A stretch of DNA of 64,000 bases from Sinomicrobium soli (GTDB lineage Bacteria; Bacteroidota; Bacteroidia; Flavobacteriales; Flavobacteriaceae), in assembly GCF_003285545.1 (NCBI RefSeq), contig NZ_QLNV01000008.1:1-64000 (forward strand). Direction: 5' to 3'. A program made the position numbers and the translations under genes. Of this stretch, positions 1 to 64,000 are shown one piece after another (positions within the stretch are counted from its first letter, which is position 1; every line of letters begins with the position of its first letter). Under the pieces are notes generated by a model. That model was given only the letters and a program-made list of their open reading frames with translations. It was not told where the DNA came from and made no database searches.

Positions 1-272
1 TTAGACATCGTTCGTTTTGTGGTCAAAATTAGAACACTATACTATACCGGGAAAGATGTACTTAGACGGACGGATACTATGTACGCGCGGTAGATTTCGG
101 TAAGAATGGTTATAAGGTTTTTGACGGAAGTCCAATGGTAGCTCAAGATCCCGGTGTCACAAATGTTTATAACCATGACGAAAGTGGTGTGGAAGCATTG
201 GATCGGGATGGAAACCTTGGGATAGTCTCTGATAACCCGGAAATTGCAGATATCTTCAAAGGTCTCAAATAA
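1..272 (+). pseudogene. decayed or partial gene end, product unknown
   Basis: A coding-like stretch runs into the window from the left. Positions 1-93 read LDIVRFVVKIRT-YYTGKDVLRR in one frame before a stop. The neighbouring frame (66-272) then reads TDGYYVRAVDFGKNGYKVFDG and ends in DIFKGLK at TAA 270-272. Joining VLR to TDGYYV gives smooth protein-like sequence, so a single frameshift near 60-66 is likely. I see no start codon in the second frame. I do not recognise the family. It could also be the end of a gene spanning the edge with an assembly error. Confidence 0.35.
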
Positions 273-344
273 AAATCACCACCGCGAAGGTTATTAATAT
301 GAGGCAGGTATATGGGTTTTGAGAATTCCCCCAGTACCCAACAT

Positions 345-375
345 GAAAAAAGGCTCCCGATTTCCCGGAAGCCTT
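345..375 (-). terminator. Rho-independent terminator of the tRNA-Met transcript
   Basis: The arms 350-359 and 366-375 form a 10-bp stem (one G-T pair) around a six-base loop. On the minus strand the stem is followed by a run of T (A345-A350 on the plus strand). It lies just 3' of the minus-strand tRNA. Confidence 0.75.
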
Positions 376-387
376 GTCATTACCGAG

Positions 388-461
388 TAGCGAAGACGGG
401 ATTTGAACCCGTGACCTCAGGGTTATGAATCCTGCGCTCTAACCACCTGAGCTACCTCGCC
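388..461 (-). tRNA. tRNA with CAT anticodon (tRNA-Met type)
   Basis: Read on the minus strand, this folds as a complete 74-nt cloverleaf. The 7-bp acceptor stem GGCGAGG/CTTCGCT has terminal G-U and internal G-U pairs. The D arm is standard, the anticodon loop TTCATAA gives CAT, the T arm is ACGGG/CCCGT with loop TTCAAAT, and the discriminator is A. CCA is not encoded. A CAT anticodon can mean elongator Met or, after lysidine modification, Ile2. The lack of the initiator-type GGG/CCC anticodon stem argues against tRNA-fMet. Confidence 0.92.
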
Positions 462-612
462 ATCTTCATCGGGGATAAACTCCGATTAGCGGCTGCAAAT
501 ATAGAAACAAAATCGGGTATGACAAACACCTTTGGGAAAAAATATTTTATACTATAAATTTAGGTTTTATGGGAGAAATGGTTATATTGTCCAACTCAAA
601 ATACGAACAGAT

Positions 613-996
613 ATGCAGGACAAAATAAAATACGAACTCGAGTTTCAGATACAGTCTTCTCCCCAGCTTTTATATCAATATATATCGACCCCGTCGGGAT
701 TGTCGGAATGGTTTGCCGACAATGTGAATTCAAGGGGAGAAATGTATACGTTTATATGGGACGACAGTGAAGAAAAGGCCAAACTTGTCCGCAAGAAAAG
801 CGGTGAATCCGTAAAGTTCAAATGGGTTGCGGTCGAGGATGACTCGTTTTTCGAATTTAAGATCGTAGTAGACGAGATTACCAAGGACGTATCCCTGATG
901 ATCACGGATTTTACCGAAGAAGACGAACTGGACGAGGCCAGGATGCTCTGGGAAAACCAGATCGCGGATCTCAAGCATGTTCTCGGTTCTGCGTAA
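613..996 (+). CDS. START-like domain protein
   Basis: The 127-residue protein starts MQDKIKYELEF. It matches the Bacteroidota START-like (SRPBCC/Aha1-like) family: a single helix-grip domain that makes up the entire protein. Its hallmark segment LYQYISTPSGLSEWFADNV lies near residues 15-35, followed by strands rich in acidic residues and a C-terminal amphipathic helix (ARMLWENQIADLKHVLGSA). The ATG at 613 gives the usual family length. A longer reading from TTG 532 adds 27 residues unlike the family. The gene runs into a terminator hairpin just ahead of the next gene. The biochemical role of the family is unknown; lipid or small-ligand binding is inferred from the fold only. Confidence 0.85.
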   Translation: MQDKIKYELEFQIQSSPQLLYQYISTPSGLSEWFADNVNSRGEMYTFIWDDSEEKAKLVRKKSGESVKFKWVAVEDDSFFEFKIVVDEITKDVSLMITDFTEEDELDEARMLWENQIADLKHVLGSA

Positions 997-1025
997 TGAT
1001 ATTTGTGCATTAACCAGTATATTTG

Positions 1026-1051
1026 CCCTGAATTTAATTCGGGGTTTTTTT
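1026..1051 (+). terminator. Rho-independent terminator ending at the next start codon
   Basis: The 7-bp stem CCCTGAA/TTCGGGG has a 5-base loop and is followed by T1045-T1051. The ATG of the following aminotransferase gene begins at 1052, so the T tract occupies the place of its ribosome binding site. Confidence 0.75.
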
Positions 1052-1909
1052 ATGATCAATTTTAACGGTGAACTACTGCCTGACACCTCCCTTTTCCTGA
1101 ACCAGCAGAACAGGGCTTGGCGTTATGGCGACGGACTTTTTGAGACGATAAGGGTGGTCAATTCCAAAATATTCTTCTGGGAGGAGCACTACCTGAGGCT
1201 GATGGCCTCCATGCGGATACTGCGTATGGAGATCCCCATGAATTTTACGATGGAATACCTGGAAGGCGAAATAGGGCGGACCATTTCGGAGAACAGCCTG
1301 AATACCGCAGCGGTTAGGGTTCGCCTCGGGGTATACAGGAAACCGGGAGGGCTCTATCTTCCGCAGTCGAGAGGAGTGGAATACGTGATAGAGACGGCAC
1401 CTTTAAAAAATCCTTTTTATACCCTGGAAGAGAAAGGGGAAACCGTTGAACTTTTTAAGGATCACTGGGTGAGTTCGGGATTGCTTTCCACGCTCAAGAG
1501 CAACAACCGGATTATCAATGTGCTGGCTTCCGTTTACGCCGATGAAAACGGGTATGACAACTGTTTGCTGCTCAACGAAAAGAAAAATGTGGTGGAGGCT
1601 ATTAACGGGAATATCTTCCTGGTAAAAGGAAACACGATCAAAACACCGCCGTTGAGCGATGGTTGTATTAATGGTGTCCTGAGGAAACAGCTGATCGGGA
1701 TCATATCAAAAATGGAAGATTACACCCTGGAAGAAGCTTCGGTATCGCCTTTCGAACTGCAGAAATCCGATGAGCTCTTTACCACGAATGTCATCAGGGG
1801 TATCTGTCCGGTATCGGCTTATAGGAAGAAACGGTTTGCCACCGGTGTGAGCCGTAACCTTCTGGCAAAACTCAACCTTCACGTCCGCCTCGGAGGAGAC
1901 AACCGGTAA
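1052..1909 (+). CDS. aminotransferase class IV (PLP-dependent)
   Basis: This is a 285-residue fold-type IV PLP enzyme, the family of 4-amino-4-deoxychorismate lyase (PabC) and branched-chain aminotransferase. The motif WRYGDGLFETIRV lies near residues 24-36. The predicted Schiff-base lysine is in TLKSNN, about residue 149, and the cofactor-binding segment is EAINGNIF. Its size and the YGDGLFET motif are typical of the short Bacteroidota group annotated as PabC-like, so a folate-branch or branched-chain role is possible but the substrate is not decided by sequence. Start ATG 1052 (MINFNGE) is chosen because it gives the family N-terminus; the longer frame from 977 overlaps the upstream gene and its terminator. 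Confidence 0.85.
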   Translation: MINFNGELLPDTSLFLNQQNRAWRYGDGLFETIRVVNSKIFFWEEHYLRLMASMRILRMEIPMNFTMEYLEGEIGRTISENSLNTAAVRVRLGVYRKPGGLYLPQSRGVEYVIETAPLKNPFYTLEEKGETVELFKDHWVSSGLLSTLKSNNRIINVLASVYADENGYDNCLLLNEKKNVVEAINGNIFLVKGNTIKTPPLSDGCINGVLRKQLIGIISKMEDYTLEEASVSPFELQKSDELFTTNVIRGICPVSAYRKKRFATGVSRNLLAKLNLHVRLGGDNR

Positions 1910-1984
1910 ATGCCCTTGGAGTCATTGGGTTAATGTGTTATTCAGGCAACTCAATAACCTAATAACTCAATAACTTAGTAACTT

Positions 1985-2551
1985 TTAATTCAGATTGGGG
2001 TTTTCAGGCGCATTGGACCAGAGGAGGTAATCTCCTCCGAATTCGATCATTTTCTCTTTCCAGAAGGAAGAGGCCGCTTTCCTGATGACGTTGGTTTTAT
2101 AGGTGTTCTCGGCAACTATCCACGAATTGGACTGCAACTCTTTCTCGAGTTGCATGATTTCCCATCCTGCATAGCCCAGGAAGAACTTGATATCGCCACT
2201 CTTGATGTCCCCGTTGTTTATCAGCCCCGTGATCACTTCGAAATCGCCGCCCCAGTATATGCCGTGCGATATTTCGATACTGTTGGATATAAGCTCCGGG
2301 ACCCTGTGAATGAAATACAGGTTATCCTGCTCTACGGGGCCCCCGTTATATACCTTGAGAGGCCGGTCTATACCGGGAACAATGTCATTGAGGCGAAAGG
2401 CGAGGGGTTTGTTGAGAATAAACCCTATGGAACCCTGTTCGTTGTGTTCGGCCAGCAGTACTACAGATCTGTTAAACGACACATCACCTATAATGGAGGG
2501 TTCGGCTATCAGCAGATGTCCTTTCTTGGGTTTTAAGGCAATCATAGGCAC
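1985..2551 (-). CDS. YqgE/AlgH family protein
   Basis: This 188-residue protein spans the whole YqgE/AlgH (DUF179) fold. Its family signature is KKGHLLIAEPSI near residue 9, followed by FNRSVVLLAEHN and GSIGFILNKPL, then the VYNGGPV segment and the FLGYAGWE motif near residue 125. Family members are small cytoplasmic proteins of unsettled function; AlgH was first linked to alginate regulation in Pseudomonas. The gene converges with the aminotransferase gene and is separated from it by an AT-rich stretch with repeated TAATAAC and CAATAAC words. No operon partner is evident. Confidence 0.9.
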   Translation of the reverse strand: MPMIALKPKKGHLLIAEPSIIGDVSFNRSVVLLAEHNEQGSIGFILNKPLAFRLNDIVPGIDRPLKVYNGGPVEQDNLYFIHRVPELISNSIEISHGIYWGGDFEVITGLINNGDIKSGDIKFFLGYAGWEIMQLEKELQSNSWIVAENTYKTNVIRKAASSFWKEKMIEFGGDYLLWSNAPENPNLN

Positions 2552-2623
2552 TTCTTTCCCCTAAATCTAAAGAAAAAATCAATAAAAACAAATTTTCCGA
2601 CAGGGAAAGTGGGAGTAAATGAT

Positions 2624-2650
2624 AAAAAAAACACCCGCATGGCAGGTGTT
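2624..2650 (-). terminator. Rho-independent terminator of the HU gene
   Basis: On the minus strand, the arms AACACC/GGTGTT plus an inner GC/GC pairing (one mismatch between) form a hairpin followed by seven T. It sits 27 bp past the HU stop codon. Confidence 0.75.
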
Positions 2651-2676
2651 CCGAACATGTATTTTAAAGGGACTGA

Positions 2677-2949
2677 CTAATTTACGGCCTTACTCAATTC
2701 TGCCCCTGCTTTAAATTTAACCACTTTTTTGGCTGCGATTTTAATGGTTTTTCCGGTTTGGGGATTACGTCCTTCACGGGCTGCTCTTTTGGAAACAGAC
2801 CATGAACCGAATCCTACCAGGGATATTTTGTCTCCTTTTTTCAACGTTTTTTCAACGCTTCCCAGGAAAGATTCCAGAGCCTTCTTTGCTGCAGCCTTGG
2901 TGATACCGGCATCAGCAGCCATGGCATCGATTAATTCCGTTTTGTTCAT
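2677..2949 (-). CDS. HU family DNA-binding protein
   Basis: This is a 90-residue HU/IHF protein of canonical length. It has MNKTELIDAMAADAGITKA at the N-terminus, the FLGSVEKTLKKGDKISLVGFG dimerisation core, and the DNA-binding beta arm GRNPQTGKTIKI with the intercalating Pro near residue 62. It compacts and bends DNA as a homodimer. The gene is monocistronic, followed by a strong terminator and preceded by about 185 bp of AT-rich sequence, as expected for a highly expressed nucleoid protein. Confidence 0.95.
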   Translation of the reverse strand: MNKTELIDAMAADAGITKAAAKKALESFLGSVEKTLKKGDKISLVGFGSWSVSKRAAREGRNPQTGKTIKIAAKKVVKFKAGAELSKAVN

Positions 2950-3135
2950 AATATTAAGAATTTAAAAATTAATTGTTGGTTAAACATCGTTTAAAAGGTT
3001 ACACAAATTTATACGGATTTCGTTATAACGCAAGTAAAACCGGGGTAAATCCCCCTTTTTGTTAATAACTTCGAAAAATTGTTGATAACGTGTAAGTTTT
3101 TTCTGCGGTAAATAAGCTTGTACAACCGCATGAGT

Positions 3136-4083
3136 TTAGTTTACAGTACATTCCGTGCTGAAAGTATAGCCGTTGAGCAGGTCTGAAACCGCCATTTTCC
3201 GCTTTCCCGGAAGCTGTACTTCCCGCAGGTGAATATACCCCCCCTTTACAGGGATCTTAAGGCTGTTCCTGGAACTGATAAGCTTTTTTTCCGGTTCATT
3301 ATGGGAGGTAACCTCCATCACCGCATCCAGTATCTTCACTGGGATCTCTTCCCCGCGATCATCAAATACGGTCCACGCCCCCGGATAGGGACTCAAACCG
3401 CGTATATGATTGTATATTTCCCCGATGGGGCGATCCCAGTCTATCCTGCAGGTCTCCTTGTGGATCTTTTCGGCCTTCTTTAATACTTCGGGTTCGCGCT
3501 GTTTCTGCGGACGTACCCTGTTTTCAGCAATGGCCTGTACGGTATTGAGTACCAACCGGGCCCCTATGGTCATGAGTTTGTCGTGCAGGGCTCCTGCATT
3601 ATCATCAGGAGCGATATCGGTCTTGTCGTACATGATGATCTCGCCGGTATCGATCTTGTCATCTATAAAAAAGGTGGTGACCCCGGTCACTGTTTCCCCG
3701 TTCATGATGGCGCGGTTGATGGGGGCTGCCCCGCGGTAATCGGGCAGCAGTGATGCATGAAGGTTAAAGGTGCCGAATTCGGGCATCTGCCAGACTTCCC
3801 GGGGCAACATCCTGAAGGCGACCACTACCTGCAGGTTGGCATTCAGGGCACTCAATTCGTCCAGGAAGCCGGGATCCTTGAGGTTCGAAGGCTGAAGGAC
3901 CCTGAGGTGCTGTGAGACGGCATATTTCTTGACCGCCGGCTGTTGCAGTTTTCGCCCTCTCCCCGCGGGTTTGTCGGGGGCGGTAACCACGCCGGCAATA
4001 CGATAATTGTTCTCTACAAGTATTTTCAGGCTCTCCACCGCAAAATCGGGGGTTCCCATAAAAACAATATTGAGGTTTCGCAT
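3136..4083 (-). CDS. fmt: methionyl-tRNA formyltransferase
   Basis: This 315-residue protein starts MRNLNIVFMGTPDFAVESL. It formylates initiator Met-tRNA using 10-formyl-tetrahydrofolate. The N-terminal Rossmann-like catalytic domain contains the FNLHASLLPDYRGAAPINRAIMNG region, with the catalytic Asn-His pair and the hallmark SLLPxYRG. A C-terminal OB-like domain follows from about residue 205 (EIYNHIRGLSPYPGAW). Length is normal. It is transcribed downstream of recQ with a 21-bp gap, so the two probably share a transcript. Confidence 0.95.
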   Translation of the reverse strand: MRNLNIVFMGTPDFAVESLKILVENNYRIAGVVTAPDKPAGRGRKLQQPAVKKYAVSQHLRVLQPSNLKDPGFLDELSALNANLQVVVAFRMLPREVWQMPEFGTFNLHASLLPDYRGAAPINRAIMNGETVTGVTTFFIDDKIDTGEIIMYDKTDIAPDDNAGALHDKLMTIGARLVLNTVQAIAENRVRPQKQREPEVLKKAEKIHKETCRIDWDRPIGEIYNHIRGLSPYPGAWTVFDDRGEEIPVKILDAVMEVTSHNEPEKKLISSRNSLKIPVKGGYIHLREVQLPGKRKMAVSDLLNGYTFSTECTVN

Positions 4084-4104
4084 ACGTCTTGTTTTTTATC
4101 GGTT

Positions 4105-6024
4105 TCAATCAGGTTTTACCTGGTATTGGTTTTTGTCGTTAATACTTATTCTGCCTTCTTCGAGCAATCCCTTCAGTACCCGGAGGATATATTGTTCCCT
4201 GAAGGTAAGTGTTTCGGTCAGATCCCTGGAGCTCAGGGGCGCTGTTTTCAGCATCTTGAGAATTTCTTCCGCGATGATATTCCATATTCCGGCCGGAATA
4301 CGGTCGTTCTTATGGCTTACGCATACCGAGCATATACCGCAATCCGGAGTATCTGTCTCCCCGAAGTAAGACAGTATCTGCCGGCTTTTACAGGTCTTGT
4401 TGTCACTGATATACCGTATTACGGAAGCTATTTCTTCCTGCTTCTGGCGGTTCTGCTTTTTGATCTCCCTGGCGATCATATTGATGGTTATATCGTCTTC
4501 CCTCGGTACGAGAAAGGTGATCCTCGCATCGGTGTTTTCGGCCTGGTAGGCGATTATCCCGTCTTTTTCCAGCTGTTCCAGGACAGTCAGTATTTCCTTC
4601 TCCGGGGTGTTCAGTTTTTTTGCGATCAGTTGCGGTACGATACGGGTCTCGCCTTCAAATACGCCACCATAGGTTCGCAGGATGGCCTGGGTGGCCCGAG
4701 CCGCTCCGGGATTCTTCTCCAGGTAGTGAAAAAGCCTTCCCGAAGATACCGTAAACCGGAGGGTTGTTTTTCTGCCAAACTGCTCCGAAAGCGAGATCAC
4801 GGAATTCCTGTCGAGCAGTTTCAGGCTGTTGTACGTACGTGGCGGGCTCAACCGGTAGGTTGTGCAGAAACTGTTGAAATTAAAGGAAAATTCGGTGTTT
4901 TCCCCTTCTCCGTAGGGGATCTGGAAATAATTGTTCAGCTTGTGGTATATCAGCTTTACAAATGCAGTGTCCGGCAGCTGTTCCAGGAACTGCTTTTTCA
5001 GTACTGACTCATCCCCGCGATGTTTCAGTATTACGGCAAATGCCTTTTCGCCGTTTCTTCCCGCCCTTCCTGCTTCCTGGTAATAGCTCTCCATGTTTTC
5101 CGGAAGGTTCATATGGATTACGGTCCTGACATCCGGTTTGTCTATCCCCATGCCGAAAGCATTGGTCGCTACCATGACCTGTATGTTCCCGCCCAGCCAG
5201 AGGCGCAGTTTTTCCTCCTTATCGGCAGCGGGGATGCCCCCGTGAAAAAAACCGGCCGTAATGCCGTTGGCTTTCAGGTGTTCCGATATTTCAACGGTGG
5301 CCTTCCTGTTTCGTACGTATACAATGGAAGACTCCGGGTTTTTGTGCAATATCCGGAGAAGACGGTATAACTTGTCTTCTTCCTCAAATACCATATAAGC
5401 TATATTGGGCCTGGCAAAAGATTTCCTGAATACCGCTGCATCCTGAATATGAAGATTTTCCAGGATATCGTCGACAACCTTTCCGGTTGCGGAAGCCGTA
5501 AGCGCCACCAGAGGTACATCGGGAAACATTTCTTTAAGAATGCCGCAATTGCGGTAGGCGGGCCGGAAATCGTTTCCCCATTGCGATATACAGTGTGCCT
5601 CATCGATGGCTATCAGGCTTACCGGCATCTGTTTCAGGCGTTCTATAACCAGTTCCTGCTGTAATCTTTCGGGGGAGAGGTACAGGAATTTGTAATTTCC
5701 GTATATACAGTTGTCCAGGGTAGTGTCTACTTCCCCGTATGGCATTCCGCCGGTCAGTGCGGCGGCTTTTATGCCCCTGCTTTTCAGGTTTTCTACCTGG
5801 TCGCGTATCAGGGCTATGAGCGGAGATATTACGATACAGATGCCTTTTCCGGCCAGGGCCGGAACCTGGAAACAGACCGATTTTCCCCCGCCGGTGGGCA
5901 GTAATACGAGGGCATCCCGGCCGTCTGCAAGGGCATTGATGACCTGTCGCTGGGGGTGCCGGAAAGATTCGTGCCCCCAATACTTCTGTAATATGTGCAG
6001 TGGTTCTGTCGTGGTGCTCAGGGA
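4105..6024 (-). CDS. recQ: ATP-dependent DNA helicase RecQ, start codon unclear
   Basis: The open frame is 639 codons. It has motif 0 (KYWGHESFRHPQRQ), Walker A LPTGGGKSV, DEAH box IDEAHCISQWG, helicase motifs through QEAGRAGRNG, and an RQC zinc region with Cys residues in CKSRQILSYFG and CGICSVC. The C-terminal HRDC domain is absent, as in many Bacteroidota RecQ proteins of about 630 residues. The protein unwinds DNA 3'-5' in recombination repair. The frame opens right after an in-frame TAA at 6025-6027 and contains no ATG, GTG or TTG before motif 0. An ATG lies three codons upstream of that stop (6034-6036). Either a CTG start (6019-6021) is used or codon 4 is a nonsense change. Next downstream is fmt. 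Confidence 0.88.
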   Translation of the reverse strand, partial: SLSTTTEPLHILQKYWGHESFRHPQRQVINALADGRDALVLLPTGGGKSVCFQVPALAGKGICIVISPLIALIRDQVENLKSRGIKAAALTGGMPYGEVDTTLDNCIYGNYKFLYLSPERLQQELVIERLKQMPVSLIAIDEAHCISQWGNDFRPAYRNCGILKEMFPDVPLVALTASATGKVVDDILENLHIQDAAVFRKSFARPNIAYMVFEEEDKLYRLLRILHKNPESSIVYVRNRKATVEISEHLKANGITAGFFHGGIPAADKEEKLRLWLGGNIQVMVATNAFGMGIDKPDVRTVIHMNLPENMESYYQEAGRAGRNGEKAFAVILKHRGDESVLKKQFLEQLPDTAFVKLIYHKLNNYFQIPYGEGENTEFSFNFNSFCTTYRLSPPRTYNSLKLLDRNSVISLSEQFGRKTTLRFTVSSGRLFHYLEKNPGAARATQAILRTYGGVFEGETRIVPQLIAKKLNTPEKEILTVLEQLEKDGIIAYQAENTDARITFLVPREDDITINMIAREIKKQNRQKQEEIASVIRYISDNKTCKSRQILSYFGETDTPDCGICSVCVSHKNDRIPAGIWNIIAEEILKMLKTAPLSSRDLTETLTFREQYILRVLKGLLEEGRISINDKNQYQVKPD

Positions 6025-6099
6025 TTAATTATACATTGTTATAGATGTTGTTACGGCACTTCGGGACCTGTATATACGCCACCCGGACCAATAGCGTAC

Positions 6100-6660
6100 T
6101 TACATCATGCCCGGACTGTGGTTGCCGCAGGTGTGCAGGATAAAATCCGCCCGGTCCTTAACCGTACCTGTCGGTACTTCCACAGGGTGATGCCCGTATG
6201 CAATATAGGCAGATTTTATGAAATTGTGAATAGCCCTGGCCTGCCCGAAATCTTCATAACGCTCGTTATCCGATACGTAAATGGCTTCCCAGGGAGGGAA
6301 CAGGAATACCGTGTCGTACCTGCATTGCCTGCAGGTTTCGGCAAAGGACGGAGGGTAATCGGCTTCGGCATAGTGCATATAGGCGATGACATCGTGTACT
6401 CCCCGGTCGAGAAAGACCTTTTCCGCAGCCTGTTTGCCCGCTTCGTTATATTGTCGCTGGCGGCTCTGGATCAGTTTCTGACTGAACAGTAACGGATCGT
6501 TCAGAAAGAGCTGGTCTATGCCCAGTGTTCTCGCTTCCAGGATAACCTGCCTCGAAATTTCGGAAAAACAATTGTATCCCCGATGTTCCAGTTCGTGCAT
6601 TACCGTGGTTTTTCCTGTTCCGGGGCCCCCGGTAAGAACTATTTTATGTGTCTGTGCCAT
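6100..6660 (-). CDS. AAA family NTPase (AAA_28-type)
   Basis: A 186-residue P-loop NTPase. Walker A is LTGGPGTGKTT at residues 9-19. FLDRGVHDVIAYMHY follows as a Walker B-like segment near residue 84. A late Arg-rich helix (NERYEDFGQARAIHNFI) carries likely lid residues. The layout resembles small AAA_28 nucleotide-kinase-like proteins common in Bacteroidota, whose substrate is unknown. It is a single-domain cytoplasmic protein with no membrane segment. Its start ATG at 6660 directly precedes the conserved HKIVLTGGPG strand. It lies 75 bp upstream of recQ on the same strand and could be co-transcribed. Confidence 0.8.
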   Translation of the reverse strand: MAQTHKIVLTGGPGTGKTTVMHELEHRGYNCFSEISRQVILEARTLGIDQLFLNDPLLFSQKLIQSRQRQYNEAGKQAAEKVFLDRGVHDVIAYMHYAEADYPPSFAETCRQCRYDTVFLFPPWEAIYVSDNERYEDFGQARAIHNFIKSAYIAYGHHPVEVPTGTVKDRADFILHTCGNHSPGMM

Positions 6661-6753
6661 ATTGTTTTCAGAAAATGCAAAATAAACAAAAGCCGGTGTA
6701 ACATGGAAATTTGTTTTTGACCGATGTGGTCTGGCATATTTACCCGGATAGTG

Positions 6754-6761
6754 TATCTTTG
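6754..6761 (+). promoter_or_regulatory. candidate -7 element TATCTTTG ahead of the DUF493 gene
   Basis: TATCTTTG fits the Bacteroidota -7 consensus TANNTTTG. It lies about 80 bp upstream of the DUF493 start in the gap between divergent genes. I did not find a convincing -33 TTG at the expected distance. Confidence 0.4.
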
Positions 6762-6841
6762 TTTTATCATACCAATGAAACCCCTGATTGGTATCGCCTC
6801 AAACCCGTAAAGAGGATATTCCAAATTATAACAGATTATAT

Positions 6842-7129
6842 ATGGCTTCAGAGAAAGAAGAACAGTTTTACAAGAGATTGAAGGAAGAGCTGGAGAACTA
6901 TACCACCTGGCCGTCCAGGTACCTCTACAAGTTTATCGTACCTTCCGACAAAGAGAAAACCTCCGAAATAGAGCAGATTTTTGACAATACCGGTGCGGTG
7001 ATCAACACGAGAAAATCGTCCAATGGCAAGTATACTTCCGTTTCGGTAGAAGTGGTTATGGAGAGCGCCGATGCGGTTATTGATAAATACCAGGAGGTCG
7101 GAAAGGTGGAAGGAGTGATATCTCTTTAG
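6842..7129 (+). CDS. DUF493 family protein
   Basis: A 95-residue DUF493 (YbeD-like) protein with the ferredoxin-like alpha/beta pattern. FYKRLKEELENYTTWPSRYLYKFIVP leads, followed by FDNTGAVINTRKSSNGKYTSVSVEVVM and the closing YQEVGKVEGVISL. YbeD in E. coli resembles the regulatory domain of phosphoglycerate dehydrogenase, but the function is not settled. ATG 6842 matches the family start; a TTG further upstream would add an unrelated tail. It is followed 112 bp later by the DUF4290 gene and then murA, all in the same direction. Confidence 0.85.
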   Translation: MASEKEEQFYKRLKEELENYTTWPSRYLYKFIVPSDKEKTSEIEQIFDNTGAVINTRKSSNGKYTSVSVEVVMESADAVIDKYQEVGKVEGVISL

Positions 7130-7240
7130 ACATCTGCTCCTTATGTGGTAAAAAATCACTATTTTGCGGGCCGTTATCATTGACTTCCCGATGTTCAGTC
7201 TGAAACTTCATTTTAGGATTAATTAAATATCATATACATT

Positions 7241-7894
7241 TTGACAGACACTTTAGAATACAATACAGAGCGCCAAAGGCTTATTATTCCCGAATATGGG
7301 AGGCATATTCAGAAGATGATAGATTATGCGGTAGCCATTGAAGACCGCGATGAGCGCAACAAGGTGGCCAGGGCCATTATAGGAGTAATGGGCAACCTGA
7401 ACCCCCATTTGAGGGACGTGCCCGACTTTCAGCACAAGCTGTGGGATCAGCTTTTTATCATTTCGGATTTTCAACTCGATGTGGATTCCCCGTTTCCCAG
7501 GCCGGAAAGGGAATTGCTGGAACAGAAACCCGATCCGCTGGGATATCCGCAGAACCACCCCAAATACCGGTTTTACGGCAATAATATCAAACGCATGATC
7601 GACGTGTGCAATAGCTGGGAAGAGAGCGATCTCAAGGAAGGGCTGAAATTCACCATTGCCAACCACATGAAAAAGAGCTTCCTGAACTGGAACAAGGACA
7701 CCGTGGAAGATGAAGTGATCTTCGAACATCTTTACGAGCTCAGTGACGGCAAGATCAACCTGGCCAAATGGGATGAAGACCTGTCGGACAGCGACGACCT
7801 GATGCGGGGAAAATCCAAATACAGCGGAAAAACCGGTCAGAAAAGCAACCGCAACAACAAAAACAATAATAACAGGAACAAGAAACGTTATTAG
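7241..7894 (+). CDS. DUF4290 domain protein, TTG start
   Basis: This 217-residue protein opens with LEYNTERQRLIIPEYGRHIQKM, the conserved start of DUF4290 proteins, which are found next to murA across Bacteroidota. The body (residues 1-175) is predicted helical. The tail from about residue 195 is low-complexity Asn/Lys/Arg and probably disordered. No ATG precedes the conserved block, so TTG at 7241 is the likely start. The function is unknown. Its fixed position ahead of murA suggests a role tied to cell-wall synthesis or its regulation, which is inference. Confidence 0.82.
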   Translation: MTDTLEYNTERQRLIIPEYGRHIQKMIDYAVAIEDRDERNKVARAIIGVMGNLNPHLRDVPDFQHKLWDQLFIISDFQLDVDSPFPRPERELLEQKPDPLGYPQNHPKYRFYGNNIKRMIDVCNSWEESDLKEGLKFTIANHMKKSFLNWNKDTVEDEVIFEHLYELSDGKINLAKWDEDLSDSDDLMRGKSKYSGKTGQKSNRNNKNNNNRNKKRY

Positions 7895-7971
7895 AAACAG
7901 TTTAATGGTGGTCCCGGTATCATTTCGGCGTATACGATATTGATAACGGACTTCAAAAATCCTGATCTTTA

Positions 7972-9282
7972 ATGGGTATATTTCGTATTGAAGGAGGGCA
8001 TACGCTTCGGGGGGAGATCACTCCCCAGGGGGCAAAGAACGAGGCCCTGCAGATTTTGTGTGCCGTATTGCTGACCGATGAGCCGGTTGCCATACACAAT
8101 ATTCCTGATATCCTGGATGTGAACAAGCTTATCGGCCTGTTGCAGAGCCTGGGGGTCAAAACCGAAAAACTTGGAAAGGGAGCCTATCGCTTTACTGCAG
8201 ACCATGTAAACATGGACTATCTGCAATCGGAACAGTTTAAGGAAGACGGCAGGGGGCTACGCGGTTCGATCATGATCGTAGGGCCGTTGCTGGCCAGGTT
8301 CGGAAAAGGGTATATCCCTAAACCCGGGGGAGACAAGATAGGCCGGAGAAGGCTGGATACCCACTTTGAAGGACTGATCAGGCTGGGAGCCCGTTTCAGG
8401 TATAACCGGGAAGAATACTTCTATGGCGTGGAAGCCGATCGCCTGCAGGGAACATATATGCTGCTGGATGAAGCATCGGTAACCGGTACTGCCAATATCG
8501 TGATGGCCGCCGTACTGGCAGAAGGAACCACAACCATTTACAATGCCGCCTGCGAGCCCTACCTGCAGCAGTTGTGTAGCATGCTGAACCGGATGGGGGC
8601 GAAGATCAGCGGTGTGGGGTCCAACCTGCTGATTATTGAGGGTGTAGAGAGACTGTCCGGAACCACCCATACCATGCTGCCCGACATGATAGAGATCGGG
8701 AGCTGGATAGGCCTGGCTGCCATGACACAGAGCGAACTGACCATAAAAAATGTGGGCTGGGGCAGCCTCGGCCAGATCCCGGGGGTGTTCGGGAAACTGG
8801 GAATTACCCTGGAGAAAAGGGACGATGATATTTATATTCCGGCCCATACCGATGGTTACGAGATACAGAGCTATATAGACGGTTCCATCCTGACGGTCTC
8901 CGATGCACCCTGGCCGGGGTTTACGCCGGACCTGCTGAGTATCGTACTCGTCATGGCCACCCAGGCAAGGGGAAGTGTGCTCATTCACCAGAAAATGTTT
9001 GAAAGCCGCCTTTTCTTTGTCGACAAACTGATCGACATGGGGGCCAAGATCATTTTGTGCGATCCGCACCGGGCTACGGTGATAGGCCATGACTTTAAGT
9101 CCAGGCTGAAAGCGACCACCATGAGCTCGCCCGATATCAGGGCAGGGGTAGCGCTGCTTATAGCCGCCCTTTCGGCAAAAGGAACCTCAACCATACACAA
9201 TATCGAACAGATAGACCGGGGTTACGAGCACATAGACCGCCGCTTACAGGCCATAGGGGCGCATATAGAGCGGGTTTCTTAG
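7972..9282 (+). CDS. murA: UDP-N-acetylglucosamine 1-carboxyvinyltransferase, Asp active-site type
   Basis: This 436-residue enzyme transfers enolpyruvate from PEP to UDP-GlcNAc in the first committed step of peptidoglycan synthesis. The N-terminal QGAKNEALQ (residues 19-27, with the substrate-binding Lys-Asn) and the repeated EPSP-synthase-like domains are intact. In the active-site loop the normal PGGC is PGGDKIGRR: Asp121 replaces the catalytic Cys that fosfomycin alkylates. The same change is known in Mycobacterium, Chlamydia and Borrelia MurA and gives insensitivity to fosfomycin. The gene follows DUF4290, 77 bp apart, and is followed by a long structured gap. Confidence 0.94.
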   Translation: MGIFRIEGGHTLRGEITPQGAKNEALQILCAVLLTDEPVAIHNIPDILDVNKLIGLLQSLGVKTEKLGKGAYRFTADHVNMDYLQSEQFKEDGRGLRGSIMIVGPLLARFGKGYIPKPGGDKIGRRRLDTHFEGLIRLGARFRYNREEYFYGVEADRLQGTYMLLDEASVTGTANIVMAAVLAEGTTTIYNAACEPYLQQLCSMLNRMGAKISGVGSNLLIIEGVERLSGTTHTMLPDMIEIGSWIGLAAMTQSELTIKNVGWGSLGQIPGVFGKLGITLEKRDDDIYIPAHTDGYEIQSYIDGSILTVSDAPWPGFTPDLLSIVLVMATQARGSVLIHQKMFESRLFFVDKLIDMGAKIILCDPHRATVIGHDFKSRLKATTMSSPDIRAGVALLIAALSAKGTSTIHNIEQIDRGYEHIDRRLQAIGAHIERVS

Positions 9283-9820
9283 TTTAGTTCTTAGTTGTTA
9301 GTTCGTAGTTTGAAAGTTTGGAAATGACAAAACGGTAGAAAATTGTCATCCAGAGAACTAACATTTGAGCAACCGCATCAATGGAGATGACGTTTTTGTC
9401 ATCATATATCAAATGTGATAAACCTACACATAACTCCTCCCTTCAGACGAAGGGAGGTGGCTCATCTTCGATGAGACGGAGGGTTCTGAAAGCCCGGATC
9501 ATAAGGATAATCCCAAACCTTTGGGGATATACGCCAAAGTTCGGGCCTGTCAAAACTCCCCGGCCAGCGTAGCTGCCCACCCCTCCCAGCCTGTCCGGCA
9601 GGCAGGTTCATCTGAAGAGGGGAGTCTTTGAGACGGAGTAACTTACGATAGATACGTCATGGGTAACGTAGTGAAGAATATCTGCCCCGGCCCAAAGGAA
9701 CTTCAACAGCATAACGGCTCAAAAGAGATTTCTCCCCGACTAACTTGTCCCGAGCATAGGGGAAGGTGAATGACAAGCCACTACAAACATAGGATGACAA
9801 TCTGCAACTACCCCTCCCGT
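9283..9820. repeat. structured non-coding stretch with hairpins and short repeats
   Basis: I see no convincing gene in these 538 bases. There are perfect hairpins at 9436-9457 (CCTCCCTT/AAGGGAGG), 9461-9475 (CTCATC/GATGAG) and 9589-9603 (GCCTG/CAGGC). The last is nested inside a wider CCCCTC/GAGGGG pair at 9580-9622. The word GAGACGGAG follows the hairpins twice, at 9473 and 9630. This layout fits an intergenic repeat family or relics of a non-autonomous mobile element. A short frame at 9381-9572 crosses the hairpins and does not look like protein. Confidence 0.5.
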
Positions 9821-12010
9821 CTACTTTTTAGCAGCCTGTACCAGTTCGAGCTGGTCCAGGTTTACATTGGTGGTAAAAATGCCGTAATTGACCACGGCCT
9901 TTTTCTTTTCAATGCTGTCGATAGTGCCTACTGCCTTTCCCTCGGGCATGCGGACGCGATCGCCTACCTTGAGTACCGGTTTCGGGATGTTTTTTTCCTT
10001 CAGGATATTTTCCTTCTTCTCCTTCTTTTTCTTTTCCCTGATCACCTCTACCTTTTTTTCCACCTCCCTGACCAGCTTTTCCTGCTGTAGTTTCTCTTTC
10101 TTTTTTGCCTTTGGAGGGCTGGGATTGCGTTTGCTGTTTTCGGTTTCCACGATCCGCAGGAATTCCGAGATCAGGGGCCTTTTTTTCTTGTCGTTAAAAT
10201 ATTTTTCGGCAATATCGTTGACCTTGTTCCCGAGGTATATCATGCGCTGGTTGTGATCGAACAGCTGCTGGTAGCTTTCGAGTTTGTGCTGTATCCTCTG
10301 GTTGAGCCCCTCCAGGCGGCTGGCCTCTTCCCGGGCACGTACTTCCTCGTCTTTCAGCTGCCGGGAGGTTTTTTCCATTTTGTTCCTTTCTTTCTGCAGC
10401 TTGGCTATGGTAGCGTCAAAACGCACTTTTCCCCTTTCTATCTTTTTCTTGGCCCTGTTGATCAGGCTGTAGGGGATGCCGTTTTTCTGTGCGACCTCAA
10501 AAGTAAAGGAACTCCCGGCTTCCCCGATGATAAGGCGATACACCGGTTCCAGGCTTTTGCTGTCGAAGAGCATATTGGCATTAGACGCATACGGCAGTTC
10601 GTTGGCCAGCATTTTCAGGTTGGCATAATGCGTGGTGATAATGCCGAAAGCTTCCCGGTGATAGAATTCTTCGAGGAAAGTTTCTGCCAGCGCCCCCCCG
10701 AGTTCCGGGTCACTTCCCGTCCCGAACTCATCGATCAGGAAAAGGGTCTGCGCATTGCATTTTCGCAGAAAATAGTTCATGTTTTTCAGGCGGTAACTAT
10801 AGGTGCTCAGGTGGTTTTCTATAGACTGGTTATCCCCTATATCGGTCAGGATACGGTCGAACAGGCACATGGTGCTTCTCGGGTGTACCGGTACCAGCAT
10901 ACCGCTCTGTAGCATGACCTGTAACAGCCCCACGGTTTTCAGGGTGATGCTCTTCCCCCCGGCATTCGGCCCGGAGATCACAATAATGCGGTTTTCCCGG
11001 TGCAGGGCAATGGTTTGCGGATGGGTTTTTTCTCCTTTCTGCGCATTCGTGAGAAAGAGCAACGGATGATAGGCATCGATAAGGCGAATTTCCTTCTCTT
11101 CCGTAATTTCCGGCAATACCGCATGCATGTCGCCGGCGTATTTTGCCTTGGCGGCGATAATATCCATATCCGAGAGAAATTCCCGGTATGCCGTCAGCAG
11201 CGGGGCATAGGGCCTTAAAAAATCGGTCAGCTCCCGCAGTATTTTCTTTATTTCTTCTTTTTCGTCGTATTCCAGGTTGCCCAGTTCCCGGGAATATTTC
11301 AGCGTGGTTTCGGGTTCGATATATACGATACTCCCGGTCTTGGAATTTCCCATAATGGCACCCTTGACCCTTTTGCGGTACATGGCTTTTACGGCCAGTA
11401 CCCGCCTGTTTTCCACCACTGTTTCCCGGATGTCGTCGAGATAGCCCGAGGCATTACAGTTTTGCAGGGCACTTAGAAAGCTCTGGTTGATCTTTCCCCT
11501 TACCTCGTTGATGGCCCTGCGGATATTGGTCAGTGCCGGGGAAGCGTCGTCCCTGATCTCTCCGAAACGGTCTATAACGGCATCTGTCTTTTCGATAATA
11601 TCCCGGGTGAGATAAATGTTTTCTGCCTTTTTGTGAAGTGTAGGGTAGTATTCCCTGAATTTCCTGAAAAAGAGGATATGGGTGTTAACAGTTTGGGAGA
11701 TACCTGCTATTTTCCTGAAACTTCCCGTTTCTATGACGGTGTTCTCGATGTCGAGCAGTTTTATTTCCTGGTCGATGGAGTCGAAATAATGCCCGGGGAT
11801 ACTGTTGTCGTTTTCAAAGGAAGCGACGTATTCAAAAGTCTGTTGCAGGGCATCCAGCAAAAGTTCCTTTTTGGCAAACGGGAGTATGTCGGGTGCTTTT
11901 GCTTTTCCCGCGGAGGTGGTACACCGCTCTTCGATATGGGATAATACCGTAGAGAATTCGAGGTCCTGCAAGGTTTTGCCGTGGATCTTATGCATGGTGT
12001 CTGTAGTCAT
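9821..12010 (-). CDS. MutS2-type ATPase without Smr domain
   Basis: This 729-residue MutS2 homologue has the clamp and lever regions at residues 1-300 and Walker A ISGPNAGGKSITLKT near residue 350. Walker B is FLIDEFGTGSDPELGGALAE, and the switch is TTHYANLK. A long charged coiled coil covers about residues 510-670, with a Lys-rich run. It ends with a small KOW-like domain (KVGDRVRMPEGKAVGTIDSI). The nuclease Smr domain that closes canonical MutS2 is missing, as is usual in Bacteroidota copies. The family is implicated in recombination control or in splitting stalled ribosomes; which one applies here cannot be told. It is divergent from pyrR. Confidence 0.9.
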   Translation of the reverse strand: MTTDTMHKIHGKTLQDLEFSTVLSHIEERCTTSAGKAKAPDILPFAKKELLLDALQQTFEYVASFENDNSIPGHYFDSIDQEIKLLDIENTVIETGSFRKIAGISQTVNTHILFFRKFREYYPTLHKKAENIYLTRDIIEKTDAVIDRFGEIRDDASPALTNIRRAINEVRGKINQSFLSALQNCNASGYLDDIRETVVENRRVLAVKAMYRKRVKGAIMGNSKTGSIVYIEPETTLKYSRELGNLEYDEKEEIKKILRELTDFLRPYAPLLTAYREFLSDMDIIAAKAKYAGDMHAVLPEITEEKEIRLIDAYHPLLFLTNAQKGEKTHPQTIALHRENRIIVISGPNAGGKSITLKTVGLLQVMLQSGMLVPVHPRSTMCLFDRILTDIGDNQSIENHLSTYSYRLKNMNYFLRKCNAQTLFLIDEFGTGSDPELGGALAETFLEEFYHREAFGIITTHYANLKMLANELPYASNANMLFDSKSLEPVYRLIIGEAGSSFTFEVAQKNGIPYSLINRAKKKIERGKVRFDATIAKLQKERNKMEKTSRQLKDEEVRAREEASRLEGLNQRIQHKLESYQQLFDHNQRMIYLGNKVNDIAEKYFNDKKKRPLISEFLRIVETENSKRNPSPPKAKKKEKLQQEKLVREVEKKVEVIREKKKKEKKENILKEKNIPKPVLKVGDRVRMPEGKAVGTIDSIEKKKAVVNYGIFTTNVNLDQLELVQAAKK

Positions 12011-12211
12011 TGTTCGGGTTTAGTGAATTGCAAAGATAATCAGGATACGGAAAGTATGGATATGCCCGGCAAAATAGCTGTCCGGTGGACCGTGGTTTTA
12101 CAGGTTTCAGATTTGTGGCCGATGGGTCCGGGTTGCCGTTTACGAGGTAAAATAAATGGATGCCGCCTCCGTAAGTTTCATATAAATCCGTATTTTTACA
12201 GGCGAAATACG

Positions 12212-12760
12212 ATGGGAAACATGAGTCAAAAAGTTCTGCTTTCTTCCAGGGAAATTCACATTATACTGCATCGACTGGCTTGTCAGCTTATTGAAAACCA
12301 TCTCGATTTTAAGAACACCGTGCTTATCGGTATCCAGCCCAGGGGAAAATACCTGGCCGACAGGCTGGCGCGCCTGCTCCGGGACGAATACGGAGTGAGG
12401 GACATACAGCTGGGATACCTGGACATTACCTTCTACAGGGATGATTTTCGAAGGGGGGAAAAGCCCCTGGAGGCCAATAAGACCCAGATCGATTTTCTGG
12501 TGGAGAACAGCAAGGTGGTCTTTATAGACGATGTGCTGTATACCGGCAGAAGCATAAGGGCCGCGCTGACGGCCATACAGTCGTTCGGAAGACCGGCGGA
12601 AATAGAATTGCTTACGCTTATCGACAGGCGGTTCAGCAGGCATTTGCCCATTCAGCCGGACTACCGGGGCAGGCAGGTGGATGCGATTAACCGGGAGAAG
12701 GTAAAGGTGATGTGGGAAGAGAATGAAGGCGAAGATGTCATATACCTGGTCGATAATTAG
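12212..12760 (+). CDS. pyrR: PyrR-family phosphoribosyltransferase
   Basis: This 182-residue type I phosphoribosyltransferase has the PRPP-binding motif VVFIDDVLYTGRSIRAAL near residues 98-115, plus IGIQPRGKYLA and the C-terminal RQVDAINREKVKV typical of PyrR. PyrR binds pyr mRNA in response to UMP and has uracil phosphoribosyltransferase activity. pyrB lies 94 bp downstream, so a link to pyrimidine synthesis is clear. I see no obvious attenuator with an anti-terminator fold between them. ATG 12212 or 12221 could be the start; the nine-base difference does not affect the family match. Confidence 0.9.
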   Translation: MGNMSQKVLLSSREIHIILHRLACQLIENHLDFKNTVLIGIQPRGKYLADRLARLLRDEYGVRDIQLGYLDITFYRDDFRRGEKPLEANKTQIDFLVENSKVVFIDDVLYTGRSIRAALTAIQSFGRPAEIELLTLIDRRFSRHLPIQPDYRGRQVDAINREKVKVMWEENEGEDVIYLVDN

Positions 12761-12854
12761 GCGGTGACGTGACAGGAAGGGCAAAGACCGGGCATCATGC
12801 CGGGAACATCTTGTACGGCTCCGTACCCGAAATTACAAAATACAACTCTAAAAT

Positions 12855-13784
12855 ATGAGCGAATTAAGTGTCAATCACTTATTGGGGATCAAGTATATCA
12901 AGGAGGCGGATATTCAGCTTATTTTCGAAACAGCCGATCATTTTAAAGAGGTGATCAACAGGCCCATTAAAAAAGTCCCCTCGCTGAGGGACATCACGAT
13001 AGCCAACCTGTTCTTCGAAAACAGTACACGTACCCGTCTGTCTTTTGAGCTGGCGGAAAAGAGGCTTTCTGCCGATGTGATCAATTTCTCGGCGGCCCAG
13101 TCTTCCGTAAAAAAGGGAGAGACGCTTATCGATACGGTCAACAACATCCTCTCTATGAAGGTGGATATGGTGGTCATGCGGCATCCCAATCCGGGGGCCG
13201 GGGTATTTCTGTCTCAAAATATTCAGGCCAGTATCGTCAATGCCGGGGACGGAGCTCATGAGCATCCTACCCAGGCCCTGCTCGATTCCTATTCCATCAG
13301 GGAGCGGCTGGGGGACGTCGCCGGGAAGAATGTGGTTATTGTAGGCGATATACTGCACTCCCGCGTAGCCCTGTCCAATATCTTTGCACTTAAGTTGCAG
13401 GGAGCCAATGTCAAGGTGTGCGGACCGCTTACCCTGATCCCCAAATATATCGGGACCCTCGGGATAGAGGTCGAACCCGACCTGCGCAAGGCCTTGCAAT
13501 GGTGCGATGTGGCGAATATGCTCAGGGTTCAGAACGAACGTATGGACATCAGCTATTTTCCTTCAACCAGGGAATATACCCAGCAGTTCGGGGTAGACCG
13601 GGCCCTGCTGGATTCCCTCGACAAGGAGATAGTGATCATGCACCCCGGCCCCATAAACAGGGGGGTCGAGATAACAAGTGATGTGGCCGATTCCAAACAG
13701 GCCATTATACTGAACCAGGTAGAGAACGGGGTAGCCATACGCATGGCCGTTATTTACCTGCTGGCTTCAAAGATTAAAAATTAG
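12855..13784 (+). CDS. pyrB: aspartate carbamoyltransferase catalytic subunit
   Basis: This 309-residue enzyme condenses carbamoyl phosphate with aspartate in de novo pyrimidine synthesis. The carbamoyl phosphate motif FFENSTRTRLSFE is at residues 55-67, the mobile SSVKKGET loop at about 83, HPTQALLD near 138 and the aspartate loop near 270 (MHPGPINRGVEI). Length is that of a catalytic chain. No regulatory PyrI gene is adjacent. It follows pyrR and precedes the STAS-like gene by 3 bp, so these are probably one transcript. Confidence 0.96.
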   Translation: MSELSVNHLLGIKYIKEADIQLIFETADHFKEVINRPIKKVPSLRDITIANLFFENSTRTRLSFELAEKRLSADVINFSAAQSSVKKGETLIDTVNNILSMKVDMVVMRHPNPGAGVFLSQNIQASIVNAGDGAHEHPTQALLDSYSIRERLGDVAGKNVVIVGDILHSRVALSNIFALKLQGANVKVCGPLTLIPKYIGTLGIEVEPDLRKALQWCDVANMLRVQNERMDISYFPSTREYTQQFGVDRALLDSLDKEIVIMHPGPINRGVEITSDVADSKQAIILNQVENGVAIRMAVIYLLASKIKN

Positions 13785-13787
13785 CCT

Positions 13788-14123
13788 ATGATTTTTGACA
13801 AACAGAACAATAATACGACGATCGTAACCCACGAAAAGGGAGGAGTGAACGATTTTTGCCTGCGGCTGGAAGAGGTTTACGACAAGCTGGCAAGCGACCA
13901 CCTGGTGGTCAACCTGTTTTCTCTCGACCGCCTGGAGGCAGCAGATCTCGGAGCACTGACCGGGATTTCGGCAAGACACCGCGGCAACAACAAGTCCTTT
14001 GTAATTGTCACCAATAAGATAAGTCCCGACGAAGTCCCGGGCGAACTGGTAGTGGTACCTACCTTACAGGAAGCCCGTGACATTATAGAAATGGACGAAA
14101 TAGAACGCGACCTGGGGTTATAG
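13788..14123 (+). CDS. STAS-like protein upstream of rnz
   Basis: A 111-residue protein with an alternating beta/alpha pattern, including HLVVNLFSLDRLEAADLGALTGISARHRGNNKSFVIVTN. This resembles the STAS (anti-sigma factor antagonist) fold, with a Leu/Asp-rich loop where SpoIIAA proteins carry the phosphorylated Ser. A clear phosphorylatable DSSG-type motif is missing. In Bacteroidota this gene is commonly found directly before rnz, and some databases mislabel it as ribonuclease Z. The function is unknown. It is tightly linked to pyrB (3-bp gap) and precedes rnz by 128 bp. Confidence 0.65.
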   Translation: MIFDKQNNNTTIVTHEKGGVNDFCLRLEEVYDKLASDHLVVNLFSLDRLEAADLGALTGISARHRGNNKSFVIVTNKISPDEVPGELVVVPTLQEARDIIEMDEIERDLGL

Positions 14124-14251
14124 GAATCCCTGTTGCGGAACGGCCGCGAACCGAAGAAAAGCCCAAAAAAAGGGCAGGAGCCGGCGAGTAGCCTGATACC
14201 GGGTTGTTTCCGGGAAGGAAATGTCCTGGTCATCTTTTAATATATTTTCGA

Positions 14252-15157
14252 ATGAAACTTACTATTCTGGGATGTTATTCTGCGACGCCGAGGGCTTTTA
14301 CCAACCCGACCTCGCAGGTATTGGAAATAAAAAACCACCTGTTCCTGATCGATTGCGGAGAAGGAACCCAGGTACAGCTCAGAAAACACAGTGTGAAGTT
14401 TGCCCGGATCAGGAAGATCTTTATTTCACACCTGCACGGGGACCATTTCTACGGGTTGCCCGGGCTTATATCCACCTTTGTACTGCTGGGAAGAGAAGCA
14501 GCCCTGGACATATACGGCCCGAAGGGGATTAAGGAGGCCATAACCCTGATGCTGAAACTGGGGAATTCGTGGACCAATTTTCCGCTGATCTTTCACGAAT
14601 TGTCCTCAGCGGATTCCGAATGTATTTTTGAAGATGAAAAAGTGGAAGTACACACGGTTCCGCTCCGGCATAGGGTGTACACCAACGGTTTTGTGTTCCG
14701 GGAAAAACCTGGGGAGCGGAAACTCAACATCGATGCGGTGCAGGAGTACGGGATAGACCGGTGCTATTACCGGAATATCAAGAACGGAAAAGACGTACGG
14801 CTCGATAGCGGCGAGGTGGTGGCCAATGCCCTGCTGACCTTCGATCCCGCAGCCCCGAAAAGTTATGCCTTTTGCAGCGATACCATGTACAAGCCCGATA
14901 TCGTACCGCTTATCGAAGATGTGGATGTGCTGTACCACGAATCGACCTTTCTCGAGGATCACAGCGACCTGGCCGTGACAACACGGCATTCTACGGCCCG
15001 GCAGGCTGCAGAGATCGCCAGGATGGCCGGGGTGGGAAAACTTATCCTGGGGCATTATTCGATACGGTACCCCGGCCTGGAAGGATTCCGCCAGGAGGCC
15101 GCGGCCGTTTTCGAAAACGTGGAACTCGCCGACGACGGAAAGGTGTTCACATTCTGA
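14252..15157 (+). CDS. rnz: ribonuclease Z
   Basis: This 301-residue metallo-beta-lactamase-fold endonuclease matures tRNA 3' ends. The zinc motif is SHLHGDHFYGLPGLI at about residues 60-74. Other metal ligands are in PLRHRVYTNGF, the FCSDT segment and the late LILGHYSIRY. This is the short homodimeric form. Start ATG 14252 gives the conserved MKLTILGCYSATPRAFTNPTSQ; longer frames upstream lack conservation. It probably forms a transcript with the STAS-like gene. Note that no tRNA in the window encodes its own CCA, so 3' processing is needed. Confidence 0.93.
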   Translation: MKLTILGCYSATPRAFTNPTSQVLEIKNHLFLIDCGEGTQVQLRKHSVKFARIRKIFISHLHGDHFYGLPGLISTFVLLGREAALDIYGPKGIKEAITLMLKLGNSWTNFPLIFHELSSADSECIFEDEKVEVHTVPLRHRVYTNGFVFREKPGERKLNIDAVQEYGIDRCYYRNIKNGKDVRLDSGEVVANALLTFDPAAPKSYAFCSDTMYKPDIVPLIEDVDVLYHESTFLEDHSDLAVTTRHSTARQAAEIARMAGVGKLILGHYSIRYPGLEGFRQEAAAVFENVELADDGKVFTF

Positions 15158-15298
15158 AAAACTGAAAAATCACCAGTTGCAGGCTCTCAGGTTCAAATGG
15201 AATTCTGAGTTAAGAAATCTCCCCGTCTCCACATCCCCGAATTTCAAATCTTTCCGATAAATTACCCCCTCAAAAACCGGGTATTACGGGCTAAACGG

Positions 15299-15306
15299 TA
15301 TCTTTG
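15299..15306 (+). promoter_or_regulatory. candidate -7 element TATCTTTG of pdxH
   Basis: TATCTTTG matches the Bacteroidota TANNTTTG -7 consensus and lies 28 bp before the pdxH start, a typical spacing for a short leader. No clear -33 TTG was found. Confidence 0.45.
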
Positions 15307-15334
15307 TATAAAATCTTTCCTAAACAGAGATACC

Positions 15335-15982
15335 ATGCAAAAGGATTTGAGTCATTACCGGAAATCATACGAAAAACGGGAGCTTTCCGAAGACAGTACC
15401 CCGGCCGGTCCCATGGAGTTGTTCCGGACCTGGTTTTACGAGGTGGAGAAAGCCGGGGGAGTGGAGGAAGCCAACGCGATGACAGTATCGACCATCGGGC
15501 CTGACGGTTACCCTAAAAGCCGGGTTGTGCTGCTGAAGCGGTTTACACATGAAGGTTTTGTGTTTTACACCAATTACCACAGCGAAAAGGGAAAGGCCAT
15601 TGCAGCCAACCCGAAGGTCTGCCTGTCTTTTTTCTGGCCCAATACGGAACGCCAGGTTATCGTGAAGGGCACTGCCGGGAAACTGGCGGAGAATCTGTCT
15701 GACGGATATTTCGAATCGCGCCCGGAAGGAAGTAAGCTCGGGGCCCTGGCCTCGCCCCAGAGCCAGGTGGTAGCAAGCCGGGAGGTATTGGAGAAAGCTC
15801 TTAAAGACCTTGAAGCGGAATACAAGGGGAAGGAAATTCCCCGTCCGGAGCACTGGGGCGGGTACCTGGTCTCCCCGGTGTCGGTAGAGTTCTGGCAGGG
15901 GCGCCCCAACCGGCTGCACGACAGGATAAGATATACACTCGAAAACGGGGTCGACTGGAAAAAGGAACGCCTTGCGCCTTGA
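15335..15982 (+). CDS. pdxH: pyridoxamine 5'-phosphate oxidase
   Basis: This 215-residue FMN-dependent oxidase converts pyridoxine or pyridoxamine phosphate to PLP. It has the PDxH split-barrel layout: AMTVSTIGPDGYPKSRVVLLKRF (FMN binding), FVFYTNYHSEKGKAIAANP, the RQVIVKGTAGKL strand, the ASPQSQVV loop and the conserved C-terminal FWQGRPNRLHDRI...WKKERLAP. Length is canonical and all parts are present. It is probably monocistronic, with its own promoter in the preceding 177-bp gap. Confidence 0.95.
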   Translation: MQKDLSHYRKSYEKRELSEDSTPAGPMELFRTWFYEVEKAGGVEEANAMTVSTIGPDGYPKSRVVLLKRFTHEGFVFYTNYHSEKGKAIAANPKVCLSFFWPNTERQVIVKGTAGKLAENLSDGYFESRPEGSKLGALASPQSQVVASREVLEKALKDLEAEYKGKEIPRPEHWGGYLVSPVSVEFWQGRPNRLHDRIRYTLENGVDWKKERLAP

Positions 15983-16038
15983 TATTTTACAAATAAAAGT
16001 GTATACTTATATCGGCTAAGCCGTAAACCACAGGTCTT

Positions 16039-16524
16039 ATGAAACAACTTACCATCGTCAGACATGCCAAATCGTCCTGGGAGCACGAAGTACAGGATAA
16101 GGACCGCCCGCTCAAGGACAGGGGGATAAACGACGCCCTTTTAGTGTCATCGCATGTACGCGACCGGATGGAAATGCCGGATATGGTATTTTCCAGTCCC
16201 GCAAACAGGGCGTTGCACACCTGTACCATTTTTATGAGGACACTGGGTATTCCGTGGGACAAACTCCGGTTGTCTGACGAGCTTTACGACTTTTCCGGGG
16301 CCTCGGTAGGCAGGTTTGTCAAGGCGGTGGACGACAACTACGACAAGATCATGATCTTCGGGCACAATCACGCCCTGACCACGGTTTCCAATAATTTCGG
16401 AGACCTCTTTACCGATAATGTTCCCACCAGCGGGCTGGTACGGATCACTTTCGGGGTAGAGCGATGGTCGGATATCCGGGATGGTAAAACAGACCTGATG
16501 GTCTTTCCAAAGCATTTGCGTTAA
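16039..16524 (+). CDS. SixA-type histidine phosphatase
   Basis: A 161-residue member of the histidine phosphatase (phosphoglycerate mutase-like) superfamily. The phospho-accepting RHAKSSW motif is at residues 8-14, and the second catalytic His is in IFGHNHAL near residue 111. Size and order match the SixA branch, whose E. coli member dephosphorylates phosphohistidine on ArcB or the nitrogen PTS protein. The ppk1 ATG follows one base after the stop codon, so the two are translationally close. A role in phosphate or polyphosphate control is inferred from this linkage. Confidence 0.85.
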   Translation: MKQLTIVRHAKSSWEHEVQDKDRPLKDRGINDALLVSSHVRDRMEMPDMVFSSPANRALHTCTIFMRTLGIPWDKLRLSDELYDFSGASVGRFVKAVDDNYDKIMIFGHNHALTTVSNNFGDLFTDNVPTSGLVRITFGVERWSDIRDGKTDLMVFPKHLR

Positions 16525-16525
16525 T

Positions 16526-18628
16526 ATGAACAAAACAGAGATCAGGAATCAATATATAAACAGGGAACTGAGCTGGTTACAGTTTAATGCCCGGGTATTA
16601 CAGGAAGCGGTGGACGAAAGTGTTCCGCTGATCGAGAGGCTCCGTTTCCTGGGGATATTTTCCAATAACCTCGATGAGTTTTTCAAGGTCCGTTACGCTA
16701 CCGTAAAACGCATAGCCCTTGCCGGAAGAAAGGGGAAGAGTGCCCTGGGAGGGGAAGTGGCAAAAGACCTGCTCGACGATATTACCCGTATCGTGATCCG
16801 TCAGCAGGCCGAAAGCCAGGAAATACTGCGGTATATCGAGTCGCAGCTCAAGAAGGAGAATATTTTGATTATTGATGAAACGGAGGTTTCCGAATCCCAG
16901 AAAGCGTTTATTACCGATTATTTTGTGCAAAAGGTAAGTCCTGCACTGGTTACCATTATCCTCAATGAGCTGGCCGAGTTTCCCCTGCTGAAGGACAGCG
17001 CGGCCTACCTGGCGGTTAAAATGGTGATGAAGAGGGAAGGAGCGGAACATGGTATACGAAGGATACTTGCTCCCGGAACCGGGGAAACCCGTTATGCACT
17101 TATCGAGATCCCCAGGGATGCCAACAGGTTTGTAGTGCTGCCCAAGGAAGGGGACAAGCAGTATATCATCATGCTGGACGATCTGGTGAGGTACTGCCTG
17201 CCGCTGATTTTCAATATTTTCAGTTACGAGTCCCTTTCGGCACACATGATCAAGATAACGCGGGATGCCGAACTGGATATAGACAATGACCTGAGCAAGA
17301 GTTTTATCGACAAGATATCGAGCAGTGTCAAGGGAAGGGAGATCGGGGAGCCTGTCCGTTTTGTGTACGACGAAAAGATCGGTAAGGATACCCTGGGATT
17401 TTTAAAGGAAAAAATGCGCATTACCAATACGGATAGTGTCATTCCGGGCGGGCGTTACCACAATCGCCGGGATTATATGGATTTTCCCAGCCTGGGCAGG
17501 GAAGACCTGCTCTACAGGAAATCGCCGCCACTGCCGGTAAACGAGTTGAGTCTGCAGGGAAGCCTGCTCGATAAAATAGCCCAAAAGGATTACCTGCAGT
17601 TCGCGCCGTACCACACCTTTGCCTATGTGATACGTTTTCTGCGTGAAGCCGCCCTCGATCCCCGGGTAAAGAGTATCAAGATCACGGTTTACCGGCTGGC
17701 CAGGCACTCCCAGGTAACCAGCAGCCTTATCAATGCAGTGAAGAACGGCAAACAGGTTACGGTACAGATCGAGTTACAGGCACGTTTTGACGAAGAGGCG
17801 AATATAGAATATGCCGAACAGCTTCAGAGCGAGGGCGTAAAACTGATCTTCGGGGTACCGGGGCTTAAGGTGCACAGTAAGATATGTGTTATTGAGCGTG
17901 AAGAAAAAGACAAGGTCCGCCGCTACGGTTTTATCAGTACCGGGAACTTTAACGAATCGACTGCAAAAGTATATACCGATTACACCCTTTTTACGTCTAA
18001 CCAGGCCATCCTGAAAGAGGTGAATATGGTATTCGACTTTTTCGATACCACCTACAAAATACGAAAATACAAGCACCTGGTGGTCTCTCCGCATTATACC
18101 GGGAAGACTTTTTCCAAACTGATAGACCGGGAAATAGCCAATAAGAAGGCGGGGAAGGATGCGTATATCAAGCTGAAGATGAACAGTATCACCAATTATA
18201 AGATGGTAGACAAGCTGTACGAGGCGAGCAGGGCGGGAGTGAAAATACAGATGATTGTCCGCGGAGCCTGTTGCCTTATTCCCGGAGTGCCGGGTATGAG
18301 CGAGAATATCGAGGTGATAAGCATCGTGGACAAATTCCTGGAACACCCCCGGTTGTTTATATTCGGGAACGGGGGAGACCCGATGGTATATATCTCGTCG
18401 GCCGACTGGATGACGCGGAATATCGATTTCAGGGTGGAAGTGAGTTGCCCGGTATACGATGAGGATATCAGGAAGGAGCTGATCGAAACCTTTGAGATCG
18501 GGTGGAGCGATAATGTAAAGGCCAGGGTAATATCTGTTGCGCAGGACAATGCCTACAGGAAGAAGGGACATCCCGAAGTACGGTCCCAGGTAGCGACCTA
18601 TGAATATTATTTACACAAGCTGAAATAG
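16526..18628 (+). CDS. ppk1: polyphosphate kinase 1
   Basis: A 700-residue PPK1 that builds polyphosphate from ATP. The N domain begins YINRELSWLQFNARVLQEA, and the FLGIFSNNLDEFFKVRY block is conserved. The two phospholipase-D-like C domains include LKVHSKICVIEREE (catalytic His) and the STGNFNESTAKVYTD segment, plus a second conserved His in the FLEHPRLFIFGNGG stretch. Length is normal for PPK1. It lies between sixA and the Ppx/GppA gene, forming a synthesis-and-breakdown module. Confidence 0.96.
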   Translation: MNKTEIRNQYINRELSWLQFNARVLQEAVDESVPLIERLRFLGIFSNNLDEFFKVRYATVKRIALAGRKGKSALGGEVAKDLLDDITRIVIRQQAESQEILRYIESQLKKENILIIDETEVSESQKAFITDYFVQKVSPALVTIILNELAEFPLLKDSAAYLAVKMVMKREGAEHGIRRILAPGTGETRYALIEIPRDANRFVVLPKEGDKQYIIMLDDLVRYCLPLIFNIFSYESLSAHMIKITRDAELDIDNDLSKSFIDKISSSVKGREIGEPVRFVYDEKIGKDTLGFLKEKMRITNTDSVIPGGRYHNRRDYMDFPSLGREDLLYRKSPPLPVNELSLQGSLLDKIAQKDYLQFAPYHTFAYVIRFLREAALDPRVKSIKITVYRLARHSQVTSSLINAVKNGKQVTVQIELQARFDEEANIEYAEQLQSEGVKLIFGVPGLKVHSKICVIEREEKDKVRRYGFISTGNFNESTAKVYTDYTLFTSNQAILKEVNMVFDFFDTTYKIRKYKHLVVSPHYTGKTFSKLIDREIANKKAGKDAYIKLKMNSITNYKMVDKLYEASRAGVKIQMIVRGACCLIPGVPGMSENIEVISIVDKFLEHPRLFIFGNGGDPMVYISSADWMTRNIDFRVEVSCPVYDEDIRKELIETFEIGWSDNVKARVISVAQDNAYRKKGHPEVRSQVATYEYYLHKLK

Positions 18629-18717
18629 GAATTATTACGAGTATTATATAACAACAGGCACGGGTCTGGCAGTCCGGATCCGCGTTGCGGGGCAACAGTG
18701 CCGGGAACAGGAAATAT

Positions 18718-19611
18718 ATGATCAGGATCAGAAAATTTGCGGCGATAGATATTGGTTCCAATGCCATAAGATTGCTGATAAATAACGTTATCGAAGAAGA
18801 AGGAAAAGAACCGCAGTTCAAGAAGAGCTCCCTGGTGAGGGTCCCTATCCGGCTCGGGCAGGATTCGTTTACGGTAGGGGAGATCTCCGATGGAAATGCC
18901 ATCAGGATGATTGAAGCCATGAAAGCCTTTAAGCTCCTGATGAAGGTACACGGCGTGGAGAAATACCGGGCGTGTGCCACTTCGGCCATGAGGGAGGCCA
19001 ATAACGGTAATGAACTGGCGGAAGAGATCGGGAAGAAATCGGGGATACATATCGAAATTATCGACGGGAGAAAAGAAGCGGCGATCATCGCTTCTACCGA
19101 CCTCCACCAGCTTATCGACAGTGAAAAATCGTATCTCTACGTCGATGTGGGTGGAGGAAGCACGGAATTTACCATTTTTACCCACGGCAAGATCGCCGTG
19201 TCCAAATCTTTTAAGATAGGCACCGTAAGGCTGTTGAACGAGATGGTGGAGGAGAATGTATGGAAGGAGATCGAAAAATGGATAAGAAGCAATACCCGCA
19301 AGCTCAAGAACCTTTCCCTGATCGGTTCGGGGGGCAATATCAACAAGCTGTACAAGATGTCCGGCAGGAAACCGGGAGTGCCCTTGTCCTATATCTGGCT
19401 GAATGCACAGTACCAGTTCCTGCAGAGTATAAGCTATGAAGACCGTATCTCGGAACTCGGGCTCAACCCGGACAGGGCCGATGTGATCATTCCGGCCACG
19501 CGTATTTTTCTCTCCGCCACCAAGTGGAGCGGGGCCAAGAAAATACACGTGCCCAAGATCGGGCTTTCCGACGGTATTGTCAAGCTGCTCTATTACAGTG
19601 AAAATTCATAG
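18718..19611 (+). CDS. Ppx/GppA family phosphatase
   Basis: A 297-residue ASKHA-fold exopolyphosphatase/pppGpp phosphatase. FAAIDIGSNAIRLLI opens the first phosphate-binding loop. YLYVDVGGGSTEFTIF near residue 130 is the second phosphate loop. LSLIGSGGNINKL is the adenosine-type motif. This is the short form with only the catalytic domains, as is common in Bacteroidota. ATG 18718 is preferred to a TTG further upstream because it leaves a short basic N-terminus before the first strand. It follows ppk1 by 89 bp and is expected to hydrolyse the polymer PPK makes. It converges with sbcC. Confidence 0.9.
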   Translation: MIRIRKFAAIDIGSNAIRLLINNVIEEEGKEPQFKKSSLVRVPIRLGQDSFTVGEISDGNAIRMIEAMKAFKLLMKVHGVEKYRACATSAMREANNGNELAEEIGKKSGIHIEIIDGRKEAAIIASTDLHQLIDSEKSYLYVDVGGGSTEFTIFTHGKIAVSKSFKIGTVRLLNEMVEENVWKEIEKWIRSNTRKLKNLSLIGSGGNINKLYKMSGRKPGVPLSYIWLNAQYQFLQSISYEDRISELGLNPDRADVIIPATRIFLSATKWSGAKKIHVPKIGLSDGIVKLLYYSENS

Positions 19612-19655
19612 CGTAGTCTGTGAAACACGGCGGAACACGGTCAGGTTCTGTATCA

Positions 19656-22600
19656 TTACCATCCGGTAACTTCCACCCTGCTTTTTCCGTTTCGCTGCTT
19701 TCTCACATTGATCCGTACGGGGATGCGTTCCGTCATTTCCTGGACGTGTGAGATTACTCCTACCTTTCGTCCCTGGTTGTGCAGACGTTCCAGGGCATCC
19801 ATGGCAATGTTCAGGGTGGCCGGGTCCAGCGAACCGAAGCCCTCGTCTATAAACAGCGATTCCACTTTCATCCGGGTGGAGGAGAGTGAGGCCAGTCCGA
19901 GAGCAAGGGCGAGGGAAACGAGGAAAGATTCCCCTCCCGAAAGCGAGTATACGGTACGGACCTCATCTCCCATGTCCCTGTCGAGTACCTGTAGCCCCAG
20001 CGAATCGGGGATGCGCTGCAATACATAGCGCTTGCTCAGGATCTCCAGGTGTACATTGGCGTATCCCAACAATACGTCAAGCGTATACTCCTGGGCGATC
20101 TGCCGGAACTTCTTGCCGTCTGCCGACCCGATCACCTCATTGAGCCTTGCCCAGTTATCGGTAACGGTCTGCTGTTTTTCAATGTCATTGACAATCCGGG
20201 AGAGTCCCTGTTTACGGGTTTCGTTGTCCCGGAGCTTGTAATCGACCTCGGCGATACGGACCCTGTTTTCCTCCTGTACCTTCCTGGCCGTATTCCACAG
20301 TCCGGTAACTTCTTCCCGAGATCGTTCCGAAGGGCGTTGGGCGTGGTGTCTGTCCAGTACCTCCTGTCTTTCGGTAACGACCGAGGAAGCCTGGTTCACG
20401 GCATCCGAAAGCCGGCGCAGGGCCTTGTGCTCTTCCTCGATCCATTCCGGCGAATAACCGAGCAGTGGTTCCAGTTCACTCATCGCCGGTTTCCCGGAGT
20501 ATTCCCCTTGCTGGGCTTCGAGCCATGAGCTTATTTCATTCATATACCTGCCTTCCTGTTCCCGGAGCCTTTCGGTTTCTTTTTTTACCTCTTCACTCCG
20601 GGCGTTCTCACGTGTCAGGTCGTTTCTGAGTTTGTCTTCTGCCGTCTTGACCCGTTCCTGCTCCTCCCGGGCCGAGGCTACCCGTTTTTCAAGTTCAGTT
20701 TCTACTTCATCCGGCGACCTGCCTTGGAGAAGCAACCGGCGTTCCCGGAGCATCTGGTCGTATTCCGATTGCAGCCCGGCCAGTTGCTCTGTCTTCCGTT
20801 TTTCCGTTTCTCCTGTTAGGGTTAACTGCTCTTCCAGGTTTTTCAGGCTGGTTCTGGCTACTTCCAGTTCCCGCTGCCGGGTATTCAGTTCCTCTGTACG
20901 CTGCTTCCATTCCCCGGCAAAATCGGTAATACGGCGGATAAAGGTCTCCGGGTCGTTCTGCCAATGTCCGTACCATTCTTCCGAAGGAAAGTACGGGTCG
21001 AGGAGTTCCCTGGTCTGTTGAAGTGTTGCCGACAGTTTTTGCTTTTCCCGCTGCCGGGTTGCCTGTTGTTCTTCACAGAGAGAGCGTTCTTTTTCCTTGT
21101 CTTTCAGGGCATTTTCCACAGCAGCGATCTCCGGTCGCTTTTGCTCCAGTTTCTCCTTTTCGGTATCCAGTTGCTTTCTGGCCGCGTGATAGTCCCTGAC
21201 CTGCCGCTCCAGGTGTTGCAGTTTCCCTTTTTGTGCGGCCTGTTCTTCTTTTATCCATCCCGATCTCCGGTCTTCCGGGAGGGCGACCAGTCCGGCATAG
21301 GAATTGAAATCCCGGCATTTTTCCTCTGCCCGGCGTATCTTTTCGTCCGTAGACGATAGTTCTGTTTCCAGGCCCGGGATATTTTTTTTGTGGAGCGCCA
21401 CGGCCTGTTCCAGTTTGTGAAATGTACCGAGCAGGTCGCTGTGGCGGTTCTCTACCGTCTTGTGGGCTGCTTCCATTTCGCCCAGCAACTGGTCGGGCAG
21501 GGGAGCATGTGTGGCATAGGGGTGTTCCGTACTTCCGCATACCGGGCAGGGTTCGCTGGGGGCCAGGTTCTGCCGTAACCGGTCTACGTTTTCCGCAACG
21601 GTCAGCCTTGCTTTTTCGAGGATCTTCCGGGAGGTTTCGAATTCGATGCCCGTTTTTTCCAGCTCCCGGGTGGTGGCCGAGAGCTTCTTCCGGCTACCGG
21701 AGTATTCGCTGCGTGCCGTATCCAGTTTTTTGGCAATCCTTTCTCTGTCCTGTAAATGGCCATGCCATATACTCCATTGCAGTTCTGCAGATGCAAGGTC
21801 TGTTACCGTGGCATTGAGGCGGTCCCGTTGGTCCTCAAGAGCTGTAATATCGGTTTGTGACAGGGTATCCTGCAGTTTTTTACAACGGTTGTCCAGGGCT
21901 TGCAAACCGTCCCGGTACGCCTTCTGTTTGTCGGAGAGGCGGCTGTGATCTTCCCGGACCTGTTCCAGGTGCTGTTCCAGTTTTTGCAGCTGCGATTGCA
22001 AAGTGTGCATGTCCCGGAGCAGTGTGCCCGCATCCCTTAGTTTGGAGATGATGAACTGCTGTTCTTCGGCCACCGTTTTCCTGGACTGGTGTTCCTTTTT
22101 CCATGCATCAAGTGTATTTACCCGGAGTTGTATGGCTTCGGTATTACGGGTATGCGTTGCCAGTTTCTCTTTTTGCCTGTTGTGATTCCCGGCGGCCTCC
22201 TCGCTTTCCTTTTTTGCTTTTTCCAGTTGTTGGCGGCAGGTGCCGATCCTGATATCGGCATCCCGGGCCTTACCGATCAACGGTCGGGTCTCTTCCTGTG
22301 TACTAAGGGCGGATTTTAATTGTGATACCGCCTGGTCCGATTGTTTGTCGAGCCTGTTTTTCTGTTGTTCCAGTGCTGACAGGGTTTCGGATATCAGTTT
22401 CTGCTGTTGATGTTTCGATTGTAATTGCTCCCTGGTATATTTCAGGTTGTCCACGGTGGGTTTTATGACCTGAAACTGGGTGATCCTGTCCAGTTGCCGT
22501 TCTCTTGGTTCAGCTTCTTTCCGGGCCAGGAGGGCCTGTTCGTAGACCTGTCCGGCTTTTTCCCGTTCCTCGAGCAGTACTTTCTTTCTCTCGTGCCAGT

Positions 22601-23387
22601 TGATCTCCCGGGCCAGTAGTGCTTCTTCCTTTTGCTGTACCCCGATCATGGCCTCGCTTTCCTTTTTGAGCTCCAGCAGCTTCGCGATCTCTTCGGATGG
22701 GAGTATGGCGATGTTCTCCTGCCTGATGCGGAGATCGCGCAACAGCTGTTCCTGCTCCCTGTAGTGTTCAAAAACCTGTTTTGAGATCCTCGAATATACA
22801 TGGGTCCCCGTCAGTTTTTCGAGCAAAGACGACTTCTCGTCCTTTCCGGCTTTCAGAAAGGCTGTAAAATCGCCCTGGGCCAGCAGTACAGACCGTGTAA
22901 ACTGTTCGAAATTAAGCCCTACACACCGCTCTATCTCCTCCAGCACTTCAGTCTTTCGCCCCGGGATATCGGTATGGGTACTGATATTTTTCAGGTGTAT
23001 ATGAAACGGTTGCAGGCTTCCGTCTGTCCGGTTGTAAGCTCTTCTTACACTCCATGTGGCCCGGTAGTTCTGCTTGTCGACACCTTCGAAGTCAACTTCG
23101 GCAAAGCCGTCGGAGGTACCGTCCCTGAGAATTCCCCGTACATCGCCCTGTTTTATGGTATTGTCCCCTACGTCGTTGATGTCTATTCCGCCTTCTGCGG
23201 TTCTGTACCTGGGCGTTTTCGCATACAATGCCAGGCACAGCGCATCGAGAATGGTAGATTTTCCGGCCCCGGTAGGTCCCGTAATGGCAAAGATCCCTGC
23301 CGATTTCAAGGGCTCCCCGGTAAAATCTATTTCCGTTATCCCTTCGAGGGAAGCCAGGTTCTTGATGCGGACACTGAGTATTTTCAT
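19656..23387 (-). CDS. sbcC: nuclease SbcCD ATPase subunit SbcC
   Basis: This is a 1243-residue SMC-like (Rad50 family) ATPase. N-terminal Walker A is FAITGPTGAGKSTILDALCLAL at about residue 35, after MKILSVRIKNLASLEG. Two very long coiled coils flank a zinc-hook CPVCGSTEHP near residue 612. The C-terminal signature is YSLSGGESFLVSLALALGLASL with Walker B SLFIDEGFGSLDP. With SbcD it forms the SbcCD complex that opens hairpin and protein-blocked DNA ends. It lies 104 bp downstream of sbcD on the same strand. Confidence 0.95.
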   Translation of the reverse strand: MKILSVRIKNLASLEGITEIDFTGEPLKSAGIFAITGPTGAGKSTILDALCLALYAKTPRYRTAEGGIDINDVGDNTIKQGDVRGILRDGTSDGFAEVDFEGVDKQNYRATWSVRRAYNRTDGSLQPFHIHLKNISTHTDIPGRKTEVLEEIERCVGLNFEQFTRSVLLAQGDFTAFLKAGKDEKSSLLEKLTGTHVYSRISKQVFEHYREQEQLLRDLRIRQENIAILPSEEIAKLLELKKESEAMIGVQQKEEALLAREINWHERKKVLLEEREKAGQVYEQALLARKEAEPRERQLDRITQFQVIKPTVDNLKYTREQLQSKHQQQKLISETLSALEQQKNRLDKQSDQAVSQLKSALSTQEETRPLIGKARDADIRIGTCRQQLEKAKKESEEAAGNHNRQKEKLATHTRNTEAIQLRVNTLDAWKKEHQSRKTVAEEQQFIISKLRDAGTLLRDMHTLQSQLQKLEQHLEQVREDHSRLSDKQKAYRDGLQALDNRCKKLQDTLSQTDITALEDQRDRLNATVTDLASAELQWSIWHGHLQDRERIAKKLDTARSEYSGSRKKLSATTRELEKTGIEFETSRKILEKARLTVAENVDRLRQNLAPSEPCPVCGSTEHPYATHAPLPDQLLGEMEAAHKTVENRHSDLLGTFHKLEQAVALHKKNIPGLETELSSTDEKIRRAEEKCRDFNSYAGLVALPEDRRSGWIKEEQAAQKGKLQHLERQVRDYHAARKQLDTEKEKLEQKRPEIAAVENALKDKEKERSLCEEQQATRQREKQKLSATLQQTRELLDPYFPSEEWYGHWQNDPETFIRRITDFAGEWKQRTEELNTRQRELEVARTSLKNLEEQLTLTGETEKRKTEQLAGLQSEYDQMLRERRLLLQGRSPDEVETELEKRVASAREEQERVKTAEDKLRNDLTRENARSEEVKKETERLREQEGRYMNEISSWLEAQQGEYSGKPAMSELEPLLGYSPEWIEEEHKALRRLSDAVNQASSVVTERQEVLDRHHAQRPSERSREEVTGLWNTARKVQEENRVRIAEVDYKLRDNETRKQGLSRIVNDIEKQQTVTDNWARLNEVIGSADGKKFRQIAQEYTLDVLLGYANVHLEILSKRYVLQRIPDSLGLQVLDRDMGDEVRTVYSLSGGESFLVSLALALGLASLSSTRMKVESLFIDEGFGSLDPATLNIAMDALERLHNQGRKVGVISHVQEMTERIPVRINVRKQRNGKSRVEVTGW

Positions 23388-23491
23388 GTGACTGGATTGG
23401 GTTAAATAGATATTCGGTTATTAAGTTATTCAGGCAACATACACGAGATCAATAATCAGATAACCAGTGATTAAACAATGATTTATCAGGG

Positions 23492-24736
23492 CTAATGGCC
23501 ATCTTGTTCCGGCAGTTCCCCGTTTACCCGGTGAAACAGTTCCCGGAGTTCTTCGGGGAGGGCATTGCCGTACCTGGAGTGATATACCTTTTCCAGGACT
23601 TCGAGAGGTTGTAGTTCCTTTAACTGGTCCGGGTTGGTTACCGTATCGTTACCGGCGGTGTTCGTCACCGTATAACGTACATCGATCCTGGTAAGGCGTA
23701 CGTCCTTGTCCCTGAGGGCGGTTTCGATGCGGTGGCGGAGGGAGGGTTCCGGCCCTTCGAGCAACACCCTTACTTCCAGATAGGGGGGAGGGGCATCGCT
23801 CCCGGAGATATCCGGCAGTTTTGAGATGGCTTTTAATACCTCTTCCAGTTTTTCCGGGGCAGGAGGAATCCTTTTAAGCGGTACCGATACGGGAACTTCC
23901 AGGCTGCGGATATTTACGGCAGTATGGTTTTCCAGGTCGAAAAGAACGACCTGGTGCCTGTATGTTATCTCGGAAAACGACATGGGAAGCGGGCTTCCGC
24001 TATACCTGATATGATCTTTGCCCCCGATCCGCTGGGCTTTGTGGATATGCCCGAGGGCCACATAACAGATATCCTTGTGAAAGGCTGAAGCCGATACACA
24101 TTCCACCCCGCCCATGATAAGCCGTTCGGCTTTGTCCATATCACTGATCTCGGCCTGGCGTGCGTGAAGATGCCCCATGGCGATAACGGGCTGTTCCGGC
24201 TGCTTAAACCGCAACAGGTGCTCGTAAAGTGCCGCATACAGTGCTGCGACCCCGTCGGTGTAGGGATTGTCGCTGTCCGGTACCTGGGGATAATCTCCCA
24301 TACGCAAAAAGGGAACAGCCATGCACCAGGCTTCCGTTTTCCCGGTTTTTCCCTGTATGGGGATGAGCAGCTTGTCGTAATCGATAGTGCCGTCATCCTT
24401 TTTTTCTACGATTCCCGTAATATGGATATTGGAAGATTCCAGCAGTGGTTTCGGGGATTCCAGCCGGGAAGCAGAATCGTGATTGCCCGCCGTGATGATC
24501 ACCTGAAGATCGGGGCAAGCTGTAGTGGCACGGCGGAGAAAGTTATAGAACAGCCTTACCGAAGCGGCGGAAGGATTGGCCAGGTCAAAAACATCCCCGC
24601 TTACCAGCAATACGTCTACCTGTTCTTCCTGTAGCGTGTTTTCCAGCCATTCCAGGAATTCCCGGTGTTCGCAGGTCCGGTCGTACTCGTGAAAAAGCTG
24701 GCCGATATGCCAGTCGGCAGTATGGAGGATCTTCAT
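23492..24736 (-). CDS. sbcD: nuclease SbcCD subunit D
   Basis: A 414-residue calcineurin-like Mre11-family nuclease. Metal-binding motifs are MKILHTADWHIGQ (residues 1-13), LLVSGDVFDLANP, ITAGNHDSASRLE and, later, MGHLHARQ and VALGHIHKAQ. A C-terminal SbcD cap domain follows. Start ATG 24736 gives the exact family N-terminus, since a longer frame upstream adds 36 unrelated residues. The partner gene sbcC follows. The gene begins about 110 bp from the SRP RNA gene, which is on the same strand. Confidence 0.95.
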   Translation of the reverse strand: MKILHTADWHIGQLFHEYDRTCEHREFLEWLENTLQEEQVDVLLVSGDVFDLANPSAASVRLFYNFLRRATTACPDLQVIITAGNHDSASRLESPKPLLESSNIHITGIVEKKDDGTIDYDKLLIPIQGKTGKTEAWCMAVPFLRMGDYPQVPDSDNPYTDGVAALYAALYEHLLRFKQPEQPVIAMGHLHARQAEISDMDKAERLIMGGVECVSASAFHKDICYVALGHIHKAQRIGGKDHIRYSGSPLPMSFSEITYRHQVVLFDLENHTAVNIRSLEVPVSVPLKRIPPAPEKLEEVLKAISKLPDISGSDAPPPYLEVRVLLEGPEPSLRHRIETALRDKDVRLTRIDVRYTVTNTAGNDTVTNPDQLKELQPLEVLEKVYHSRYGNALPEELRELFHRVNGELPEQDGH

Positions 24737-24848
24737 GACATCGGGAGATTTATATTGATGGTTTTTGCTACCTGACGATCGATGCAAGATAGCTGTTTTG
24801 CCAGGAAAAAGCAACGGGTAAAGAAGGGTGACTTCAGGGTACAAAAAA

Positions 24849-24945
24849 AGGCAAGCTACCTACATCGCACCGCTACGACCGCATACCCTTGCTGCGTTCC
24901 CACCCTGGGGGATTCTGCAGGAGCTGGTCGTGTAGGACTTGCCGG
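24849..24945 (-). ncRNA. ffs: 4.5S signal recognition particle RNA (small bacterial type)
   Basis: On the minus strand the sequence begins GGCAAGTCC and ends GGTAGCTTGCC, and the two ends pair into the long SRP hairpin. The apical part has the conserved CAGGGTGGGAAC and the strictly conserved GCAGCAAGGGTA block (asymmetric loop and GGAA-type tetraloop region). A T run follows the 3' end (A843-A849 side), serving as terminator. This RNA pairs with Ffh for co-translational membrane targeting. The ends are accurate to a few bases. Confidence 0.93.
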
Positions 24946-25050
24946 GTGCAAAGTTATTACTTTTTTATATTTTCCAAAAGGTTTTCCCGTTTTAATTTTA
25001 TTGAATAAATTGGCACTTTCAATTGGACAGTTTCTCAAATATCACGAGTA

Positions 25051-26085
25051 ATGCTTAAGTGGTTTAACATCAATATCCTGCTCTGTTTTTTTGTAGCCTG
25101 TAACGGCGAACACGCTTCGTCAAGGCGTTTTTCCGTGACACTGGAAGGCGGGGAAAAAGTGTCGTACAACAAGCCTGTACAGGTAAAAGTATCATCTAAA
25201 AAAGATATTGCCATCGATTCGGTGGCTTATGTCATAAACGGTGTTTCCCTGAAACAGGAAAACGGCGGGCTTACCCTGAAGAACGCCCCGCTGGGGCACC
25301 AGGAGCTCGAAGCAACGGTATATTACGGGGATTCTTCCGATAAGATATCGGTACCCATAACCATTCTGGCCGACAGGGAACCGGAATTGTATACCTATGA
25401 AATTATAAAGGAATACCCTCACGACGGAGAGGCCTTTACGCAGGGGCTGGAGTTCTACCGGGACACCCTTTATGAAAGTACGGGAAGGCGCGGGCATTCT
25501 TCCCTTCGCAAAACAGATTATGCCACGGGTAAGGTATGGAAAAAGAAGCCCTTGGAACAAACGTTGTTCGGAGAGGGGCTTACGATCATGAACGACAGGA
25601 TCTACCAGCTTACCTGGCAGGCCGGCAAGGGACTGGTTTACGACATGGATTTTAACCTGCTCAGCGAATTTGACTATGGGAACAGCAAGGAAGGCTGGGG
25701 ATTGTGTAATGACGGTACCCGTATTTTTAAAAGTGATGGTACCTCGAAGATCTGGATCCTGGACCCGGAGACCCTGGAGGAAAAGGGGCATATAGAAACG
25801 GTAACCAATACTTCGGTATTCTCGATGGCCAACGAGCTGGAATATGCCCATGACAGGATATATGCCAACACCTGGCAGAAAGACGGCGTAATGATCATCA
25901 ATCCCGAAAACGGGATTATAGAGGGGGTTGTCGACCTTCGCGGACTGAAGGACAAGGTGACCCAGAAACCCGATCTCGATGTGCTGAACGGTATCGCCCA
26001 TTTTCCGGAACGCGATACTTTTTTCGTCACGGGAAAGAACTGGGACAAGATCTTCGAAGTGAAAATCGTCCCGAAAGGAAAATAA
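25051..26085 (+). CDS. secreted glutaminyl-peptide cyclotransferase (beta-propeller type)
   Basis: This 344-residue protein has an N-terminal membrane-anchoring signal with a likely lipobox FVAC (Cys17). About residues 25-110 form an Ig-like region. A five-bladed propeller of the plant-type glutamine cyclotransferase family follows, with FTQGLEFYRDTLYESTGRRG, LFGEGLTIMNDRIYQLTW and the late LDVLNGIAHFP. It would convert N-terminal Gln of exported proteins into pyroglutamate. Length and domain order fit Bacteroidota homologues. It is followed by repeats rather than a partner gene. Confidence 0.88.
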   Translation: MLKWFNINILLCFFVACNGEHASSRRFSVTLEGGEKVSYNKPVQVKVSSKKDIAIDSVAYVINGVSLKQENGGLTLKNAPLGHQELEATVYYGDSSDKISVPITILADREPELYTYEIIKEYPHDGEAFTQGLEFYRDTLYESTGRRGHSSLRKTDYATGKVWKKKPLEQTLFGEGLTIMNDRIYQLTWQAGKGLVYDMDFNLLSEFDYGNSKEGWGLCNDGTRIFKSDGTSKIWILDPETLEEKGHIETVTNTSVFSMANELEYAHDRIYANTWQKDGVMIINPENGIIEGVVDLRGLKDKVTQKPDLDVLNGIAHFPERDTFFVTGKNWDKIFEVKIVPKGK

Positions 26086-26142
26086 ACGGTATTTACGGCA
26101 TGTTTTGGCCAACGTGCATTATTACCGTCCTTTATTATTCCC

Positions 26143-26240
26143 GCATAACCCATTATCCCATTGCATTGCCACATTATCACATATTATCAAATTGGCACAT
26201 TGTCACATTATCAAATTATCACATTACCCCATTATCTCAT
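26143..26240. repeat. tandem AT-rich words based on CACATTATCA
   Basis: Between two converging genes, the words CCCATTAT, CCACATTAT, CACATTGTCA and CACATTATCAAATT recur about ten times in under 100 bases, with unit lengths near 8-15. The array overlaps the last codons of the peptidase gene. No coding or terminator function is visible. Confidence 0.6.
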
Positions 26241-26967
26241 GTTCAAGAAAGGATAGCTGCGATCCTTCCGGCAGTTCATAAGCCTCCTTTCCCTGTTCAA
26301 ATACCCTGGCCGGTAATTCGCCCTCGAGGGTAATATGCTCTCCCGATACATGGAGCCAGCTGCCTTCCCGCAATCCTACTACAGCCTGTGGATTGATCTT
26401 GTGAAATTCCCTGATGCGCGTTTCCCGTGTTTCCCCCATATGCGTACTTCGGGTATCGGGGTCGAGGTAATGCGGGTTGATATTGAAGGAAACCGCCCCG
26501 AGCGTATCGAAGGAAGGGGGATAAACAATGGGCATGTCGTTGGTGGTCTGCATGGTCAGCCCGGTGATATTGGCCCCGGCACTGGTACCGAAATAGGGCA
26601 GCCCGCCGAATACAGCCTCCCTGAGTGGCTGTACAATCCCGTTTTCATACAGCTGCTTTACGAGTAAAAAGGTGTTCCCTCCCCCGGTAAACACCGCCCT
26701 GGCATTCCGGATAGCCCGGACGGGATCGGAAAAAGTATGTAACCCGATGACTTTTTTGCCTATCTCTCCCAGTCCCCCGGCAGCGGTTTCGGTATAGGCA
26801 TCGTGCGTCATCCCTCCCGGACGGGCATAGGGAATGAAAATAATCTCGTCCGTACCGGCGAAAAAAGTTTGCAATCGCGGTAAGATGTAAGATAAATAAG
26901 GGCTTCCGTGAACTGTTGAGGTACTGGCGATAATTAATTTTCTGCGATTTGTCTGTGGTCGGTTCAT
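26224..26967 (-). CDS. peptidase E-like dipeptidase (S51 family)
   Basis: A 247-residue class-I-glutaminase-like fold protein. The nucleophile Ser is in PYFGTSAGANITG near residue 129, and FTGGGNTFLLVKQL is the preceding conserved turn. FNINPHYLDPD carries the probable catalytic His. Peptidase E cleaves Asp-Xaa dipeptides, and the related cyanophycinases share this core. The size matches dipeptidase PepE, and no signal peptide is seen, so it acts in the cytoplasm. It is convergent with the glutaminyl cyclase gene across a short repeat array. Confidence 0.88.
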   Translation of the reverse strand: MNRPQTNRRKLIIASTSTVHGSPYLSYILPRLQTFFAGTDEIIFIPYARPGGMTHDAYTETAAGGLGEIGKKVIGLHTFSDPVRAIRNARAVFTGGGNTFLLVKQLYENGIVQPLREAVFGGLPYFGTSAGANITGLTMQTTNDMPIVYPPSFDTLGAVSFNINPHYLDPDTRSTHMGETRETRIREFHKINPQAVVGLREGSWLHVSGEHITLEGELPARVFEQGKEAYELPEGSQLSFLEHEIMG

Positions 26968-27121
26968 CTACTGACGGGTATTTTTTGTAACTTTAAATGG
27001 ACACCGGGGCATTTAACAAAAATTTAATTGCCACAGTGTTTTTTTTACGGTAATCTTGTGTTTCGTTATATGGCATTCACTACCGTATATTAAAAGCTAA
27101 AGTAAAAACAAAAAAAGCTCC

Positions 27122-27847
27122 ATGCAAAAAATACTATGTACCCTTCTGTTCCTGTGTGTCCTGATTGCCGGTGCCCAGGACGGCAGAACCATACTCCGCG
27201 GAAAAGTGATCTACAGGAATTCCGGTGTACCCAATCAGAATGTCATTAACATAGATACGGAAAAAGCCACGATAACAAATAAGGACGGTGAATTCGAGAT
27301 CTATGTACAGCAAGGCGACCACCTGGCGTTCTCTGCGGTGAATTACAGGCTGAAAACGGTAGAGATTACTGAGGGGATACTGGACAATAACCGCCTGGTC
27401 GTCGAGGTAAACGAACGGGTAAATGCCCTGGATGAAGTGGTGGTAACTCCTGATAATGAAGAGAAATTTCTCGAGCTTAAAGGAGAGGAATTCAAACAGT
27501 TTGATTATGCCGACGACTATTCCACGGAAGCACAGAACATGGCGACTCCTGAAAAACGGTTGCAGAACGGGATTAATTTTGTCAATATCTTCAAAGCCCT
27601 TTTCGTCAAGGATAAAGAAGAAGACCAACAACTACAGCTTAGGGTCAGCGAGGTACTCCGGCAAGTTTATGACGATGAGTTTTTTGTGCTCGACCTGAAA
27701 ATACCCGAGGATAAAATAGATGATTTCCTCTTCTACCTCGACGACAGGATACCGAGGCAGTCCCTGCTCCGGAAAGAAAACGAATTTGAACTTATCGACC
27801 TCCTGGTACAGGAAAGTGAATCTTACCGGGAAACGCTTAAAGAGTAA
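27122..27847 (+). CDS. CarboxypepD_reg-like secreted protein
   Basis: This 241-residue exported protein has the signal peptide MQKILCTLLFLCVLIAGAQ. An N-terminal carboxypeptidase-regulatory-like domain follows (residues 20-105: LRGKVIYRNSGVPNQNVIN...ITNKDGEFEIYVQQGD...LDEVVVTP), the same module that opens SusC proteins. The C-terminal part is helical and unassigned. The function is unknown; in Bacteroidota such stand-alone proteins sit in the periplasm or outer membrane. It is the first of a tandem pair of like proteins, 30 bp from the next. Confidence 0.82.
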   Translation: MQKILCTLLFLCVLIAGAQDGRTILRGKVIYRNSGVPNQNVINIDTEKATITNKDGEFEIYVQQGDHLAFSAVNYRLKTVEITEGILDNNRLVVEVNERVNALDEVVVTPDNEEKFLELKGEEFKQFDYADDYSTEAQNMATPEKRLQNGINFVNIFKALFVKDKEEDQQLQLRVSEVLRQVYDDEFFVLDLKIPEDKIDDFLFYLDDRIPRQSLLRKENEFELIDLLVQESESYRETLKE

Positions 27848-27877
27848 TCCCGGAAGGTATCAAAATTTCGATGGCCG

Positions 27878-28657
27878 TTGCGATATAACCGTAAAAATAG
27901 GTATTTGTTGATGCTGTGTTCCCTGTGCCTGTACGGTGTACGGTCGCAGGCGCAAGACAGGCTGAGGGGAGCGGTGAGCTCCTTGTCGTCTGAGACTTCT
28001 GCCATACATGTGTTGAACACCTCACGGCATAAAGCTACGATCACCGATGCCAACGGACGGTTTGAAATTCCTGCCTCGGAGGGAGATTCCGTAGTGTTTT
28101 CCGGGGTACAGTTTTACAGGGAAACCATTGTCGTTACTGCAGATATGCTGACCAACCCGGATTTTACCGTGTACCTGCGCGAAAAGGTTACGGAACTGGA
28201 TGAAGTGGTGCTCAGGAACCTGACCGGAAACCTCACTACCGACATGAGGCGTATAAAAACGGATAGCGTAACCTCTTTCTCCCTCGGATTGCCCAATGCC
28301 CATAAGGTACCCCTCCCCAAAACGGAACGCAAGCTGCTGGAAGCGACCACCGGGGGCGGGTTTATCCCTTTGAACCCGGTTATAAATGCCATTACCGGCC
28401 GTACGAAGCGGCTGAAAAAGTATGTGCGGCTGGAAAGGGAAAACAAGGCAATGGAGGAAATACGGCAACGGGTAGGAGATCACTTTTTTGACGAAATGGG
28501 AATTCCCGAAGTGCATATCAGCGATTTTCTCTTTTATTGCCAGGCACGCCCCGTATTCGGTTACCTGAAGGATAACCCCGATATCATGGCAGTTACCGAT
28601 TCCCTGCGGATATATGCGGAAAAATACCTGGAAGATCAGGAAGCGGATGCTGATTAG
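27878..28657 (+). CDS. CarboxypepD_reg-like secreted protein, second copy
   Basis: A 259-residue exported protein with the same architecture as its upstream neighbour: a carboxypeptidase-regulatory-like domain (LRGAVSSLSSETSAIHVLN, then TITDANGRFEIPASEGD and LDEVVL), then a mostly helical domain. The paralogous tails share short stretches such as IPEVHISDFLFY versus IPEDKIDDFLFY. TTG 27878 gives a basic N-terminus ahead of the hydrophobic signal (NRKNRYLLMLCSLCLYG). ATG 27911 would shorten that signal. The function is unknown. It lies upstream of the M1 peptidase gene with a 53-bp gap. Confidence 0.78.
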   Translation: MRYNRKNRYLLMLCSLCLYGVRSQAQDRLRGAVSSLSSETSAIHVLNTSRHKATITDANGRFEIPASEGDSVVFSGVQFYRETIVVTADMLTNPDFTVYLREKVTELDEVVLRNLTGNLTTDMRRIKTDSVTSFSLGLPNAHKVPLPKTERKLLEATTGGGFIPLNPVINAITGRTKRLKKYVRLERENKAMEEIRQRVGDHFFDEMGIPEVHISDFLFYCQARPVFGYLKDNPDIMAVTDSLRIYAEKYLEDQEADAD

Positions 28658-28710
28658 GTTATATTTGGTTAACTTGCAAATTGTTTCATTCACTAACACC
28701 ATTTATACCG

Positions 28711-30789
28711 ATGACCGTTTACAGATTGTTTATGTACTGCTTTGTCTCCCTGCTGGTTAGCGGCGTTTTCGCCCAGGAAAAACCGGAAAAGGGGCATGAA
28801 AACACCAATAAATTCCGGCAGATGTACCGGGAATTCGCCACCCCCAACAGGTACCGTACCGCTGCCGGGGCGCCCGGTTCCGCCTATTATCAGCAAAGGG
28901 CCGACTATAAAATGGACATAGAGCTGGACGACCGGGATAAGAGACTCTATGGCGAAGAGACCATTACGTATACCAATAACTCTCCGGATGCCCTGGAATA
29001 TCTCTGGGTACAACTCGATCAGAATATCCGTTCAGAAGATTCACCTGCCCTGCTCCGGGACCCGGAGCATATACCCCCCGTTCAGAAGGAAGAAGAATTT
29101 GTGGCCAACCACATGAAGGCACCTTTTGACGGCGGATTCCGTATTGAACACGTGAAGGATACAGGGGGAAAGGCCCTTCCCTATACCATCAATTTTACCA
29201 TGATGCGCATAGATATCCCGGAACCCTTGCTGCCCGGGGAAAAGATGTCTTTCTCCATAAAATGGTGGTATAATATCAATGACCATACCATTGATGGCGC
29301 CCGCAGCGGATATGAATATTTTGAAAAGGACGGTAACAGGGCGTATGTCATAGCCCAGTTTTTCCCGAGAATGGCTGTATATGACGATGTGGAAGGCTGG
29401 CAGAACTACCAGTTCTGGGGCGACGGGGAATACGCGCTTCCTTTCGGGAACTACGAAGTAAACATCACCGTACCGTCCGATCATGTTATGGATGCCACGG
29501 GAACACTGCAAAACCGTAAGGATGTATACTCCAAAGCCATGATACAGCGGTATGAAAAAGCAGCAAAGTCTTTCGACCGGCCTGTTGTCATCGCTACCCA
29601 GGAGGAAGCAGAAGTCAGGGAAAAAGGATTTTCCGACAAGAAAAGCACCTGGAAATTCAAGGCGGAAAATGTGCGCGATTTTGCCTTCGCCACCTCCAGG
29701 AAGTTTATACTGGATGCCATGGCCGTAGCGATAGGGGGGAAGACCGTCATGGCCCAGTCTTTATACCCCAGGGAGGGAAATCCGCTCTGGGAAGCGTATT
29801 CCACCCGGGTCGTGGCGCATACCCTGAAGTCGTATTCCGGCTATACTTTTGAATACCCCTACCCGAAGGCCGTATCCGTTCACGCAAAGGATCAGGGAAT
29901 GGAATACCCGATGATCTGCTGGAACCACGGACGCCCGGAGGCAGACGGTACCTATTCCGACCGGGTTAAATACGGAATGATCAGTGTGATCATTCACGAG
30001 GTAGGGCATAACTTTTTCCCGATGATCGTCAATTCGGACGAACGGCAATGGGGCTGGATGGATGAAGGGTTGAATTCCTTCCTTCAGTTCCTTACCGAAC
30101 AGGCCTTTGAGGATAATTACCCCTCCAGGAGGGGAAACCCTTCCGGGATAGTAGATTATATGAAGGGCGACCAGGATTTTATAGCCCCCATTATGAGCAA
30201 TCCCGAAAACGTGTACCAGCTGGGAAATAACGCTTATGGAAAGGTGGCCACCGGGCTCAATATGCTCCGTGAAACGGTGATGGGACATGAATTGTTCGAT
30301 TATGCCTTCAGTACCTATGCCCGGCGATGGATGTTCAAACACCCCACACCGGAAGATTTTTTCCGCACCATGGAAGACGCCTCCGGAGTGGAACTCGACT
30401 GGTTCTGGAGGGGCTGGTTTTATACCACCGATTGGGTGGATATGGGGATAAAGGACGTGAAAAAGTTCAATATTTCCTCCGAAGTCCCCGAAAAGGTTAG
30501 GGAAACCATGAAAGCGGATAATATTACCGGTATGCCCCGGTATTTCTACGAACTTACTTTTGAAAAGCCCGGAGGGATGCCGATGCCCCTTATCGTGGAA
30601 TATTCCTATGCGGACGGAAGCAGGGAAACCGTAAAATACCCGGTAGAACTGTGGCGCAGGAATGATAAGGAGGTAACCCGGATCATCGCTTCCGAAAAGG
30701 AACTGACCGGTATTGCAATAGACCCGAAACAGGAAACTGCAGACACGGATCTTACCAATAATTACTGGCCCCGGAGGGAAGCCAGGTAG
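28711..30789 (+). CDS. secreted M1 family metallopeptidase
   Basis: A 692-residue zinc aminopeptidase-like protein with a signal peptide (MTVYRLFMYCFVSLLVSGVFAQ). The zinc site is HEVGHNFFPM near residue 431, with the third ligand Glu 19 residues later in MDEGLNSFLQFL. The upstream exopeptidase motif is not a textbook GAMEN, since the corresponding stretch reads KDQGMEYPMICW. M1 proteins like this trim N-terminal residues from imported peptides. ATG 28711 is preferred to TTG 28681. A strong terminator follows 47 bp after the stop. Confidence 0.9.
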   Translation: MTVYRLFMYCFVSLLVSGVFAQEKPEKGHENTNKFRQMYREFATPNRYRTAAGAPGSAYYQQRADYKMDIELDDRDKRLYGEETITYTNNSPDALEYLWVQLDQNIRSEDSPALLRDPEHIPPVQKEEEFVANHMKAPFDGGFRIEHVKDTGGKALPYTINFTMMRIDIPEPLLPGEKMSFSIKWWYNINDHTIDGARSGYEYFEKDGNRAYVIAQFFPRMAVYDDVEGWQNYQFWGDGEYALPFGNYEVNITVPSDHVMDATGTLQNRKDVYSKAMIQRYEKAAKSFDRPVVIATQEEAEVREKGFSDKKSTWKFKAENVRDFAFATSRKFILDAMAVAIGGKTVMAQSLYPREGNPLWEAYSTRVVAHTLKSYSGYTFEYPYPKAVSVHAKDQGMEYPMICWNHGRPEADGTYSDRVKYGMISVIIHEVGHNFFPMIVNSDERQWGWMDEGLNSFLQFLTEQAFEDNYPSRRGNPSGIVDYMKGDQDFIAPIMSNPENVYQLGNNAYGKVATGLNMLRETVMGHELFDYAFSTYARRWMFKHPTPEDFFRTMEDASGVELDWFWRGWFYTTDWVDMGIKDVKKFNISSEVPEKVRETMKADNITGMPRYFYELTFEKPGGMPMPLIVEYSYADGSRETVKYPVELWRRNDKEVTRIIASEKELTGIAIDPKQETADTDLTNNYWPRREAR

Positions 30790-30836
30790 AAGTCTGGCTG
30801 TTTCGGGGAGAAACAGTAATAGTAAAAGAAACAGAG

Positions 30837-30872
30837 CAGGGCAGGCGGTAATTTACGGCTGCCCTGTTTTTT
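30837..30872 (+). terminator. Rho-independent terminator after the M1 peptidase gene
   Basis: The perfect 8-bp arms CAGGGCAG (30837-30844) and CTGCCCTG (30859-30866) are followed by six T. Confidence 0.85.
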
Positions 30873-31014
30873 GAAAACTCACACAATCAGTAAGGTAAAT
30901 AAAAGCTCGAATTTTTGTTTCCCGTTTGTGCTTTCACTTTATAATTTTTCTGTATATTCGCGCAGAATTCCGGAAAGCACAAGGCTTTTCAGAATTGTTC
31001 AGCCACAGGGCAAT

Positions 31015-31087
31015 CGGGGTGTGGCGCAGTTGGTAGCGTACACGCATGGGGTGCGTGTGGTCGCTGGTTCGAGTCCAGTCACCCCGA
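31015..31087 (+). tRNA. tRNA-Pro (GGG anticodon)
   Basis: This is a complete cloverleaf: the acceptor CGGGGTG/CACCCCG pairs perfectly, and the anticodon stem CACGC/GCGTG encloses ATGGGGT, giving GGG. The T arm is GCTGG/CCAGT with loop TTCGAGT, and the discriminator is A. No CCA is encoded. It stands alone with its own terminator. The sequence beyond it becomes AT-rich and carries accessory genes, so this tRNA marks one edge of an insert. Confidence 0.93.
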
Positions 31088-31091
31088 CTTG

Positions 31092-31131
31092 ACGGAACAA
31101 AGAAGAAAAAATCTTTTTTGTTCCGTTTTTG
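31092..31131 (+). terminator. Rho-independent terminator of tRNA-Pro
   Basis: The arms ACGGAACAAA (31092-31101) and TTTGTTCCGT (31117-31126) are perfectly complementary over 10 bp and are followed by a T run. Confidence 0.85.
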
Positions 31132-31216
31132 TTTGGGTCTATTTCCTTGTTAATGTAGTAGATAAATTCCACTACTTTGTTGATTCTTTTGGTTCGGAAG
31201 GAAAATCCGTTTGGGT

Positions 31217-31897
31217 CTATATTTCAAATTCGTATAGTTTTTTTACAGATTCTTTTCTTTGATACCAATCATTATAAACGAGTTCTAATTTTTTTACTTC
31301 AAAAGAGCCAAAATCACGGTCAACATATCTGTCTATTATTTTTAAAAAAAGGTCTTTTTTTTGAAAATGTTTTCTAAATCGTACAATTGTTGAATGTGCA
31401 GTTTGGATAGGGTATCTTTTATCTAAACTCTGTTCGAGAGTAGTGTTTTTGAATTCGGCCCTTAAATTGTTTCTGATTTCGTTCAGTGAGTCATTATTAG
31501 TGAATCCTTGTAGCATAATGCAAGAATCGGATGCAGTCAAGCCCTTAAATTGAATCTTAAGGTTTTTATTATCCGGTAAGCACTTTTTTATTAGTTCGAT
31601 GTATCTTGGTAATTCTATTTTTTTAATATCAAAACCATCGTAACAGGATATTATAGACATAACTGTAATATGAATGTCGGAATTTGGATAATAATACTGA
31701 TCGGGTTCAGCTATTTTTAGTTCGTTCAATAATTTTTGAATATTGTCTTTTGTTTTATCCGGTGGCCTGATAAGAAGGGTTATTCCAAATCTTCGGTCAG
31801 ATTTTGAGTCTATCAAATCGTCAGTTTTGTATCCGTCAGATAAAATTTTGTGGATTGATTCATTATATAATTTCCTGTAGTGTTCCTTTAAATTCAT
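31217..31897 (-). CDS. 2H phosphoesterase-like protein
   Basis: A 226-residue protein with two HxT motifs, HITV near residue 76 and HSTI near residue 168, the signature of the 2H phosphoesterase superfamily (2'-5' RNA ligase, cyclic phosphodiesterases). The spacing of about 92 residues is right for one bilobal domain. No signal peptide is present. Substrate unknown: cyclic nucleotide, RNA ends or NAD-type esters are all possible. Base use is clearly AT-richer than the housekeeping genes around it, consistent with horizontal gain. It is the first gene in the insert downstream of tRNA-Pro. Confidence 0.72.
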   Translation of the reverse strand: MNLKEHYRKLYNESIHKILSDGYKTDDLIDSKSDRRFGITLLIRPPDKTKDNIQKLLNELKIAEPDQYYYPNSDIHITVMSIISCYDGFDIKKIELPRYIELIKKCLPDNKNLKIQFKGLTASDSCIMLQGFTNNDSLNEIRNNLRAEFKNTTLEQSLDKRYPIQTAHSTIVRFRKHFQKKDLFLKIIDRYVDRDFGSFEVKKLELVYNDWYQRKESVKKLYEFEI

Positions 31898-32080
31898 AGA
31901 TTCATCAATATCTGTACAGTATCCGGATGGTAGCTCAATGGTGCTGTTTATAAACAGTTAAATGGCTGTTATGGTCTTAAAGTTACGAATTTTCGGGTAA
32001 GAACTGATATCAGCTTCCGGTTGCAATATCTTTTCTCCATTACTGGTTGCCCGACGTTACCATACGGAGCTTTTTTAGAT

Positions 32081-32350
32081 ATGCTTTATGAAAAAAGCGG
32101 TTTCTTTTGCATTATTAAAAACAATCTGAGCATTACAATCCCTTAAAAGCCTGGAGGATTTTGCCTTGGCAGGAGGTACCAATTAATCACCGCGAGTCCA
32201 TCGATATAGACCTGTTTTGCCTCGGTATTATCGGATATAAAGGATTTTATAAGATAGAAGAAGAAGTAAAACATGTCTATGGAAATCACGCTTTTGGTTT
32301 TATTGACCCTGCCAATATTAATGACCAATTTACATTTTTACGTTTCTTTA
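32081..32350 (+). pseudogene. broken AbiEii/AbiGii-type nucleotidyltransferase toxin gene
   Basis: Pieces of one protein appear in successive frames. MLYEK starts at ATG 32081. AVSFALLKTI, a TGA, then ALQSLKSLEDFALAGGTN follow in a second frame. Then INHRESIDIDLFC and GFIDPANIN appear in a third, running past 32340. AbiEii-family (DUF1814) proteins read MLYEKTV, then a GGTALALQ-GHR-S-D-DLF core (nucleotide-binding Gly-Gly and Asp-x-Asp), then GFI. Here that order is kept but broken by at least two frameshifts and one stop, and the C-terminal two thirds are missing. No antitoxin gene is next to it. The gene is dead or nearly so. Confidence 0.6.
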
Positions 32351-32712
32351 TCAGACAGGGCCCAGAAACAGACGAAAAAGCAACAGGGCACCCCAGCCGA
32401 CGTCGTTGGGTAACTTTGGTTGCGGACCCCGGACCTCACGACCAAAAAGGTGTAATAAAAATAAACAACTTCCCCATTTGCGGGGAGTGAATCTGTGGTG
32501 CTGGAATCTGCGGTATGGCAAAAACAAAACCATGACGCGGAAAAAGAATATCACCATCGGGGAAAACAGCAAGAGATTTTCCCTTTTTTGGTTAAATTAG
32601 TAATCATATAGGATATATTATGGGAATTGCTGTTTCAGACTGAATTAAGTAGGTTTCGGGGTGACCTTAACGAATTAAAAAACCTGTTAAAGAATATGAA
32701 AATCATCTGATT
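32351..32712. other. non-coding stretch in the AT-rich insert
   Basis: This segment follows the broken toxin gene. A 46-codon frame at 32273-32413 (hydrophobic start MSMEITLLVLL, basic end) overlaps its tail, but I cannot tell it from chance. The middle (32380-32530) is locally GC-richer than its surroundings and may be the end of a lost mobile element. Nothing else is recognised. Confidence 0.3.
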
Positions 32713-33894
32713 ATGCCAATAAAAATTTATTACTTTCTTCTTGCCATGCTTTTACCTTTTATGACCTACTCTCAATTAGACAGTATTCCGGTAAATAATG
32801 ATAAAGCCTTCCTGATACGCTCAAAAGAGCTTAACGAACCGAGAAGTATATGGATGCATCTACCCGCTGATTACGATTCAACCAAAAAAACCTATCCTGT
32901 ACTCTATTTATTGGATGGTGAGGGGCATTTTAAATATGTTTCCGACCTTGTGGACTATCTTTCAGCTTACGATAGGAATAGGATTTCTGAGATGATAGTG
33001 GTTGCCATTCCCAATGTTAACCGGGGAAGAGACTTTACACCTGTTCAGTTATTCACTGGAAAAACAGGCCAATCGAGAACATCAGATACTGACGGCGGAT
33101 ATAACTTCCTGCAATTTATACAGAATGAACTTGTTCCCTATGTCGATACTAATTACAGGACTGCTCCTTATCGAGTTTTAGCGGGGCATTCCTTGGCCGG
33201 GCTTTTTAGTTTATATACAAAGACAACAAGCCCTGATTTGTTTAATGCAACAATACTCATGAGCCCGGCCATTGATATTGATGGCGGAAATACAAAAATC
33301 CTTGATGATTTTAAATCGTTTTTAAAAGGTCATCAGAATTTTCAGGATAAATTTTTTATCTCCATTGGAAATGAAAATACTCAGGCGGTTGATGCCGTTG
33401 TCGGGCAATTGACAAAGTTTACATCTAAAAGTATGGATTGGGAATTTAAAAAATATGAAGACGAAAATCATTTTTCGGTGACTTATAAAAGCATGTTTGA
33501 TGCCCTTAAATTTATCTATAGAGATTGGTTCATAGATAATTACAGCACAGCAAATATGACCTATGATGAAATCCGGTCACATTTTGATAAATTGTCCGAA
33601 GAGTTTGGCTATACTATTGTACCTGGAGAAGATCTTATGAATAACTATGGTTATAAACAACTTAGATCGAATAATATAGATGACGCTATTAAAATATTCG
33701 AGCAGAATGTAAAAAACTATCCCGGTTCATGGAATGCTTATGATAGCATGGGCGAAGCGTATATGAAAAAAGGCAAAAGACAACTGGCCATAGAAAATTA
33801 TGAGAAATCAATAGCTTTAAATCCTGATAATGAAGGAGGAAGAGAAATGCTGGAAAAACTTAAAGCAAACGGCGATGAAAAACGTAAAGATTAA
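32713..33894 (+). CDS. secreted esterase-fold hydrolase with C-terminal TPR
   Basis: This 393-residue exported protein has the signal peptide MPIKIYYFLLAMLLPFMTYSQ. An alpha/beta-hydrolase domain of the Fes/IroE-like (COG2819) group follows: YPVLYLLDGEGHF, the nucleophile elbow LAGHSLAGLFSLY near residue 157, and a catalytic His probably in DENHFSVTY near residue 254. From about 300 a TPR-like pair follows (AIKIFEQNVKNYPGSWNAYDSMGEAY...AIENYEKSIALNPDNE). The substrate is unknown. Codon use is AT-rich like the rest of the insert. It converges with the hybrid regulator gene. Confidence 0.82.
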   Translation: MPIKIYYFLLAMLLPFMTYSQLDSIPVNNDKAFLIRSKELNEPRSIWMHLPADYDSTKKTYPVLYLLDGEGHFKYVSDLVDYLSAYDRNRISEMIVVAIPNVNRGRDFTPVQLFTGKTGQSRTSDTDGGYNFLQFIQNELVPYVDTNYRTAPYRVLAGHSLAGLFSLYTKTTSPDLFNATILMSPAIDIDGGNTKILDDFKSFLKGHQNFQDKFFISIGNENTQAVDAVVGQLTKFTSKSMDWEFKKYEDENHFSVTYKSMFDALKFIYRDWFIDNYSTANMTYDEIRSHFDKLSEEFGYTIVPGEDLMNNYGYKQLRSNNIDDAIKIFEQNVKNYPGSWNAYDSMGEAYMKKGKRQLAIENYEKSIALNPDNEGGREMLEKLKANGDEKRKD

Positions 33895-33914
33895 AGTGAT
33901 CTGCAAAGCAGGGT

Positions 33915-36900
33915 TCAAAACCCTTCTTTCACCTCCTTATTAACTGTCGACGGACTCGTTCCGAACTGTTTTTTAAAACAGGTAGAAAAGTAGTTAGGGT
34001 CGGAAAATCCGATTTTATAGGAGACGTCGTTAACGGGAAGGTTTTCCCTGACGATCAGTTCGTATGCGATGTTCAGTTTATATCTCCTGATATAAGACAT
34101 GGGAGTGAGGCCGGTTAGGGCCTTGGTTTTCCGGGTTAAGGTCGTTTTACTGCAATTCAGCTCTTCCGCCAGAACTTTAACCGAGATTTCCTGCATGCTC
34201 AGGTTGTTTTCTATAAACCCGTTAAGGGTTTCTATGAATTCCTTGTCATACGGGCTGATCGTGTTTTGTTCGTCGTCGAGCGTATCGAGGCCCTGGAATT
34301 TTTTGCGCAGTTTTTTCCTATTACTGATGATGGAATTGACCGTAGCGGTAAGAAACTCGAACTTAAAGGGTTTGGTAACATACGCATCCGCTCCGTGTTT
34401 CATTCCTTTTACCTGTTCGTCAAGCGAATTCTTTGAAGTAAGCAGAATGACCGGGATGTGTGATGTGGCCCGGGTATCCTTGATCTTGTCACATACGGTA
34501 TAGCCGTCCATTACCGGCATCTTGATATCGCTGATCACAAGATCAGGGTTTTTCCTGTAGGCCAGTTCAAACCCTTCCTTGCCGTTAAAGGCCGACAGTA
34601 CCTTAAAATGGGCAGACAGTTCCCGTACCAGGAAGGTATTCATGTCGGTATCATCCTCGATAACCAGTATGGCAGGCAGGTTGTTTCTGGTATTGGTCAC
34701 CGGGGTATTACTGTCGGTATATGACACAGAGCCTTCGGTGAGGTAGTTGTAATTGCCGTAACTCCGGGAAACGATCTCTTCCGGATTGAAGTCACTTTTT
34801 TTACAGGGGATATCCAGGTGAAATGCTGTTCCCTTTCCCGGCTCTGACGAAACCGACAGGCTTCCGCGGTGCGCATCTACCAGCCCTTTTACGATAGACA
34901 GCCCCAGTCCGGTGCCGTGCCTGTTCTCTGCATCTGACCTGGACTGGTACCGGTCGAACAGGTGTTCCAGTTCTTCTTCCGAAAGCCCTTCACCACTGTT
35001 AAAGACCGTAATTTTTAACGAGCTGTCAACATCGACAGTAAGTGTGACCTGCCCTCCTTCGGGGGTAAACTTTACGGCATTTGAAAGGAGGTTCCAAAGT
35101 ATACGTTTGAGCTTTTCCGTATCGATGTACACGGGCTTTTCGCTGTGCGACACTACGGAGAGATCAATACACTTCTGTTTGCACTTTTCGAGAAAGGAGC
35201 TGTAAATATCCTCGTTGAACCGCGTAAGGTCGGTTTTGGAGATGACGAGTTTAAGGTTGTGATCACTGTTGATCTTCCGGAAGTCCAGGAGGTCGATGAT
35301 CAGGTGGTACAGGCGGTCCGTATTTCGCTTTATAAGGTTCAGGTTTTCCCGGGTATTTCCGGAATTTGTCTCCTGTTCCATCAGTCTTTCCAGGGGGGCG
35401 GCGATCATGGTCAGCGGAGTTTTGAAATCGTGGGAGATGTTGGTGAAGAACTCCAGCTTTTTTTCGTTCAGGTCCTTCATGGCCTGGATCTTTATTTCCG
35501 ATATCTCCAGTTCCTTTTTAACCCTTGCCCTGTACATCAAAAAACGGTTAAGCACATAAATTCCCGATACGGCCAGGACGAAATAAGTGATGTAGGCCCA
35601 TGTACTTTGATACCACGGAGGCGTGATAATGATGGAGAGATTGGTAGGAGGAGAACTGCTCTTGTTGAATTTATCTACCGATTTCACCTGGAAAGTATAT
35701 TCCCCGGGGGCCATGTTGGTATATGCTATCTGCGGGATCTTGTCGAGTGTGGTCCAGCTTTCCTGCAGGCCGAGCATCCGGTATTGAAAGGTATGGTGTT
35801 TTGTCGGCGTTTCACTGTCGTTGAAAAAATGAATGGTGAATGAATTCCTTTTAAAAGGGAGTTTTAAACGGTCTGTAGTTTCGAGGGGCTGTGTTAAAAG
35901 GGAATCGCCGGCTTTTTTTATACTGGTGTTGCGAAAGGTTATATCGGAGATAAACACCCGGGAATGATCGGTGATCTCCGGCTTCTTCAGCGGGTCGAAT
36001 TCGATAAACCCCTTTACGGTTCCGAACAGTAGCTTTCCGTTTTGGAGCAAAGCGGAAGCAAAGGGGGAAAACTCATTGGCCGGTAACCCGAAGTTGCGGT
36101 CGTAGGTATCGATACCATTGTCCCTGTTCAGTCTGGACAAACCAGAAATACTCGATATCCAGAGATTTTGTTCTCCGTCTTTTTCTATCCTGAGCAGAAA
36201 ATTGGAACTGAGCCCGTTTTCATTGGTATAGGTCCGTATCGGTTTTCCCTCCCGGTTGATATGCACAAGGCCATGCCCCCTGGTGGCCAGCCACAGGGAA
36301 CCGTCAGGGTCAAAGCTAAAATCGTTCAGTTTGCTTTCCGGCCGGTAGAAACTGCGCAATACCCTGTCCTTGCTGTCGAGGTAGTAAATATCGCCGTTGT
36401 ATTCATAGGAATAAATACGGTTTTCGTATTGTCTTATTACCTGCGACTGGTAATTGAAGAGCGTATCTCCGGAAGCCCTGACTATGGGAATTTTTGAAAA
36501 ATCATGCGTTTTCAGGTCCAGTACCCCCAATCCCTTGTACATCGAATTTATGACAAGAGTATCAGGGGAAACCTGGTCTATGAAATTGATGTTCTGCCCG
36601 TTCATGATGCCTTTGGTAAAGGGGTAGAGGGTGGAAATGTGGTTTCCTTCCCCGGAGAACTGCCCCAGCCCCCCGTCGTAGGTGCCTATCCAGATATCGC
36701 CCGAGCCGGCTTCACCGATAGCCAGTATTTTCGATCCGTGCATCAACGTCATGCAATCGTTATAGCCTATTGCAAATTCTACCCGGTCCTGTCCCTTCAT
36801 TTTCAGGAATCCCATATTGGTACCCAGCCAGAGGTTCTGCTCCGAATCTTCATAGCAGGCCGTAGCATGGGTAGACAGGGGGAGCTTCCGGTCGAGTCCC

Positions 36901-37856
36901 TTGTCGCGGGTAATATTCTTAAAAAACGTTTCCCGGCTGCTCAGGTAAGCCAGTCCGGAATCGTAGGTGCCGGCCCAGAAATCCCCGTTGTTTAGCACAA
37001 GCAGATTATATATATTATTACTCTCGATAAACTCTTCATTGTTCGTATGACTGAACAGGTGGTTACCCAGGACAAAATCCCGGTTGAGTTCGAAAATCCC
37101 GTTTCCGTCGGTAGCGACCAGTACGGATGTTCCGTTCTCTTTGATATCCTTGATGGGATAGGTATTGGGAAGGTCTATTTCAGACAGTCCGTCCGGCCCG
37201 TAGCGGAATATCCTGCCACCGGGGGTGGCCGCGAGGACCTCGTTGCGGATAACTTCCAGGCAGTTTATCACCTGTCCCTGCAGGACCCTTCTGGTCTCGA
37301 CAAGCTTTCCCGGTTCCGGTTTGAAGATTCTCAGACCCAGCTGGTTTCCCAGTCCGAGGAAAAAGTGTTCCCCGTAATAGGCCATCTTTCTGAGGTTTCC
37401 CCTGAAATCAGTTTGAAAAGCGGTGGTCGTATAGTCGGGGTTCACCTTGTACAGGTGGCTGGGGGTAATGAAGTAAATGGCTCCGCCGTCAATCCCGATG
37501 ATATCCTTGACATTGCCCCCGAAAATGTTCCGGAAGGTACCCTTTACCCGGTCCAGTACATAGATGCCTTCACCCGAGCCGATCCATACCCGGTTTTTAT
37601 CATCTACCAGTATCTTGTTGATATCCTTGCCGTCAAGATCGTTGTAGTTCCTGAAATTTATTCCGTCATACCGGGTAATGCTGTTTTGGGTCCCTATCCA
37701 CAGGTAACCGTATTGGTCCTTTGCAATGGCCTTGACCTTGTTTTGGGGCAACCCATCCAGTTCCGACAGGGAGAATGAATTTTTTACGGATTGACCCCTG
37801 AGCGGCAGAAGGCCGTAAAAGAGAAAAAGAGAGCCTATGAGAAAAATTCGTTTCAT
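33915..37856 (-). CDS. hybrid two-component system regulator (HTCS)
   Basis: About 1313 residues form a one-protein signalling system. A signal peptide (MKRIFLIGSLFLF) leads, then a periplasmic two-component propeller of repeated WIGT/DGL-type blades (to about residue 640) and a Y_Y_Y domain. A membrane helix follows (YITYFVLAVSGIYVLNRF). The histidine kinase has the H-box NISHDFKTPLTMI and ATPase motifs NLLSNAVKFTPEGG and GTGLGLSIVKG. The receiver has EDD and the phosphoacceptor Asp in LVISDIKMPVMDG. It ends in an AraC-type HTH pair. Such proteins sense a freed oligosaccharide and switch on the linked locus, here the divergent SusC gene set. The start at 37856 gives the clean signal; 37886 is an upstream alternative. 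Confidence 0.95.
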   Translation of the reverse strand: MKRIFLIGSLFLFYGLLPLRGQSVKNSFSLSELDGLPQNKVKAIAKDQYGYLWIGTQNSITRYDGINFRNYNDLDGKDINKILVDDKNRVWIGSGEGIYVLDRVKGTFRNIFGGNVKDIIGIDGGAIYFITPSHLYKVNPDYTTTAFQTDFRGNLRKMAYYGEHFFLGLGNQLGLRIFKPEPGKLVETRRVLQGQVINCLEVIRNEVLAATPGGRIFRYGPDGLSEIDLPNTYPIKDIKENGTSVLVATDGNGIFELNRDFVLGNHLFSHTNNEEFIESNNIYNLLVLNNGDFWAGTYDSGLAYLSSRETFFKNITRDKGLDRKLPLSTHATACYEDSEQNLWLGTNMGFLKMKGQDRVEFAIGYNDCMTLMHGSKILAIGEAGSGDIWIGTYDGGLGQFSGEGNHISTLYPFTKGIMNGQNINFIDQVSPDTLVINSMYKGLGVLDLKTHDFSKIPIVRASGDTLFNYQSQVIRQYENRIYSYEYNGDIYYLDSKDRVLRSFYRPESKLNDFSFDPDGSLWLATRGHGLVHINREGKPIRTYTNENGLSSNFLLRIEKDGEQNLWISSISGLSRLNRDNGIDTYDRNFGLPANEFSPFASALLQNGKLLFGTVKGFIEFDPLKKPEITDHSRVFISDITFRNTSIKKAGDSLLTQPLETTDRLKLPFKRNSFTIHFFNDSETPTKHHTFQYRMLGLQESWTTLDKIPQIAYTNMAPGEYTFQVKSVDKFNKSSSPPTNLSIIITPPWYQSTWAYITYFVLAVSGIYVLNRFLMYRARVKKELEISEIKIQAMKDLNEKKLEFFTNISHDFKTPLTMIAAPLERLMEQETNSGNTRENLNLIKRNTDRLYHLIIDLLDFRKINSDHNLKLVISKTDLTRFNEDIYSSFLEKCKQKCIDLSVVSHSEKPVYIDTEKLKRILWNLLSNAVKFTPEGGQVTLTVDVDSSLKITVFNSGEGLSEEELEHLFDRYQSRSDAENRHGTGLGLSIVKGLVDAHRGSLSVSSEPGKGTAFHLDIPCKKSDFNPEEIVSRSYGNYNYLTEGSVSYTDSNTPVTNTRNNLPAILVIEDDTDMNTFLVRELSAHFKVLSAFNGKEGFELAYRKNPDLVISDIKMPVMDGYTVCDKIKDTRATSHIPVILLTSKNSLDEQVKGMKHGADAYVTKPFKFEFLTATVNSIISNRKKLRKKFQGLDTLDDEQNTISPYDKEFIETLNGFIENNLSMQEISVKVLAEELNCSKTTLTRKTKALTGLTPMSYIRRYKLNIAYELIVRENLPVNDVSYKIGFSDPNYFSTCFKKQFGTSPSTVNKEVKEGF

Positions 37857-37886
37857 AAAAACATCATTCATCCTGTCGTTTGACAT

Positions 37887-38196
37887 GATTCAGCTACTAT
37901 AGGATATTTAACATTTTTTTATTACAAAGACCCGGGGTAAACGCTGTTTATTTTGGGGATTTATTATTTATAACGCTTTTTATTTTTCATAATAAATAAA
38001 GTGTAATGCAAACATAGCGGATTTTATATTGTGATTGACGAGTAGCGCGAATATAGAGATTGATTGTCAAATTAACTTAAAAAATTGTAGATATAGATGT
38101 TTTTTTAAAGATTTTGGGGTCTATTTTAAAGGTTTTTTGCGCATCAAATAAGTTTCTTTGTCTGGTGATTAGCTAACGAACTAAACTTTAACATTT
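37887..38196. promoter_or_regulatory. divergent AT-rich control region of the utilization locus
   Basis: The 310 bases between the regulator and SusC contain no gene. The sequence is very AT-rich, with runs of T and A and repeated AATAAATA words, and probably holds both promoters and the binding site of the AraC-type domain. I could not pick out a single operator by eye. Confidence 0.5.
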
Positions 38197-41100
38197 ATGA
38201 GAATCCGGAATTGTTTATTTCATTTTCCAGTTTTACTGGCTTTTATGGTCTGTACGGGCTTATCGGGGCAGACCGTGATCAGTGGAAGCGTATTTTCTTC
38301 ACAGGACGGGGAACCTTTGCCCGGTGTCAATATTGTAATACAGGGAACCTCGGAAGGGACCGTGACCGATTTCGACGGTAAATACAGCCTCACTGTCCAT
38401 ACGGAAAATCCTGTATTGGTGTTCAGCTACGTGGGTTTTAAAAGCCAGAGTGTTGCCGCAGGGAACAAAACAGTGGTGGATGTCGGTATGGAAGAAGACC
38501 TCTCCGCACTGGATGAGGTTATAGTGGTGGGCTACGGTACCCAGAGGAGGAGAGATGTTACCGGGGCAATTTCTTCCATCAGTACAAAAGATGTGGAAGG
38601 CGTTCCCGTACGGAGCGTGGACCAGGTGCTGCAGGGCAGGGCTGCGGGAGTTTCTTTTGTACAGAGTTCGGGAATGCCCGGTGCCGGTGCTTCCATAAGG
38701 ATACGGGGAGGAAACTCCATCAACGGTAGTAACGAACCCCTTTATGTGATCGATGGTGTGCCCATTACGGTAAATATCGGTGATGCCGCTTCATTAAACC
38801 CGCTTAACAGCATTAACCCGAGCGATGTGGAATCTATTGAGATACTGAAAGATGCATCTGCCACCTCTATTTACGGTTCCCGGGGCGGGAACGGGGTAGT
38901 ATTGATTACCACCAAAAGAGGGAAATCGGGAAAAGGAAGAGTGAATGTAAATTATTATTCAGGTATCCAGAAAGAAACAAAAAGGTATAACCTGCTGAAT
39001 GCAAAGCAGTTTGAAACTTTGGCCAATGAAGCCAGTATTGCAGATGGCGGCCCCATACTGTACGACCCGGCACTCCACCCGGCAACTACCGACTGGCAGG
39101 ACGCCATGTTGCGCAATTTTGCCCCGGTACACGATGTGAATGTGTCTGCAAACGGCGGAAAGGAAGGGAGCACCTATATGGCATCGTTCGGGTATTTCAA
39201 GCAGGAAGGGATTATAAAAACTTCAGATCTCGAACGCTATTCGTTCCGCCTGAATATGGACCAGGTCATATCCGATAAGGTGAAAATAGGGAATAACCTG
39301 TCGGCCAGCTATGTGCAGACCAACAGGGCCAATAACGGTTCCCTGTTCTCCATGCTTACCCTGCCTCCCAATCTGCCGGTAAAACAGCCGGATGGCAGCT
39401 ATACACAGTTCAACAATCTCGGTATTGGCTTCAATAACCCCATAGCCCTGCTCAATGATTATAAAAACCTGACCAAGACTTTCAGGGCCATAGGCAACCT
39501 GTTTGTCAGTGTGGAGCTTATGGAAGGGTTGACGGTCAAGAGCAGCTGGGGGCTGGATTATATCAATAACAGGAACGATACGTACCTTCCGCAAACGGTA
39601 TATACCGGGGCATTGATAGGAGGGGACGGCTCCGTTTTTACGGGGAGGTCCATTACCTGGCTGAATGAGAATACCGCAAATTTCGTACGGTCTTTTCAGG
39701 ATCACAAAATAGATGTCCTTGTAGGTTTTACCCAGCAGAGTTCACGGTATGAATCCCTGGGAGCTTCGGCTACCGGTTTTTTAAACGACATCACCAATAC
39801 CAACTCTTTGGGACTGGGCGATCCCGAGGCGGCAGTACTTCCCTCGTCTTCTTCGTCGAACTGGGTGATCCACAGTTATATCGGAAGGGTGAATTACAAT
39901 TTCAGGGACCGCTACCTCCTGACATTGACCGGCAGGGTCGACGGGTCGTCGAGGTTCGGTTCGAATAACAGGTACGGTTTCTTTCCTTCTGCGGCCTTCT
40001 CCTGGAGAGCGATTGATGAAGCGTTTATAGAAAACCTCAATGTGTTCAGCGACATGAAAGTGAGAACCAGCTACGGGATCACCGGAAACCAGGAAGGGAT
40101 CGGGAATTACCCGGCGATCGACCTGTGGGGAGGGACCCAGTATGTGATCGGCGACCAGATCGTATCCGGGATTACCCCGTACCAGATGGGAAACAGGAAC
40201 CTTAAATGGGAACGTACGCAACAGCTGGACGTAGGCCTGGAACTCGGGTTTTTCAACAACGATCTCACGCTGGTCACCGACCTTTACTACAAAAAGACCA
40301 ACGATCTGCTGCTCAATGTCCAGGTGCCGGCCACTTCGGGTTTTACCGAAGGGACCAGGAATATCGGGTCGATAGAGAACCGGGGGGTGGAACTGACGGT
40401 CAATGCGACTCCTTTTCACGGCGAAAAACTGAACTGGAACAGTAGTTTTAACATTACCTTCAACAGGAATGAGATCCTCAACCTGGGCGGGGAAGAAGAG
40501 ATACTTCCTTCGTCTTCACCTACCATACTCCGCTTGGGTGAAAGCCTCGGTACCTTCTACGGGTATAAGTCGGAAGGGCTTTTTCAGAGCCTGGAAGAAG
40601 TGGTTTCTTCGGCTCAGCCTACGGCCCGGCCCGGAGATGTGCGATATGTAGATTACAATGGGGACGGGGTGATCAACGATAACGACCGGCAGATTATAGG
40701 TAATGCCCAGCCGAAATTTTTCGGGGGTTTTTCCAATACCCTGAGTTATAAAGGATGGGAGCTGACCTGCCTGCTGCAGTATTCCTACGGGAACGATCTC
40801 TATAACCTCAACCTGAGAACTCTCGAAAACCTTACCGGACTACAGAACCAGCGCACCACGGTAATGGACCGGTGGACTGCAGACAACAGGAATACGTATG
40901 TTCCCAGGGCCACGGCTACCAAACCCATGGATGTATCTTATGACCGTTATGTGGAAGATGGGTCCTATTTAAGGCTTAAGACTTTACAGCTGGGCTACAA
41001 TATCCCTTCCGGTATTATCGACCGGCTCGGGCTCAGCAATGCACGGATCTTCATCAATGCACAAAACCTGGTGACCTGGACCAACTACACCGGCCTCGAC

Positions 41101-41205
41101 CCGGAAGTCAGCAGGTATGGTTCCGACAATATCAACCAGGGCTTCGACTCCGGTGCATACCCTAATACGATGACTATCACTACCGGGGTTAATATCAATT
41201 TCTAA
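38197..41205 (+). CDS. SusC/RagA family TonB-linked outer membrane transporter
   Basis: This 1002-residue outer membrane protein has a signal peptide (MRIRNCLFHFPVLLAFMVCTGLSGQ). A carboxypeptidase-regulatory-like domain covers residues 25-105 (ISGSVFSSQDGEPLPGVNIV), followed by the SusC signature ALDEVIVVGYGTQRRRDVTGAI. The plug (VPVRSVDQVLQGRAAGVSFVQ to VLITTKRGKSGKGRV) precedes a 22-strand barrel ending in aromatic TTGVNINF. With SusD it takes up oligosaccharides using TonB energy. It is the first gene of the locus, and the SusD gene follows 13 bp later. Confidence 0.97.
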   Translation: MRIRNCLFHFPVLLAFMVCTGLSGQTVISGSVFSSQDGEPLPGVNIVIQGTSEGTVTDFDGKYSLTVHTENPVLVFSYVGFKSQSVAAGNKTVVDVGMEEDLSALDEVIVVGYGTQRRRDVTGAISSISTKDVEGVPVRSVDQVLQGRAAGVSFVQSSGMPGAGASIRIRGGNSINGSNEPLYVIDGVPITVNIGDAASLNPLNSINPSDVESIEILKDASATSIYGSRGGNGVVLITTKRGKSGKGRVNVNYYSGIQKETKRYNLLNAKQFETLANEASIADGGPILYDPALHPATTDWQDAMLRNFAPVHDVNVSANGGKEGSTYMASFGYFKQEGIIKTSDLERYSFRLNMDQVISDKVKIGNNLSASYVQTNRANNGSLFSMLTLPPNLPVKQPDGSYTQFNNLGIGFNNPIALLNDYKNLTKTFRAIGNLFVSVELMEGLTVKSSWGLDYINNRNDTYLPQTVYTGALIGGDGSVFTGRSITWLNENTANFVRSFQDHKIDVLVGFTQQSSRYESLGASATGFLNDITNTNSLGLGDPEAAVLPSSSSSNWVIHSYIGRVNYNFRDRYLLTLTGRVDGSSRFGSNNRYGFFPSAAFSWRAIDEAFIENLNVFSDMKVRTSYGITGNQEGIGNYPAIDLWGGTQYVIGDQIVSGITPYQMGNRNLKWERTQQLDVGLELGFFNNDLTLVTDLYYKKTNDLLLNVQVPATSGFTEGTRNIGSIENRGVELTVNATPFHGEKLNWNSSFNITFNRNEILNLGGEEEILPSSSPTILRLGESLGTFYGYKSEGLFQSLEEVVSSAQPTARPGDVRYVDYNGDGVINDNDRQIIGNAQPKFFGGFSNTLSYKGWELTCLLQYSYGNDLYNLNLRTLENLTGLQNQRTTVMDRWTADNRNTYVPRATATKPMDVSYDRYVEDGSYLRLKTLQLGYNIPSGIIDRLGLSNARIFINAQNLVTWTNYTGLDPEVSRYGSDNINQGFDSGAYPNTMTITTGVNINF

Positions 41206-41218
41206 TACCAAGAGAATT

Positions 41219-42676
41219 ATGAAAAAAATACTGTTTACCGTTCTTGTCATAGTCTTGTACGGTTGTTCCAAACTGGATATAGAACCGGATGGGGTAAATA
41301 CTTCCGACAACCTGTTTAAATCGGCCAAAGATGCCCAGGCCACGGTAAATGCCATATATGCGGCCCTGCAGACCCACGATGTGTACAACCAGTTCATGGA
41401 AGTAGTCCAGTCGCAGGGAACCGATGATGCCGAATGGGGATACGGGCGCAATACCAGCAACGGGGATAAACTGCAGATGGATAAATTCCAGTTCGACGCT
41501 TCCTCCGGCCTGGTCTACCGATTCTGGGAAAACCATTACAAGAATATCAACCGGGCCAATATAGTCATTAAGAACATTCCCGGAATGGAGCTCGATGAGG
41601 AGGTTAAAAACCGCTTTCTGGGGGAAGCCCGTTTTCTCCGTGCCCTGATGTATTTCAACATGGTAAGGCTGTTCGGAAAAGTTCCCCTGCTCACTTCGCC
41701 TACCGAGGTGCTTGAAAACCTGGATGTGGCAAGGTCGGAAGTCGAAGAGGTCTACGACCAGATAGAAGCCGATCTGCAGTTCGGAAAAGAACACCTGCCT
41801 TCCCAGTACAGCCCTTCCGACTACGGGAGGCCTACCCGGGGAGCAGCAATGTCCCTGCTCGCAAAAGTATACCTGACCCGGAAAGATTATCAGAAAGCAG
41901 CGGCGGAGGCCCGGAGCGTTATGGACCTTAAAATATACAGCCTGTGGCCTGAGTATGAAGAGGTGTTCGACATTGCCAATGAGAATACCGGGGAGTCTAT
42001 TTTTGAGATACAGTTTACCAATACCCAGGGAACGAGTTCTACCGTGAGTTCATCCTACCAGGGGTTTTTCAAACCTCCTTCCAGTGTCTTGCCTCCCGGT
42101 CCGGAAGGCTTTGCCGGGTACGGGGATAATCCCGTTACCGAAAACCATTACCTGTCTTATGCTCCGGGAGATAAAAGAAGGGAAGTTAACGTATTGTACA
42201 TCCCCACGGCACCTTCCTCAATTCAGTATCCCTACTACGTGAATAAATACCACGACCCCAATGCCATCACGGTGGAAGATGGCGGGAATAACTACTACAT
42301 CCTGCGATATGCCGATATCCTCCTGATGTATGCCGAAGCAGAGAATGAACTGAGTGCGGGAAGTCCGCAGGCCTATGAAGCATTTAACCAGGTAAGGCGG
42401 CGGGCCTTCGGTTACCCGGTACAGGCACCGTCTCCGGCCGATCTGACGACAGGGCTGAGCCAGGAACAGTTCAGGGATAGCATCATGCTGGAACGGAGAC
42501 ATGAATTTGCCTTTGAAGGACAAAGGCGTTTTGACCTGCTCAGGTGGGGAAAACTGCTGGAAGCCATGAATGCCCAGGACCCTACCATAGATATACAGGA
42601 CAGGTATGTATTATTTCCTATCCCGACAGATGAACTTCTGCTCAACGACCTGCTCGACCAGAACGAAGGGTACTAA
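41219..42676 (+). CDS. RagB/SusD family surface glycan-binding lipoprotein
   Basis: A 485-residue lipoprotein with signal and lipobox VLYGC (Cys16) followed by SKLDIEP. TPR-like helical repeats form the scaffold (ARFLRALMYFNMVRLFGKVPLL; RGAAMSLLAKVYLTRKDYQKAAAEA). The C-terminal RagB block is EAYEAFNQVRRRA and FAFEGQRRFDLLRWGK, close to the usual SusD end. It caps the SusC transporter and binds the substrate glycan outside the cell. Translation is probably linked to SusC. Confidence 0.97.
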   Translation: MKKILFTVLVIVLYGCSKLDIEPDGVNTSDNLFKSAKDAQATVNAIYAALQTHDVYNQFMEVVQSQGTDDAEWGYGRNTSNGDKLQMDKFQFDASSGLVYRFWENHYKNINRANIVIKNIPGMELDEEVKNRFLGEARFLRALMYFNMVRLFGKVPLLTSPTEVLENLDVARSEVEEVYDQIEADLQFGKEHLPSQYSPSDYGRPTRGAAMSLLAKVYLTRKDYQKAAAEARSVMDLKIYSLWPEYEEVFDIANENTGESIFEIQFTNTQGTSSTVSSSYQGFFKPPSSVLPPGPEGFAGYGDNPVTENHYLSYAPGDKRREVNVLYIPTAPSSIQYPYYVNKYHDPNAITVEDGGNNYYILRYADILLMYAEAENELSAGSPQAYEAFNQVRRRAFGYPVQAPSPADLTTGLSQEQFRDSIMLERRHEFAFEGQRRFDLLRWGKLLEAMNAQDPTIDIQDRYVLFPIPTDELLLNDLLDQNEGY

Positions 42677-42705
42677 TATTCACAAACCGACTAAAACGAA
42701 TTCAA

Positions 42706-43941
42706 ATGATGAATATCAAAACAATAAGATCTGCTTATCCGCTGCTGCTGTTACTTACGGTGTTGATGCAGCTTGCGTGCGACGACAAGGAGTCGCTGAG
42801 CCAGATAGGGGACCCGGAATTTTATGTGCGGTTGCCGGATTCGCTACCGTCTACGGCCTATCCGGACAACCCGCTGGAGATCAGTGCGGAAGTGTTTTCC
42901 GAAACCGGCTTGTCCAAAGTGGAGACCCGGATGGATTTTCAGGCTGTGGAAAACAGTGAACAGCTTGCCTTTGACAATGAATATGAAGGCATTTACAATT
43001 TTACCTTTGTTCCGGGAAGGGAAGACCTCGGCAAGCAGCTGGAGTTTGTGATCGTTGCCTATAACAAGGCCGGGCATACCTATGCTGCTCCCTATTCCGT
43101 TTCTGTGGTGGCCGAACCGGTCATCATCGCTATCAACCTTCCCGAAAACCTTCCCGACTCCCTGGAAGTAGGGGAAATGCTTGAATTTGATGCCGTTATT
43201 AATTCCGGAGACGAACTGGCAAAAGTAGAAACTTTCACCGGAGATATGGTGCTGGAAGACCTTAGCGTAGAAGATTTTGAAAACCCTTTCCATATCGCCT
43301 ATCCCTTCAGTTACGAATTCCTGGAAGAAGATGCCGGCGAAGACATGACCTTTACCATCAGGGTCACCGATGTGGAGCAGAAAGTCCGTGAAGCCCTGTT
43401 TACCGTATCCGTAACCGGGTTGCGGGTACCCAAACCGGTGATATCGTATGAGGATGTTCACCTGGGAATGCAGTCCAGTACGGCCTACGGTCCTTTTGCC
43501 AATTTACCTGACAATGAAATATACGCGGTCCCGGATGCGAAAGTGAATAGCGCTTCCATAGATCTCGGGGTATTCAGGAGTAGTTCATCGGGGATAAACA
43601 TTTTTTCACCTTCCTATGAAAATGCCGCCACTTTTATCTACAACACCACCAACTGGGGAGGGGACAACCTCGCTTCCTGGACCGTACGCAATGCTACCGA
43701 AATAAGGAAAATAGCCCCTGGATTGCTTACGGAAGAAGCATTTGAAAGTATGGCGGATGACGAACTGATGATTAGCGTATTCGAGGCGAGCGGTCCTTCG
43801 GCAGAAGCGGTTACCGGGGTGTCTTCCGGTGATATTTTAGGATTCAGGACATCGGAAGGAAAATACGGGCTGATCCTGGTAAAAGATCTCGTGGCACAAC
43901 CGTCAGGGTCCATGACCTTCGATTATAAGATACAGCAATAA
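42706..43941 (+). CDS. predicted surface glycan-binding lipoprotein (SGBP-like)
   Basis: This 411-residue lipoprotein has a signal ending in lipobox MQLAC (Cys25) and then DDKES, an acidic surface-export-like tail. Two or three repeated beta-sandwich modules follow (about residues 35-130 and 135-240; both open with P-E-LP or LPDSLPS). A C-terminal 160-residue domain with Trp/Tyr-rich loops (NWGGDNLASWTV) follows. There is no catalytic motif. Its position straight after SusD is the SusE/F slot, so glycan capture on the cell surface is likely. I do not recognise a named family for the whole protein. Confidence 0.7.
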   Translation: MMNIKTIRSAYPLLLLLTVLMQLACDDKESLSQIGDPEFYVRLPDSLPSTAYPDNPLEISAEVFSETGLSKVETRMDFQAVENSEQLAFDNEYEGIYNFTFVPGREDLGKQLEFVIVAYNKAGHTYAAPYSVSVVAEPVIIAINLPENLPDSLEVGEMLEFDAVINSGDELAKVETFTGDMVLEDLSVEDFENPFHIAYPFSYEFLEEDAGEDMTFTIRVTDVEQKVREALFTVSVTGLRVPKPVISYEDVHLGMQSSTAYGPFANLPDNEIYAVPDAKVNSASIDLGVFRSSSSGINIFSPSYENAATFIYNTTNWGGDNLASWTVRNATEIRKIAPGLLTEEAFESMADDELMISVFEASGPSAEAVTGVSSGDILGFRTSEGKYGLILVKDLVAQPSGSMTFDYKIQQ

Positions 43942-43990
43942 TGGTATGATGACATGGAAAGACCATTTATTAACTCGTAACCCGAATAGT

Positions 43991-45373
43991 ATGAAGCCGA
44001 AAAAAATACTTTTCTGCCTGTTCATGGGAGGACTGATCTCCTGTGACGGAGATATGACAGCACCGGATAACACCCCTTTGGGAGATACTGAAAACGCGAC
44101 ACTCACTACAGCTGTTCCTGCCGTAGTGGAGGTCGTACAGGAAAACGGGGCGTGGACACTGAAGCGTAACGGACAGCCTTATATTGTAAAAGGGGTAGCT
44201 GCCGGAAAATCTACATATCCCGATGCGGATTATTACCTGGAGATGCTGGAATCATTCAGCGGGAATACGGCGAGGACCTACAGCGTAAATGAATATACGC
44301 AGGATGTACTGGATGCCGCCTATGCCAACGGGATCAATGTGTGCCTCGGGCTCTGGATAGGGAGAGAAACGGATGGTTTTGATTATAACGATACTACCGC
44401 GGTACAGCAGCAACTCGATAATTTAAGACAGCAGGTGCTGCAATATAAAGATCATCCTGCCTTGCTGATGTGGGGTATAGGGAATGAGGCAGACGCTTCG
44501 TATACCAATCCCAAATTATGGGATGCCGTGAACGATATCTCCATGATGATCCATACCGAGGACGGCAATCATCCCACGACGACCATGCTGGTCAACTCGT
44601 TGCCTTCTAAAGTTACAGAGATCATGAACAGGGCATCCGACCTTGACTTTCTGTCTGTTAATTCCTATGCCCCCAATCTCCCTGCAGTACTGGGTAACCT
44701 GCAGACAGCCGGGTGGACCAAGCCTTATATGATTACCGAGTTCGGGCCGAGAGGGACCTGGCAGATGGGCCCCGAACCGGCCCGTATCCTGCCTTGGGGA
44801 GCCCTGGTGGAGCAAACCAGTACCGAAAAGGCAGAAGATTACCGGAGCAGTTATAACCAGCATATCAAGGCCAATTTTAATAATGGCTGTCTCGGGTCAT
44901 TTGCATTTGTCTGGGGGCACCAGACCCACGGGGATGTCCCTACCTGGTTCGGGTTTCACAATACCGAGGGCAGGTCCTTCGGGGCGGCGGATATTATGAA
45001 AAGGGTATGGTCTGACTGGTATCCGGCAAACCGTGCTCCCGAGATCACCTCGAGGAATAACATGACCCTGGAAGGAGAACATGCGGAAGATGCCGTTTCC
45101 CTGACCAAGGGAAATCTGTACCGGGCCAAGGTGGTGGCTACCGATCCTGACGGAGATCCGCTTACCTATGATTGGGTCCTTGTTCCGGAAGGAGTGGCGG
45201 GGCCCGACGGAGGGCCTCATCCGGGGCTGCCGGGATGGGTGCTTACCATATCCGGTAACGAAGCCTGGTTCAGGGCATGGGATACCGGCAATTACAGGTT
45301 GTATGCCTATGTGAAGGATGACCATAATAAAGTAGCCAGTGCCGTCATCCCTTTTCAGATCAATGAACAGTAA
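43991..45373 (+). CDS. GH-A clan TIM-barrel glycosidase lipoprotein (first copy)
   Basis: A 460-residue lipoprotein (Cys18 in GLISC) with a TIM barrel at about residues 45-350. Predicted acid/base Glu166 lies in LMWGIGNEAD and nucleophile Glu250 in MITEFGPRG, at the strand 4 and strand 7 positions of clan GH-A. A small Ig/PKD-like domain follows (KVVATDPDGDPLTYDWVL). The layout resembles GH2-type TIM-barrel proteins and also the surface endo-beta-1,3-glucanase family GH158. I favour a retaining enzyme cutting beta-glucan-like chains, but the family is not proven. Start ATG 43991 places the lipobox correctly. It has a paralogue at 47202. Confidence 0.78.
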   Translation: MKPKKILFCLFMGGLISCDGDMTAPDNTPLGDTENATLTTAVPAVVEVVQENGAWTLKRNGQPYIVKGVAAGKSTYPDADYYLEMLESFSGNTARTYSVNEYTQDVLDAAYANGINVCLGLWIGRETDGFDYNDTTAVQQQLDNLRQQVLQYKDHPALLMWGIGNEADASYTNPKLWDAVNDISMMIHTEDGNHPTTTMLVNSLPSKVTEIMNRASDLDFLSVNSYAPNLPAVLGNLQTAGWTKPYMITEFGPRGTWQMGPEPARILPWGALVEQTSTEKAEDYRSSYNQHIKANFNNGCLGSFAFVWGHQTHGDVPTWFGFHNTEGRSFGAADIMKRVWSDWYPANRAPEITSRNNMTLEGEHAEDAVSLTKGNLYRAKVVATDPDGDPLTYDWVLVPEGVAGPDGGPHPGLPGWVLTISGNEAWFRAWDTGNYRLYAYVKDDHNKVASAVIPFQINEQ

Positions 45374-45496
45374 GACCTATGGCTGACTTTGGCCTGCCCG
45401 GGGATTTCGGGATATGAGCAAAAGGGATTTAAGAACATTTCGAAACGTAAGAGAACTCATTTGGTGAGTAAAGTGTAACCATAAAACAGGATAACA

Positions 45497-47125
45497 TTGA
45501 AAAAGATTATTTTAATACTGGGAATGACCATCGGGGTCTTAAATGATATGAATGCCCGGGAATATGATATTTGTGTCTACGGCGAAACCTCTGCCGGGGT
45601 TACGGCCGCCGTACAGGCCGGCAGAATGGGAAAAAGTGTGGTCCTGATATCAAACTCCGCCCATGTGGGAGGTACCACGACCTCGGGGCTTACCGCTACC
45701 GATATTAACTCGCATTTGTCCATCGGCGGGCTTTCCAGGGAGTTCTACCAGAGAATTTACCGGTATTACCTCGATGCTGCCACCTGGAAAAACCAGGAGA
45801 GGGACGCATATTTTCAGTCCATCGTAAAAAGGGTATTTAAAGGGAAAAGCGATCCGCTGAAAATGCAATGGGTATATGAATCACACGTTGCGGAGCAGAT
45901 CATGAGAACCATGCTGCTGGAAGCGGGAGTCAGGGTGCTTTTTAACGAGCGGCTGGACCTGGAAAACGGGGTGGTCAAAAAGGAAAACACCATCCATAAG
46001 ATTACGATGGAAAGCGGAGAGGAAATTACAGCAAAAGTGTTTATAGATGCCACCTACGAGGGCGACCTGATGGCAAAAGCAGGAGTTTCCTATACCTATG
46101 GGAGAGATGCCAACAGCGACTATAACGAAACGTATAACGGGTATCGCCCCAATGAGATAGTCGGCCTGGAGGAGAAGGGGATTTCGGTAGACCCCTACAG
46201 GGTTAAGGGAGATCCTGCATCCGGGCTGCTGCCTTTTATAGAAGCTGATGCGGGGACTGTGCCGGGCAGTGCAGACAAACGTATGCAGTCGTACTGCTAC
46301 AGGCTTACGCTTACCGACGACCCTGCCAACAGGGTACCCATCCGTAAACCGGAAAACTACGACCCGCTGTGGTTTGAAGTACTTGCCCGCCAGCTGGAAC
46401 TCGACCCTGCCATTCCCCTTAGAAAAAAGCTGATTACACTCACTCCCATGCCCAACAGGAAGACGGACACCAACCATCTTGATTTCGTCGGTGCGAATTA
46501 CAGCTATACGGAAGGAAGTTACGAAGAAAGGGAAAAGATTGCAGCCCTGCACAAGGATTACGCCCTGGGGAAACTCTGGTTCCTGGCCAATGATCCCAGG
46601 GTACCGGAACACATACGTGAGGAGATGAGTGAATGGGGACTGGCCCGGGATGAATTTGTGGATAACGGGAATTTTCCGCACCAGCTCTATGTCCGGGAGG
46701 CCAGGAGAATGCTCAGTGATTACGTGATGACCGAACACCATTGTACCGGGGAGGAAATAGCCCCGGAATCCGTAGGGCTGGCAACGTACTGGCTGGATTG
46801 CCATTATGTGTCTATGGTAGTGGACCAGGAAGGAAACCTCAGGAAAGAAGGGACGTACTGGATGAACACTCCCAATTACCCGGTGAGCTATAAGTCTATC
46901 CGCCCCAAGGAAAAGGAATGTGATAACCTGTTGGTACCTGTCTGTCTTTCCGCCTCTCATGTCGCCTTCGGATCGATAAGGATGGAACCCGTTTATATGG
47001 TGCTCGGGCAATCCGCAGCTACGGCAGCCGCCCTGAGTATAGACAGGGAATGCAGTGTGCAGGATGTTCCTTACGAGGTTTTGAAGTCCAGGCTGGTCAG
47101 TGACGGCCAGATATTGAAGCGATAA
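45497..47125 (+). CDS. secreted FAD-dependent oxidoreductase (first copy)
   Basis: This 542-residue protein starts at TTG 45497 with a signal peptide (MKKIILILGMTIGVLNDMNA). A FAD_oxidored-type flavoprotein (PF12831-like) follows. The Rossmann dinucleotide motif is YDICVYGETSAGVTAAVQAGRMGKSVVLI, then HVGGTTTSGL, FIDATYEGDLMAKAGV, and the late FAD-contact block PVCLSASHVAFGSIRMEPVYMVLGQSAATAAAL. Such proteins are often labelled xanthan lyase or oxidoreductase without proof. Export of a flavoenzyme inside a glycan locus suggests oxidation of a sugar or oligosaccharide in the periplasm. The substrate and electron acceptor are unknown. Confidence 0.8.
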   Translation: MKKIILILGMTIGVLNDMNAREYDICVYGETSAGVTAAVQAGRMGKSVVLISNSAHVGGTTTSGLTATDINSHLSIGGLSREFYQRIYRYYLDAATWKNQERDAYFQSIVKRVFKGKSDPLKMQWVYESHVAEQIMRTMLLEAGVRVLFNERLDLENGVVKKENTIHKITMESGEEITAKVFIDATYEGDLMAKAGVSYTYGRDANSDYNETYNGYRPNEIVGLEEKGISVDPYRVKGDPASGLLPFIEADAGTVPGSADKRMQSYCYRLTLTDDPANRVPIRKPENYDPLWFEVLARQLELDPAIPLRKKLITLTPMPNRKTDTNHLDFVGANYSYTEGSYEEREKIAALHKDYALGKLWFLANDPRVPEHIREEMSEWGLARDEFVDNGNFPHQLYVREARRMLSDYVMTEHHCTGEEIAPESVGLATYWLDCHYVSMVVDQEGNLRKEGTYWMNTPNYPVSYKSIRPKEKECDNLLVPVCLSASHVAFGSIRMEPVYMVLGQSAATAAALSIDRECSVQDVPYEVLKSRLVSDGQILKR

Positions 47126-47201
47126 GGCAGGACGGGGGAGAAATTTTGAAAGTTGAATTATAAATGTGGAACAACATAACTCTGATTTTAAGACCGATCA
47201 A

Positions 47202-48569
47202 ATGGAAAATATGATAAAGAAAATTATAAATCCGGTGCTGGTCATCGCATGTCTTTCGGTAATCCCGGCTTTCCTTGCGTGTGAGAATGACGATCCGCAG
47301 GTAACATATGAATTGCCGGAAGAGGAATATCCCACTGAAGGGCCGGTCAAGGCCGAAATAATCTATGAAGGAGAGGTGCCCAGACTGTACAGGAACGGAA
47401 AACCGTATTATGTAAAGGGAGCAGCTTATAATAATTTTATGGACCTGGTCCCGGAATACGGGGGAAACTCTATCAGGACCTATAGTGTGGATGAAAATAC
47501 CCAGGCTGTGCTGGACAGTGCACTGGCCAATAAACTCACCGTATGCCTCGGGATCTGGGTAAACCGGGAAACGGACGGGTTTGATTACGATAACGCACAG
47601 GAGGTAGCGGAACAGAAAGAACGCGTACGGGAGGAGGTCCTGCGGTTTAAGGACCATCCGGCAGTGCTGATGTGGGGTATCGGGAATGAAGTAGATGCAC
47701 AGTATACCGATTATAAGGTATGGAATGCCATCGGGGATATTTCCGATATGATCCATGAACTGGATACCAACCATCTGACCACTACCGTACTTGCGGGGGC
47801 GGACCCGAAAGATATTGAGGAGATCATGGAGAGGGCGCCGTCGCTGGATATCCTGGGGGTCAATTCCTACAGTGCCATCGGTAATGTACAGAAAAATACG
47901 GCTTCCGCAGGCTGGACCAAACCCTATATGATTACCGAATGGGGCCCGAAGGGAACCTGGGAAAATGTTTCAAAGACCTCGTGGGGAGGCATACAGGAAC
48001 TCAGCAGTACCGAAAAGGGAGAAGTATACAAGAATACTTATACCAGCCATATTGCAGCAAATTTCAACAGGGGATGTGTAGGTTCCTATGCCTTTTTATG
48101 GGGATACCAGCTCCACGGGGCGGTTGCTACCTGGTATGGTGTTTTTACCCCTAAAAAGAAGCCGCTTGAAACTGCTCATGCCCTGTACTACTCATGGAGC
48201 GGGTCCTATCCGTCGAACAGGGCCCCGAGAATTGAGAATTCGGGAGATATCCTATTGAACGGTCGGACAGCAGATGAAAGTATTGTGGTAAAGGCAGGGG
48301 AAGACAACTTTACCCATGTGAGGGCCGTAGACCTCGAGGGGGACGAACTGACCTATGAATGGCAGATCGTACGTGAAGGGTTTGTGGTCAGTGATGACCA
48401 GGAGTTTGAGGGTTCCCTGCCGGGACTGGAGGGACTGTTTGAGGATAACAGTAAGAGAAATGCCCGGTTTGTAATGCAAGGTGAAGGCACGTACAGGCTG
48501 TATGCTTTTGTATATGACTCCGAGGGCAACGTAGCCAGTGCAGTCATCCCCTTTAAAGTGGAAAAATAA
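47202..48569 (+). CDS. GH-A clan TIM-barrel glycosidase lipoprotein (second copy)
   Basis: A 455-residue lipoprotein, paralogue of the gene at 43991. The lipobox is FLAC (Cys27), the acid/base Glu163 is in LMWGIGNEVD, and the nucleophile Glu246 is in MITEWGPKG. The barrel-flanking phrases RNGKPYYVKGAAY, CLGIWVNRETDGFDYD and the C-terminal Ig-like domain (VRAVDLEGDELTYEWQI) are shared. The two copies differ most in loop regions, so they may cut different linkages or chain positions. ATG 47202 or 47211 may be the start. The GH3 gene begins 10 bp after its stop. Confidence 0.78.
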   Translation: MENMIKKIINPVLVIACLSVIPAFLACENDDPQVTYELPEEEYPTEGPVKAEIIYEGEVPRLYRNGKPYYVKGAAYNNFMDLVPEYGGNSIRTYSVDENTQAVLDSALANKLTVCLGIWVNRETDGFDYDNAQEVAEQKERVREEVLRFKDHPAVLMWGIGNEVDAQYTDYKVWNAIGDISDMIHELDTNHLTTTVLAGADPKDIEEIMERAPSLDILGVNSYSAIGNVQKNTASAGWTKPYMITEWGPKGTWENVSKTSWGGIQELSSTEKGEVYKNTYTSHIAANFNRGCVGSYAFLWGYQLHGAVATWYGVFTPKKKPLETAHALYYSWSGSYPSNRAPRIENSGDILLNGRTADESIVVKAGEDNFTHVRAVDLEGDELTYEWQIVREGFVVSDDQEFEGSLPGLEGLFEDNSKRNARFVMQGEGTYRLYAFVYDSEGNVASAVIPFKVEK

Positions 48570-48579
48570 TATTCTGTTT

Positions 48580-50913
48580 ATGAAGAATACTTTTAGAACA
48601 GGGCGCCCCGGAATTCTCATGGTCGCTGTAATCATGAACTTTACCGGTTACTTCTCCGTATACGGGCAGGGAGAACCGGGATACCTGGATCCGGGACTTC
48701 CGGTAGCGGAAAGGGTCGAAGATCTTCTGGAGCGGATGACACTGGAAGAAAAAGTAGGGCAGATGAGCCAGTATGTAGGGCTTTTTCACCTTGAAAAATC
48801 GGCAGATCTCGATACCCCGATCGACCTGATGGCGGATGATGCCAATGCCTTTTATCCCGGGTTGAGCGGCAAGGGGCTTTACGACCTGATCGGGAAAGGA
48901 AAGATCGGGTCATTTTTGCATGTACTATCTGCAAAAGAAGCCAACCAGTTGCAGAAAGCAGCGCGGCAGACCAGGCTCCGGATACCGTTGCTTATCGGTA
49001 TAGATGCCATTCATGGCAATGCCCTTTACGAAGGTGCCACGGTATACCCGACGCCTTTGTCTATGGCCTCTGCCTGGGATACCGGCCTCGTACGTGAAAT
49101 AGCCCGGCAGACCGCCCGCGAAATGCGGGCCACGGGAACGCATTGGGCCTTCTCCCCGAATATAGATGTTGCCAGGGACCCCAGGTGGGGCAGGGTCGGG
49201 GAAACCTTCGGGGAAGACCCTTACCTGGTAAGTGCCCTCGGGGTAGCCATGGTAGAAGGTTTGCAGGGAGATGATTTCGGGCAGCCGGGTAATGTACTGG
49301 CCTGTATCAAGCATTTTGTGGCAGGAAGCGAACCCGTAAACGGTTTGAATGCCTCCCCGATGGACGTAAGTGAAAGGACATTGAGGGAGGTGTACTTTCC
49401 CCCGTATCGGAAGGCAATCGAAGCCGGGGCGTTTACGGCCATGGCCGCCCATAACGAGATCAACGGAGATCCCTGCCACGGTAGCAGATACCTTCTGACC
49501 GATATCCTGCGCAAGGAGTTTGGTTTTGACGGTTTTGTAGTCAGCGACTGGATGGATATAGAAAGACTGAAGACCGTGCACAGGGTGGTGGAAAATCAGA
49601 AGGAAGCCTGTTTCCGCGCTGTTGATGCCGGAATGGACATGCATATGCACGGTCCTGATTTCCTGGAACCGGTGGTGGAACTCGTACAGGAAAACCGTCT
49701 GGCAGAGGAAAGAATAGATGCAGCAGTCCGCAAGATACTGGAAGCCAAATTCAGGCTCGGCCTTTTCGAAAACCCCTTTGTTGATGAAGCGGAGGTCCCT
49801 CACCTTATCCGTACGGCCGGGCACCAGGCTACAGCGCTGGAAGCCGCACGGAAATCCATCGTCCTGCTGAAAAACGAAGGAGTACTTCCCCTTAACCCCG
49901 ATAACGTTAAAAACATCCTGGTTACCGGCCCTAATGCCGGTAACCATACCATTCTCGGGGACTGGACTTTTGAGCAACCTTCCGGGAATATTACCACGGT
50001 GGCAGAAGGCTTTAAGGCCATAGCCCCGCCGGGTGTAAAACTGGATTATTACGATATGGGCAAGCAGGTCACCGAAGTTACCGGGGCCCATATCGAAGAA
50101 GCGGTGCGCCGCAGCAGGGAGGCCGATGTGGTAGTAGCAGTGGTAGGCAGTAATTCCCTGAGGTATGAAAGCAGGTTCAAGACCAACGGCGAAAATGTGG
50201 CCCGGGACAACCTGGACCTTGTAGGGATGCAGCAGCAACTCATAGAAGCACTTTACCATACCGGGAAACCTGTAGTGGTGGTGCTGGTGAACGGCAGGCC
50301 CCTCGGGGTGGAGTGGATCGCAAACCATATCCCGGCGGTTATAGAAGCCTGGGAACCCGGGAGTGCGGGCGGACAGGCCATAGCCGAAATTATCTTCGGA
50401 GAGGTCAACCCCAGCGGAAAACTCCCCATAACCATCCCCCGTAATGTAGGGCAGGTGCCTTCGTATTACAATCATAAAAACGCGCATTATGTGAAGAAGT
50501 ACAAGTGGTCGGAAACAGGGCCGCTCTACCCGTTTGGTTTCGGCCTGAGCTATACCGGGTTTGAATACTCCGACCCGGTGCTCTCCGCAGAGAAAATAAA
50601 AGCCGGGGAAAAGGTCACGGTAAGGGTAAGCGTATCAAACACCGGGGAGCGTACCGGGGAGGAGGTCGTACAGCTTTATGTACGTGATCTTTACAGTTCG
50701 GTGACACGGCCTTTAAAAGAGTTAAAAGGATTTAAACGGATCAGGCTTGAACCGGGGGAGCGTAAAGAGGTCGTTTTCGAACTGGACGAGGAGGCTTTTT
50801 CCTTTTACAATATGGATATGGAGCGTATCGTGGAACCGGGCGCATTCTTTATCATGACCGGAAGTTCCTCGGCAAACGAAGACCTGAAAACAGCCGAACT
50901 TGTGGTGGAATGA
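48580..50913 (+). CDS. GH3 family beta-glucosidase-like enzyme
   Basis: This 777-residue exported enzyme has a signal MKNTFRTGRPGILMVAVIMNF...YGQ. The N-terminal TIM barrel contains the ERMTLEEKVGQM start and KHFVAGSEP. The nucleophile Asp323 is in GFVVSDWMD, the GH3 consensus. An alpha/beta sandwich holds a likely acid/base Glu in the NGENVARDNLDL loop (about residue 540). A C-terminal FnIII-like domain (VSNTGERTGEEVVQLYV) completes the common three-domain form. It removes terminal beta-linked glucose or xylose from oligosaccharides, and the rest of the locus points to beta-glucans. Translation is tightly linked to the GH-A gene upstream. Confidence 0.93.
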   Translation: MKNTFRTGRPGILMVAVIMNFTGYFSVYGQGEPGYLDPGLPVAERVEDLLERMTLEEKVGQMSQYVGLFHLEKSADLDTPIDLMADDANAFYPGLSGKGLYDLIGKGKIGSFLHVLSAKEANQLQKAARQTRLRIPLLIGIDAIHGNALYEGATVYPTPLSMASAWDTGLVREIARQTAREMRATGTHWAFSPNIDVARDPRWGRVGETFGEDPYLVSALGVAMVEGLQGDDFGQPGNVLACIKHFVAGSEPVNGLNASPMDVSERTLREVYFPPYRKAIEAGAFTAMAAHNEINGDPCHGSRYLLTDILRKEFGFDGFVVSDWMDIERLKTVHRVVENQKEACFRAVDAGMDMHMHGPDFLEPVVELVQENRLAEERIDAAVRKILEAKFRLGLFENPFVDEAEVPHLIRTAGHQATALEAARKSIVLLKNEGVLPLNPDNVKNILVTGPNAGNHTILGDWTFEQPSGNITTVAEGFKAIAPPGVKLDYYDMGKQVTEVTGAHIEEAVRRSREADVVVAVVGSNSLRYESRFKTNGENVARDNLDLVGMQQQLIEALYHTGKPVVVVLVNGRPLGVEWIANHIPAVIEAWEPGSAGGQAIAEIIFGEVNPSGKLPITIPRNVGQVPSYYNHKNAHYVKKYKWSETGPLYPFGFGLSYTGFEYSDPVLSAEKIKAGEKVTVRVSVSNTGERTGEEVVQLYVRDLYSSVTRPLKELKGFKRIRLEPGERKEVVFELDEEAFSFYNMDMERIVEPGAFFIMTGSSSANEDLKTAELVVE

Positions 50914-51030
50914 GGTGGTTGGAAGCGCGAAGCTCAAAGACGGGGAGACAGGGAGTTTTTTAATTTTGGAAACCTGTAACCTGCAACCCAAACCCCCTGC
51001 ATCAAACCAATTATATTAAATTTACTCGTA

Positions 51031-53025
51031 ATGAAAACAAAATTCTATATACTCCTCTTTGTTATCAGTATCGCGACAGGCTGTACCCGTGAAAAGCAGG
51101 CGGAACCATCTTATGACCTGGTCGTATACGGAAGTACCTCCGCCGGGATTATCGCCGCGTATACGGCTAAGATGAAAGGGCTGGAAGTGCTGCTGGTTTC
51201 TCCCGATAATCACCTGGGCGGACTTACCACGGGGGGACTCGGTTATACGGATATCGGGAATAAATACGCGATTACCGGGCTTGCCCGTGATTTTTACAGG
51301 CGTATCGGTGCCGAGTACGGTGTTTTCGAGCGGTGGATATTCGAGCCGCATACCGCATCCGGGGTCTTTAATGATTACCTGGAAAAAGCGGATGTTCCCG
51401 TGCTGTACGGATATCAACTGGAAAAGGTAGAAAAGGAAGGGGCTTCCATAAGCGCCGTACTGCTCAGAAAGGGAAACAGTGAAAAGTCTGTCGGGGCCGG
51501 TGTTTTTATCGATGCTACCTATGAAGGCGACCTGATGGCCGGGGCCGGGGTTTCCTATACGATAGGGCGGGAAAGTAATGAAACCTACGGAGAAACCTAT
51601 AATGGGGTACAGTTGAGAAAACGGCACCAGTTCCCTGATCTTATAGACCCGTACAAGATTAAAGGAGACCCTTCCAGCGGCCTGCTCTGGGGCATCAGCC
51701 CGGAAAAAGTAGCATCAGATGGTACGGGCGATCAGAAACTGCAGGCCTATAACTTCAGGATATGCCTTACAAACGATAAGGGAAACCAGGTGCCGGTTAC
51801 GGAACCCGAAGATTATGATGCCTCGCGTTACGAATTATTACTCCGGCTATTCGAAGCCCAGCCCGATAAGCGCAAACTCAACGATTATTTTATCTGGAGT
51901 AAAATGCCGGGCGGTAAGACCGATATCAATAACCGGGGAGGATTTTCCACCGATATGATCGGGATGAATTACGATTATCCCGAAGCCTCGTATGAAGAGC
52001 GGGAGGACATTGTCAGGGCCCATGAAAATTATACCAAAGGGCTATTGTATTTCTATAAGACCGATCCCCGCGTTCCGGAAGAACTGCGTATGGAGATGCA
52101 GGAGTGGGGATATCCGAAAGATGAATATACGGATAATGGCAACTGGTCTCCCCAGCTTTATGTACGCGAAGTAAGGCGGATGGTCGGGCAGACCGTAATG
52201 ACACAGCATCATTGCGTGGGGGAGCAGGTGGTAAACGATCCGGTAGCGCTGGCCGCCTATACGATGGATTCGCATAACTGTCAGCGGATAGTGGTCGAGA
52301 AAGAAGGTGTGCCCATGGTAAAGAATGAAGGCAATGTGGAGATCGGGGGATTCGGACCTTACCCGATCGGATATGGCGCTATTGTACCTAAAGAAGAGGA
52401 ATGTGATAACCTATTGGTCCCCGTGTGTTTATCGGCAAGTCATATTGCTTATGGTTCTATCCGTATGGAACCCGTGTTTATGGCTCTCGGACAGGTTGCG
52501 GCCCTGGCCGCCGCAGAGGTTGTGAACGGGAAAACAACAGTACAGTCGGTAGATTATAGGAATATCCGGAAGGAGTTGCAGGCAGACCCGCTTTCCGATG
52601 GTTCGCAACCCGAGATCCTGGTCGATAACACAGACGAAAATGTAACTGTCGAGGGCGACTGGAAAACAGTCTCCGGAAACTGCTATGGACAGAATGCCCT
52701 GGAGATCGGAGGTAAAGGTAAAGTGACATTCAGTCCGCTGCTCCGGTATACGGGCACTTATGAAGTATTTGTGTATTTTAGTAAAATAAAAGGTATAGCC
52801 CCCGGGACCACGGTGGAAATTCATGCCGGCAGTACCCCGCAGCAGTATACCATTGTGGCAGATGACGTAGAGATCACCGGTCAGACCTCGGGCGAATGGA
52901 TATCGGCAGGAACTTTTAGCCTGGAAAAGGAACAACCTTTTGAGGTTACCATTTACGGGAATGTAAAGGGAAAGGTACGGGCCGATGCCGTTTTACTGGT
53001 ACCTCAAAAAGACATTGCACCATGA
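51031..53025 (+). CDS. secreted FAD-dependent oxidoreductase with golvesin-like C-terminal domain
   Basis: A 664-residue lipoprotein (Cys18 in IATGC) built like the first flavoenzyme over residues 25-530: YDLVVYGSTSAGIIAAYTAKMKGLEVLLV, LGGLTTGGLGYTD, FIDATYEGDLMAGAGV, YGSIRMEPVFMALGQVAALAAAE. It carries an extra beta-rich domain at about 535-660 (WKTVSGNCYGQNALEIGG to ADAVLLVPQ), typical of golvesin/xanthan-lyase-type accessory domains. It presumably oxidises a glycan or oligosaccharide at the cell surface, with the extra domain for binding. Its stop overlaps a 25-codon mini-ORF ahead of the cstA-like gene. Confidence 0.8.
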   Translation: MKTKFYILLFVISIATGCTREKQAEPSYDLVVYGSTSAGIIAAYTAKMKGLEVLLVSPDNHLGGLTTGGLGYTDIGNKYAITGLARDFYRRIGAEYGVFERWIFEPHTASGVFNDYLEKADVPVLYGYQLEKVEKEGASISAVLLRKGNSEKSVGAGVFIDATYEGDLMAGAGVSYTIGRESNETYGETYNGVQLRKRHQFPDLIDPYKIKGDPSSGLLWGISPEKVASDGTGDQKLQAYNFRICLTNDKGNQVPVTEPEDYDASRYELLLRLFEAQPDKRKLNDYFIWSKMPGGKTDINNRGGFSTDMIGMNYDYPEASYEEREDIVRAHENYTKGLLYFYKTDPRVPEELRMEMQEWGYPKDEYTDNGNWSPQLYVREVRRMVGQTVMTQHHCVGEQVVNDPVALAAYTMDSHNCQRIVVEKEGVPMVKNEGNVEIGGFGPYPIGYGAIVPKEEECDNLLVPVCLSASHIAYGSIRMEPVFMALGQVAALAAAEVVNGKTTVQSVDYRNIRKELQADPLSDGSQPEILVDNTDENVTVEGDWKTVSGNCYGQNALEIGGKGKVTFSPLLRYTGTYEVFVYFSKIKGIAPGTTVEIHAGSTPQQYTIVADDVEITGQTSGEWISAGTFSLEKEQPFEVTIYGNVKGKVRADAVLLVPQKDIAP

Positions 53026-53099
53026 GTATAAAACTTCTTTTATTTTTTCCGGTGATCACCTCCGGTTTTTTTGAATCAAAAGACTTGATGATATGGTAA
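53022..53099 (+). CDS. 25-codon coupled mini-ORF before the CstA-type gene
   Basis: ATG 53022 overlaps the TGA of the flavoenzyme gene as ATGA, and the TAA at 53097-53099 lies inside the first codons of the CstA-type gene (ATG 53093). The encoded peptide reads MSIKLLLFFPVITSGFF-ESKDLMIW: hydrophobic, then a short polar end. Overlap at both ends suggests it could be translated to carry ribosomes into cstA, or make a small membrane peptide. Chance cannot be excluded. Confidence 0.35.
   Translation: MSIKLLLFFPVITSGFFESKDLMIW
53049..53072 (+). terminator. weak terminator-like hairpin in the leader of the CstA-type gene
   Basis: CCGG at 53049-53052 pairs with CCGG at 53062-53065 around a loop containing GGTGATCACC, followed by seven T. 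The stem is short, so partial read-through is expected, which would lower expression of the transporter relative to the enzymes. Confidence 0.4.
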
Positions 53100-54550
53100 C
53101 CCTTTGTATTTCAATAGGTATTCTGACGGCAGGTTACTGGATTTACGGCAAGGTCCTGGAAAAGGTTTTCGGGGCAGACCCGGAACGGCCTACACCTGCA
53201 GTATATAAAGCAGACGGGGTAGACTTTGTAGAAATGCCCTTGTGGAAGATCTTCCTGATACAATTTCTCAATATTGCGGGGCTCGGCCCCATTTTCGGGG
53301 CAGTAGCCGGCGCCCTCTGGGGGCCGGTCGCCTTTTTATGGATCGTACTGGGCAGCCTTTTTGCCGGAGGGGTGCACGATTATTTCTGTGGCATGATGTC
53401 GGTGCGCCATAACGGGGAAAGCGTGTCGGAAGTTTCCGGGTATTACCTCGGAAACTGGATCAAACAGTTTATGCGTGGCTTTACCGTATTGTTGATGGTT
53501 ATAGTAGGTGCGGTTTTCCTGCTCGGGCCCGCAAAGATACTGGCCGGGATGACCGAAGGGACTATAGGCCTTTTCGGATGGACCATGATTATCCTGGTAT
53601 ACTATATCCTTTCTACGATCTTACCTATCGACAAGATTATCGGCAGGTTTTATCCTGTGTTCGGGTTTGCCCTGGTATTTATGTCTTTGGGGCTTTTTGC
53701 CGCTATGATACTGAAAGGGATGGATGTTCCCGAACTGGGCCTGTCCAGTTTTACGAACTCTCATTATAAACCGGACGATTTCCCCGTGTTCCCCATGCTT
53801 TTTGTCACTATTGCCTGTGGGGCCGTTTCCGGGTTTCACGCCACGCAATCGCCCATGATGGCAAGGTGTATAACCAATGAAAAACAGGGGAAGAAGGTCT
53901 TTTTCGGGGCCATGCTGACCGAGGGAGTGGTGGCCCTGATATGGGCAGCCATCAGTATGAGTTTTTTCGGGGGAGTAAAGGAACTGAATATGGAAATGCT
54001 TCAGAACGGAGACAATACCGCATTGGTCGTGAACCAGATCTCCAACGGTGCCCTGGGCGTTCTCGGAGGGCTACTGGCTGTCCTGGGAGTGGTGGCTGCT
54101 CCGATTACTTCGGGAGATACGTCATTCAGAAGCGCCAGGATCATTATTGCGGATGTGTTGAAAACAGATCAGAAATCCGTTAAGAACCGATTGCTGATCA
54201 GTATTCCCCTTTTCCTGGCCGGTTACCTGCTTACGCTCGTTAATTTCGGGGTGATATGGAGGTATTTTGCATGGACCAACCAGATGCTGGCCACTATAGT
54301 GCTGTGGACGGTTACCGTATATCTTATACGCCAGGGGAAGAACTACTGGATAGCCCTTGTTCCTTCGGTGTTCATGACTGCGGTGGTAACAGCCTATATT
54401 TTACTGGCCCCGGAAGGCTTTTCCCTCCCGGTAGACCTGTCGGTTACTTCAGGTATTATAACGGCCTTTGCCGTGATGGCAGTGGTACTATTCAGGGTAC
54501 AGGGAATCCGCAGGGAGAAATTCAAACCGGAAGAATACGTAAAACCTTGA
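53093..54550 (+). CDS. carbon starvation CstA-family transporter
   Basis: A 485-residue inner-membrane protein with about 13 membrane helices and the CstA hallmark sequences FLNIAGLGPIFGAVAGALWGP near residue 60, GGVHDYFCGMMSVRHNGES, PMMARCITNEKQGK and APITSGDTSFRSARIIIAD. CstA-family carriers import peptides or pyruvate in E. coli. Here the gene ends the glycan locus, so it may move an oxidised sugar or small acid product inward (inference). The DUF466 partner (YbdD) common in other CstA operons is absent. Its start overlaps the mini-ORF. Confidence 0.93.
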   Translation: MVTLCISIGILTAGYWIYGKVLEKVFGADPERPTPAVYKADGVDFVEMPLWKIFLIQFLNIAGLGPIFGAVAGALWGPVAFLWIVLGSLFAGGVHDYFCGMMSVRHNGESVSEVSGYYLGNWIKQFMRGFTVLLMVIVGAVFLLGPAKILAGMTEGTIGLFGWTMIILVYYILSTILPIDKIIGRFYPVFGFALVFMSLGLFAAMILKGMDVPELGLSSFTNSHYKPDDFPVFPMLFVTIACGAVSGFHATQSPMMARCITNEKQGKKVFFGAMLTEGVVALIWAAISMSFFGGVKELNMEMLQNGDNTALVVNQISNGALGVLGGLLAVLGVVAAPITSGDTSFRSARIIIADVLKTDQKSVKNRLLISIPLFLAGYLLTLVNFGVIWRYFAWTNQMLATIVLWTVTVYLIRQGKNYWIALVPSVFMTAVVTAYILLAPEGFSLPVDLSVTSGIITAFAVMAVVLFRVQGIRREKFKPEEYVKP

Positions 54551-54588
54551 GGCGTAAATATTGTTATGTAAAGTTCCCGTACCGTTTT

Positions 54589-54849
54589 TTATTTCTTGCC
54601 GTATTTTATCATCAGGTACATCATAAAACTATTCAATACCAGGGAAACCCCATTGGTTAAAATAACCGGAAAATCATTTTGAATGATGCCGTACAACACC
54701 CAAAGCGATAATCCGGTTATCAGGATAATGAACATCAGGGGGGATACATTATCCACTTTTTTTTGCTTCCAGGATTTTCTTATTTGCGGGATTACCGCAA
54801 TTGTCGTGCAAAACCCTGCCAGTAACCCCAGAATGACGATATAGTTCAA
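54589..54849 (-). CDS. SemiSWEET family sugar transporter
   Basis: This 86-residue protein has three membrane helices, the half-transporter form of SWEET. The PQ-loop motif is AVIPQIRKSWKQKKVDNVSPLMF (residues 19-41), followed by LSLWVLYGI and the late LTNGVSLVLNSFMMYL. SemiSWEETs dimerise to carry mono- or disaccharides down their gradient. The gene converges with the CstA-type gene, 38 bp apart, at the end of the glycan locus. It may exit or share sugars freed by the locus, or serve an unrelated neighbour. It is probably co-transcribed after the SDR gene. Confidence 0.88.
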   Translation of the reverse strand: MNYIVILGLLAGFCTTIAVIPQIRKSWKQKKVDNVSPLMFIILITGLSLWVLYGIIQNDFPVILTNGVSLVLNSFMMYLMIKYGKK

Positions 54850-54869
54850 GAGATTGCATTTTTATCCGG

Positions 54870-55718
54870 TCAGCTACCGATGATTTCCCCTCCGTTTATA
54901 TGAATGATCTGGCCCGTAATATAGCTGCTGTCCCCGCATCCCAGAAACACATAGGCAGGGGCCACTTCACCGGGTTGCCCCGGCCTGCCCAGGGGAGTGT
55001 TTTTCCCGAATGTTTCGACATGGTCCAGGGTAGCGGGGATCAGGGGGGTCCAGATGGGGCCCGGTGCCACTCCGTTGACCCGGATCTTTTTTTTCGCCAG
55101 CATTTTGGAAAGGGCACGGGTAAAACTCACTATCGCTCCCTTGGTACTGGCGTAGTCCAGCAGGTGATCGCTGCCCCGGTATGCCGTTACAGAAGTGGTG
55201 TTGATAATGGAAGCTCCTTCTTTCAGATGGGGAAGGGCTTCCCTGACTATGGAGAAACAGGGATAGATATTGGTTTCGAATGTTTCCTTCAATTGTTCGA
55301 AACTTATCTCCGCAACCTCATCCCTGGCGTGTTGTACGGCAGCGTTGTTGATCACAATATCAAGCCTGTCAAACTTTGATATACATTGGTCTACCACTTC
55401 CCGGCAGAAATGCTCTTCTGCCAGGTTTCCGGGAATGATCAGGCATTCCTGTCCTTCCTTTTCCACCATTTCCCTGGTGTCTTCCGCATCCTTGTCTTCT
55501 TCGAGATATACAATACAGACGCTGGCGCCTTCCCTGGCGTAGTGAACGGCAATACTTCTGCCTATTCCGCTATCTCCGCCGGTAATCAGGGCTACTTTGT
55601 GTTCCAGTTTTCCGCTTCCCCTGTATCCTTCCCTTATCACCTCAGGCCGGGGATGCATTTTGTGCTCCCTTCCGGGTTGCGACTGGCGCTGGGGCGGAAG
55701 TTTATGTGGCTTGTTCAT
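54870..55718 (-). CDS. SDR family oxidoreductase
   Basis: A 282-residue short-chain dehydrogenase. Residues 1-40 are a long charged leader seen in the YghA/YdaD stress-type subgroup (KPHKLPPQRQSQPG). The NAD(P) motif VALITGGDSGIGRSIA follows, then the INNAAVQHA loop. The catalytic Ser-Tyr-Lys are in NTTSVTAYRG and YASTKGAIV, and the VAPGPIWTPLIPA segment follows. The preferred substrate is unknown; YghA relatives reduce aldehydes under stress. Its stop is 20 bp upstream of the SemiSWEET start on the same strand. Confidence 0.92.
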   Translation of the reverse strand: MNKPHKLPPQRQSQPGREHKMHPRPEVIREGYRGSGKLEHKVALITGGDSGIGRSIAVHYAREGASVCIVYLEEDKDAEDTREMVEKEGQECLIIPGNLAEEHFCREVVDQCISKFDRLDIVINNAAVQHARDEVAEISFEQLKETFETNIYPCFSIVREALPHLKEGASIINTTSVTAYRGSDHLLDYASTKGAIVSFTRALSKMLAKKKIRVNGVAPGPIWTPLIPATLDHVETFGKNTPLGRPGQPGEVAPAYVFLGCGDSSYITGQIIHINGGEIIGS

Positions 55719-55936
55719 AAGACTGTTTTTTTGGGTTTTCTACTGTTATACACGCCCGGGTAAAACAGCAATGAAAGGTCGGTTTTATAAACGGGAAAAT
55801 GTACCTCGATTGATTATAAAATTGACCGGGAAGAGAATTGGCTGTAAAAAACGGTGATCGTATCAGAAGTTATTCGGATAGCGCTAAAAAGATATTTTTT
55901 ACCAGGCTACTTTAGCAGTACACAAAAACAGACATT

Positions 55937-56161
55937 ATGGAAAGGGAAGCCTTTTATTACCTGGACAGCGAAACCGGGTCTGACGGAAAACATCACGTAC
56001 ATGTTTTCAGCTGCAAGCTGAAGGAAAAACTTTTTCCCATAAAACTGGGATGGCACGAAAACGCCGGGAAAGCGCTTGAAAAAGCGGGGCGATACTATGC
56101 TCATGAAAAAGTCGGGCTCTGCAGGAAGTGCATAGAAGCCGGCAGTCCGGGAAAAGTATAA
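55937..56161 (+). CDS. small hypothetical protein
   Basis: A 74-residue soluble protein rich in Lys, His and Glu, with a C-terminal CRKC pair that might bind metal. I do not recognise a family. It has an ATG start and no clear Shine-Dalgarno. It is placed 26 bp before a gene with a strong one (AGGAGGG), so they may be co-transcribed. Confidence 0.5.
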   Translation: MEREAFYYLDSETGSDGKHHVHVFSCKLKEKLFPIKLGWHENAGKALEKAGRYYAHEKVGLCRKCIEAGSPGKV

Positions 56162-56187
56162 TACACATTTTAAAATATTAGGAGGGT

Positions 56188-56634
56188 ATGGAAACAGCAG
56201 AACTGATTTTAACGGGTATCGTCAGCACCAGTGTGATGACCTTATTCAGCTATGTTTATGCCAGATTGCGTTTTTCCGTATTCAAGGAACCGGAGCTTCT
56301 GAATATTCTGATAAGAAACTCCTCGAAGATACCTTTCACACCTGGGAGAAACAGTGCATTGGGCTGGGTGCTTCACTATACCATAGGGATGATCTTCGTA
56401 TGGATATTCGACCTCCTCCTGCAGGCAGGCCTGATCACCTTTTCGATGGCAATTTCTGTGGTGTACGGAATAAGTATCGGTGTCATCGGTGTGTTTGCCT
56501 GGTTACTGATGTTCGCTTTAAGTAATAATCCTCCCCGGATACGGTATGGGGAGTTTTTTGTTCATCTTTTGCTGGCCCATCTTTTATTTGCTGTATCCAT
56601 GGGACTTATTTACCTCGGGGACTACCTGGGATAG
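56188..56634 (+). CDS. small integral membrane protein, function unknown
   Basis: A 148-residue protein with four predicted membrane helices (about residues 5-25, 62-80, 85-107 and 122-144) and a cytoplasmic loop with FKEPELLNILIR. An unusually good Shine-Dalgarno AGGAGGG lies 6 bp before the ATG. I do not recognise a named family. It converges with the dodecin gene across a shared terminator. Confidence 0.65.
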   Translation: METAELILTGIVSTSVMTLFSYVYARLRFSVFKEPELLNILIRNSSKIPFTPGRNSALGWVLHYTIGMIFVWIFDLLLQAGLITFSMAISVVYGISIGVIGVFAWLLMFALSNNPPRIRYGEFFVHLLLAHLLFAVSMGLIYLGDYLG

Positions 56635-56727
56635 CTGTTTTCAGCGGTGTGAAAAAAATGCAGAAGTTACTCAAGGAGAGATTAAGGATTGAATTGAAAG
56701 AAACGGGAGGGAGGCTGTAATACGGGA

Positions 56728-56765
56728 AAAAGCAGGAAGAAATGAAAGACTCTCCTCCTGCTTTT
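56728..56765. terminator. bidirectional terminator between converging genes
   Basis: Arms AAAAGCAGGA (56728-56737) and TCCTGCTTTT (56756-56765) are perfectly complementary over 10 bp, with A and T tracts on both sides, between the stop codons of a plus-strand and a minus-strand gene. Confidence 0.85.
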
Positions 56766-56782
56766 ATTATACCTTCAGGGGA

Positions 56783-56992
56783 TTATGACCTGTTTTCCAC
56801 GCTGAAAGAGATTTTGGCATTTACACCATAGGAGGTGATCTTGTTATTCTCTACTTTAGCTTTCATTTCCTTGATGTAAACAGATTCGATATTCTGCACG
56901 CTTTTGGCAGCTTCCTTTAAGGCATTCTGGGTGGCATCGTCAAAACTTGTTTCGGAACTGGCGATGACTTCAATAACTTTTACGATCTTCAT
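56783..56992 (-). CDS. dodecin family flavin-binding protein
   Basis: A 69-residue dodecin: MKIVKVIEVIASSETSFDDATQNALKEAAKSVQNIESVYIKEMKAKVENNKITSYGVNAKISFSVE, read as one helix crossed by three strands. Such proteins form hollow dodecamers that store riboflavin or FMN. ATG 56992 gives the usual length; an upstream ATG would add 9 residues. It ends in a shared terminator. Confidence 0.9.
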   Translation of the reverse strand: MKIVKVIEVIASSETSFDDATQNALKEAAKSVQNIESVYIKEMKAKVENNKITSYGVNAKISFSVENRS

Positions 56993-57698
56993 AATATCTG
57001 ACTTATCTGGGTTAAACAATTATTTTTATCTTCTGAAAAAGCCGATCCTGCGATAATATGTTGCGGCTCCGTTCCAATAGGCAGACAGGATGCTGGAGCC
57101 GAAAATGGGGCCACACCCCGCCCAGGGTATCGGTGGTCATTAATATTTTCAGTGTTTTTTGTGCCGGTGCTGTTAATGATGTTGTGGGGGGCATATCAGT
57201 ATATTAAGGATTAAGACCTTGACAAAACCTTCGGGCCTGCTGACCAGGTCACGGCAGGCTTTTGCGGTTTCCGGCAGGGGTTTTTGTAGTTAACAGGTCA
57301 TCTGATTTCATCTGACGCCCGGAATCCGGATAAAAACCTTCTGCTAAACTATTGGAAGTTGCAGATGTAGATGAATGCTTTCGAACAAAAAATTGACTCA
57401 AACATATTTTGCGGAAAACATTATCTCTCCTTCTGGAAATACAGGAACACGGGAGGGGTGTACGGAATGAAACGCAAAAGGGGAACTTGTGGAAATAATG
57501 GATACGATCCCTGAAAAAAATAGCTCTTATAAATAAAAAGAAACAGATACCGGGAAAAGAAATATATCTTGATAACCGGCTTGTTTCGCAATGGTTGTAA
57601 TTTTTATTGGTGAGATGTTATTCGGGCAACAGCTCCATAACGATCACGGCAGCCAATGCGAAACAGAAAATCTATTAAATCATTAAAAATCAGGTAAG
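56993..57698. other. non-coding stretch
   Basis: About 700 bases hold no supported gene. A short minus-strand frame at 57012-57194 lacks protein-like features. A hairpin at 57235-57259 (GCCTGC/GCAGGC) is followed by four T. The word GTTATTCGGGCAAC at 57617 matches two other gaps in the window. The end probably contains the promoter of the Cys-rich gene. Confidence 0.4.
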
Positions 57699-58016
57699 AT
57701 GAGAAACAAGGAATTATTGTCCTCCCTTTCAAACTGCATAAATCACTGTAATTACTGTGCAGACGCCTGTCTGGAGGAGGAAAATGTAAAGAAGATGATC
57801 AATTGTATCAGGACCGACAGGATATGTGCTTCGATATGTACGGCTACGGCCGAAATTCTGGCAACGACATATCCGGCGGAAGCACTGGTTCAATATTGTA
57901 TGGAATGGTGTGAGCTGTGTGGAGAGGAATGTGCGCGCCACGGTCACGATCATTGCCAGGAATGTGCGCAGGCCTGTATGGAATGTGTCAGGGCATGCGA
58001 GCAGTACCTGGCTTAG
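57699..58016 (+). CDS. Cys-rich four-helix bundle copper-binding type protein
   Basis: A 105-residue protein with 17 cysteines spaced along helices, as in NCINHCNYCADACLEE, CIRTDRICASIC and CMEWCELCGEECARHGHDHCQECAQACMECVRACEQYL. This is the DUF326/Csp-like pattern, where Cys side chains line the inside of a four-helix bundle and hold many Cu(I) ions. No export signal is seen, so it is a cytosolic type. Role: copper storage or protection of Cu-sensitive proteins. It is followed by a strong inverted repeat and converges with the DoxX gene. Confidence 0.9.
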   Translation: MRNKELLSSLSNCINHCNYCADACLEEENVKKMINCIRTDRICASICTATAEILATTYPAEALVQYCMEWCELCGEECARHGHDHCQECAQACMECVRACEQYLA

Positions 58017-58075
58017 TATGCCTCGAATCTGTGTAAGCGGGAGTTAGAATCTCCCTGAATGCCAGGTAAAAACAG

Positions 58076-58127
58076 ATCGTTTGGATATCAGGTTGCCAAC
58101 GCATAGGCGATCTGATATCCAAACGAT
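58076..58127. repeat. 16-bp perfect inverted repeat between converging genes
   Basis: ATCGTTTGGATATCAG (58076-58091) and its exact complement CTGATATCCAAACGAT (58112-58127) enclose a 20-base loop that itself can pair TTGCC with GGCGA. A smaller hairpin GGGAG/CTCCC sits at 58039-58055. There is no T run, so a simple terminator role is doubtful. Confidence 0.7.
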
Positions 58128-58154
58128 TTAAATCAATGCAATAACCACAGGACC

Positions 58155-58535
58155 TTATGAAGACCTGTCTTTTTTAACATGCAGTTTATGGAAATAAACG
58201 TATGACACTATAAGAATAAGCAAAAAGATAAGAGGCATCACAACAATATTCACGGGGTCCCCGCTGCTACCGTGAGAGATGGCAGCAGTGATAAAAACAA
58301 TCCCGAAGCCTGCATATACCCATTCTTTGATATTCCGGGGAAGGGCGGGGATTAATAAAAGTACTGCTCCTATCATTTTGGCAATAGCCAGTTCTACCCT
58401 GAAGTAAGAAGGATAACCCAAATGAGTAAAAGCCTGAATCATATCCGGATTGGTTAAATACTGAAAAGCACTGAAAAGCATCATCAGGCTGATGATAGCT
58501 GTAGTAATCCAGAAAATAATTTTATTGGTTTTCAT
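58155..58535 (-). CDS. DoxX-like membrane protein
   Basis: A 126-residue protein with four predicted membrane helices (about residues 8-28, 50-65, 72-90 and 98-115), beginning with KIIFWITTAIISLMMLFSAFQYLTNP and followed by LGYPSYFRVELAIAKMIGAVLLLIPALP, the DoxX/DUF4870-like helical repeat pattern. DoxX relatives have been linked to quinone-linked electron transfer and redox stress. The HxlR regulator gene is divergent and 197 bp away, which is a common pairing and suggests joint control. Confidence 0.8.
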   Translation of the reverse strand: MKTNKIIFWITTAIISLMMLFSAFQYLTNPDMIQAFTHLGYPSYFRVELAIAKMIGAVLLLIPALPRNIKEWVYAGFGIVFITAAISHGSSGDPVNIVVMPLIFLLILIVSYVYFHKLHVKKDRSS

Positions 58536-58589
58536 AGTTTAGTTTATTTAGTTTACAGTTCTTAATTCTTATTGGATGACAGCTTCAAG

Positions 58590-58623
58590 CTTCCGACTCC
58601 GGGCTTCCAACCATTTCGTCGTT
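58590..58623 (+). repeat. 34-bp intergenic repeat, first copy
   Basis: It starts CTTCCGACTCCGGGCTTCC and resembles the copy at 61388-61421. It lies in the gap between the DoxX and HxlR genes, partly overlapping the inverted repeat at 58619. Confidence 0.6.
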
Positions 58624-58636
58624 CACAAACGAACGA
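58619..58636. promoter_or_regulatory. inverted repeat TCGTTC/GAACGA in the DoxX-HxlR gap
   Basis: TCGTTC and GAACGA are separated by six bases. The repeat lies between divergent genes and is a candidate operator for the HxlR protein. Confidence 0.4.
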
Positions 58637-58674
58637 TATTTTTGATTTTTATTATCGGTCAAAGTTATATATTT

Positions 58675-58691
58675 TTACTTTCGAAAAGTAA
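58675..58691. promoter_or_regulatory. palindrome TTACTTT-CGA-AAAGTAA in the DoxX-HxlR gap
   Basis: Seven-base arms with a three-base centre make a perfect inverted repeat about 40 bp from the HxlR start and near AT-rich promoter-like sequence. HxlR proteins bind such dyads as dimers, so autoregulation is likely. Confidence 0.5.
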
Positions 58692-58732
58692 GTAGTGAAT
58701 AAAAGGTAAGTGGTTACATTCAGGTTAGTGAT

Positions 58733-59083
58733 ATGAAATACAATTCAACACAGTGTAAAACAAGTTTAAATGCGTTAGAAGATGCTCTTTATGTGATAGG
58801 AGGAAAATGGAAACTGCGCATTATCATTGCATTAAGAGATGAAAAGTCAATGCGGTTTAATGAATTGCAACGCAAAATCGGGGGGATCTCTGCCAAAGTA
58901 CTTTCCAATGAATTAAAAAACCTGGAAGAAAATGATTTTGTAGAAAGAAAGGTCCATATAGGAGCGTCGGTAATCGTTGAATATCAATTGACGGATTATA
59001 GCGAAACCCTGGGTGACGTGTTAAAGGCCTTGGTGGAATGGGGAACCATGCACCGGGAGAAAATCGTATCTTCTATGACCTGA
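58733..59083 (+). CDS. HxlR family transcriptional regulator
   Basis: A 116-residue winged-helix regulator. It has the HxlR pattern of an early Cys (residue 8, in TQCKT), ALEDALYVIGGKWKLRIIIALRD, the recognition helix MRFNELQRKIGGISAKVLSNELKNLEENDFVER, then a wing and the C-terminal helix used for dimer contact. The Cys is a possible redox or aldehyde sensor, as in HypR/YodB-type members. It probably controls itself and the divergent DoxX gene through the two dyads between them. Confidence 0.93.
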   Translation: MKYNSTQCKTSLNALEDALYVIGGKWKLRIIIALRDEKSMRFNELQRKIGGISAKVLSNELKNLEENDFVERKVHIGASVIVEYQLTDYSETLGDVLKALVEWGTMHREKIVSSMT

Positions 59084-59087
59084 ACGA

Positions 59088-59357
59088 TTAATTTACCTTG
59101 TGTTCCAGGTATGTTTTTACCTCCCGGGGCATTTGGGTTCTGATATGTTCTATCTGTGCTTCGGGAATATACCTTTTCAGTGAGTTCAGGGTATCTGCAA
59201 TAATCTGTTCCGTGGGTTTTTTCCACGGAAACTGTCGTTCGCCGTATTGGTTTTGCAGCGATTTCACACACGATTTCATATCTTCCAGGGTGGTATAATT
59301 CAAGGGAGGATGTGCCGTATGTTTCCAGCCCTCTACATATATTCCCTTCAGAATCAT
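59088..59357 (-). pseudogene. truncated DUF2267 gene
   Basis: The minus-strand frame reads MILKGIYVEGWKH...HPPLNYTTLEDMKSCVKSL and ends in VKTYLEHKVN, 89 residues. DUF2267 proteins have LPMLVRGIYYEGW in mid-domain after an N-terminal helical repeat. Here the homology begins exactly at that phrase, and the first half is missing; the sequence upstream is the end of the AraC gene. A run of eight G (plus strand, about 59363-59371) lies at the junction. It is either a truncated relic or a short gene translated from ATG 59357. Confidence 0.55.
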
Positions 59358-59376
59358 GGGTAGGGGGGGGTAGTGA

Positions 59377-60423
59377 TTAGTTGGGACTTTTAATTGCTGC
59401 CGTTGCCCTGATCCTGTTTTGCTGGTAACATTTCGGAGAGCAATTGTATTTCTTTTTGAATATTTTTGAAAAATAACTACGGCTGGCAAAACCGATGCTG
59501 TATACTATTTCCGAAATATTCAGGTCTGTATTTGAGATCAGCCGTTCTGCTTTTTCCACCCTGACATTCCTGATAAAATCGGCTACCGTACGATGGTGCA
59601 TTTTCTTGAAACCTTCCTGCAATTTACAGGGAGGAAGCCCGCTCATGCTGCACAGGTACTCCACAGTATACTGTTTTTCCGGATTTTCCTGTATAAACTC
59701 CGAAAGTTTATGAATTTCCCTGCATTCCCTCTGGTTCAGGGTACCTATGGCATTTCTTCTTCGCCCTTCATCTTCTATGAACTGCTGGATCTGCAAGCTG
59801 ATAATAATGTTGACCAGTCCTTCAAATAATAAATGCCGGGAAAGATCGGTAATGGATATTTTCTTCAGACGCCGGGCATAATCGGCGATCATCAGGTTAT
59901 AGGACCCGAGATAGATGCCGGTTCGTTTCCTGTTTAAAAAAGAACAGAAAGCCTTTATGGCATTCAGGCTGATCTCTTTGGGTATCCTGCTGCGGAGCAG
60001 GTTAATATCGTATAGGCATATGATAAAGAAATCGTAGGAATGTTTTTCCCTGAAAAAGAATTCCAGCCTGTCCTGCGGATTGACGTGAAGGATTTCCGGT
60101 TGAAATTCATCCAGTAATTTCTCCTTGTTGCCCAGGCTCTCTATTCTATGAGATAATTGTCCCCCGGTACTGTAGGCAAACATAAAGGATCTTCGTGTTT
60201 CGGTGTATACCTTGTATACTGTATTCTGATTAAAGCGTATTTTGAAATGGGTAAAGACCAGTCCTTTTTTTATCCTGGATTCCCGGATCTTTATTTTTCC
60301 GGTCCTATTGTTAAAGGAAAGCGCCCTTTCATTTTTGGTTACCGAGATTTCCTTGTTCCCGTAACGGGCTAATTCCTGTAAGATTGTGGTTTGTTCCGAT
60401 GCAATTGACAGTAGGGTATTCAT
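59377..60423 (-). CDS. AraC family transcriptional regulator (full-length)
   Basis: This 348-residue protein has a C-terminal double HTH of the AraC/XylS type: YTVEYLCSMSGLPPCKLQEGFKKMHHRTVADFIRNVRVEKAERLISNTDLNISEIVYSIGFASRSYFSKIFKKKYNCSPK. The first 240 residues form an unassigned sensor with a beta-rich start and a helical stretch near 150-230. No membrane or receiver domain is present, so the signal is probably a soluble ligand. Target genes are unknown. The long empty gap upstream may hold its promoter. Its stop codon abuts the DUF2267 fragment. Confidence 0.88.
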   Translation of the reverse strand: MNTLLSIASEQTTILQELARYGNKEISVTKNERALSFNNRTGKIKIRESRIKKGLVFTHFKIRFNQNTVYKVYTETRRSFMFAYSTGGQLSHRIESLGNKEKLLDEFQPEILHVNPQDRLEFFFREKHSYDFFIICLYDINLLRSRIPKEISLNAIKAFCSFLNRKRTGIYLGSYNLMIADYARRLKKISITDLSRHLLFEGLVNIIISLQIQQFIEDEGRRRNAIGTLNQRECREIHKLSEFIQENPEKQYTVEYLCSMSGLPPCKLQEGFKKMHHRTVADFIRNVRVEKAERLISNTDLNISEIVYSIGFASRSYFSKIFKKKYNCSPKCYQQNRIRATAAIKSPN

Positions 60424-60893
60424 GACTAACGGGCAGTTTTACGATCGCTTACCTCAGATCTTATCCCGGGTCCCCGAATGTGGAATTTCCCGGATCGTCA
60501 GCAGTGCGACAGGGTTAAAAAATTATTTTAAACTTTAAGGCCGTATCAGGCCATCGTTATAAAACCCGGCTTTTGGTATGGGTGGGGAACCTGGGGAATT
60601 GACCTCCGGAAAGCCGGAATTTTTCAATGGTGAGAAAAGATCGGGTCCGGAATTCATAAGGGTAAGACAGCTTATGTGATAAAGTACTTCTGTCTTCCTT
60701 TTCGATCGTATTGTAAAGTAAAGGTAAGTTTCCGGATTAAGCGTTATATAATTATCTCTTTATATTACATAATCCCGTTATAAATAAATGTTAATGCGCT
60801 TATTAAGTGGTGCTTAATACGTTACGACACCTGTGTCAACATCTGCCGTACCCGGTGGCAGGGTGTTGCCGGGGTTTTCCTGTAGAAGCACAT
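60424..60893. other. non-coding stretch
   Basis: About 470 bases carry no supported gene. The middle (60700-60820) is very AT-rich and could hold promoters. No clear terminator or RNA was recognised. Confidence 0.35.
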
Positions 60894-61340
60894 TCAGGTG
60901 CGGTATATGAAGTTTTCAATATTAAGGTTGGATTCCAGGTACTGGAAATTGATTTTCAGTATTTTTTCCACTACTTCCCTGAATTTCTCATAAGTATGCG
61001 GCTTGTCCATATAGACATTTGCTCCGTAGACAAAGGTATCTTCGATAAGCTGTTCCGAGGCCCCGGAGGAATAAATGACGATGAGGGTATTGCGGAGTTG
61101 GTGCTGTTTTCTTACCTGTCTCAGGTCTTTCAGGAAATTTTTTACCATCGGGTCTAATTTCAGGAATATAATATCGGGGACATGGTTTTGGGGGCCGTCA
61201 ATATATTCTAAAAGTTCATTGCTTTGTTGAAAAAAAATCATGCCGGCAACGAGGGTACTCTCATTGATGGCCTTTTGAAAAAGTTTTTTTGAAGATTTGT
61301 CATCCTCAACTACAGCCAATTTTAGAAAACCTCGTATCAT
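60894..61340 (-). CDS. receiver-like protein without phosphoacceptor Asp
   Basis: This 148-residue protein has the CheY-like fold pattern: the acidic pair in LAVVEDDKSSKKLF (residues 8-21), the conserved switch Ser in IVIYSSGAS, and Lys in YMDKPHTYEKF. At the phosphorylation site, strand 3 reads PDIIFLKLDPM, so Lys61 stands where the Asp should be. It therefore cannot be phosphorylated normally and may act by protein binding alone. ATG 61340 is used; a longer frame adds an unrelated N-terminus. It lies 114 bp downstream of an AraC-type gene on the same strand. Confidence 0.7.
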   Translation of the reverse strand: MIRGFLKLAVVEDDKSSKKLFQKAINESTLVAGMIFFQQSNELLEYIDGPQNHVPDIIFLKLDPMVKNFLKDLRQVRKQHQLRNTLIVIYSSGASEQLIEDTFVYGANVYMDKPHTYEKFREVVEKILKINFQYLESNLNIENFIYRT

Positions 61341-61387
61341 ATGGTCCGTTTTTTGAGTCCGGAAGTCCGGAGTCCTGAGTACATTTA

Positions 61388-61421
61388 CTTCCGGCTCCGG
61401 GCTTCCGACTATTTTGCCGTT
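61388..61421 (+). repeat. 34-bp intergenic repeat, second copy
   Basis: It matches 58590-58623 in 29 of 34 positions, and all differences are transitions. Both copies lie in gaps between genes in the same orientation. A related GTCCGGAAGTCCGGAGTC word sits just before this copy. Confidence 0.6.
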
Positions 61422-61454
61422 TCCTGCCTCGCAAATTAACAATGTGTGTATCAG

Positions 61455-62009
61455 TTACAGGGTGCGGTTTCTTTTTTGGATAATATTGTAAAAAGCCGTC
61501 GGGGTCATCCCGGTGGTCTTCTTGAATTGTTTGGACAGATGACCTACGCTGCTGTATCCCAGCTTATAGGAGATCTGGGTAAGCGAAAGCCTGCTTTCGA
61601 GAAGCAGCTTTTTCGCATAATCTATTTTTTTAAGAATTACAAAGTGTTCAATAGAATAGTGGGTGTGTTCTGAAAATATCTTGGAAAGATAGGTATAGGA
61701 ATAGTTCAGCTTTTCGGTGAGATAGGTCGAGAGCTTAGGGGATTTCAGGTCCTCCTGGTGTAATATCATTTCTGAAATGGTGTCCTTGGTACGCTGAATA
61801 AGCTCATGACGCGAGTTTTCAATAACATATATCCCGGCTTCCCGCAATTTATTTTTAAAAGTCCTGATCTCGGAGAGGGCAGGTTGTCCTTTCAGTTTTA
61901 CTTCGCTCCATCCGTTTAACTCATATTCTATTGAAGACGCTTTCAGGCATTCTTCCAGTACTTTCATATAGACCTTTTGTGCGTCGTAGGTTAAGTGCAT
62001 ACTAATCAT
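61455..62009 (-). CDS. AraC-type HTH regulator (short form)
   Basis: A 184-residue protein with an N-terminal part of about 80 residues and a C-terminal AraC-type double HTH: LSTYLTEKLNYSYTYLSKIFSEHTHYSIEHFVILKKIDYAKKLLLESRLSLTQISYKLGYSSVGHLSKQFKKTTGMTPTAF. The N-terminal region (YMKVLEECLKASSIEYELNG) has no recognised sensor. ATG 62009 or 62000 is the start. The receiver-like gene follows on the same strand and might feed signals to this protein (inference). Confidence 0.88.
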   Translation of the reverse strand: MISMHLTYDAQKVYMKVLEECLKASSIEYELNGWSEVKLKGQPALSEIRTFKNKLREAGIYVIENSRHELIQRTKDTISEMILHQEDLKSPKLSTYLTEKLNYSYTYLSKIFSEHTHYSIEHFVILKKIDYAKKLLLESRLSLTQISYKLGYSSVGHLSKQFKKTTGMTPTAFYNIIQKRNRTL

Positions 62010-62158
62010 GTGGATCCCGGGTTTGTTGATATGAACTTTTAACAGGTTTTATAATTCTTTCATTTTGTGAGATAAATTTAAGAAATAACTTGTTAATCAC
62101 GATCTTTTAAATGAGTTATAAATGATAAAAATATGCTTTGGAAGTTATGTAAGGGCAT

Positions 62159-62187
62159 AAAAAAAACTCCCTTCTCAAAAAAGGAGT
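62159..62187 (-). terminator. terminator of the CsbD-like gene
   Basis: On the minus strand, ACTCC/GGAGT pairs with a loop and is followed by seven T, about 145 bp beyond the stop codon. Confidence 0.55.
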
Positions 62188-62331
62188 CTATTTTCTCACG
62201 GATATGGGACGGAGGGGGCTTATGCCAATGTGCACTTTTCCCGGTGATATACTGATCTTTTTGAGTGATCACATCTCTATCCGTGATTTCCCGGTCAGGT
62301 CCGGGCAGGATGTGTCAAATCAAAACAGGTG

Positions 62332-62640
62332 TCAGTTTTCCCAGGATGCTATTTCTTCGCGAAGCTGCCGGAGGCTTTTACCTGTTTTATATTGCAGGTG
62401 TTTCAGCATATGCCCGAATTCTCCCGGGGCGTATACGATATCCGAACGGCTGAGACGATCGTATTTGTGCAGGAAATCTTCTTTTATTTTTATCCACTTC
62501 TTTTCCAGGGCGTTATCTTTTACCTTGTCCTGATGCAGGTGGCTATCCAGGAACTCGTCCTGTTCCTGCTCCTGTTCCTGCCTGTCCATGCGGCCTATTC
62601 CGCGGTGATGTGATTTGTCGTTGTTCTCTTGTGAATTCAT
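62332..62640 (-). CDS. CsbD-like stress protein
   Basis: A 102-residue protein. Its first half is Gln/Glu-rich and probably disordered (RQEQEQEQDEFL). The second half KKWIKIKEDFLHKYDRLSRSDIVYAPGEFGHMLKHLQYKTGKSLRQLREEI follows the CsbD pattern (W-x-x-IK--F--KY--L---D--Y--G). CsbD proteins accumulate under stress and their mode of action is unknown. It sits among other stress-type genes. Confidence 0.7.
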   Translation of the reverse strand: MNSQENNDKSHHRGIGRMDRQEQEQEQDEFLDSHLHQDKVKDNALEKKWIKIKEDFLHKYDRLSRSDIVYAPGEFGHMLKHLQYKTGKSLRQLREEIASWEN

Positions 62641-62790
62641 CTTCGGGATGTATTTGGTCTCGCTTAAAACCGGCTCCCTGCTTATCTTTTATTACAGAGC
62701 GGTTTTATGAGTTCGTTTGAATTTTTCTTTACCGGCCACGGAAAAACAATAGCCACGGCGGTACGGCAGCAGGTCGCTGTTCCGATGATG

Positions 62791-63213
62791 TCACTGGTTT
62801 TGTTGCTTTGTCCAGTCCTGATATTTCCGGTATTGCTCGGCAGAGAGAATATCTTTTAATATCCGGTCGCGTTCCGTTTCCAGATTTGTAGTTCGTGTAT
62901 TGTCAGACATCTCCTCAGACATTTCCTCGATATGGGTCTGGTAGTTTTTTTCAAAGGTCCTGATCTGCCCTTCATCCATTTCGAGATGGGAATACAGGGC
63001 ATTGATATCTACCCCTTCACGATTGTTGTCCGTGTTTTCGGAATTTGATCTCAACCTCCGGTCGTCACCGGCTCCCATGTTATTCTCACTACTGCTGTTG
63101 GCAGAAGTAGTATCGGGAAGTGTTCCGTTTTCCCGGTCCCTGTTTTTCCGGTCCCTGCACGCTAACAGTGCCATGATCCCGACAACGATTACGGTTACTC
63201 TTAAAATTTTCAT
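62791..63213 (-). CDS. hypothetical lipoprotein
   Basis: A 140-residue lipoprotein with signal MKILRVTVIVVGIMALLAC and Cys19. A long polar linker rich in Asn, Ser, Asp and Arg (residues 22-70) leads to a charged helical end (EEMSEEMSDN...LKDILSAEQYRKYQDWTKQQ). The ILSAEQYRKYQDW ending is reminiscent of the LTXXQ/Spy-like periplasmic family, but too short to be sure. Possibly envelope stress. Confidence 0.65.
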   Translation of the reverse strand: MKILRVTVIVVGIMALLACRDRKNRDRENGTLPDTTSANSSSENNMGAGDDRRLRSNSENTDNNREGVDINALYSHLEMDEGQIRTFEKNYQTHIEEMSEEMSDNTRTTNLETERDRILKDILSAEQYRKYQDWTKQQNQ

Positions 63214-63377
63214 GATATTATGCTTTTATGGGTTATATATTTCTGTAACTCAAATCTAACCAGCATTACCAAGATAAATTGACGCATATCGATCAAAAAT
63301 TAGTTCGGTACGTTACAAAGACCTTTTTCTGTCGGTTTCCGGTGAAGATAAGGGAGGGTTTAACCGGGATCTATATC

Positions 63378-63872
63378 CTAATGTTTTTCGGGAGGCGTGC
63401 CGTTTCCGGAAAGGGTGTGCTTTTTTCCTTCCCTGGTGTTCCAGCTGTTCTTGAAGAACTGCATAAAAGTCAGTGAGAGCACCATCGTTGTGGCAAACCC
63501 CATAAGAAGTACGGTAAACAGCAACATTCCCACATTGGCCGACCAGTCGAACTTCCACATCGGCATGAACCTGTCCGTAAAACGCGGATTCAGTTCTGTA
63601 ACATACAGGGTAAAGAAGGCGGTGTAGATTACTGTTGCGGTAAAGCCACATAACAGGCCCGCCCCGAACCCGTCCTGGTATTTGAATTCTTCGGCCCTGT
63701 GCTTTTTGTAATGTTTGATACACAAATACATACCTGCCCCCATAAAGAGGACATTGACAAAACTGAATGCGGGCTGTATATGGAGCCCGGCCAGGGAAAG
63801 CGATAAAAAGTATACGATCAGTATCACTGTTATCCCGCATCCGTATGCGATTGGTATAACCTGGTATTTCAT
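63378..63872 (-). CDS. DUF4199 membrane protein
   Basis: A 164-residue protein with four predicted membrane helices: residues 8-27, 35-52, 66-88 and 114-135. The conserved features of DUF4199 are the IKHYKKH-RAEEFKYQDGFGAGLLCGFTA stretch and an acidic loop before the last helix. Function unknown; common in Bacteroidota inner membranes. ATG 63872 gives the usual start, MKYQVIPIAYGCG. Confidence 0.8.
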   Translation of the reverse strand: MKYQVIPIAYGCGITVILIVYFLSLSLAGLHIQPAFSFVNVLFMGAGMYLCIKHYKKHRAEEFKYQDGFGAGLLCGFTATVIYTAFFTLYVTELNPRFTDRFMPMWKFDWSANVGMLLFTVLLMGFATTMVLSLTFMQFFKNSWNTREGKKHTLSGNGTPPEKH

Positions 63873-64000
63873 ATGCGCTGTTTTTAAAGCAATACAAGGG
63901 CAAGTTGCCACAATCTCCAGGGGACGGTGTGCTCTATCCGTTTTATTTTTAATGCATTCGCGTAAATGGTCAAACAATTAACTTTCTATTTAGAAGCGGG

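Follow-up and report, generated by a model that had tools for sequence, protein, structure and literature searches.

Sus-type loci are normally understood through their hydrolases and lyases. For beta-1,3-glucan, a described case is the 1,3GUL, the beta-1,3-glucan locus that Bacteroides uniformis ATCC 8492 carries at BACUNI_01484-01490, a type of locus defined by a TBDT, an SGBP-A (SusD) and a GH3 gene that are syntenic with GH16 and/or GH158 (PMC7157763). Oxidation is part of the 3-ketoglycoside pathway, which, as outlined in PMC9007349, combines a LacABC dehydrogenase with a PF06439 hydrolase. In addition, two further papers place an FAD oxidoreductase near a GH3 gene (PMC6987092) and, in Maribacter forsetii, a ‘FAD-dependent oxidoreductase’ (by label) beside a SusC/D pair, an alkaline phosphatase and a phosphonatase-like hydrolase (PMC11345257).

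Here, we analyse a stretch of 64,000 nucleotides from Sinomicrobium soli (the window), in which a preliminary description had recognised a glycan locus that alternates glycosidases with exported flavoenzymes. Profile searches with Pfam and NCBIfam recovered every gene that it had named:

33915..37886, minus strand: HTCS hybrid two-component regulator (Pfam: Reg_prop, a periplasmic propeller; Y_Y_Y; HisKA; HATPase_c; Response_reg; AraC-type HTH, HTH_18)
38197..41205, plus strand: SusC TonB-linked transporter (TIGR04056, 961 bits, cut-off 368)
41219..42676, plus strand: SusD-like protein (PF07980, 1.2e-35; PF14322, 1.3e-28)
42706..43941, plus strand: SGBP-like protein, assigned by position
43946..45373, plus strand: GH158a, putative endo-beta-1,3-glucanase lipoprotein (9oro, 2e-64; 6pal, 5e-46; catalytic motifs NE and E conserved)
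45497..47125, plus strand: FAD1, exported PF12831 flavoenzyme without a lipobox (PF12831, 1.5e-103; clade A of the FAD tree; signal peptide by eye)
47166..48569, plus strand: GH158b, putative endo-beta-1,3-glucanase lipoprotein (9oro, 8e-73; 6pal, 2e-54; catalytic motifs NE and E conserved)
48538..50913, plus strand: GH3 exo-glycosidase, periplasmic by its signal peptide (PF00933, PF01915, Fn3-like)
51031..53025, plus strand: FAD2, lipoprotein PF12831 flavoenzyme with a C-terminal Golvesin_C domain (PF12831, 1.4e-110; PF25275, Golvesin_C, 7.5e-14; clade G; lipobox)
53093..54550, plus strand: short CstA-type inner-membrane carrier (PF02554, 5.4e-60; FAD-adjacent CstA group)
54589..54849, minus strand: SemiSWEET/PQ-loop gene, convergent with the operon (PF04193, 8e-13; PF03083, MtN3_slv, 5.6e-11)

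The HTCS gene is divergent from nine plus-strand genes (SusC, SusD, SGBP-like, GH158a, FAD1, GH158b, GH3, FAD2 and CstA), whose intergenic gaps of -32 to +123 bases give the arrangement of a single operon. With adjacent SusC and SusD homologues, a regulator and CAZymes, the locus has the make-up of a SusCD-type PUL. The converging SemiSWEET gene is present on the minus strand, as first described, but probably lies outside the system. Promoter-like sites number 26 (20.4, sd 4.0, in shuffles) and terminator-like sites 21 (19.1, sd 3.7), counts too near those of shuffled sequence to be informative. An Rfam scan of 30000-60000 gave one tRNA and no match inside the locus. No GH158b match above 34 bits was found in the five same-genus genomes examined, so the locus is patchy. 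Base composition was considered as a sign of foreign origin and gives no support, with a GC of 0.48-0.53 in the locus genes, 0.48 in the left flank and 0.43 in the right flank.

The two genes that had been called GH-A lipoproteins can now be placed more precisely. Both match the two GH158 sequences in the PDB (9oro and 6pal), with family-wide similarity, and both align with E137/E220 and N136 in BuGH158 numbering, residues whose roles are described in PMC7157763. Since both catalytic glutamates are kept, we take the backbone to follow the 1,3GUL plan of B. uniformis, which points to a beta-1,3-glucan type for what had been called a glycan locus. The TBDT, the SGBP-A (SusD) and GH3 are syntenic with GH158, and the HTCS and SusC genes are likewise shared with the B. 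uniformis locus, where the SGBP-like gene has, by position, a candidate counterpart in SGBP-B; the window locus differs in having two GH158 genes and no GH16 (PMC7157763). The best NCBIfam model for the GH3 protein is an exo-beta-1,3/1,6-glucosidase (650 bits, under the cut-off of 1330). The SGBP-like protein matches no Pfam or NCBIfam family above its cut-off; its structure model (mean pLDDT 71, pTM 0.36), too weak for a fold search, is rich in beta structure in the parts predicted with confidence and of low confidence towards the C-terminus, and homologues 21-30% identical to it adjoin GH158 in three loci of other genomes (L114, L117 and L118).

FAD1, FAD2 and CstA are absent from the B. uniformis gene list printed in PMC7157763 and, judged by sequence, are additions to this known backbone. 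We tentatively propose, as the likeliest reading though one that falls short of probable, that this is a locus of the 1,3GUL plan with a FAD-CstA module attached, in which the flavoenzymes oxidise an imported sugar in the periplasm and CstA imports the product. Among openly licensed papers we found no published description of GH158 combined with paired FAD enzymes and CstA, in agreement with the earlier remark that no locus with this exact combination had been described.

Both flavoenzymes match the PF12831 FAD_oxidored family over its full length, and the FAD2 structure model has a pLDDT of 89. A GMC-type (AA3) sugar oxidoreductase identity was rejected, as neither has a PF00732 match; the two GMC matches of the genome lie on contigs other than that of the locus. 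By sequence, no solved structure is close (best E 0.019 for FAD1, mostly over the FAD-binding motif, and 0.081 for FAD2). Foldseek returned superfamily-level neighbours, namely urocanate reductase, fumarate reductase, flavocytochrome c, ketosteroid dehydrogenase and Thi4, some of which are reductases; no sugar oxidase was among the best 50 matches listed, with TM over the query of at most 0.26. These nearest folds lend some weight to an explanation that we consider unlikely, in which the FAD enzymes are reductases or have something other than sugar as their target, so that an aromatic, lipid or unsaturated group of the glycan would be reduced or desaturated before CstA uptake. It would also suit the CstA family, which is known to carry pyruvate and peptides but is not known for sugars, and the changing company of the FAD loci, where flanking enzymes include sulfatases, SASA esterases, GH20, GH2 and GH16. 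However, the fold likeness is at superfamily level only, Pfam recognised in the operon no heme or FMN domain of fumarate-type or urocanate-type reductases, and SusCD loci mostly serve glycans.

The window CstA has PF02554 in common with the CstA family (pyruvate/proton symporter PRK15015) but is shorter, with 485 aa against the 701 positions of the NCBIfam pyruvate/proton symporter model, and scores 92 bits where the equivalog cut-off is 1188. Searches with CstA as the query gave 18 places, and surroundings were compared for 16 (G621 and G450 were left out). Of the five places that score 600 bits or more, four have a FAD gene beside CstA, as against none of the 11 with lower scores (one-sided Fisher 0.003, with a cut-off chosen after seeing the data); PF12831 was confirmed by Pfam in the CstA-adjacent loci L201, L202 and L203. 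FAD genes also adjoin CstA in L080 and L097, which belong to another, very distant clade of the carrier. The association of a CstA-type carrier with flavoenzymes, first noticed in the window, recurs in two deeply separate CstA clades.

A scan of other genomes, from which 80 named loci were kept of at least 588 confirmed relatives, shows how the two parts of the locus travel. Genes in the fetched loci were labelled with an ORF caller and phmmer against the window and locus proteins, and labels were Pfam-confirmed in part; loci that end at contig ends include L080, L113, L117, L133, L151 and L212-L214. GH158 adjoins FAD1 in four of the 80 (L113, L114, L117 and L118), Bacteroides acidifaciens included, and FAD2 is also present in three of these, the fourth ending at a contig end. 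The FAD1 proteins of these four loci and the window form one group (SH-aLRT 86) within a fully supported eight-row clade. The two exported-looking flavoenzymes thus appear to be members of the locus, as had been suggested, and the GH158-FAD1 pair recurs, with a gene order in L113 that differs from that in the window. CstA occurs in six of the 80 loci (L113, L122, L123, L133, L136 and L151). Its absence from the analysed stretches of the B. acidifaciens (L114) and SIG150 (L118) loci implies that it is not required alongside GH158.

This absence, together with the differing order in L113, could be taken to mean that the window holds an ordinary 1,3GUL into which flavoenzymes and CstA were inserted by chance, without joint function. 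The best-scoring SusC and SusD among the compared loci (L092, 969 and 437 bits) would fit, as they occur with FAD2 and without GH158. We consider chance insertion very unlikely, given that five genomes (window included) have kept FAD1 with GH158, and four of these FAD2 as well, although FAD1 of the relatives is only 50-81% identical to that of the window (best segments), and that CstA and FAD genes pair in two CstA clades.

Other loci carry the FAD enzymes without GH158. Golvesin-type FAD2 is found in such loci (L090-L095, L139, L140 and L162), which counts against the proposal. FAD and CstA genes also stand behind SusCD without GH158, either with sulfatases (L122, L133 and L136) or alone. For example, L097 reads SusC-SusD-FAD-FAD-FAD-CstA, a run that lacks any hydrolase and in which Pfam confirmed the FAD and CstA genes, and L162 reads SusC-SusD-FAD2-FAD; in both, the FADs are the sole enzymes encoded in the same-strand run. 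The runs without a same-strand glycosidase (L097, L151 and L162) and those with sulfatases have CstA in all but L162, and raise the idea that the FADs replace glycosidases as redox-neutral bond breakers: a ring hydroxyl (e.g. C3) would be oxidised, the glycosidic bond eliminated, water added and the hydride returned. GH4 and GH109 use NAD in a comparable cycle. The paired exported PF12831 enzymes might then be a new carbohydrate-active class (oxidation-elimination), SusCD-FAD-FAD-CstA a complete glycosidase-free system of glycan use whose product is taken into the cell via CstA, and the window a hybrid with a beta-1,3-glucan locus; we regard both the mechanism and this wider scheme as distinctly improbable. 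Such chemistry would explain why Pfam recognised no electron-transfer partner or acceptor gene among the operon proteins (the SGBP-like protein being without a family), a result that counts against oxidation, and would suit FAD enzymes of B. acidifaciens and other Bacteroidales, which are known as anaerobes. In L223, the neighbours of a FAD gene are a gene for a 3-keto-disaccharide hydrolase and two of the Gfo/Idh/MocA type, and L123 reads FAD-FAD-CstA-PF06439. Yet we know of no flavin enzyme of this kind, the GH158 and GH3 enzymes of the window can cut beta-glucan unaided, and Gfo/Idh/MocA or PF06439 labels occur in just six of 57 FAD loci (L081, L123, L140, L154, L166 and L189; clades assigned by hand from the FAD tree), and also in L223 and L226, which makes the association no more than a hint.

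Returning to the proposal of periplasmic oxidation, SusD and the SGBP-like protein would bind a beta-1,3-glucan-containing glycan at the surface, where the two GH158 lipoproteins would cut it, and SusC would import the fragments. In the periplasm, GH3 would trim them, and the two different flavoenzymes would oxidise a sugar, or the end of one, that hydrolysis alone does not handle; this would probably take two consecutive steps. What results would be a small oxidised molecule, probably a keto compound or an acid, which CstA would carry into the cell. Gene content, families, GH158 catalytic residues and the recurrence of the cluster and of the FAD-CstA pairing are read from the sequence; we infer sugar oxidation by FAD1 and FAD2, its redox direction, its substrate and its product. 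Signal sequences weakly suggest where the proteins act. A script gave lipoprotein starts for GH158a and FAD2, and for GH158b at a cysteine other than the favoured one; it missed those of SusD and the SGBP-like protein, which were read by eye. Among relatives, the lipoprotein starts are mixed and the FAD2 start position differs. Since the GH158 proteins look like lipoproteins (the surface step of a 1,3GUL) and FAD1 and GH3 like soluble periplasmic proteins, the predicted localisation tends not to favour the order first put forward, in which flavoenzymes oxidise the chain and glycosidases then cut it.

The 3-ketoglycoside pathway resembles this proposal in placing periplasmic oxidation before sugar-bond cleavage (PMC9007349). 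Unlike that pathway, the window has other dehydrogenase families and no PF06439 gene in the operon, and thus no cluster of a PF06439 hydrolase with a sugar 3-dehydrogenase; the nearest PF06439 match lies at G000:C42:70370, ~16 kb beyond the operon. In M. forsetii, expression of the labelled oxidoreductase was seen on glucose, in two samples out of three, and the passage of PMC11345257 that describes it reports none on laminarin, which counts against the proposal.

Altogether, FAD enzymes of this kind recur as a module that has been little studied and that in some loci accompanies SusCD with no glycosidase next to it. The recurrence of SusCD with two or more different flavoenzymes and CstA suggests that Bacteroidota, a Bacteroides isolate among them, use glycans in part by an oxidative route in the periplasm. 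Such loci are present in the named isolates B. acidifaciens DSM 15896, Siphonobacter sp. BAB-5405 and Maribacter aquimaris. If this is true, a new role would fall to CstA-type carriers, and a new carbohydrate-active enzyme family might be defined.

The locus lies on contig C42 of a 4.6-Mb genome, presumably of Bacteroidota to judge by its genes, and every gene listed in the preliminary description was found in its place. A hybrid two-component regulator (HTCS) diverges from a run, with intergenic gaps of -32 to +123 bases, that encodes SusC, SusD, a surface glycan-binding-type (SGBP-like) protein, GH158a, FAD1, GH158b, GH3, FAD2 and CstA (a short PF02554 inner-membrane carrier), in that order. 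The outer features are:

33915-37886, minus strand: HTCS, divergent from the SusC run
starting at 38197: SusC, first gene of the run facing the HTCS
ending at 54550: CstA, last gene of the SusC-led run
54589-54849, minus strand: SemiSWEET/PQ-loop gene, converging on the operon

About 3 kb off the locus edge, a tRNA-Pro (ggg) gene at 31015-31088 sits within a GC-poor stretch (0.39 in the lowest 4-kb bin) and is a possible insertion point of the locus.

The two glycosidases, earlier described simply as GH-A lipoproteins, are indeed present and can now be refined to GH158. Pfam gives weak matches only (GH2 TIM barrel); both proteins align over most of their length with both PDB GH158 sequences (9oro, 6pal), and the catalytic Asn-Glu and second Glu of BuGH158 (N136, E137 and E220 in the part of PMC7157763 seen) are kept in each. 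For GH3, the exo-glycosidase of the operon, the top model is an exo-beta-1,3/1,6-glucosidase with a score under the cut-off, and the nearest solved sequence is named a beta-xylosidase. According to that same part of PMC7157763, the beta-1,3-glucan utilisation locus (1,3GUL) of Bacteroides uniformis holds an HTCS, SusC, SusD, SGBP-B, GH16_3, GH158 and GH3. Compared with this set, the window has a second GH158, lacks a GH16 and adds FAD1, FAD2 and CstA. Given the GH158 identity and the shared gene set, it is therefore a 1,3GUL-type locus, that is, a variant of an already known kind of SusCD PUL.

PF12831 covers both putatively exported flavoenzymes at full length, with Golvesin_C at the end of FAD2; they are 46% identical as aligned. 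Genome-wide, PF12831 has five full-length matches, and this locus accounts for two of them. Sequence searches for solved relatives of either gave none at E <0.01. A structure model of FAD2 (pLDDT 89, pTM 0.87) retrieved superfamily neighbours only in Foldseek (TM <=0.26 over the query and <=0.45 over the target among the 50 rows listed), namely urocanate reductase, flavocytochrome c, ketosteroid dehydrogenase and Thi4, as well as xanthan lyase 6f2p over 288 columns. Sixty columns are invariant across 30 aligned FAD sequences, which is what enzymes with a conserved chemistry should show.

The preliminary description had proposed a search for the same gene order elsewhere. With one genome per species, and the best 80 of at least 588 confirmed relatives labelled, GH158 adjoins FAD1 in four of these 80 loci:

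L113, Marinoscillum MAG: FAD1-GH158-GH158-GH3-FAD2-GH3-CstA, then contig end
L114, Bacteroides acidifaciens DSM 15896: SusC-SusD-FAD1-GH158-SGBP-GH3-FAD2-GH3
L118, Bacteroidales SIG150: SusC-SusD-FAD1-GH158 (split over two ORFs)-SGBP-FAD2-GH3
L117, Bacteroidales MAG: SusC-SusD-FAD1-GH158-SGBP, then contig end

In a 79-row FAD tree, FAD1 of these loci and the window forms one group (SH-aLRT 86) nested in an 8-row clade (100). Golvesin-type FAD2 forms a 13-row clade (100), in which the GH158 loci share a 6-row clade (99) with two proteins from sulfatase loci (L139, L140). The B. acidifaciens FAD1 was matched at 1e-60 in 14/301 genomes from a different family within the class (presumed Bacteroidaceae), and none of the 11 stretches fetched there, from 15 places listed, holds a GH158; the exact combination is therefore rare.

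Other FAD loci differ in their hydrolases. CstA lies near FADs in six of the same best 80 (L113, L122, L123, L133, L136, L151): Pseudozobellia (L122) and two Maribacter (L133, L136) combine SusC-SusD and CstA with sulfatases and either one FAD or two, and Sunxiuqinia (L123) has FAD-FAD-CstA-PF06439. Sulfatase-labelled loci carry FADs of at least two clades in 7/12 cases (L080, L122, L133, L134, L139, L140, L143) and of a single clade in 5/12 (L073, L083, L086, L136, L159), while further loci hold SASA esterases, GH20, GH2 or GH16 with CBM6. In L095 (G309:C1, 4436-10623), the neighbour of a golvesin-type FAD2 is a large secreted GH16 that carries CBM6 and CBM35, possibly a second beta-1,3-glucan link for this type. 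Two runs are simpler still. L097 (G165:C3:637000-656900, at 5467-17842) reads SusC-SusD-FAD-FAD-FAD-CstA, after which come sigma and FecR genes that belong to the following locus; glycosidase, lyase and sulfatase are all absent from it, and beyond SusCD it has only three PF12831 flavoenzymes and CstA. That of Siphonobacter sp. BAB-5405 (L162, 3103-11617) reads SusC-SusD-FAD2-FAD, without a hydrolase on the same strand. In such runs with FADs and no glycosidase, the FADs might themselves open glycosidic bonds with no net oxidation, a bolder reading that we consider improbable.

Approached from the carrier, CstA was matched at 1e-60 in 7/296 phylum and 14/395 class genomes, the window's own included (the draws overlap), giving 18 places, 16 with surroundings fetched. 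An FAD gene adjoins CstA in four of the five places at >=600 bits (window, L201, L202, L203; PF12831 confirmed in the latter three) and in none of the 11 below, some of which end at contig edges (Fisher one-sided 0.003, with the 600-bit cut-off picked after the data were seen). The fifth, L204, is a second short CstA of the window's genome (G000:C39:338061-339425, 60% identical), flanked by sulfatase(s) and an HTCS gene, with no FAD gene in the 20-kb stretch around it. In a 24-row CstA tree, very long branches set L080/L097 apart, with FAD-adjacent members on both sides; in the main part, FAD-adjacent rows and L204 share one side of a moderately supported branch (76/80). Between the FAD and CstA genes, L201 (8052-9131, 359 aa) and L202 (10888-12006, 372 aa) encode a protein without a Pfam family. 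Separately, the window's genome has ten PF06439 matches. One of them, a 3-keto-disaccharide hydrolase, lies outside the window, about 16 kb past the locus, and the next gene encodes a Gfo/Idh/MocA-like oxidoreductase (G000:C42:70217-72487 for the two; L216:10218-12487). L223 (G929:C1:1628500-1648400, 2470-10640) has a PF12831-like flavoenzyme close to a PF06439 protein and a pair of Gfo/Idh/MocA-like genes, all on the same strand.

Localisation was called from signal sequences, partly by eye, with acid-rich starts read by the surface-sorting rule of Bacteroidota lipoproteins. GH158a, GH158b and the SGBP-like protein have lipoprotein-like, acid-rich starts, fitting a surface role such as has been proposed in the 1,3GUL. 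The signal peptides of GH3 and FAD1 are plain. FAD2 is a lipoprotein too, but the window's copy lacks an acid-rich start, and this feature varies among relatives. The earlier proposal was that the FADs oxidise the chain before the glycosidases cut it. Since these signals suggest a surface position for GH158 and the SGBP-like protein and are plain in FAD1 and GH3, they weakly favour the reverse order, in which cutting and import come first and the FADs would then act in the periplasm. The GH158 lipoproteins and SGBP-like protein would thus handle the glycan at the surface, the FADs would act on the imported fragments, and CstA would take their product across the inner membrane. CstA members with known cargo carry pyruvate and peptides, so a keto or acid product would fit.

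As the preliminary description had held, no described locus with this combination was found in the open-licence full-text papers searched; the nearest printed remark found, in the part of PMC11345257 seen, is of an 'FAD-dependent oxidoreductase' adjoining a SusC/D pair in Maribacter forsetii. The FAD-CstA module appears to be undescribed in those papers. The FADs show no tie to a single glycan, as the surrounding hydrolases change between loci. Coming from a named isolate, the Siphonobacter run would be simple to test.
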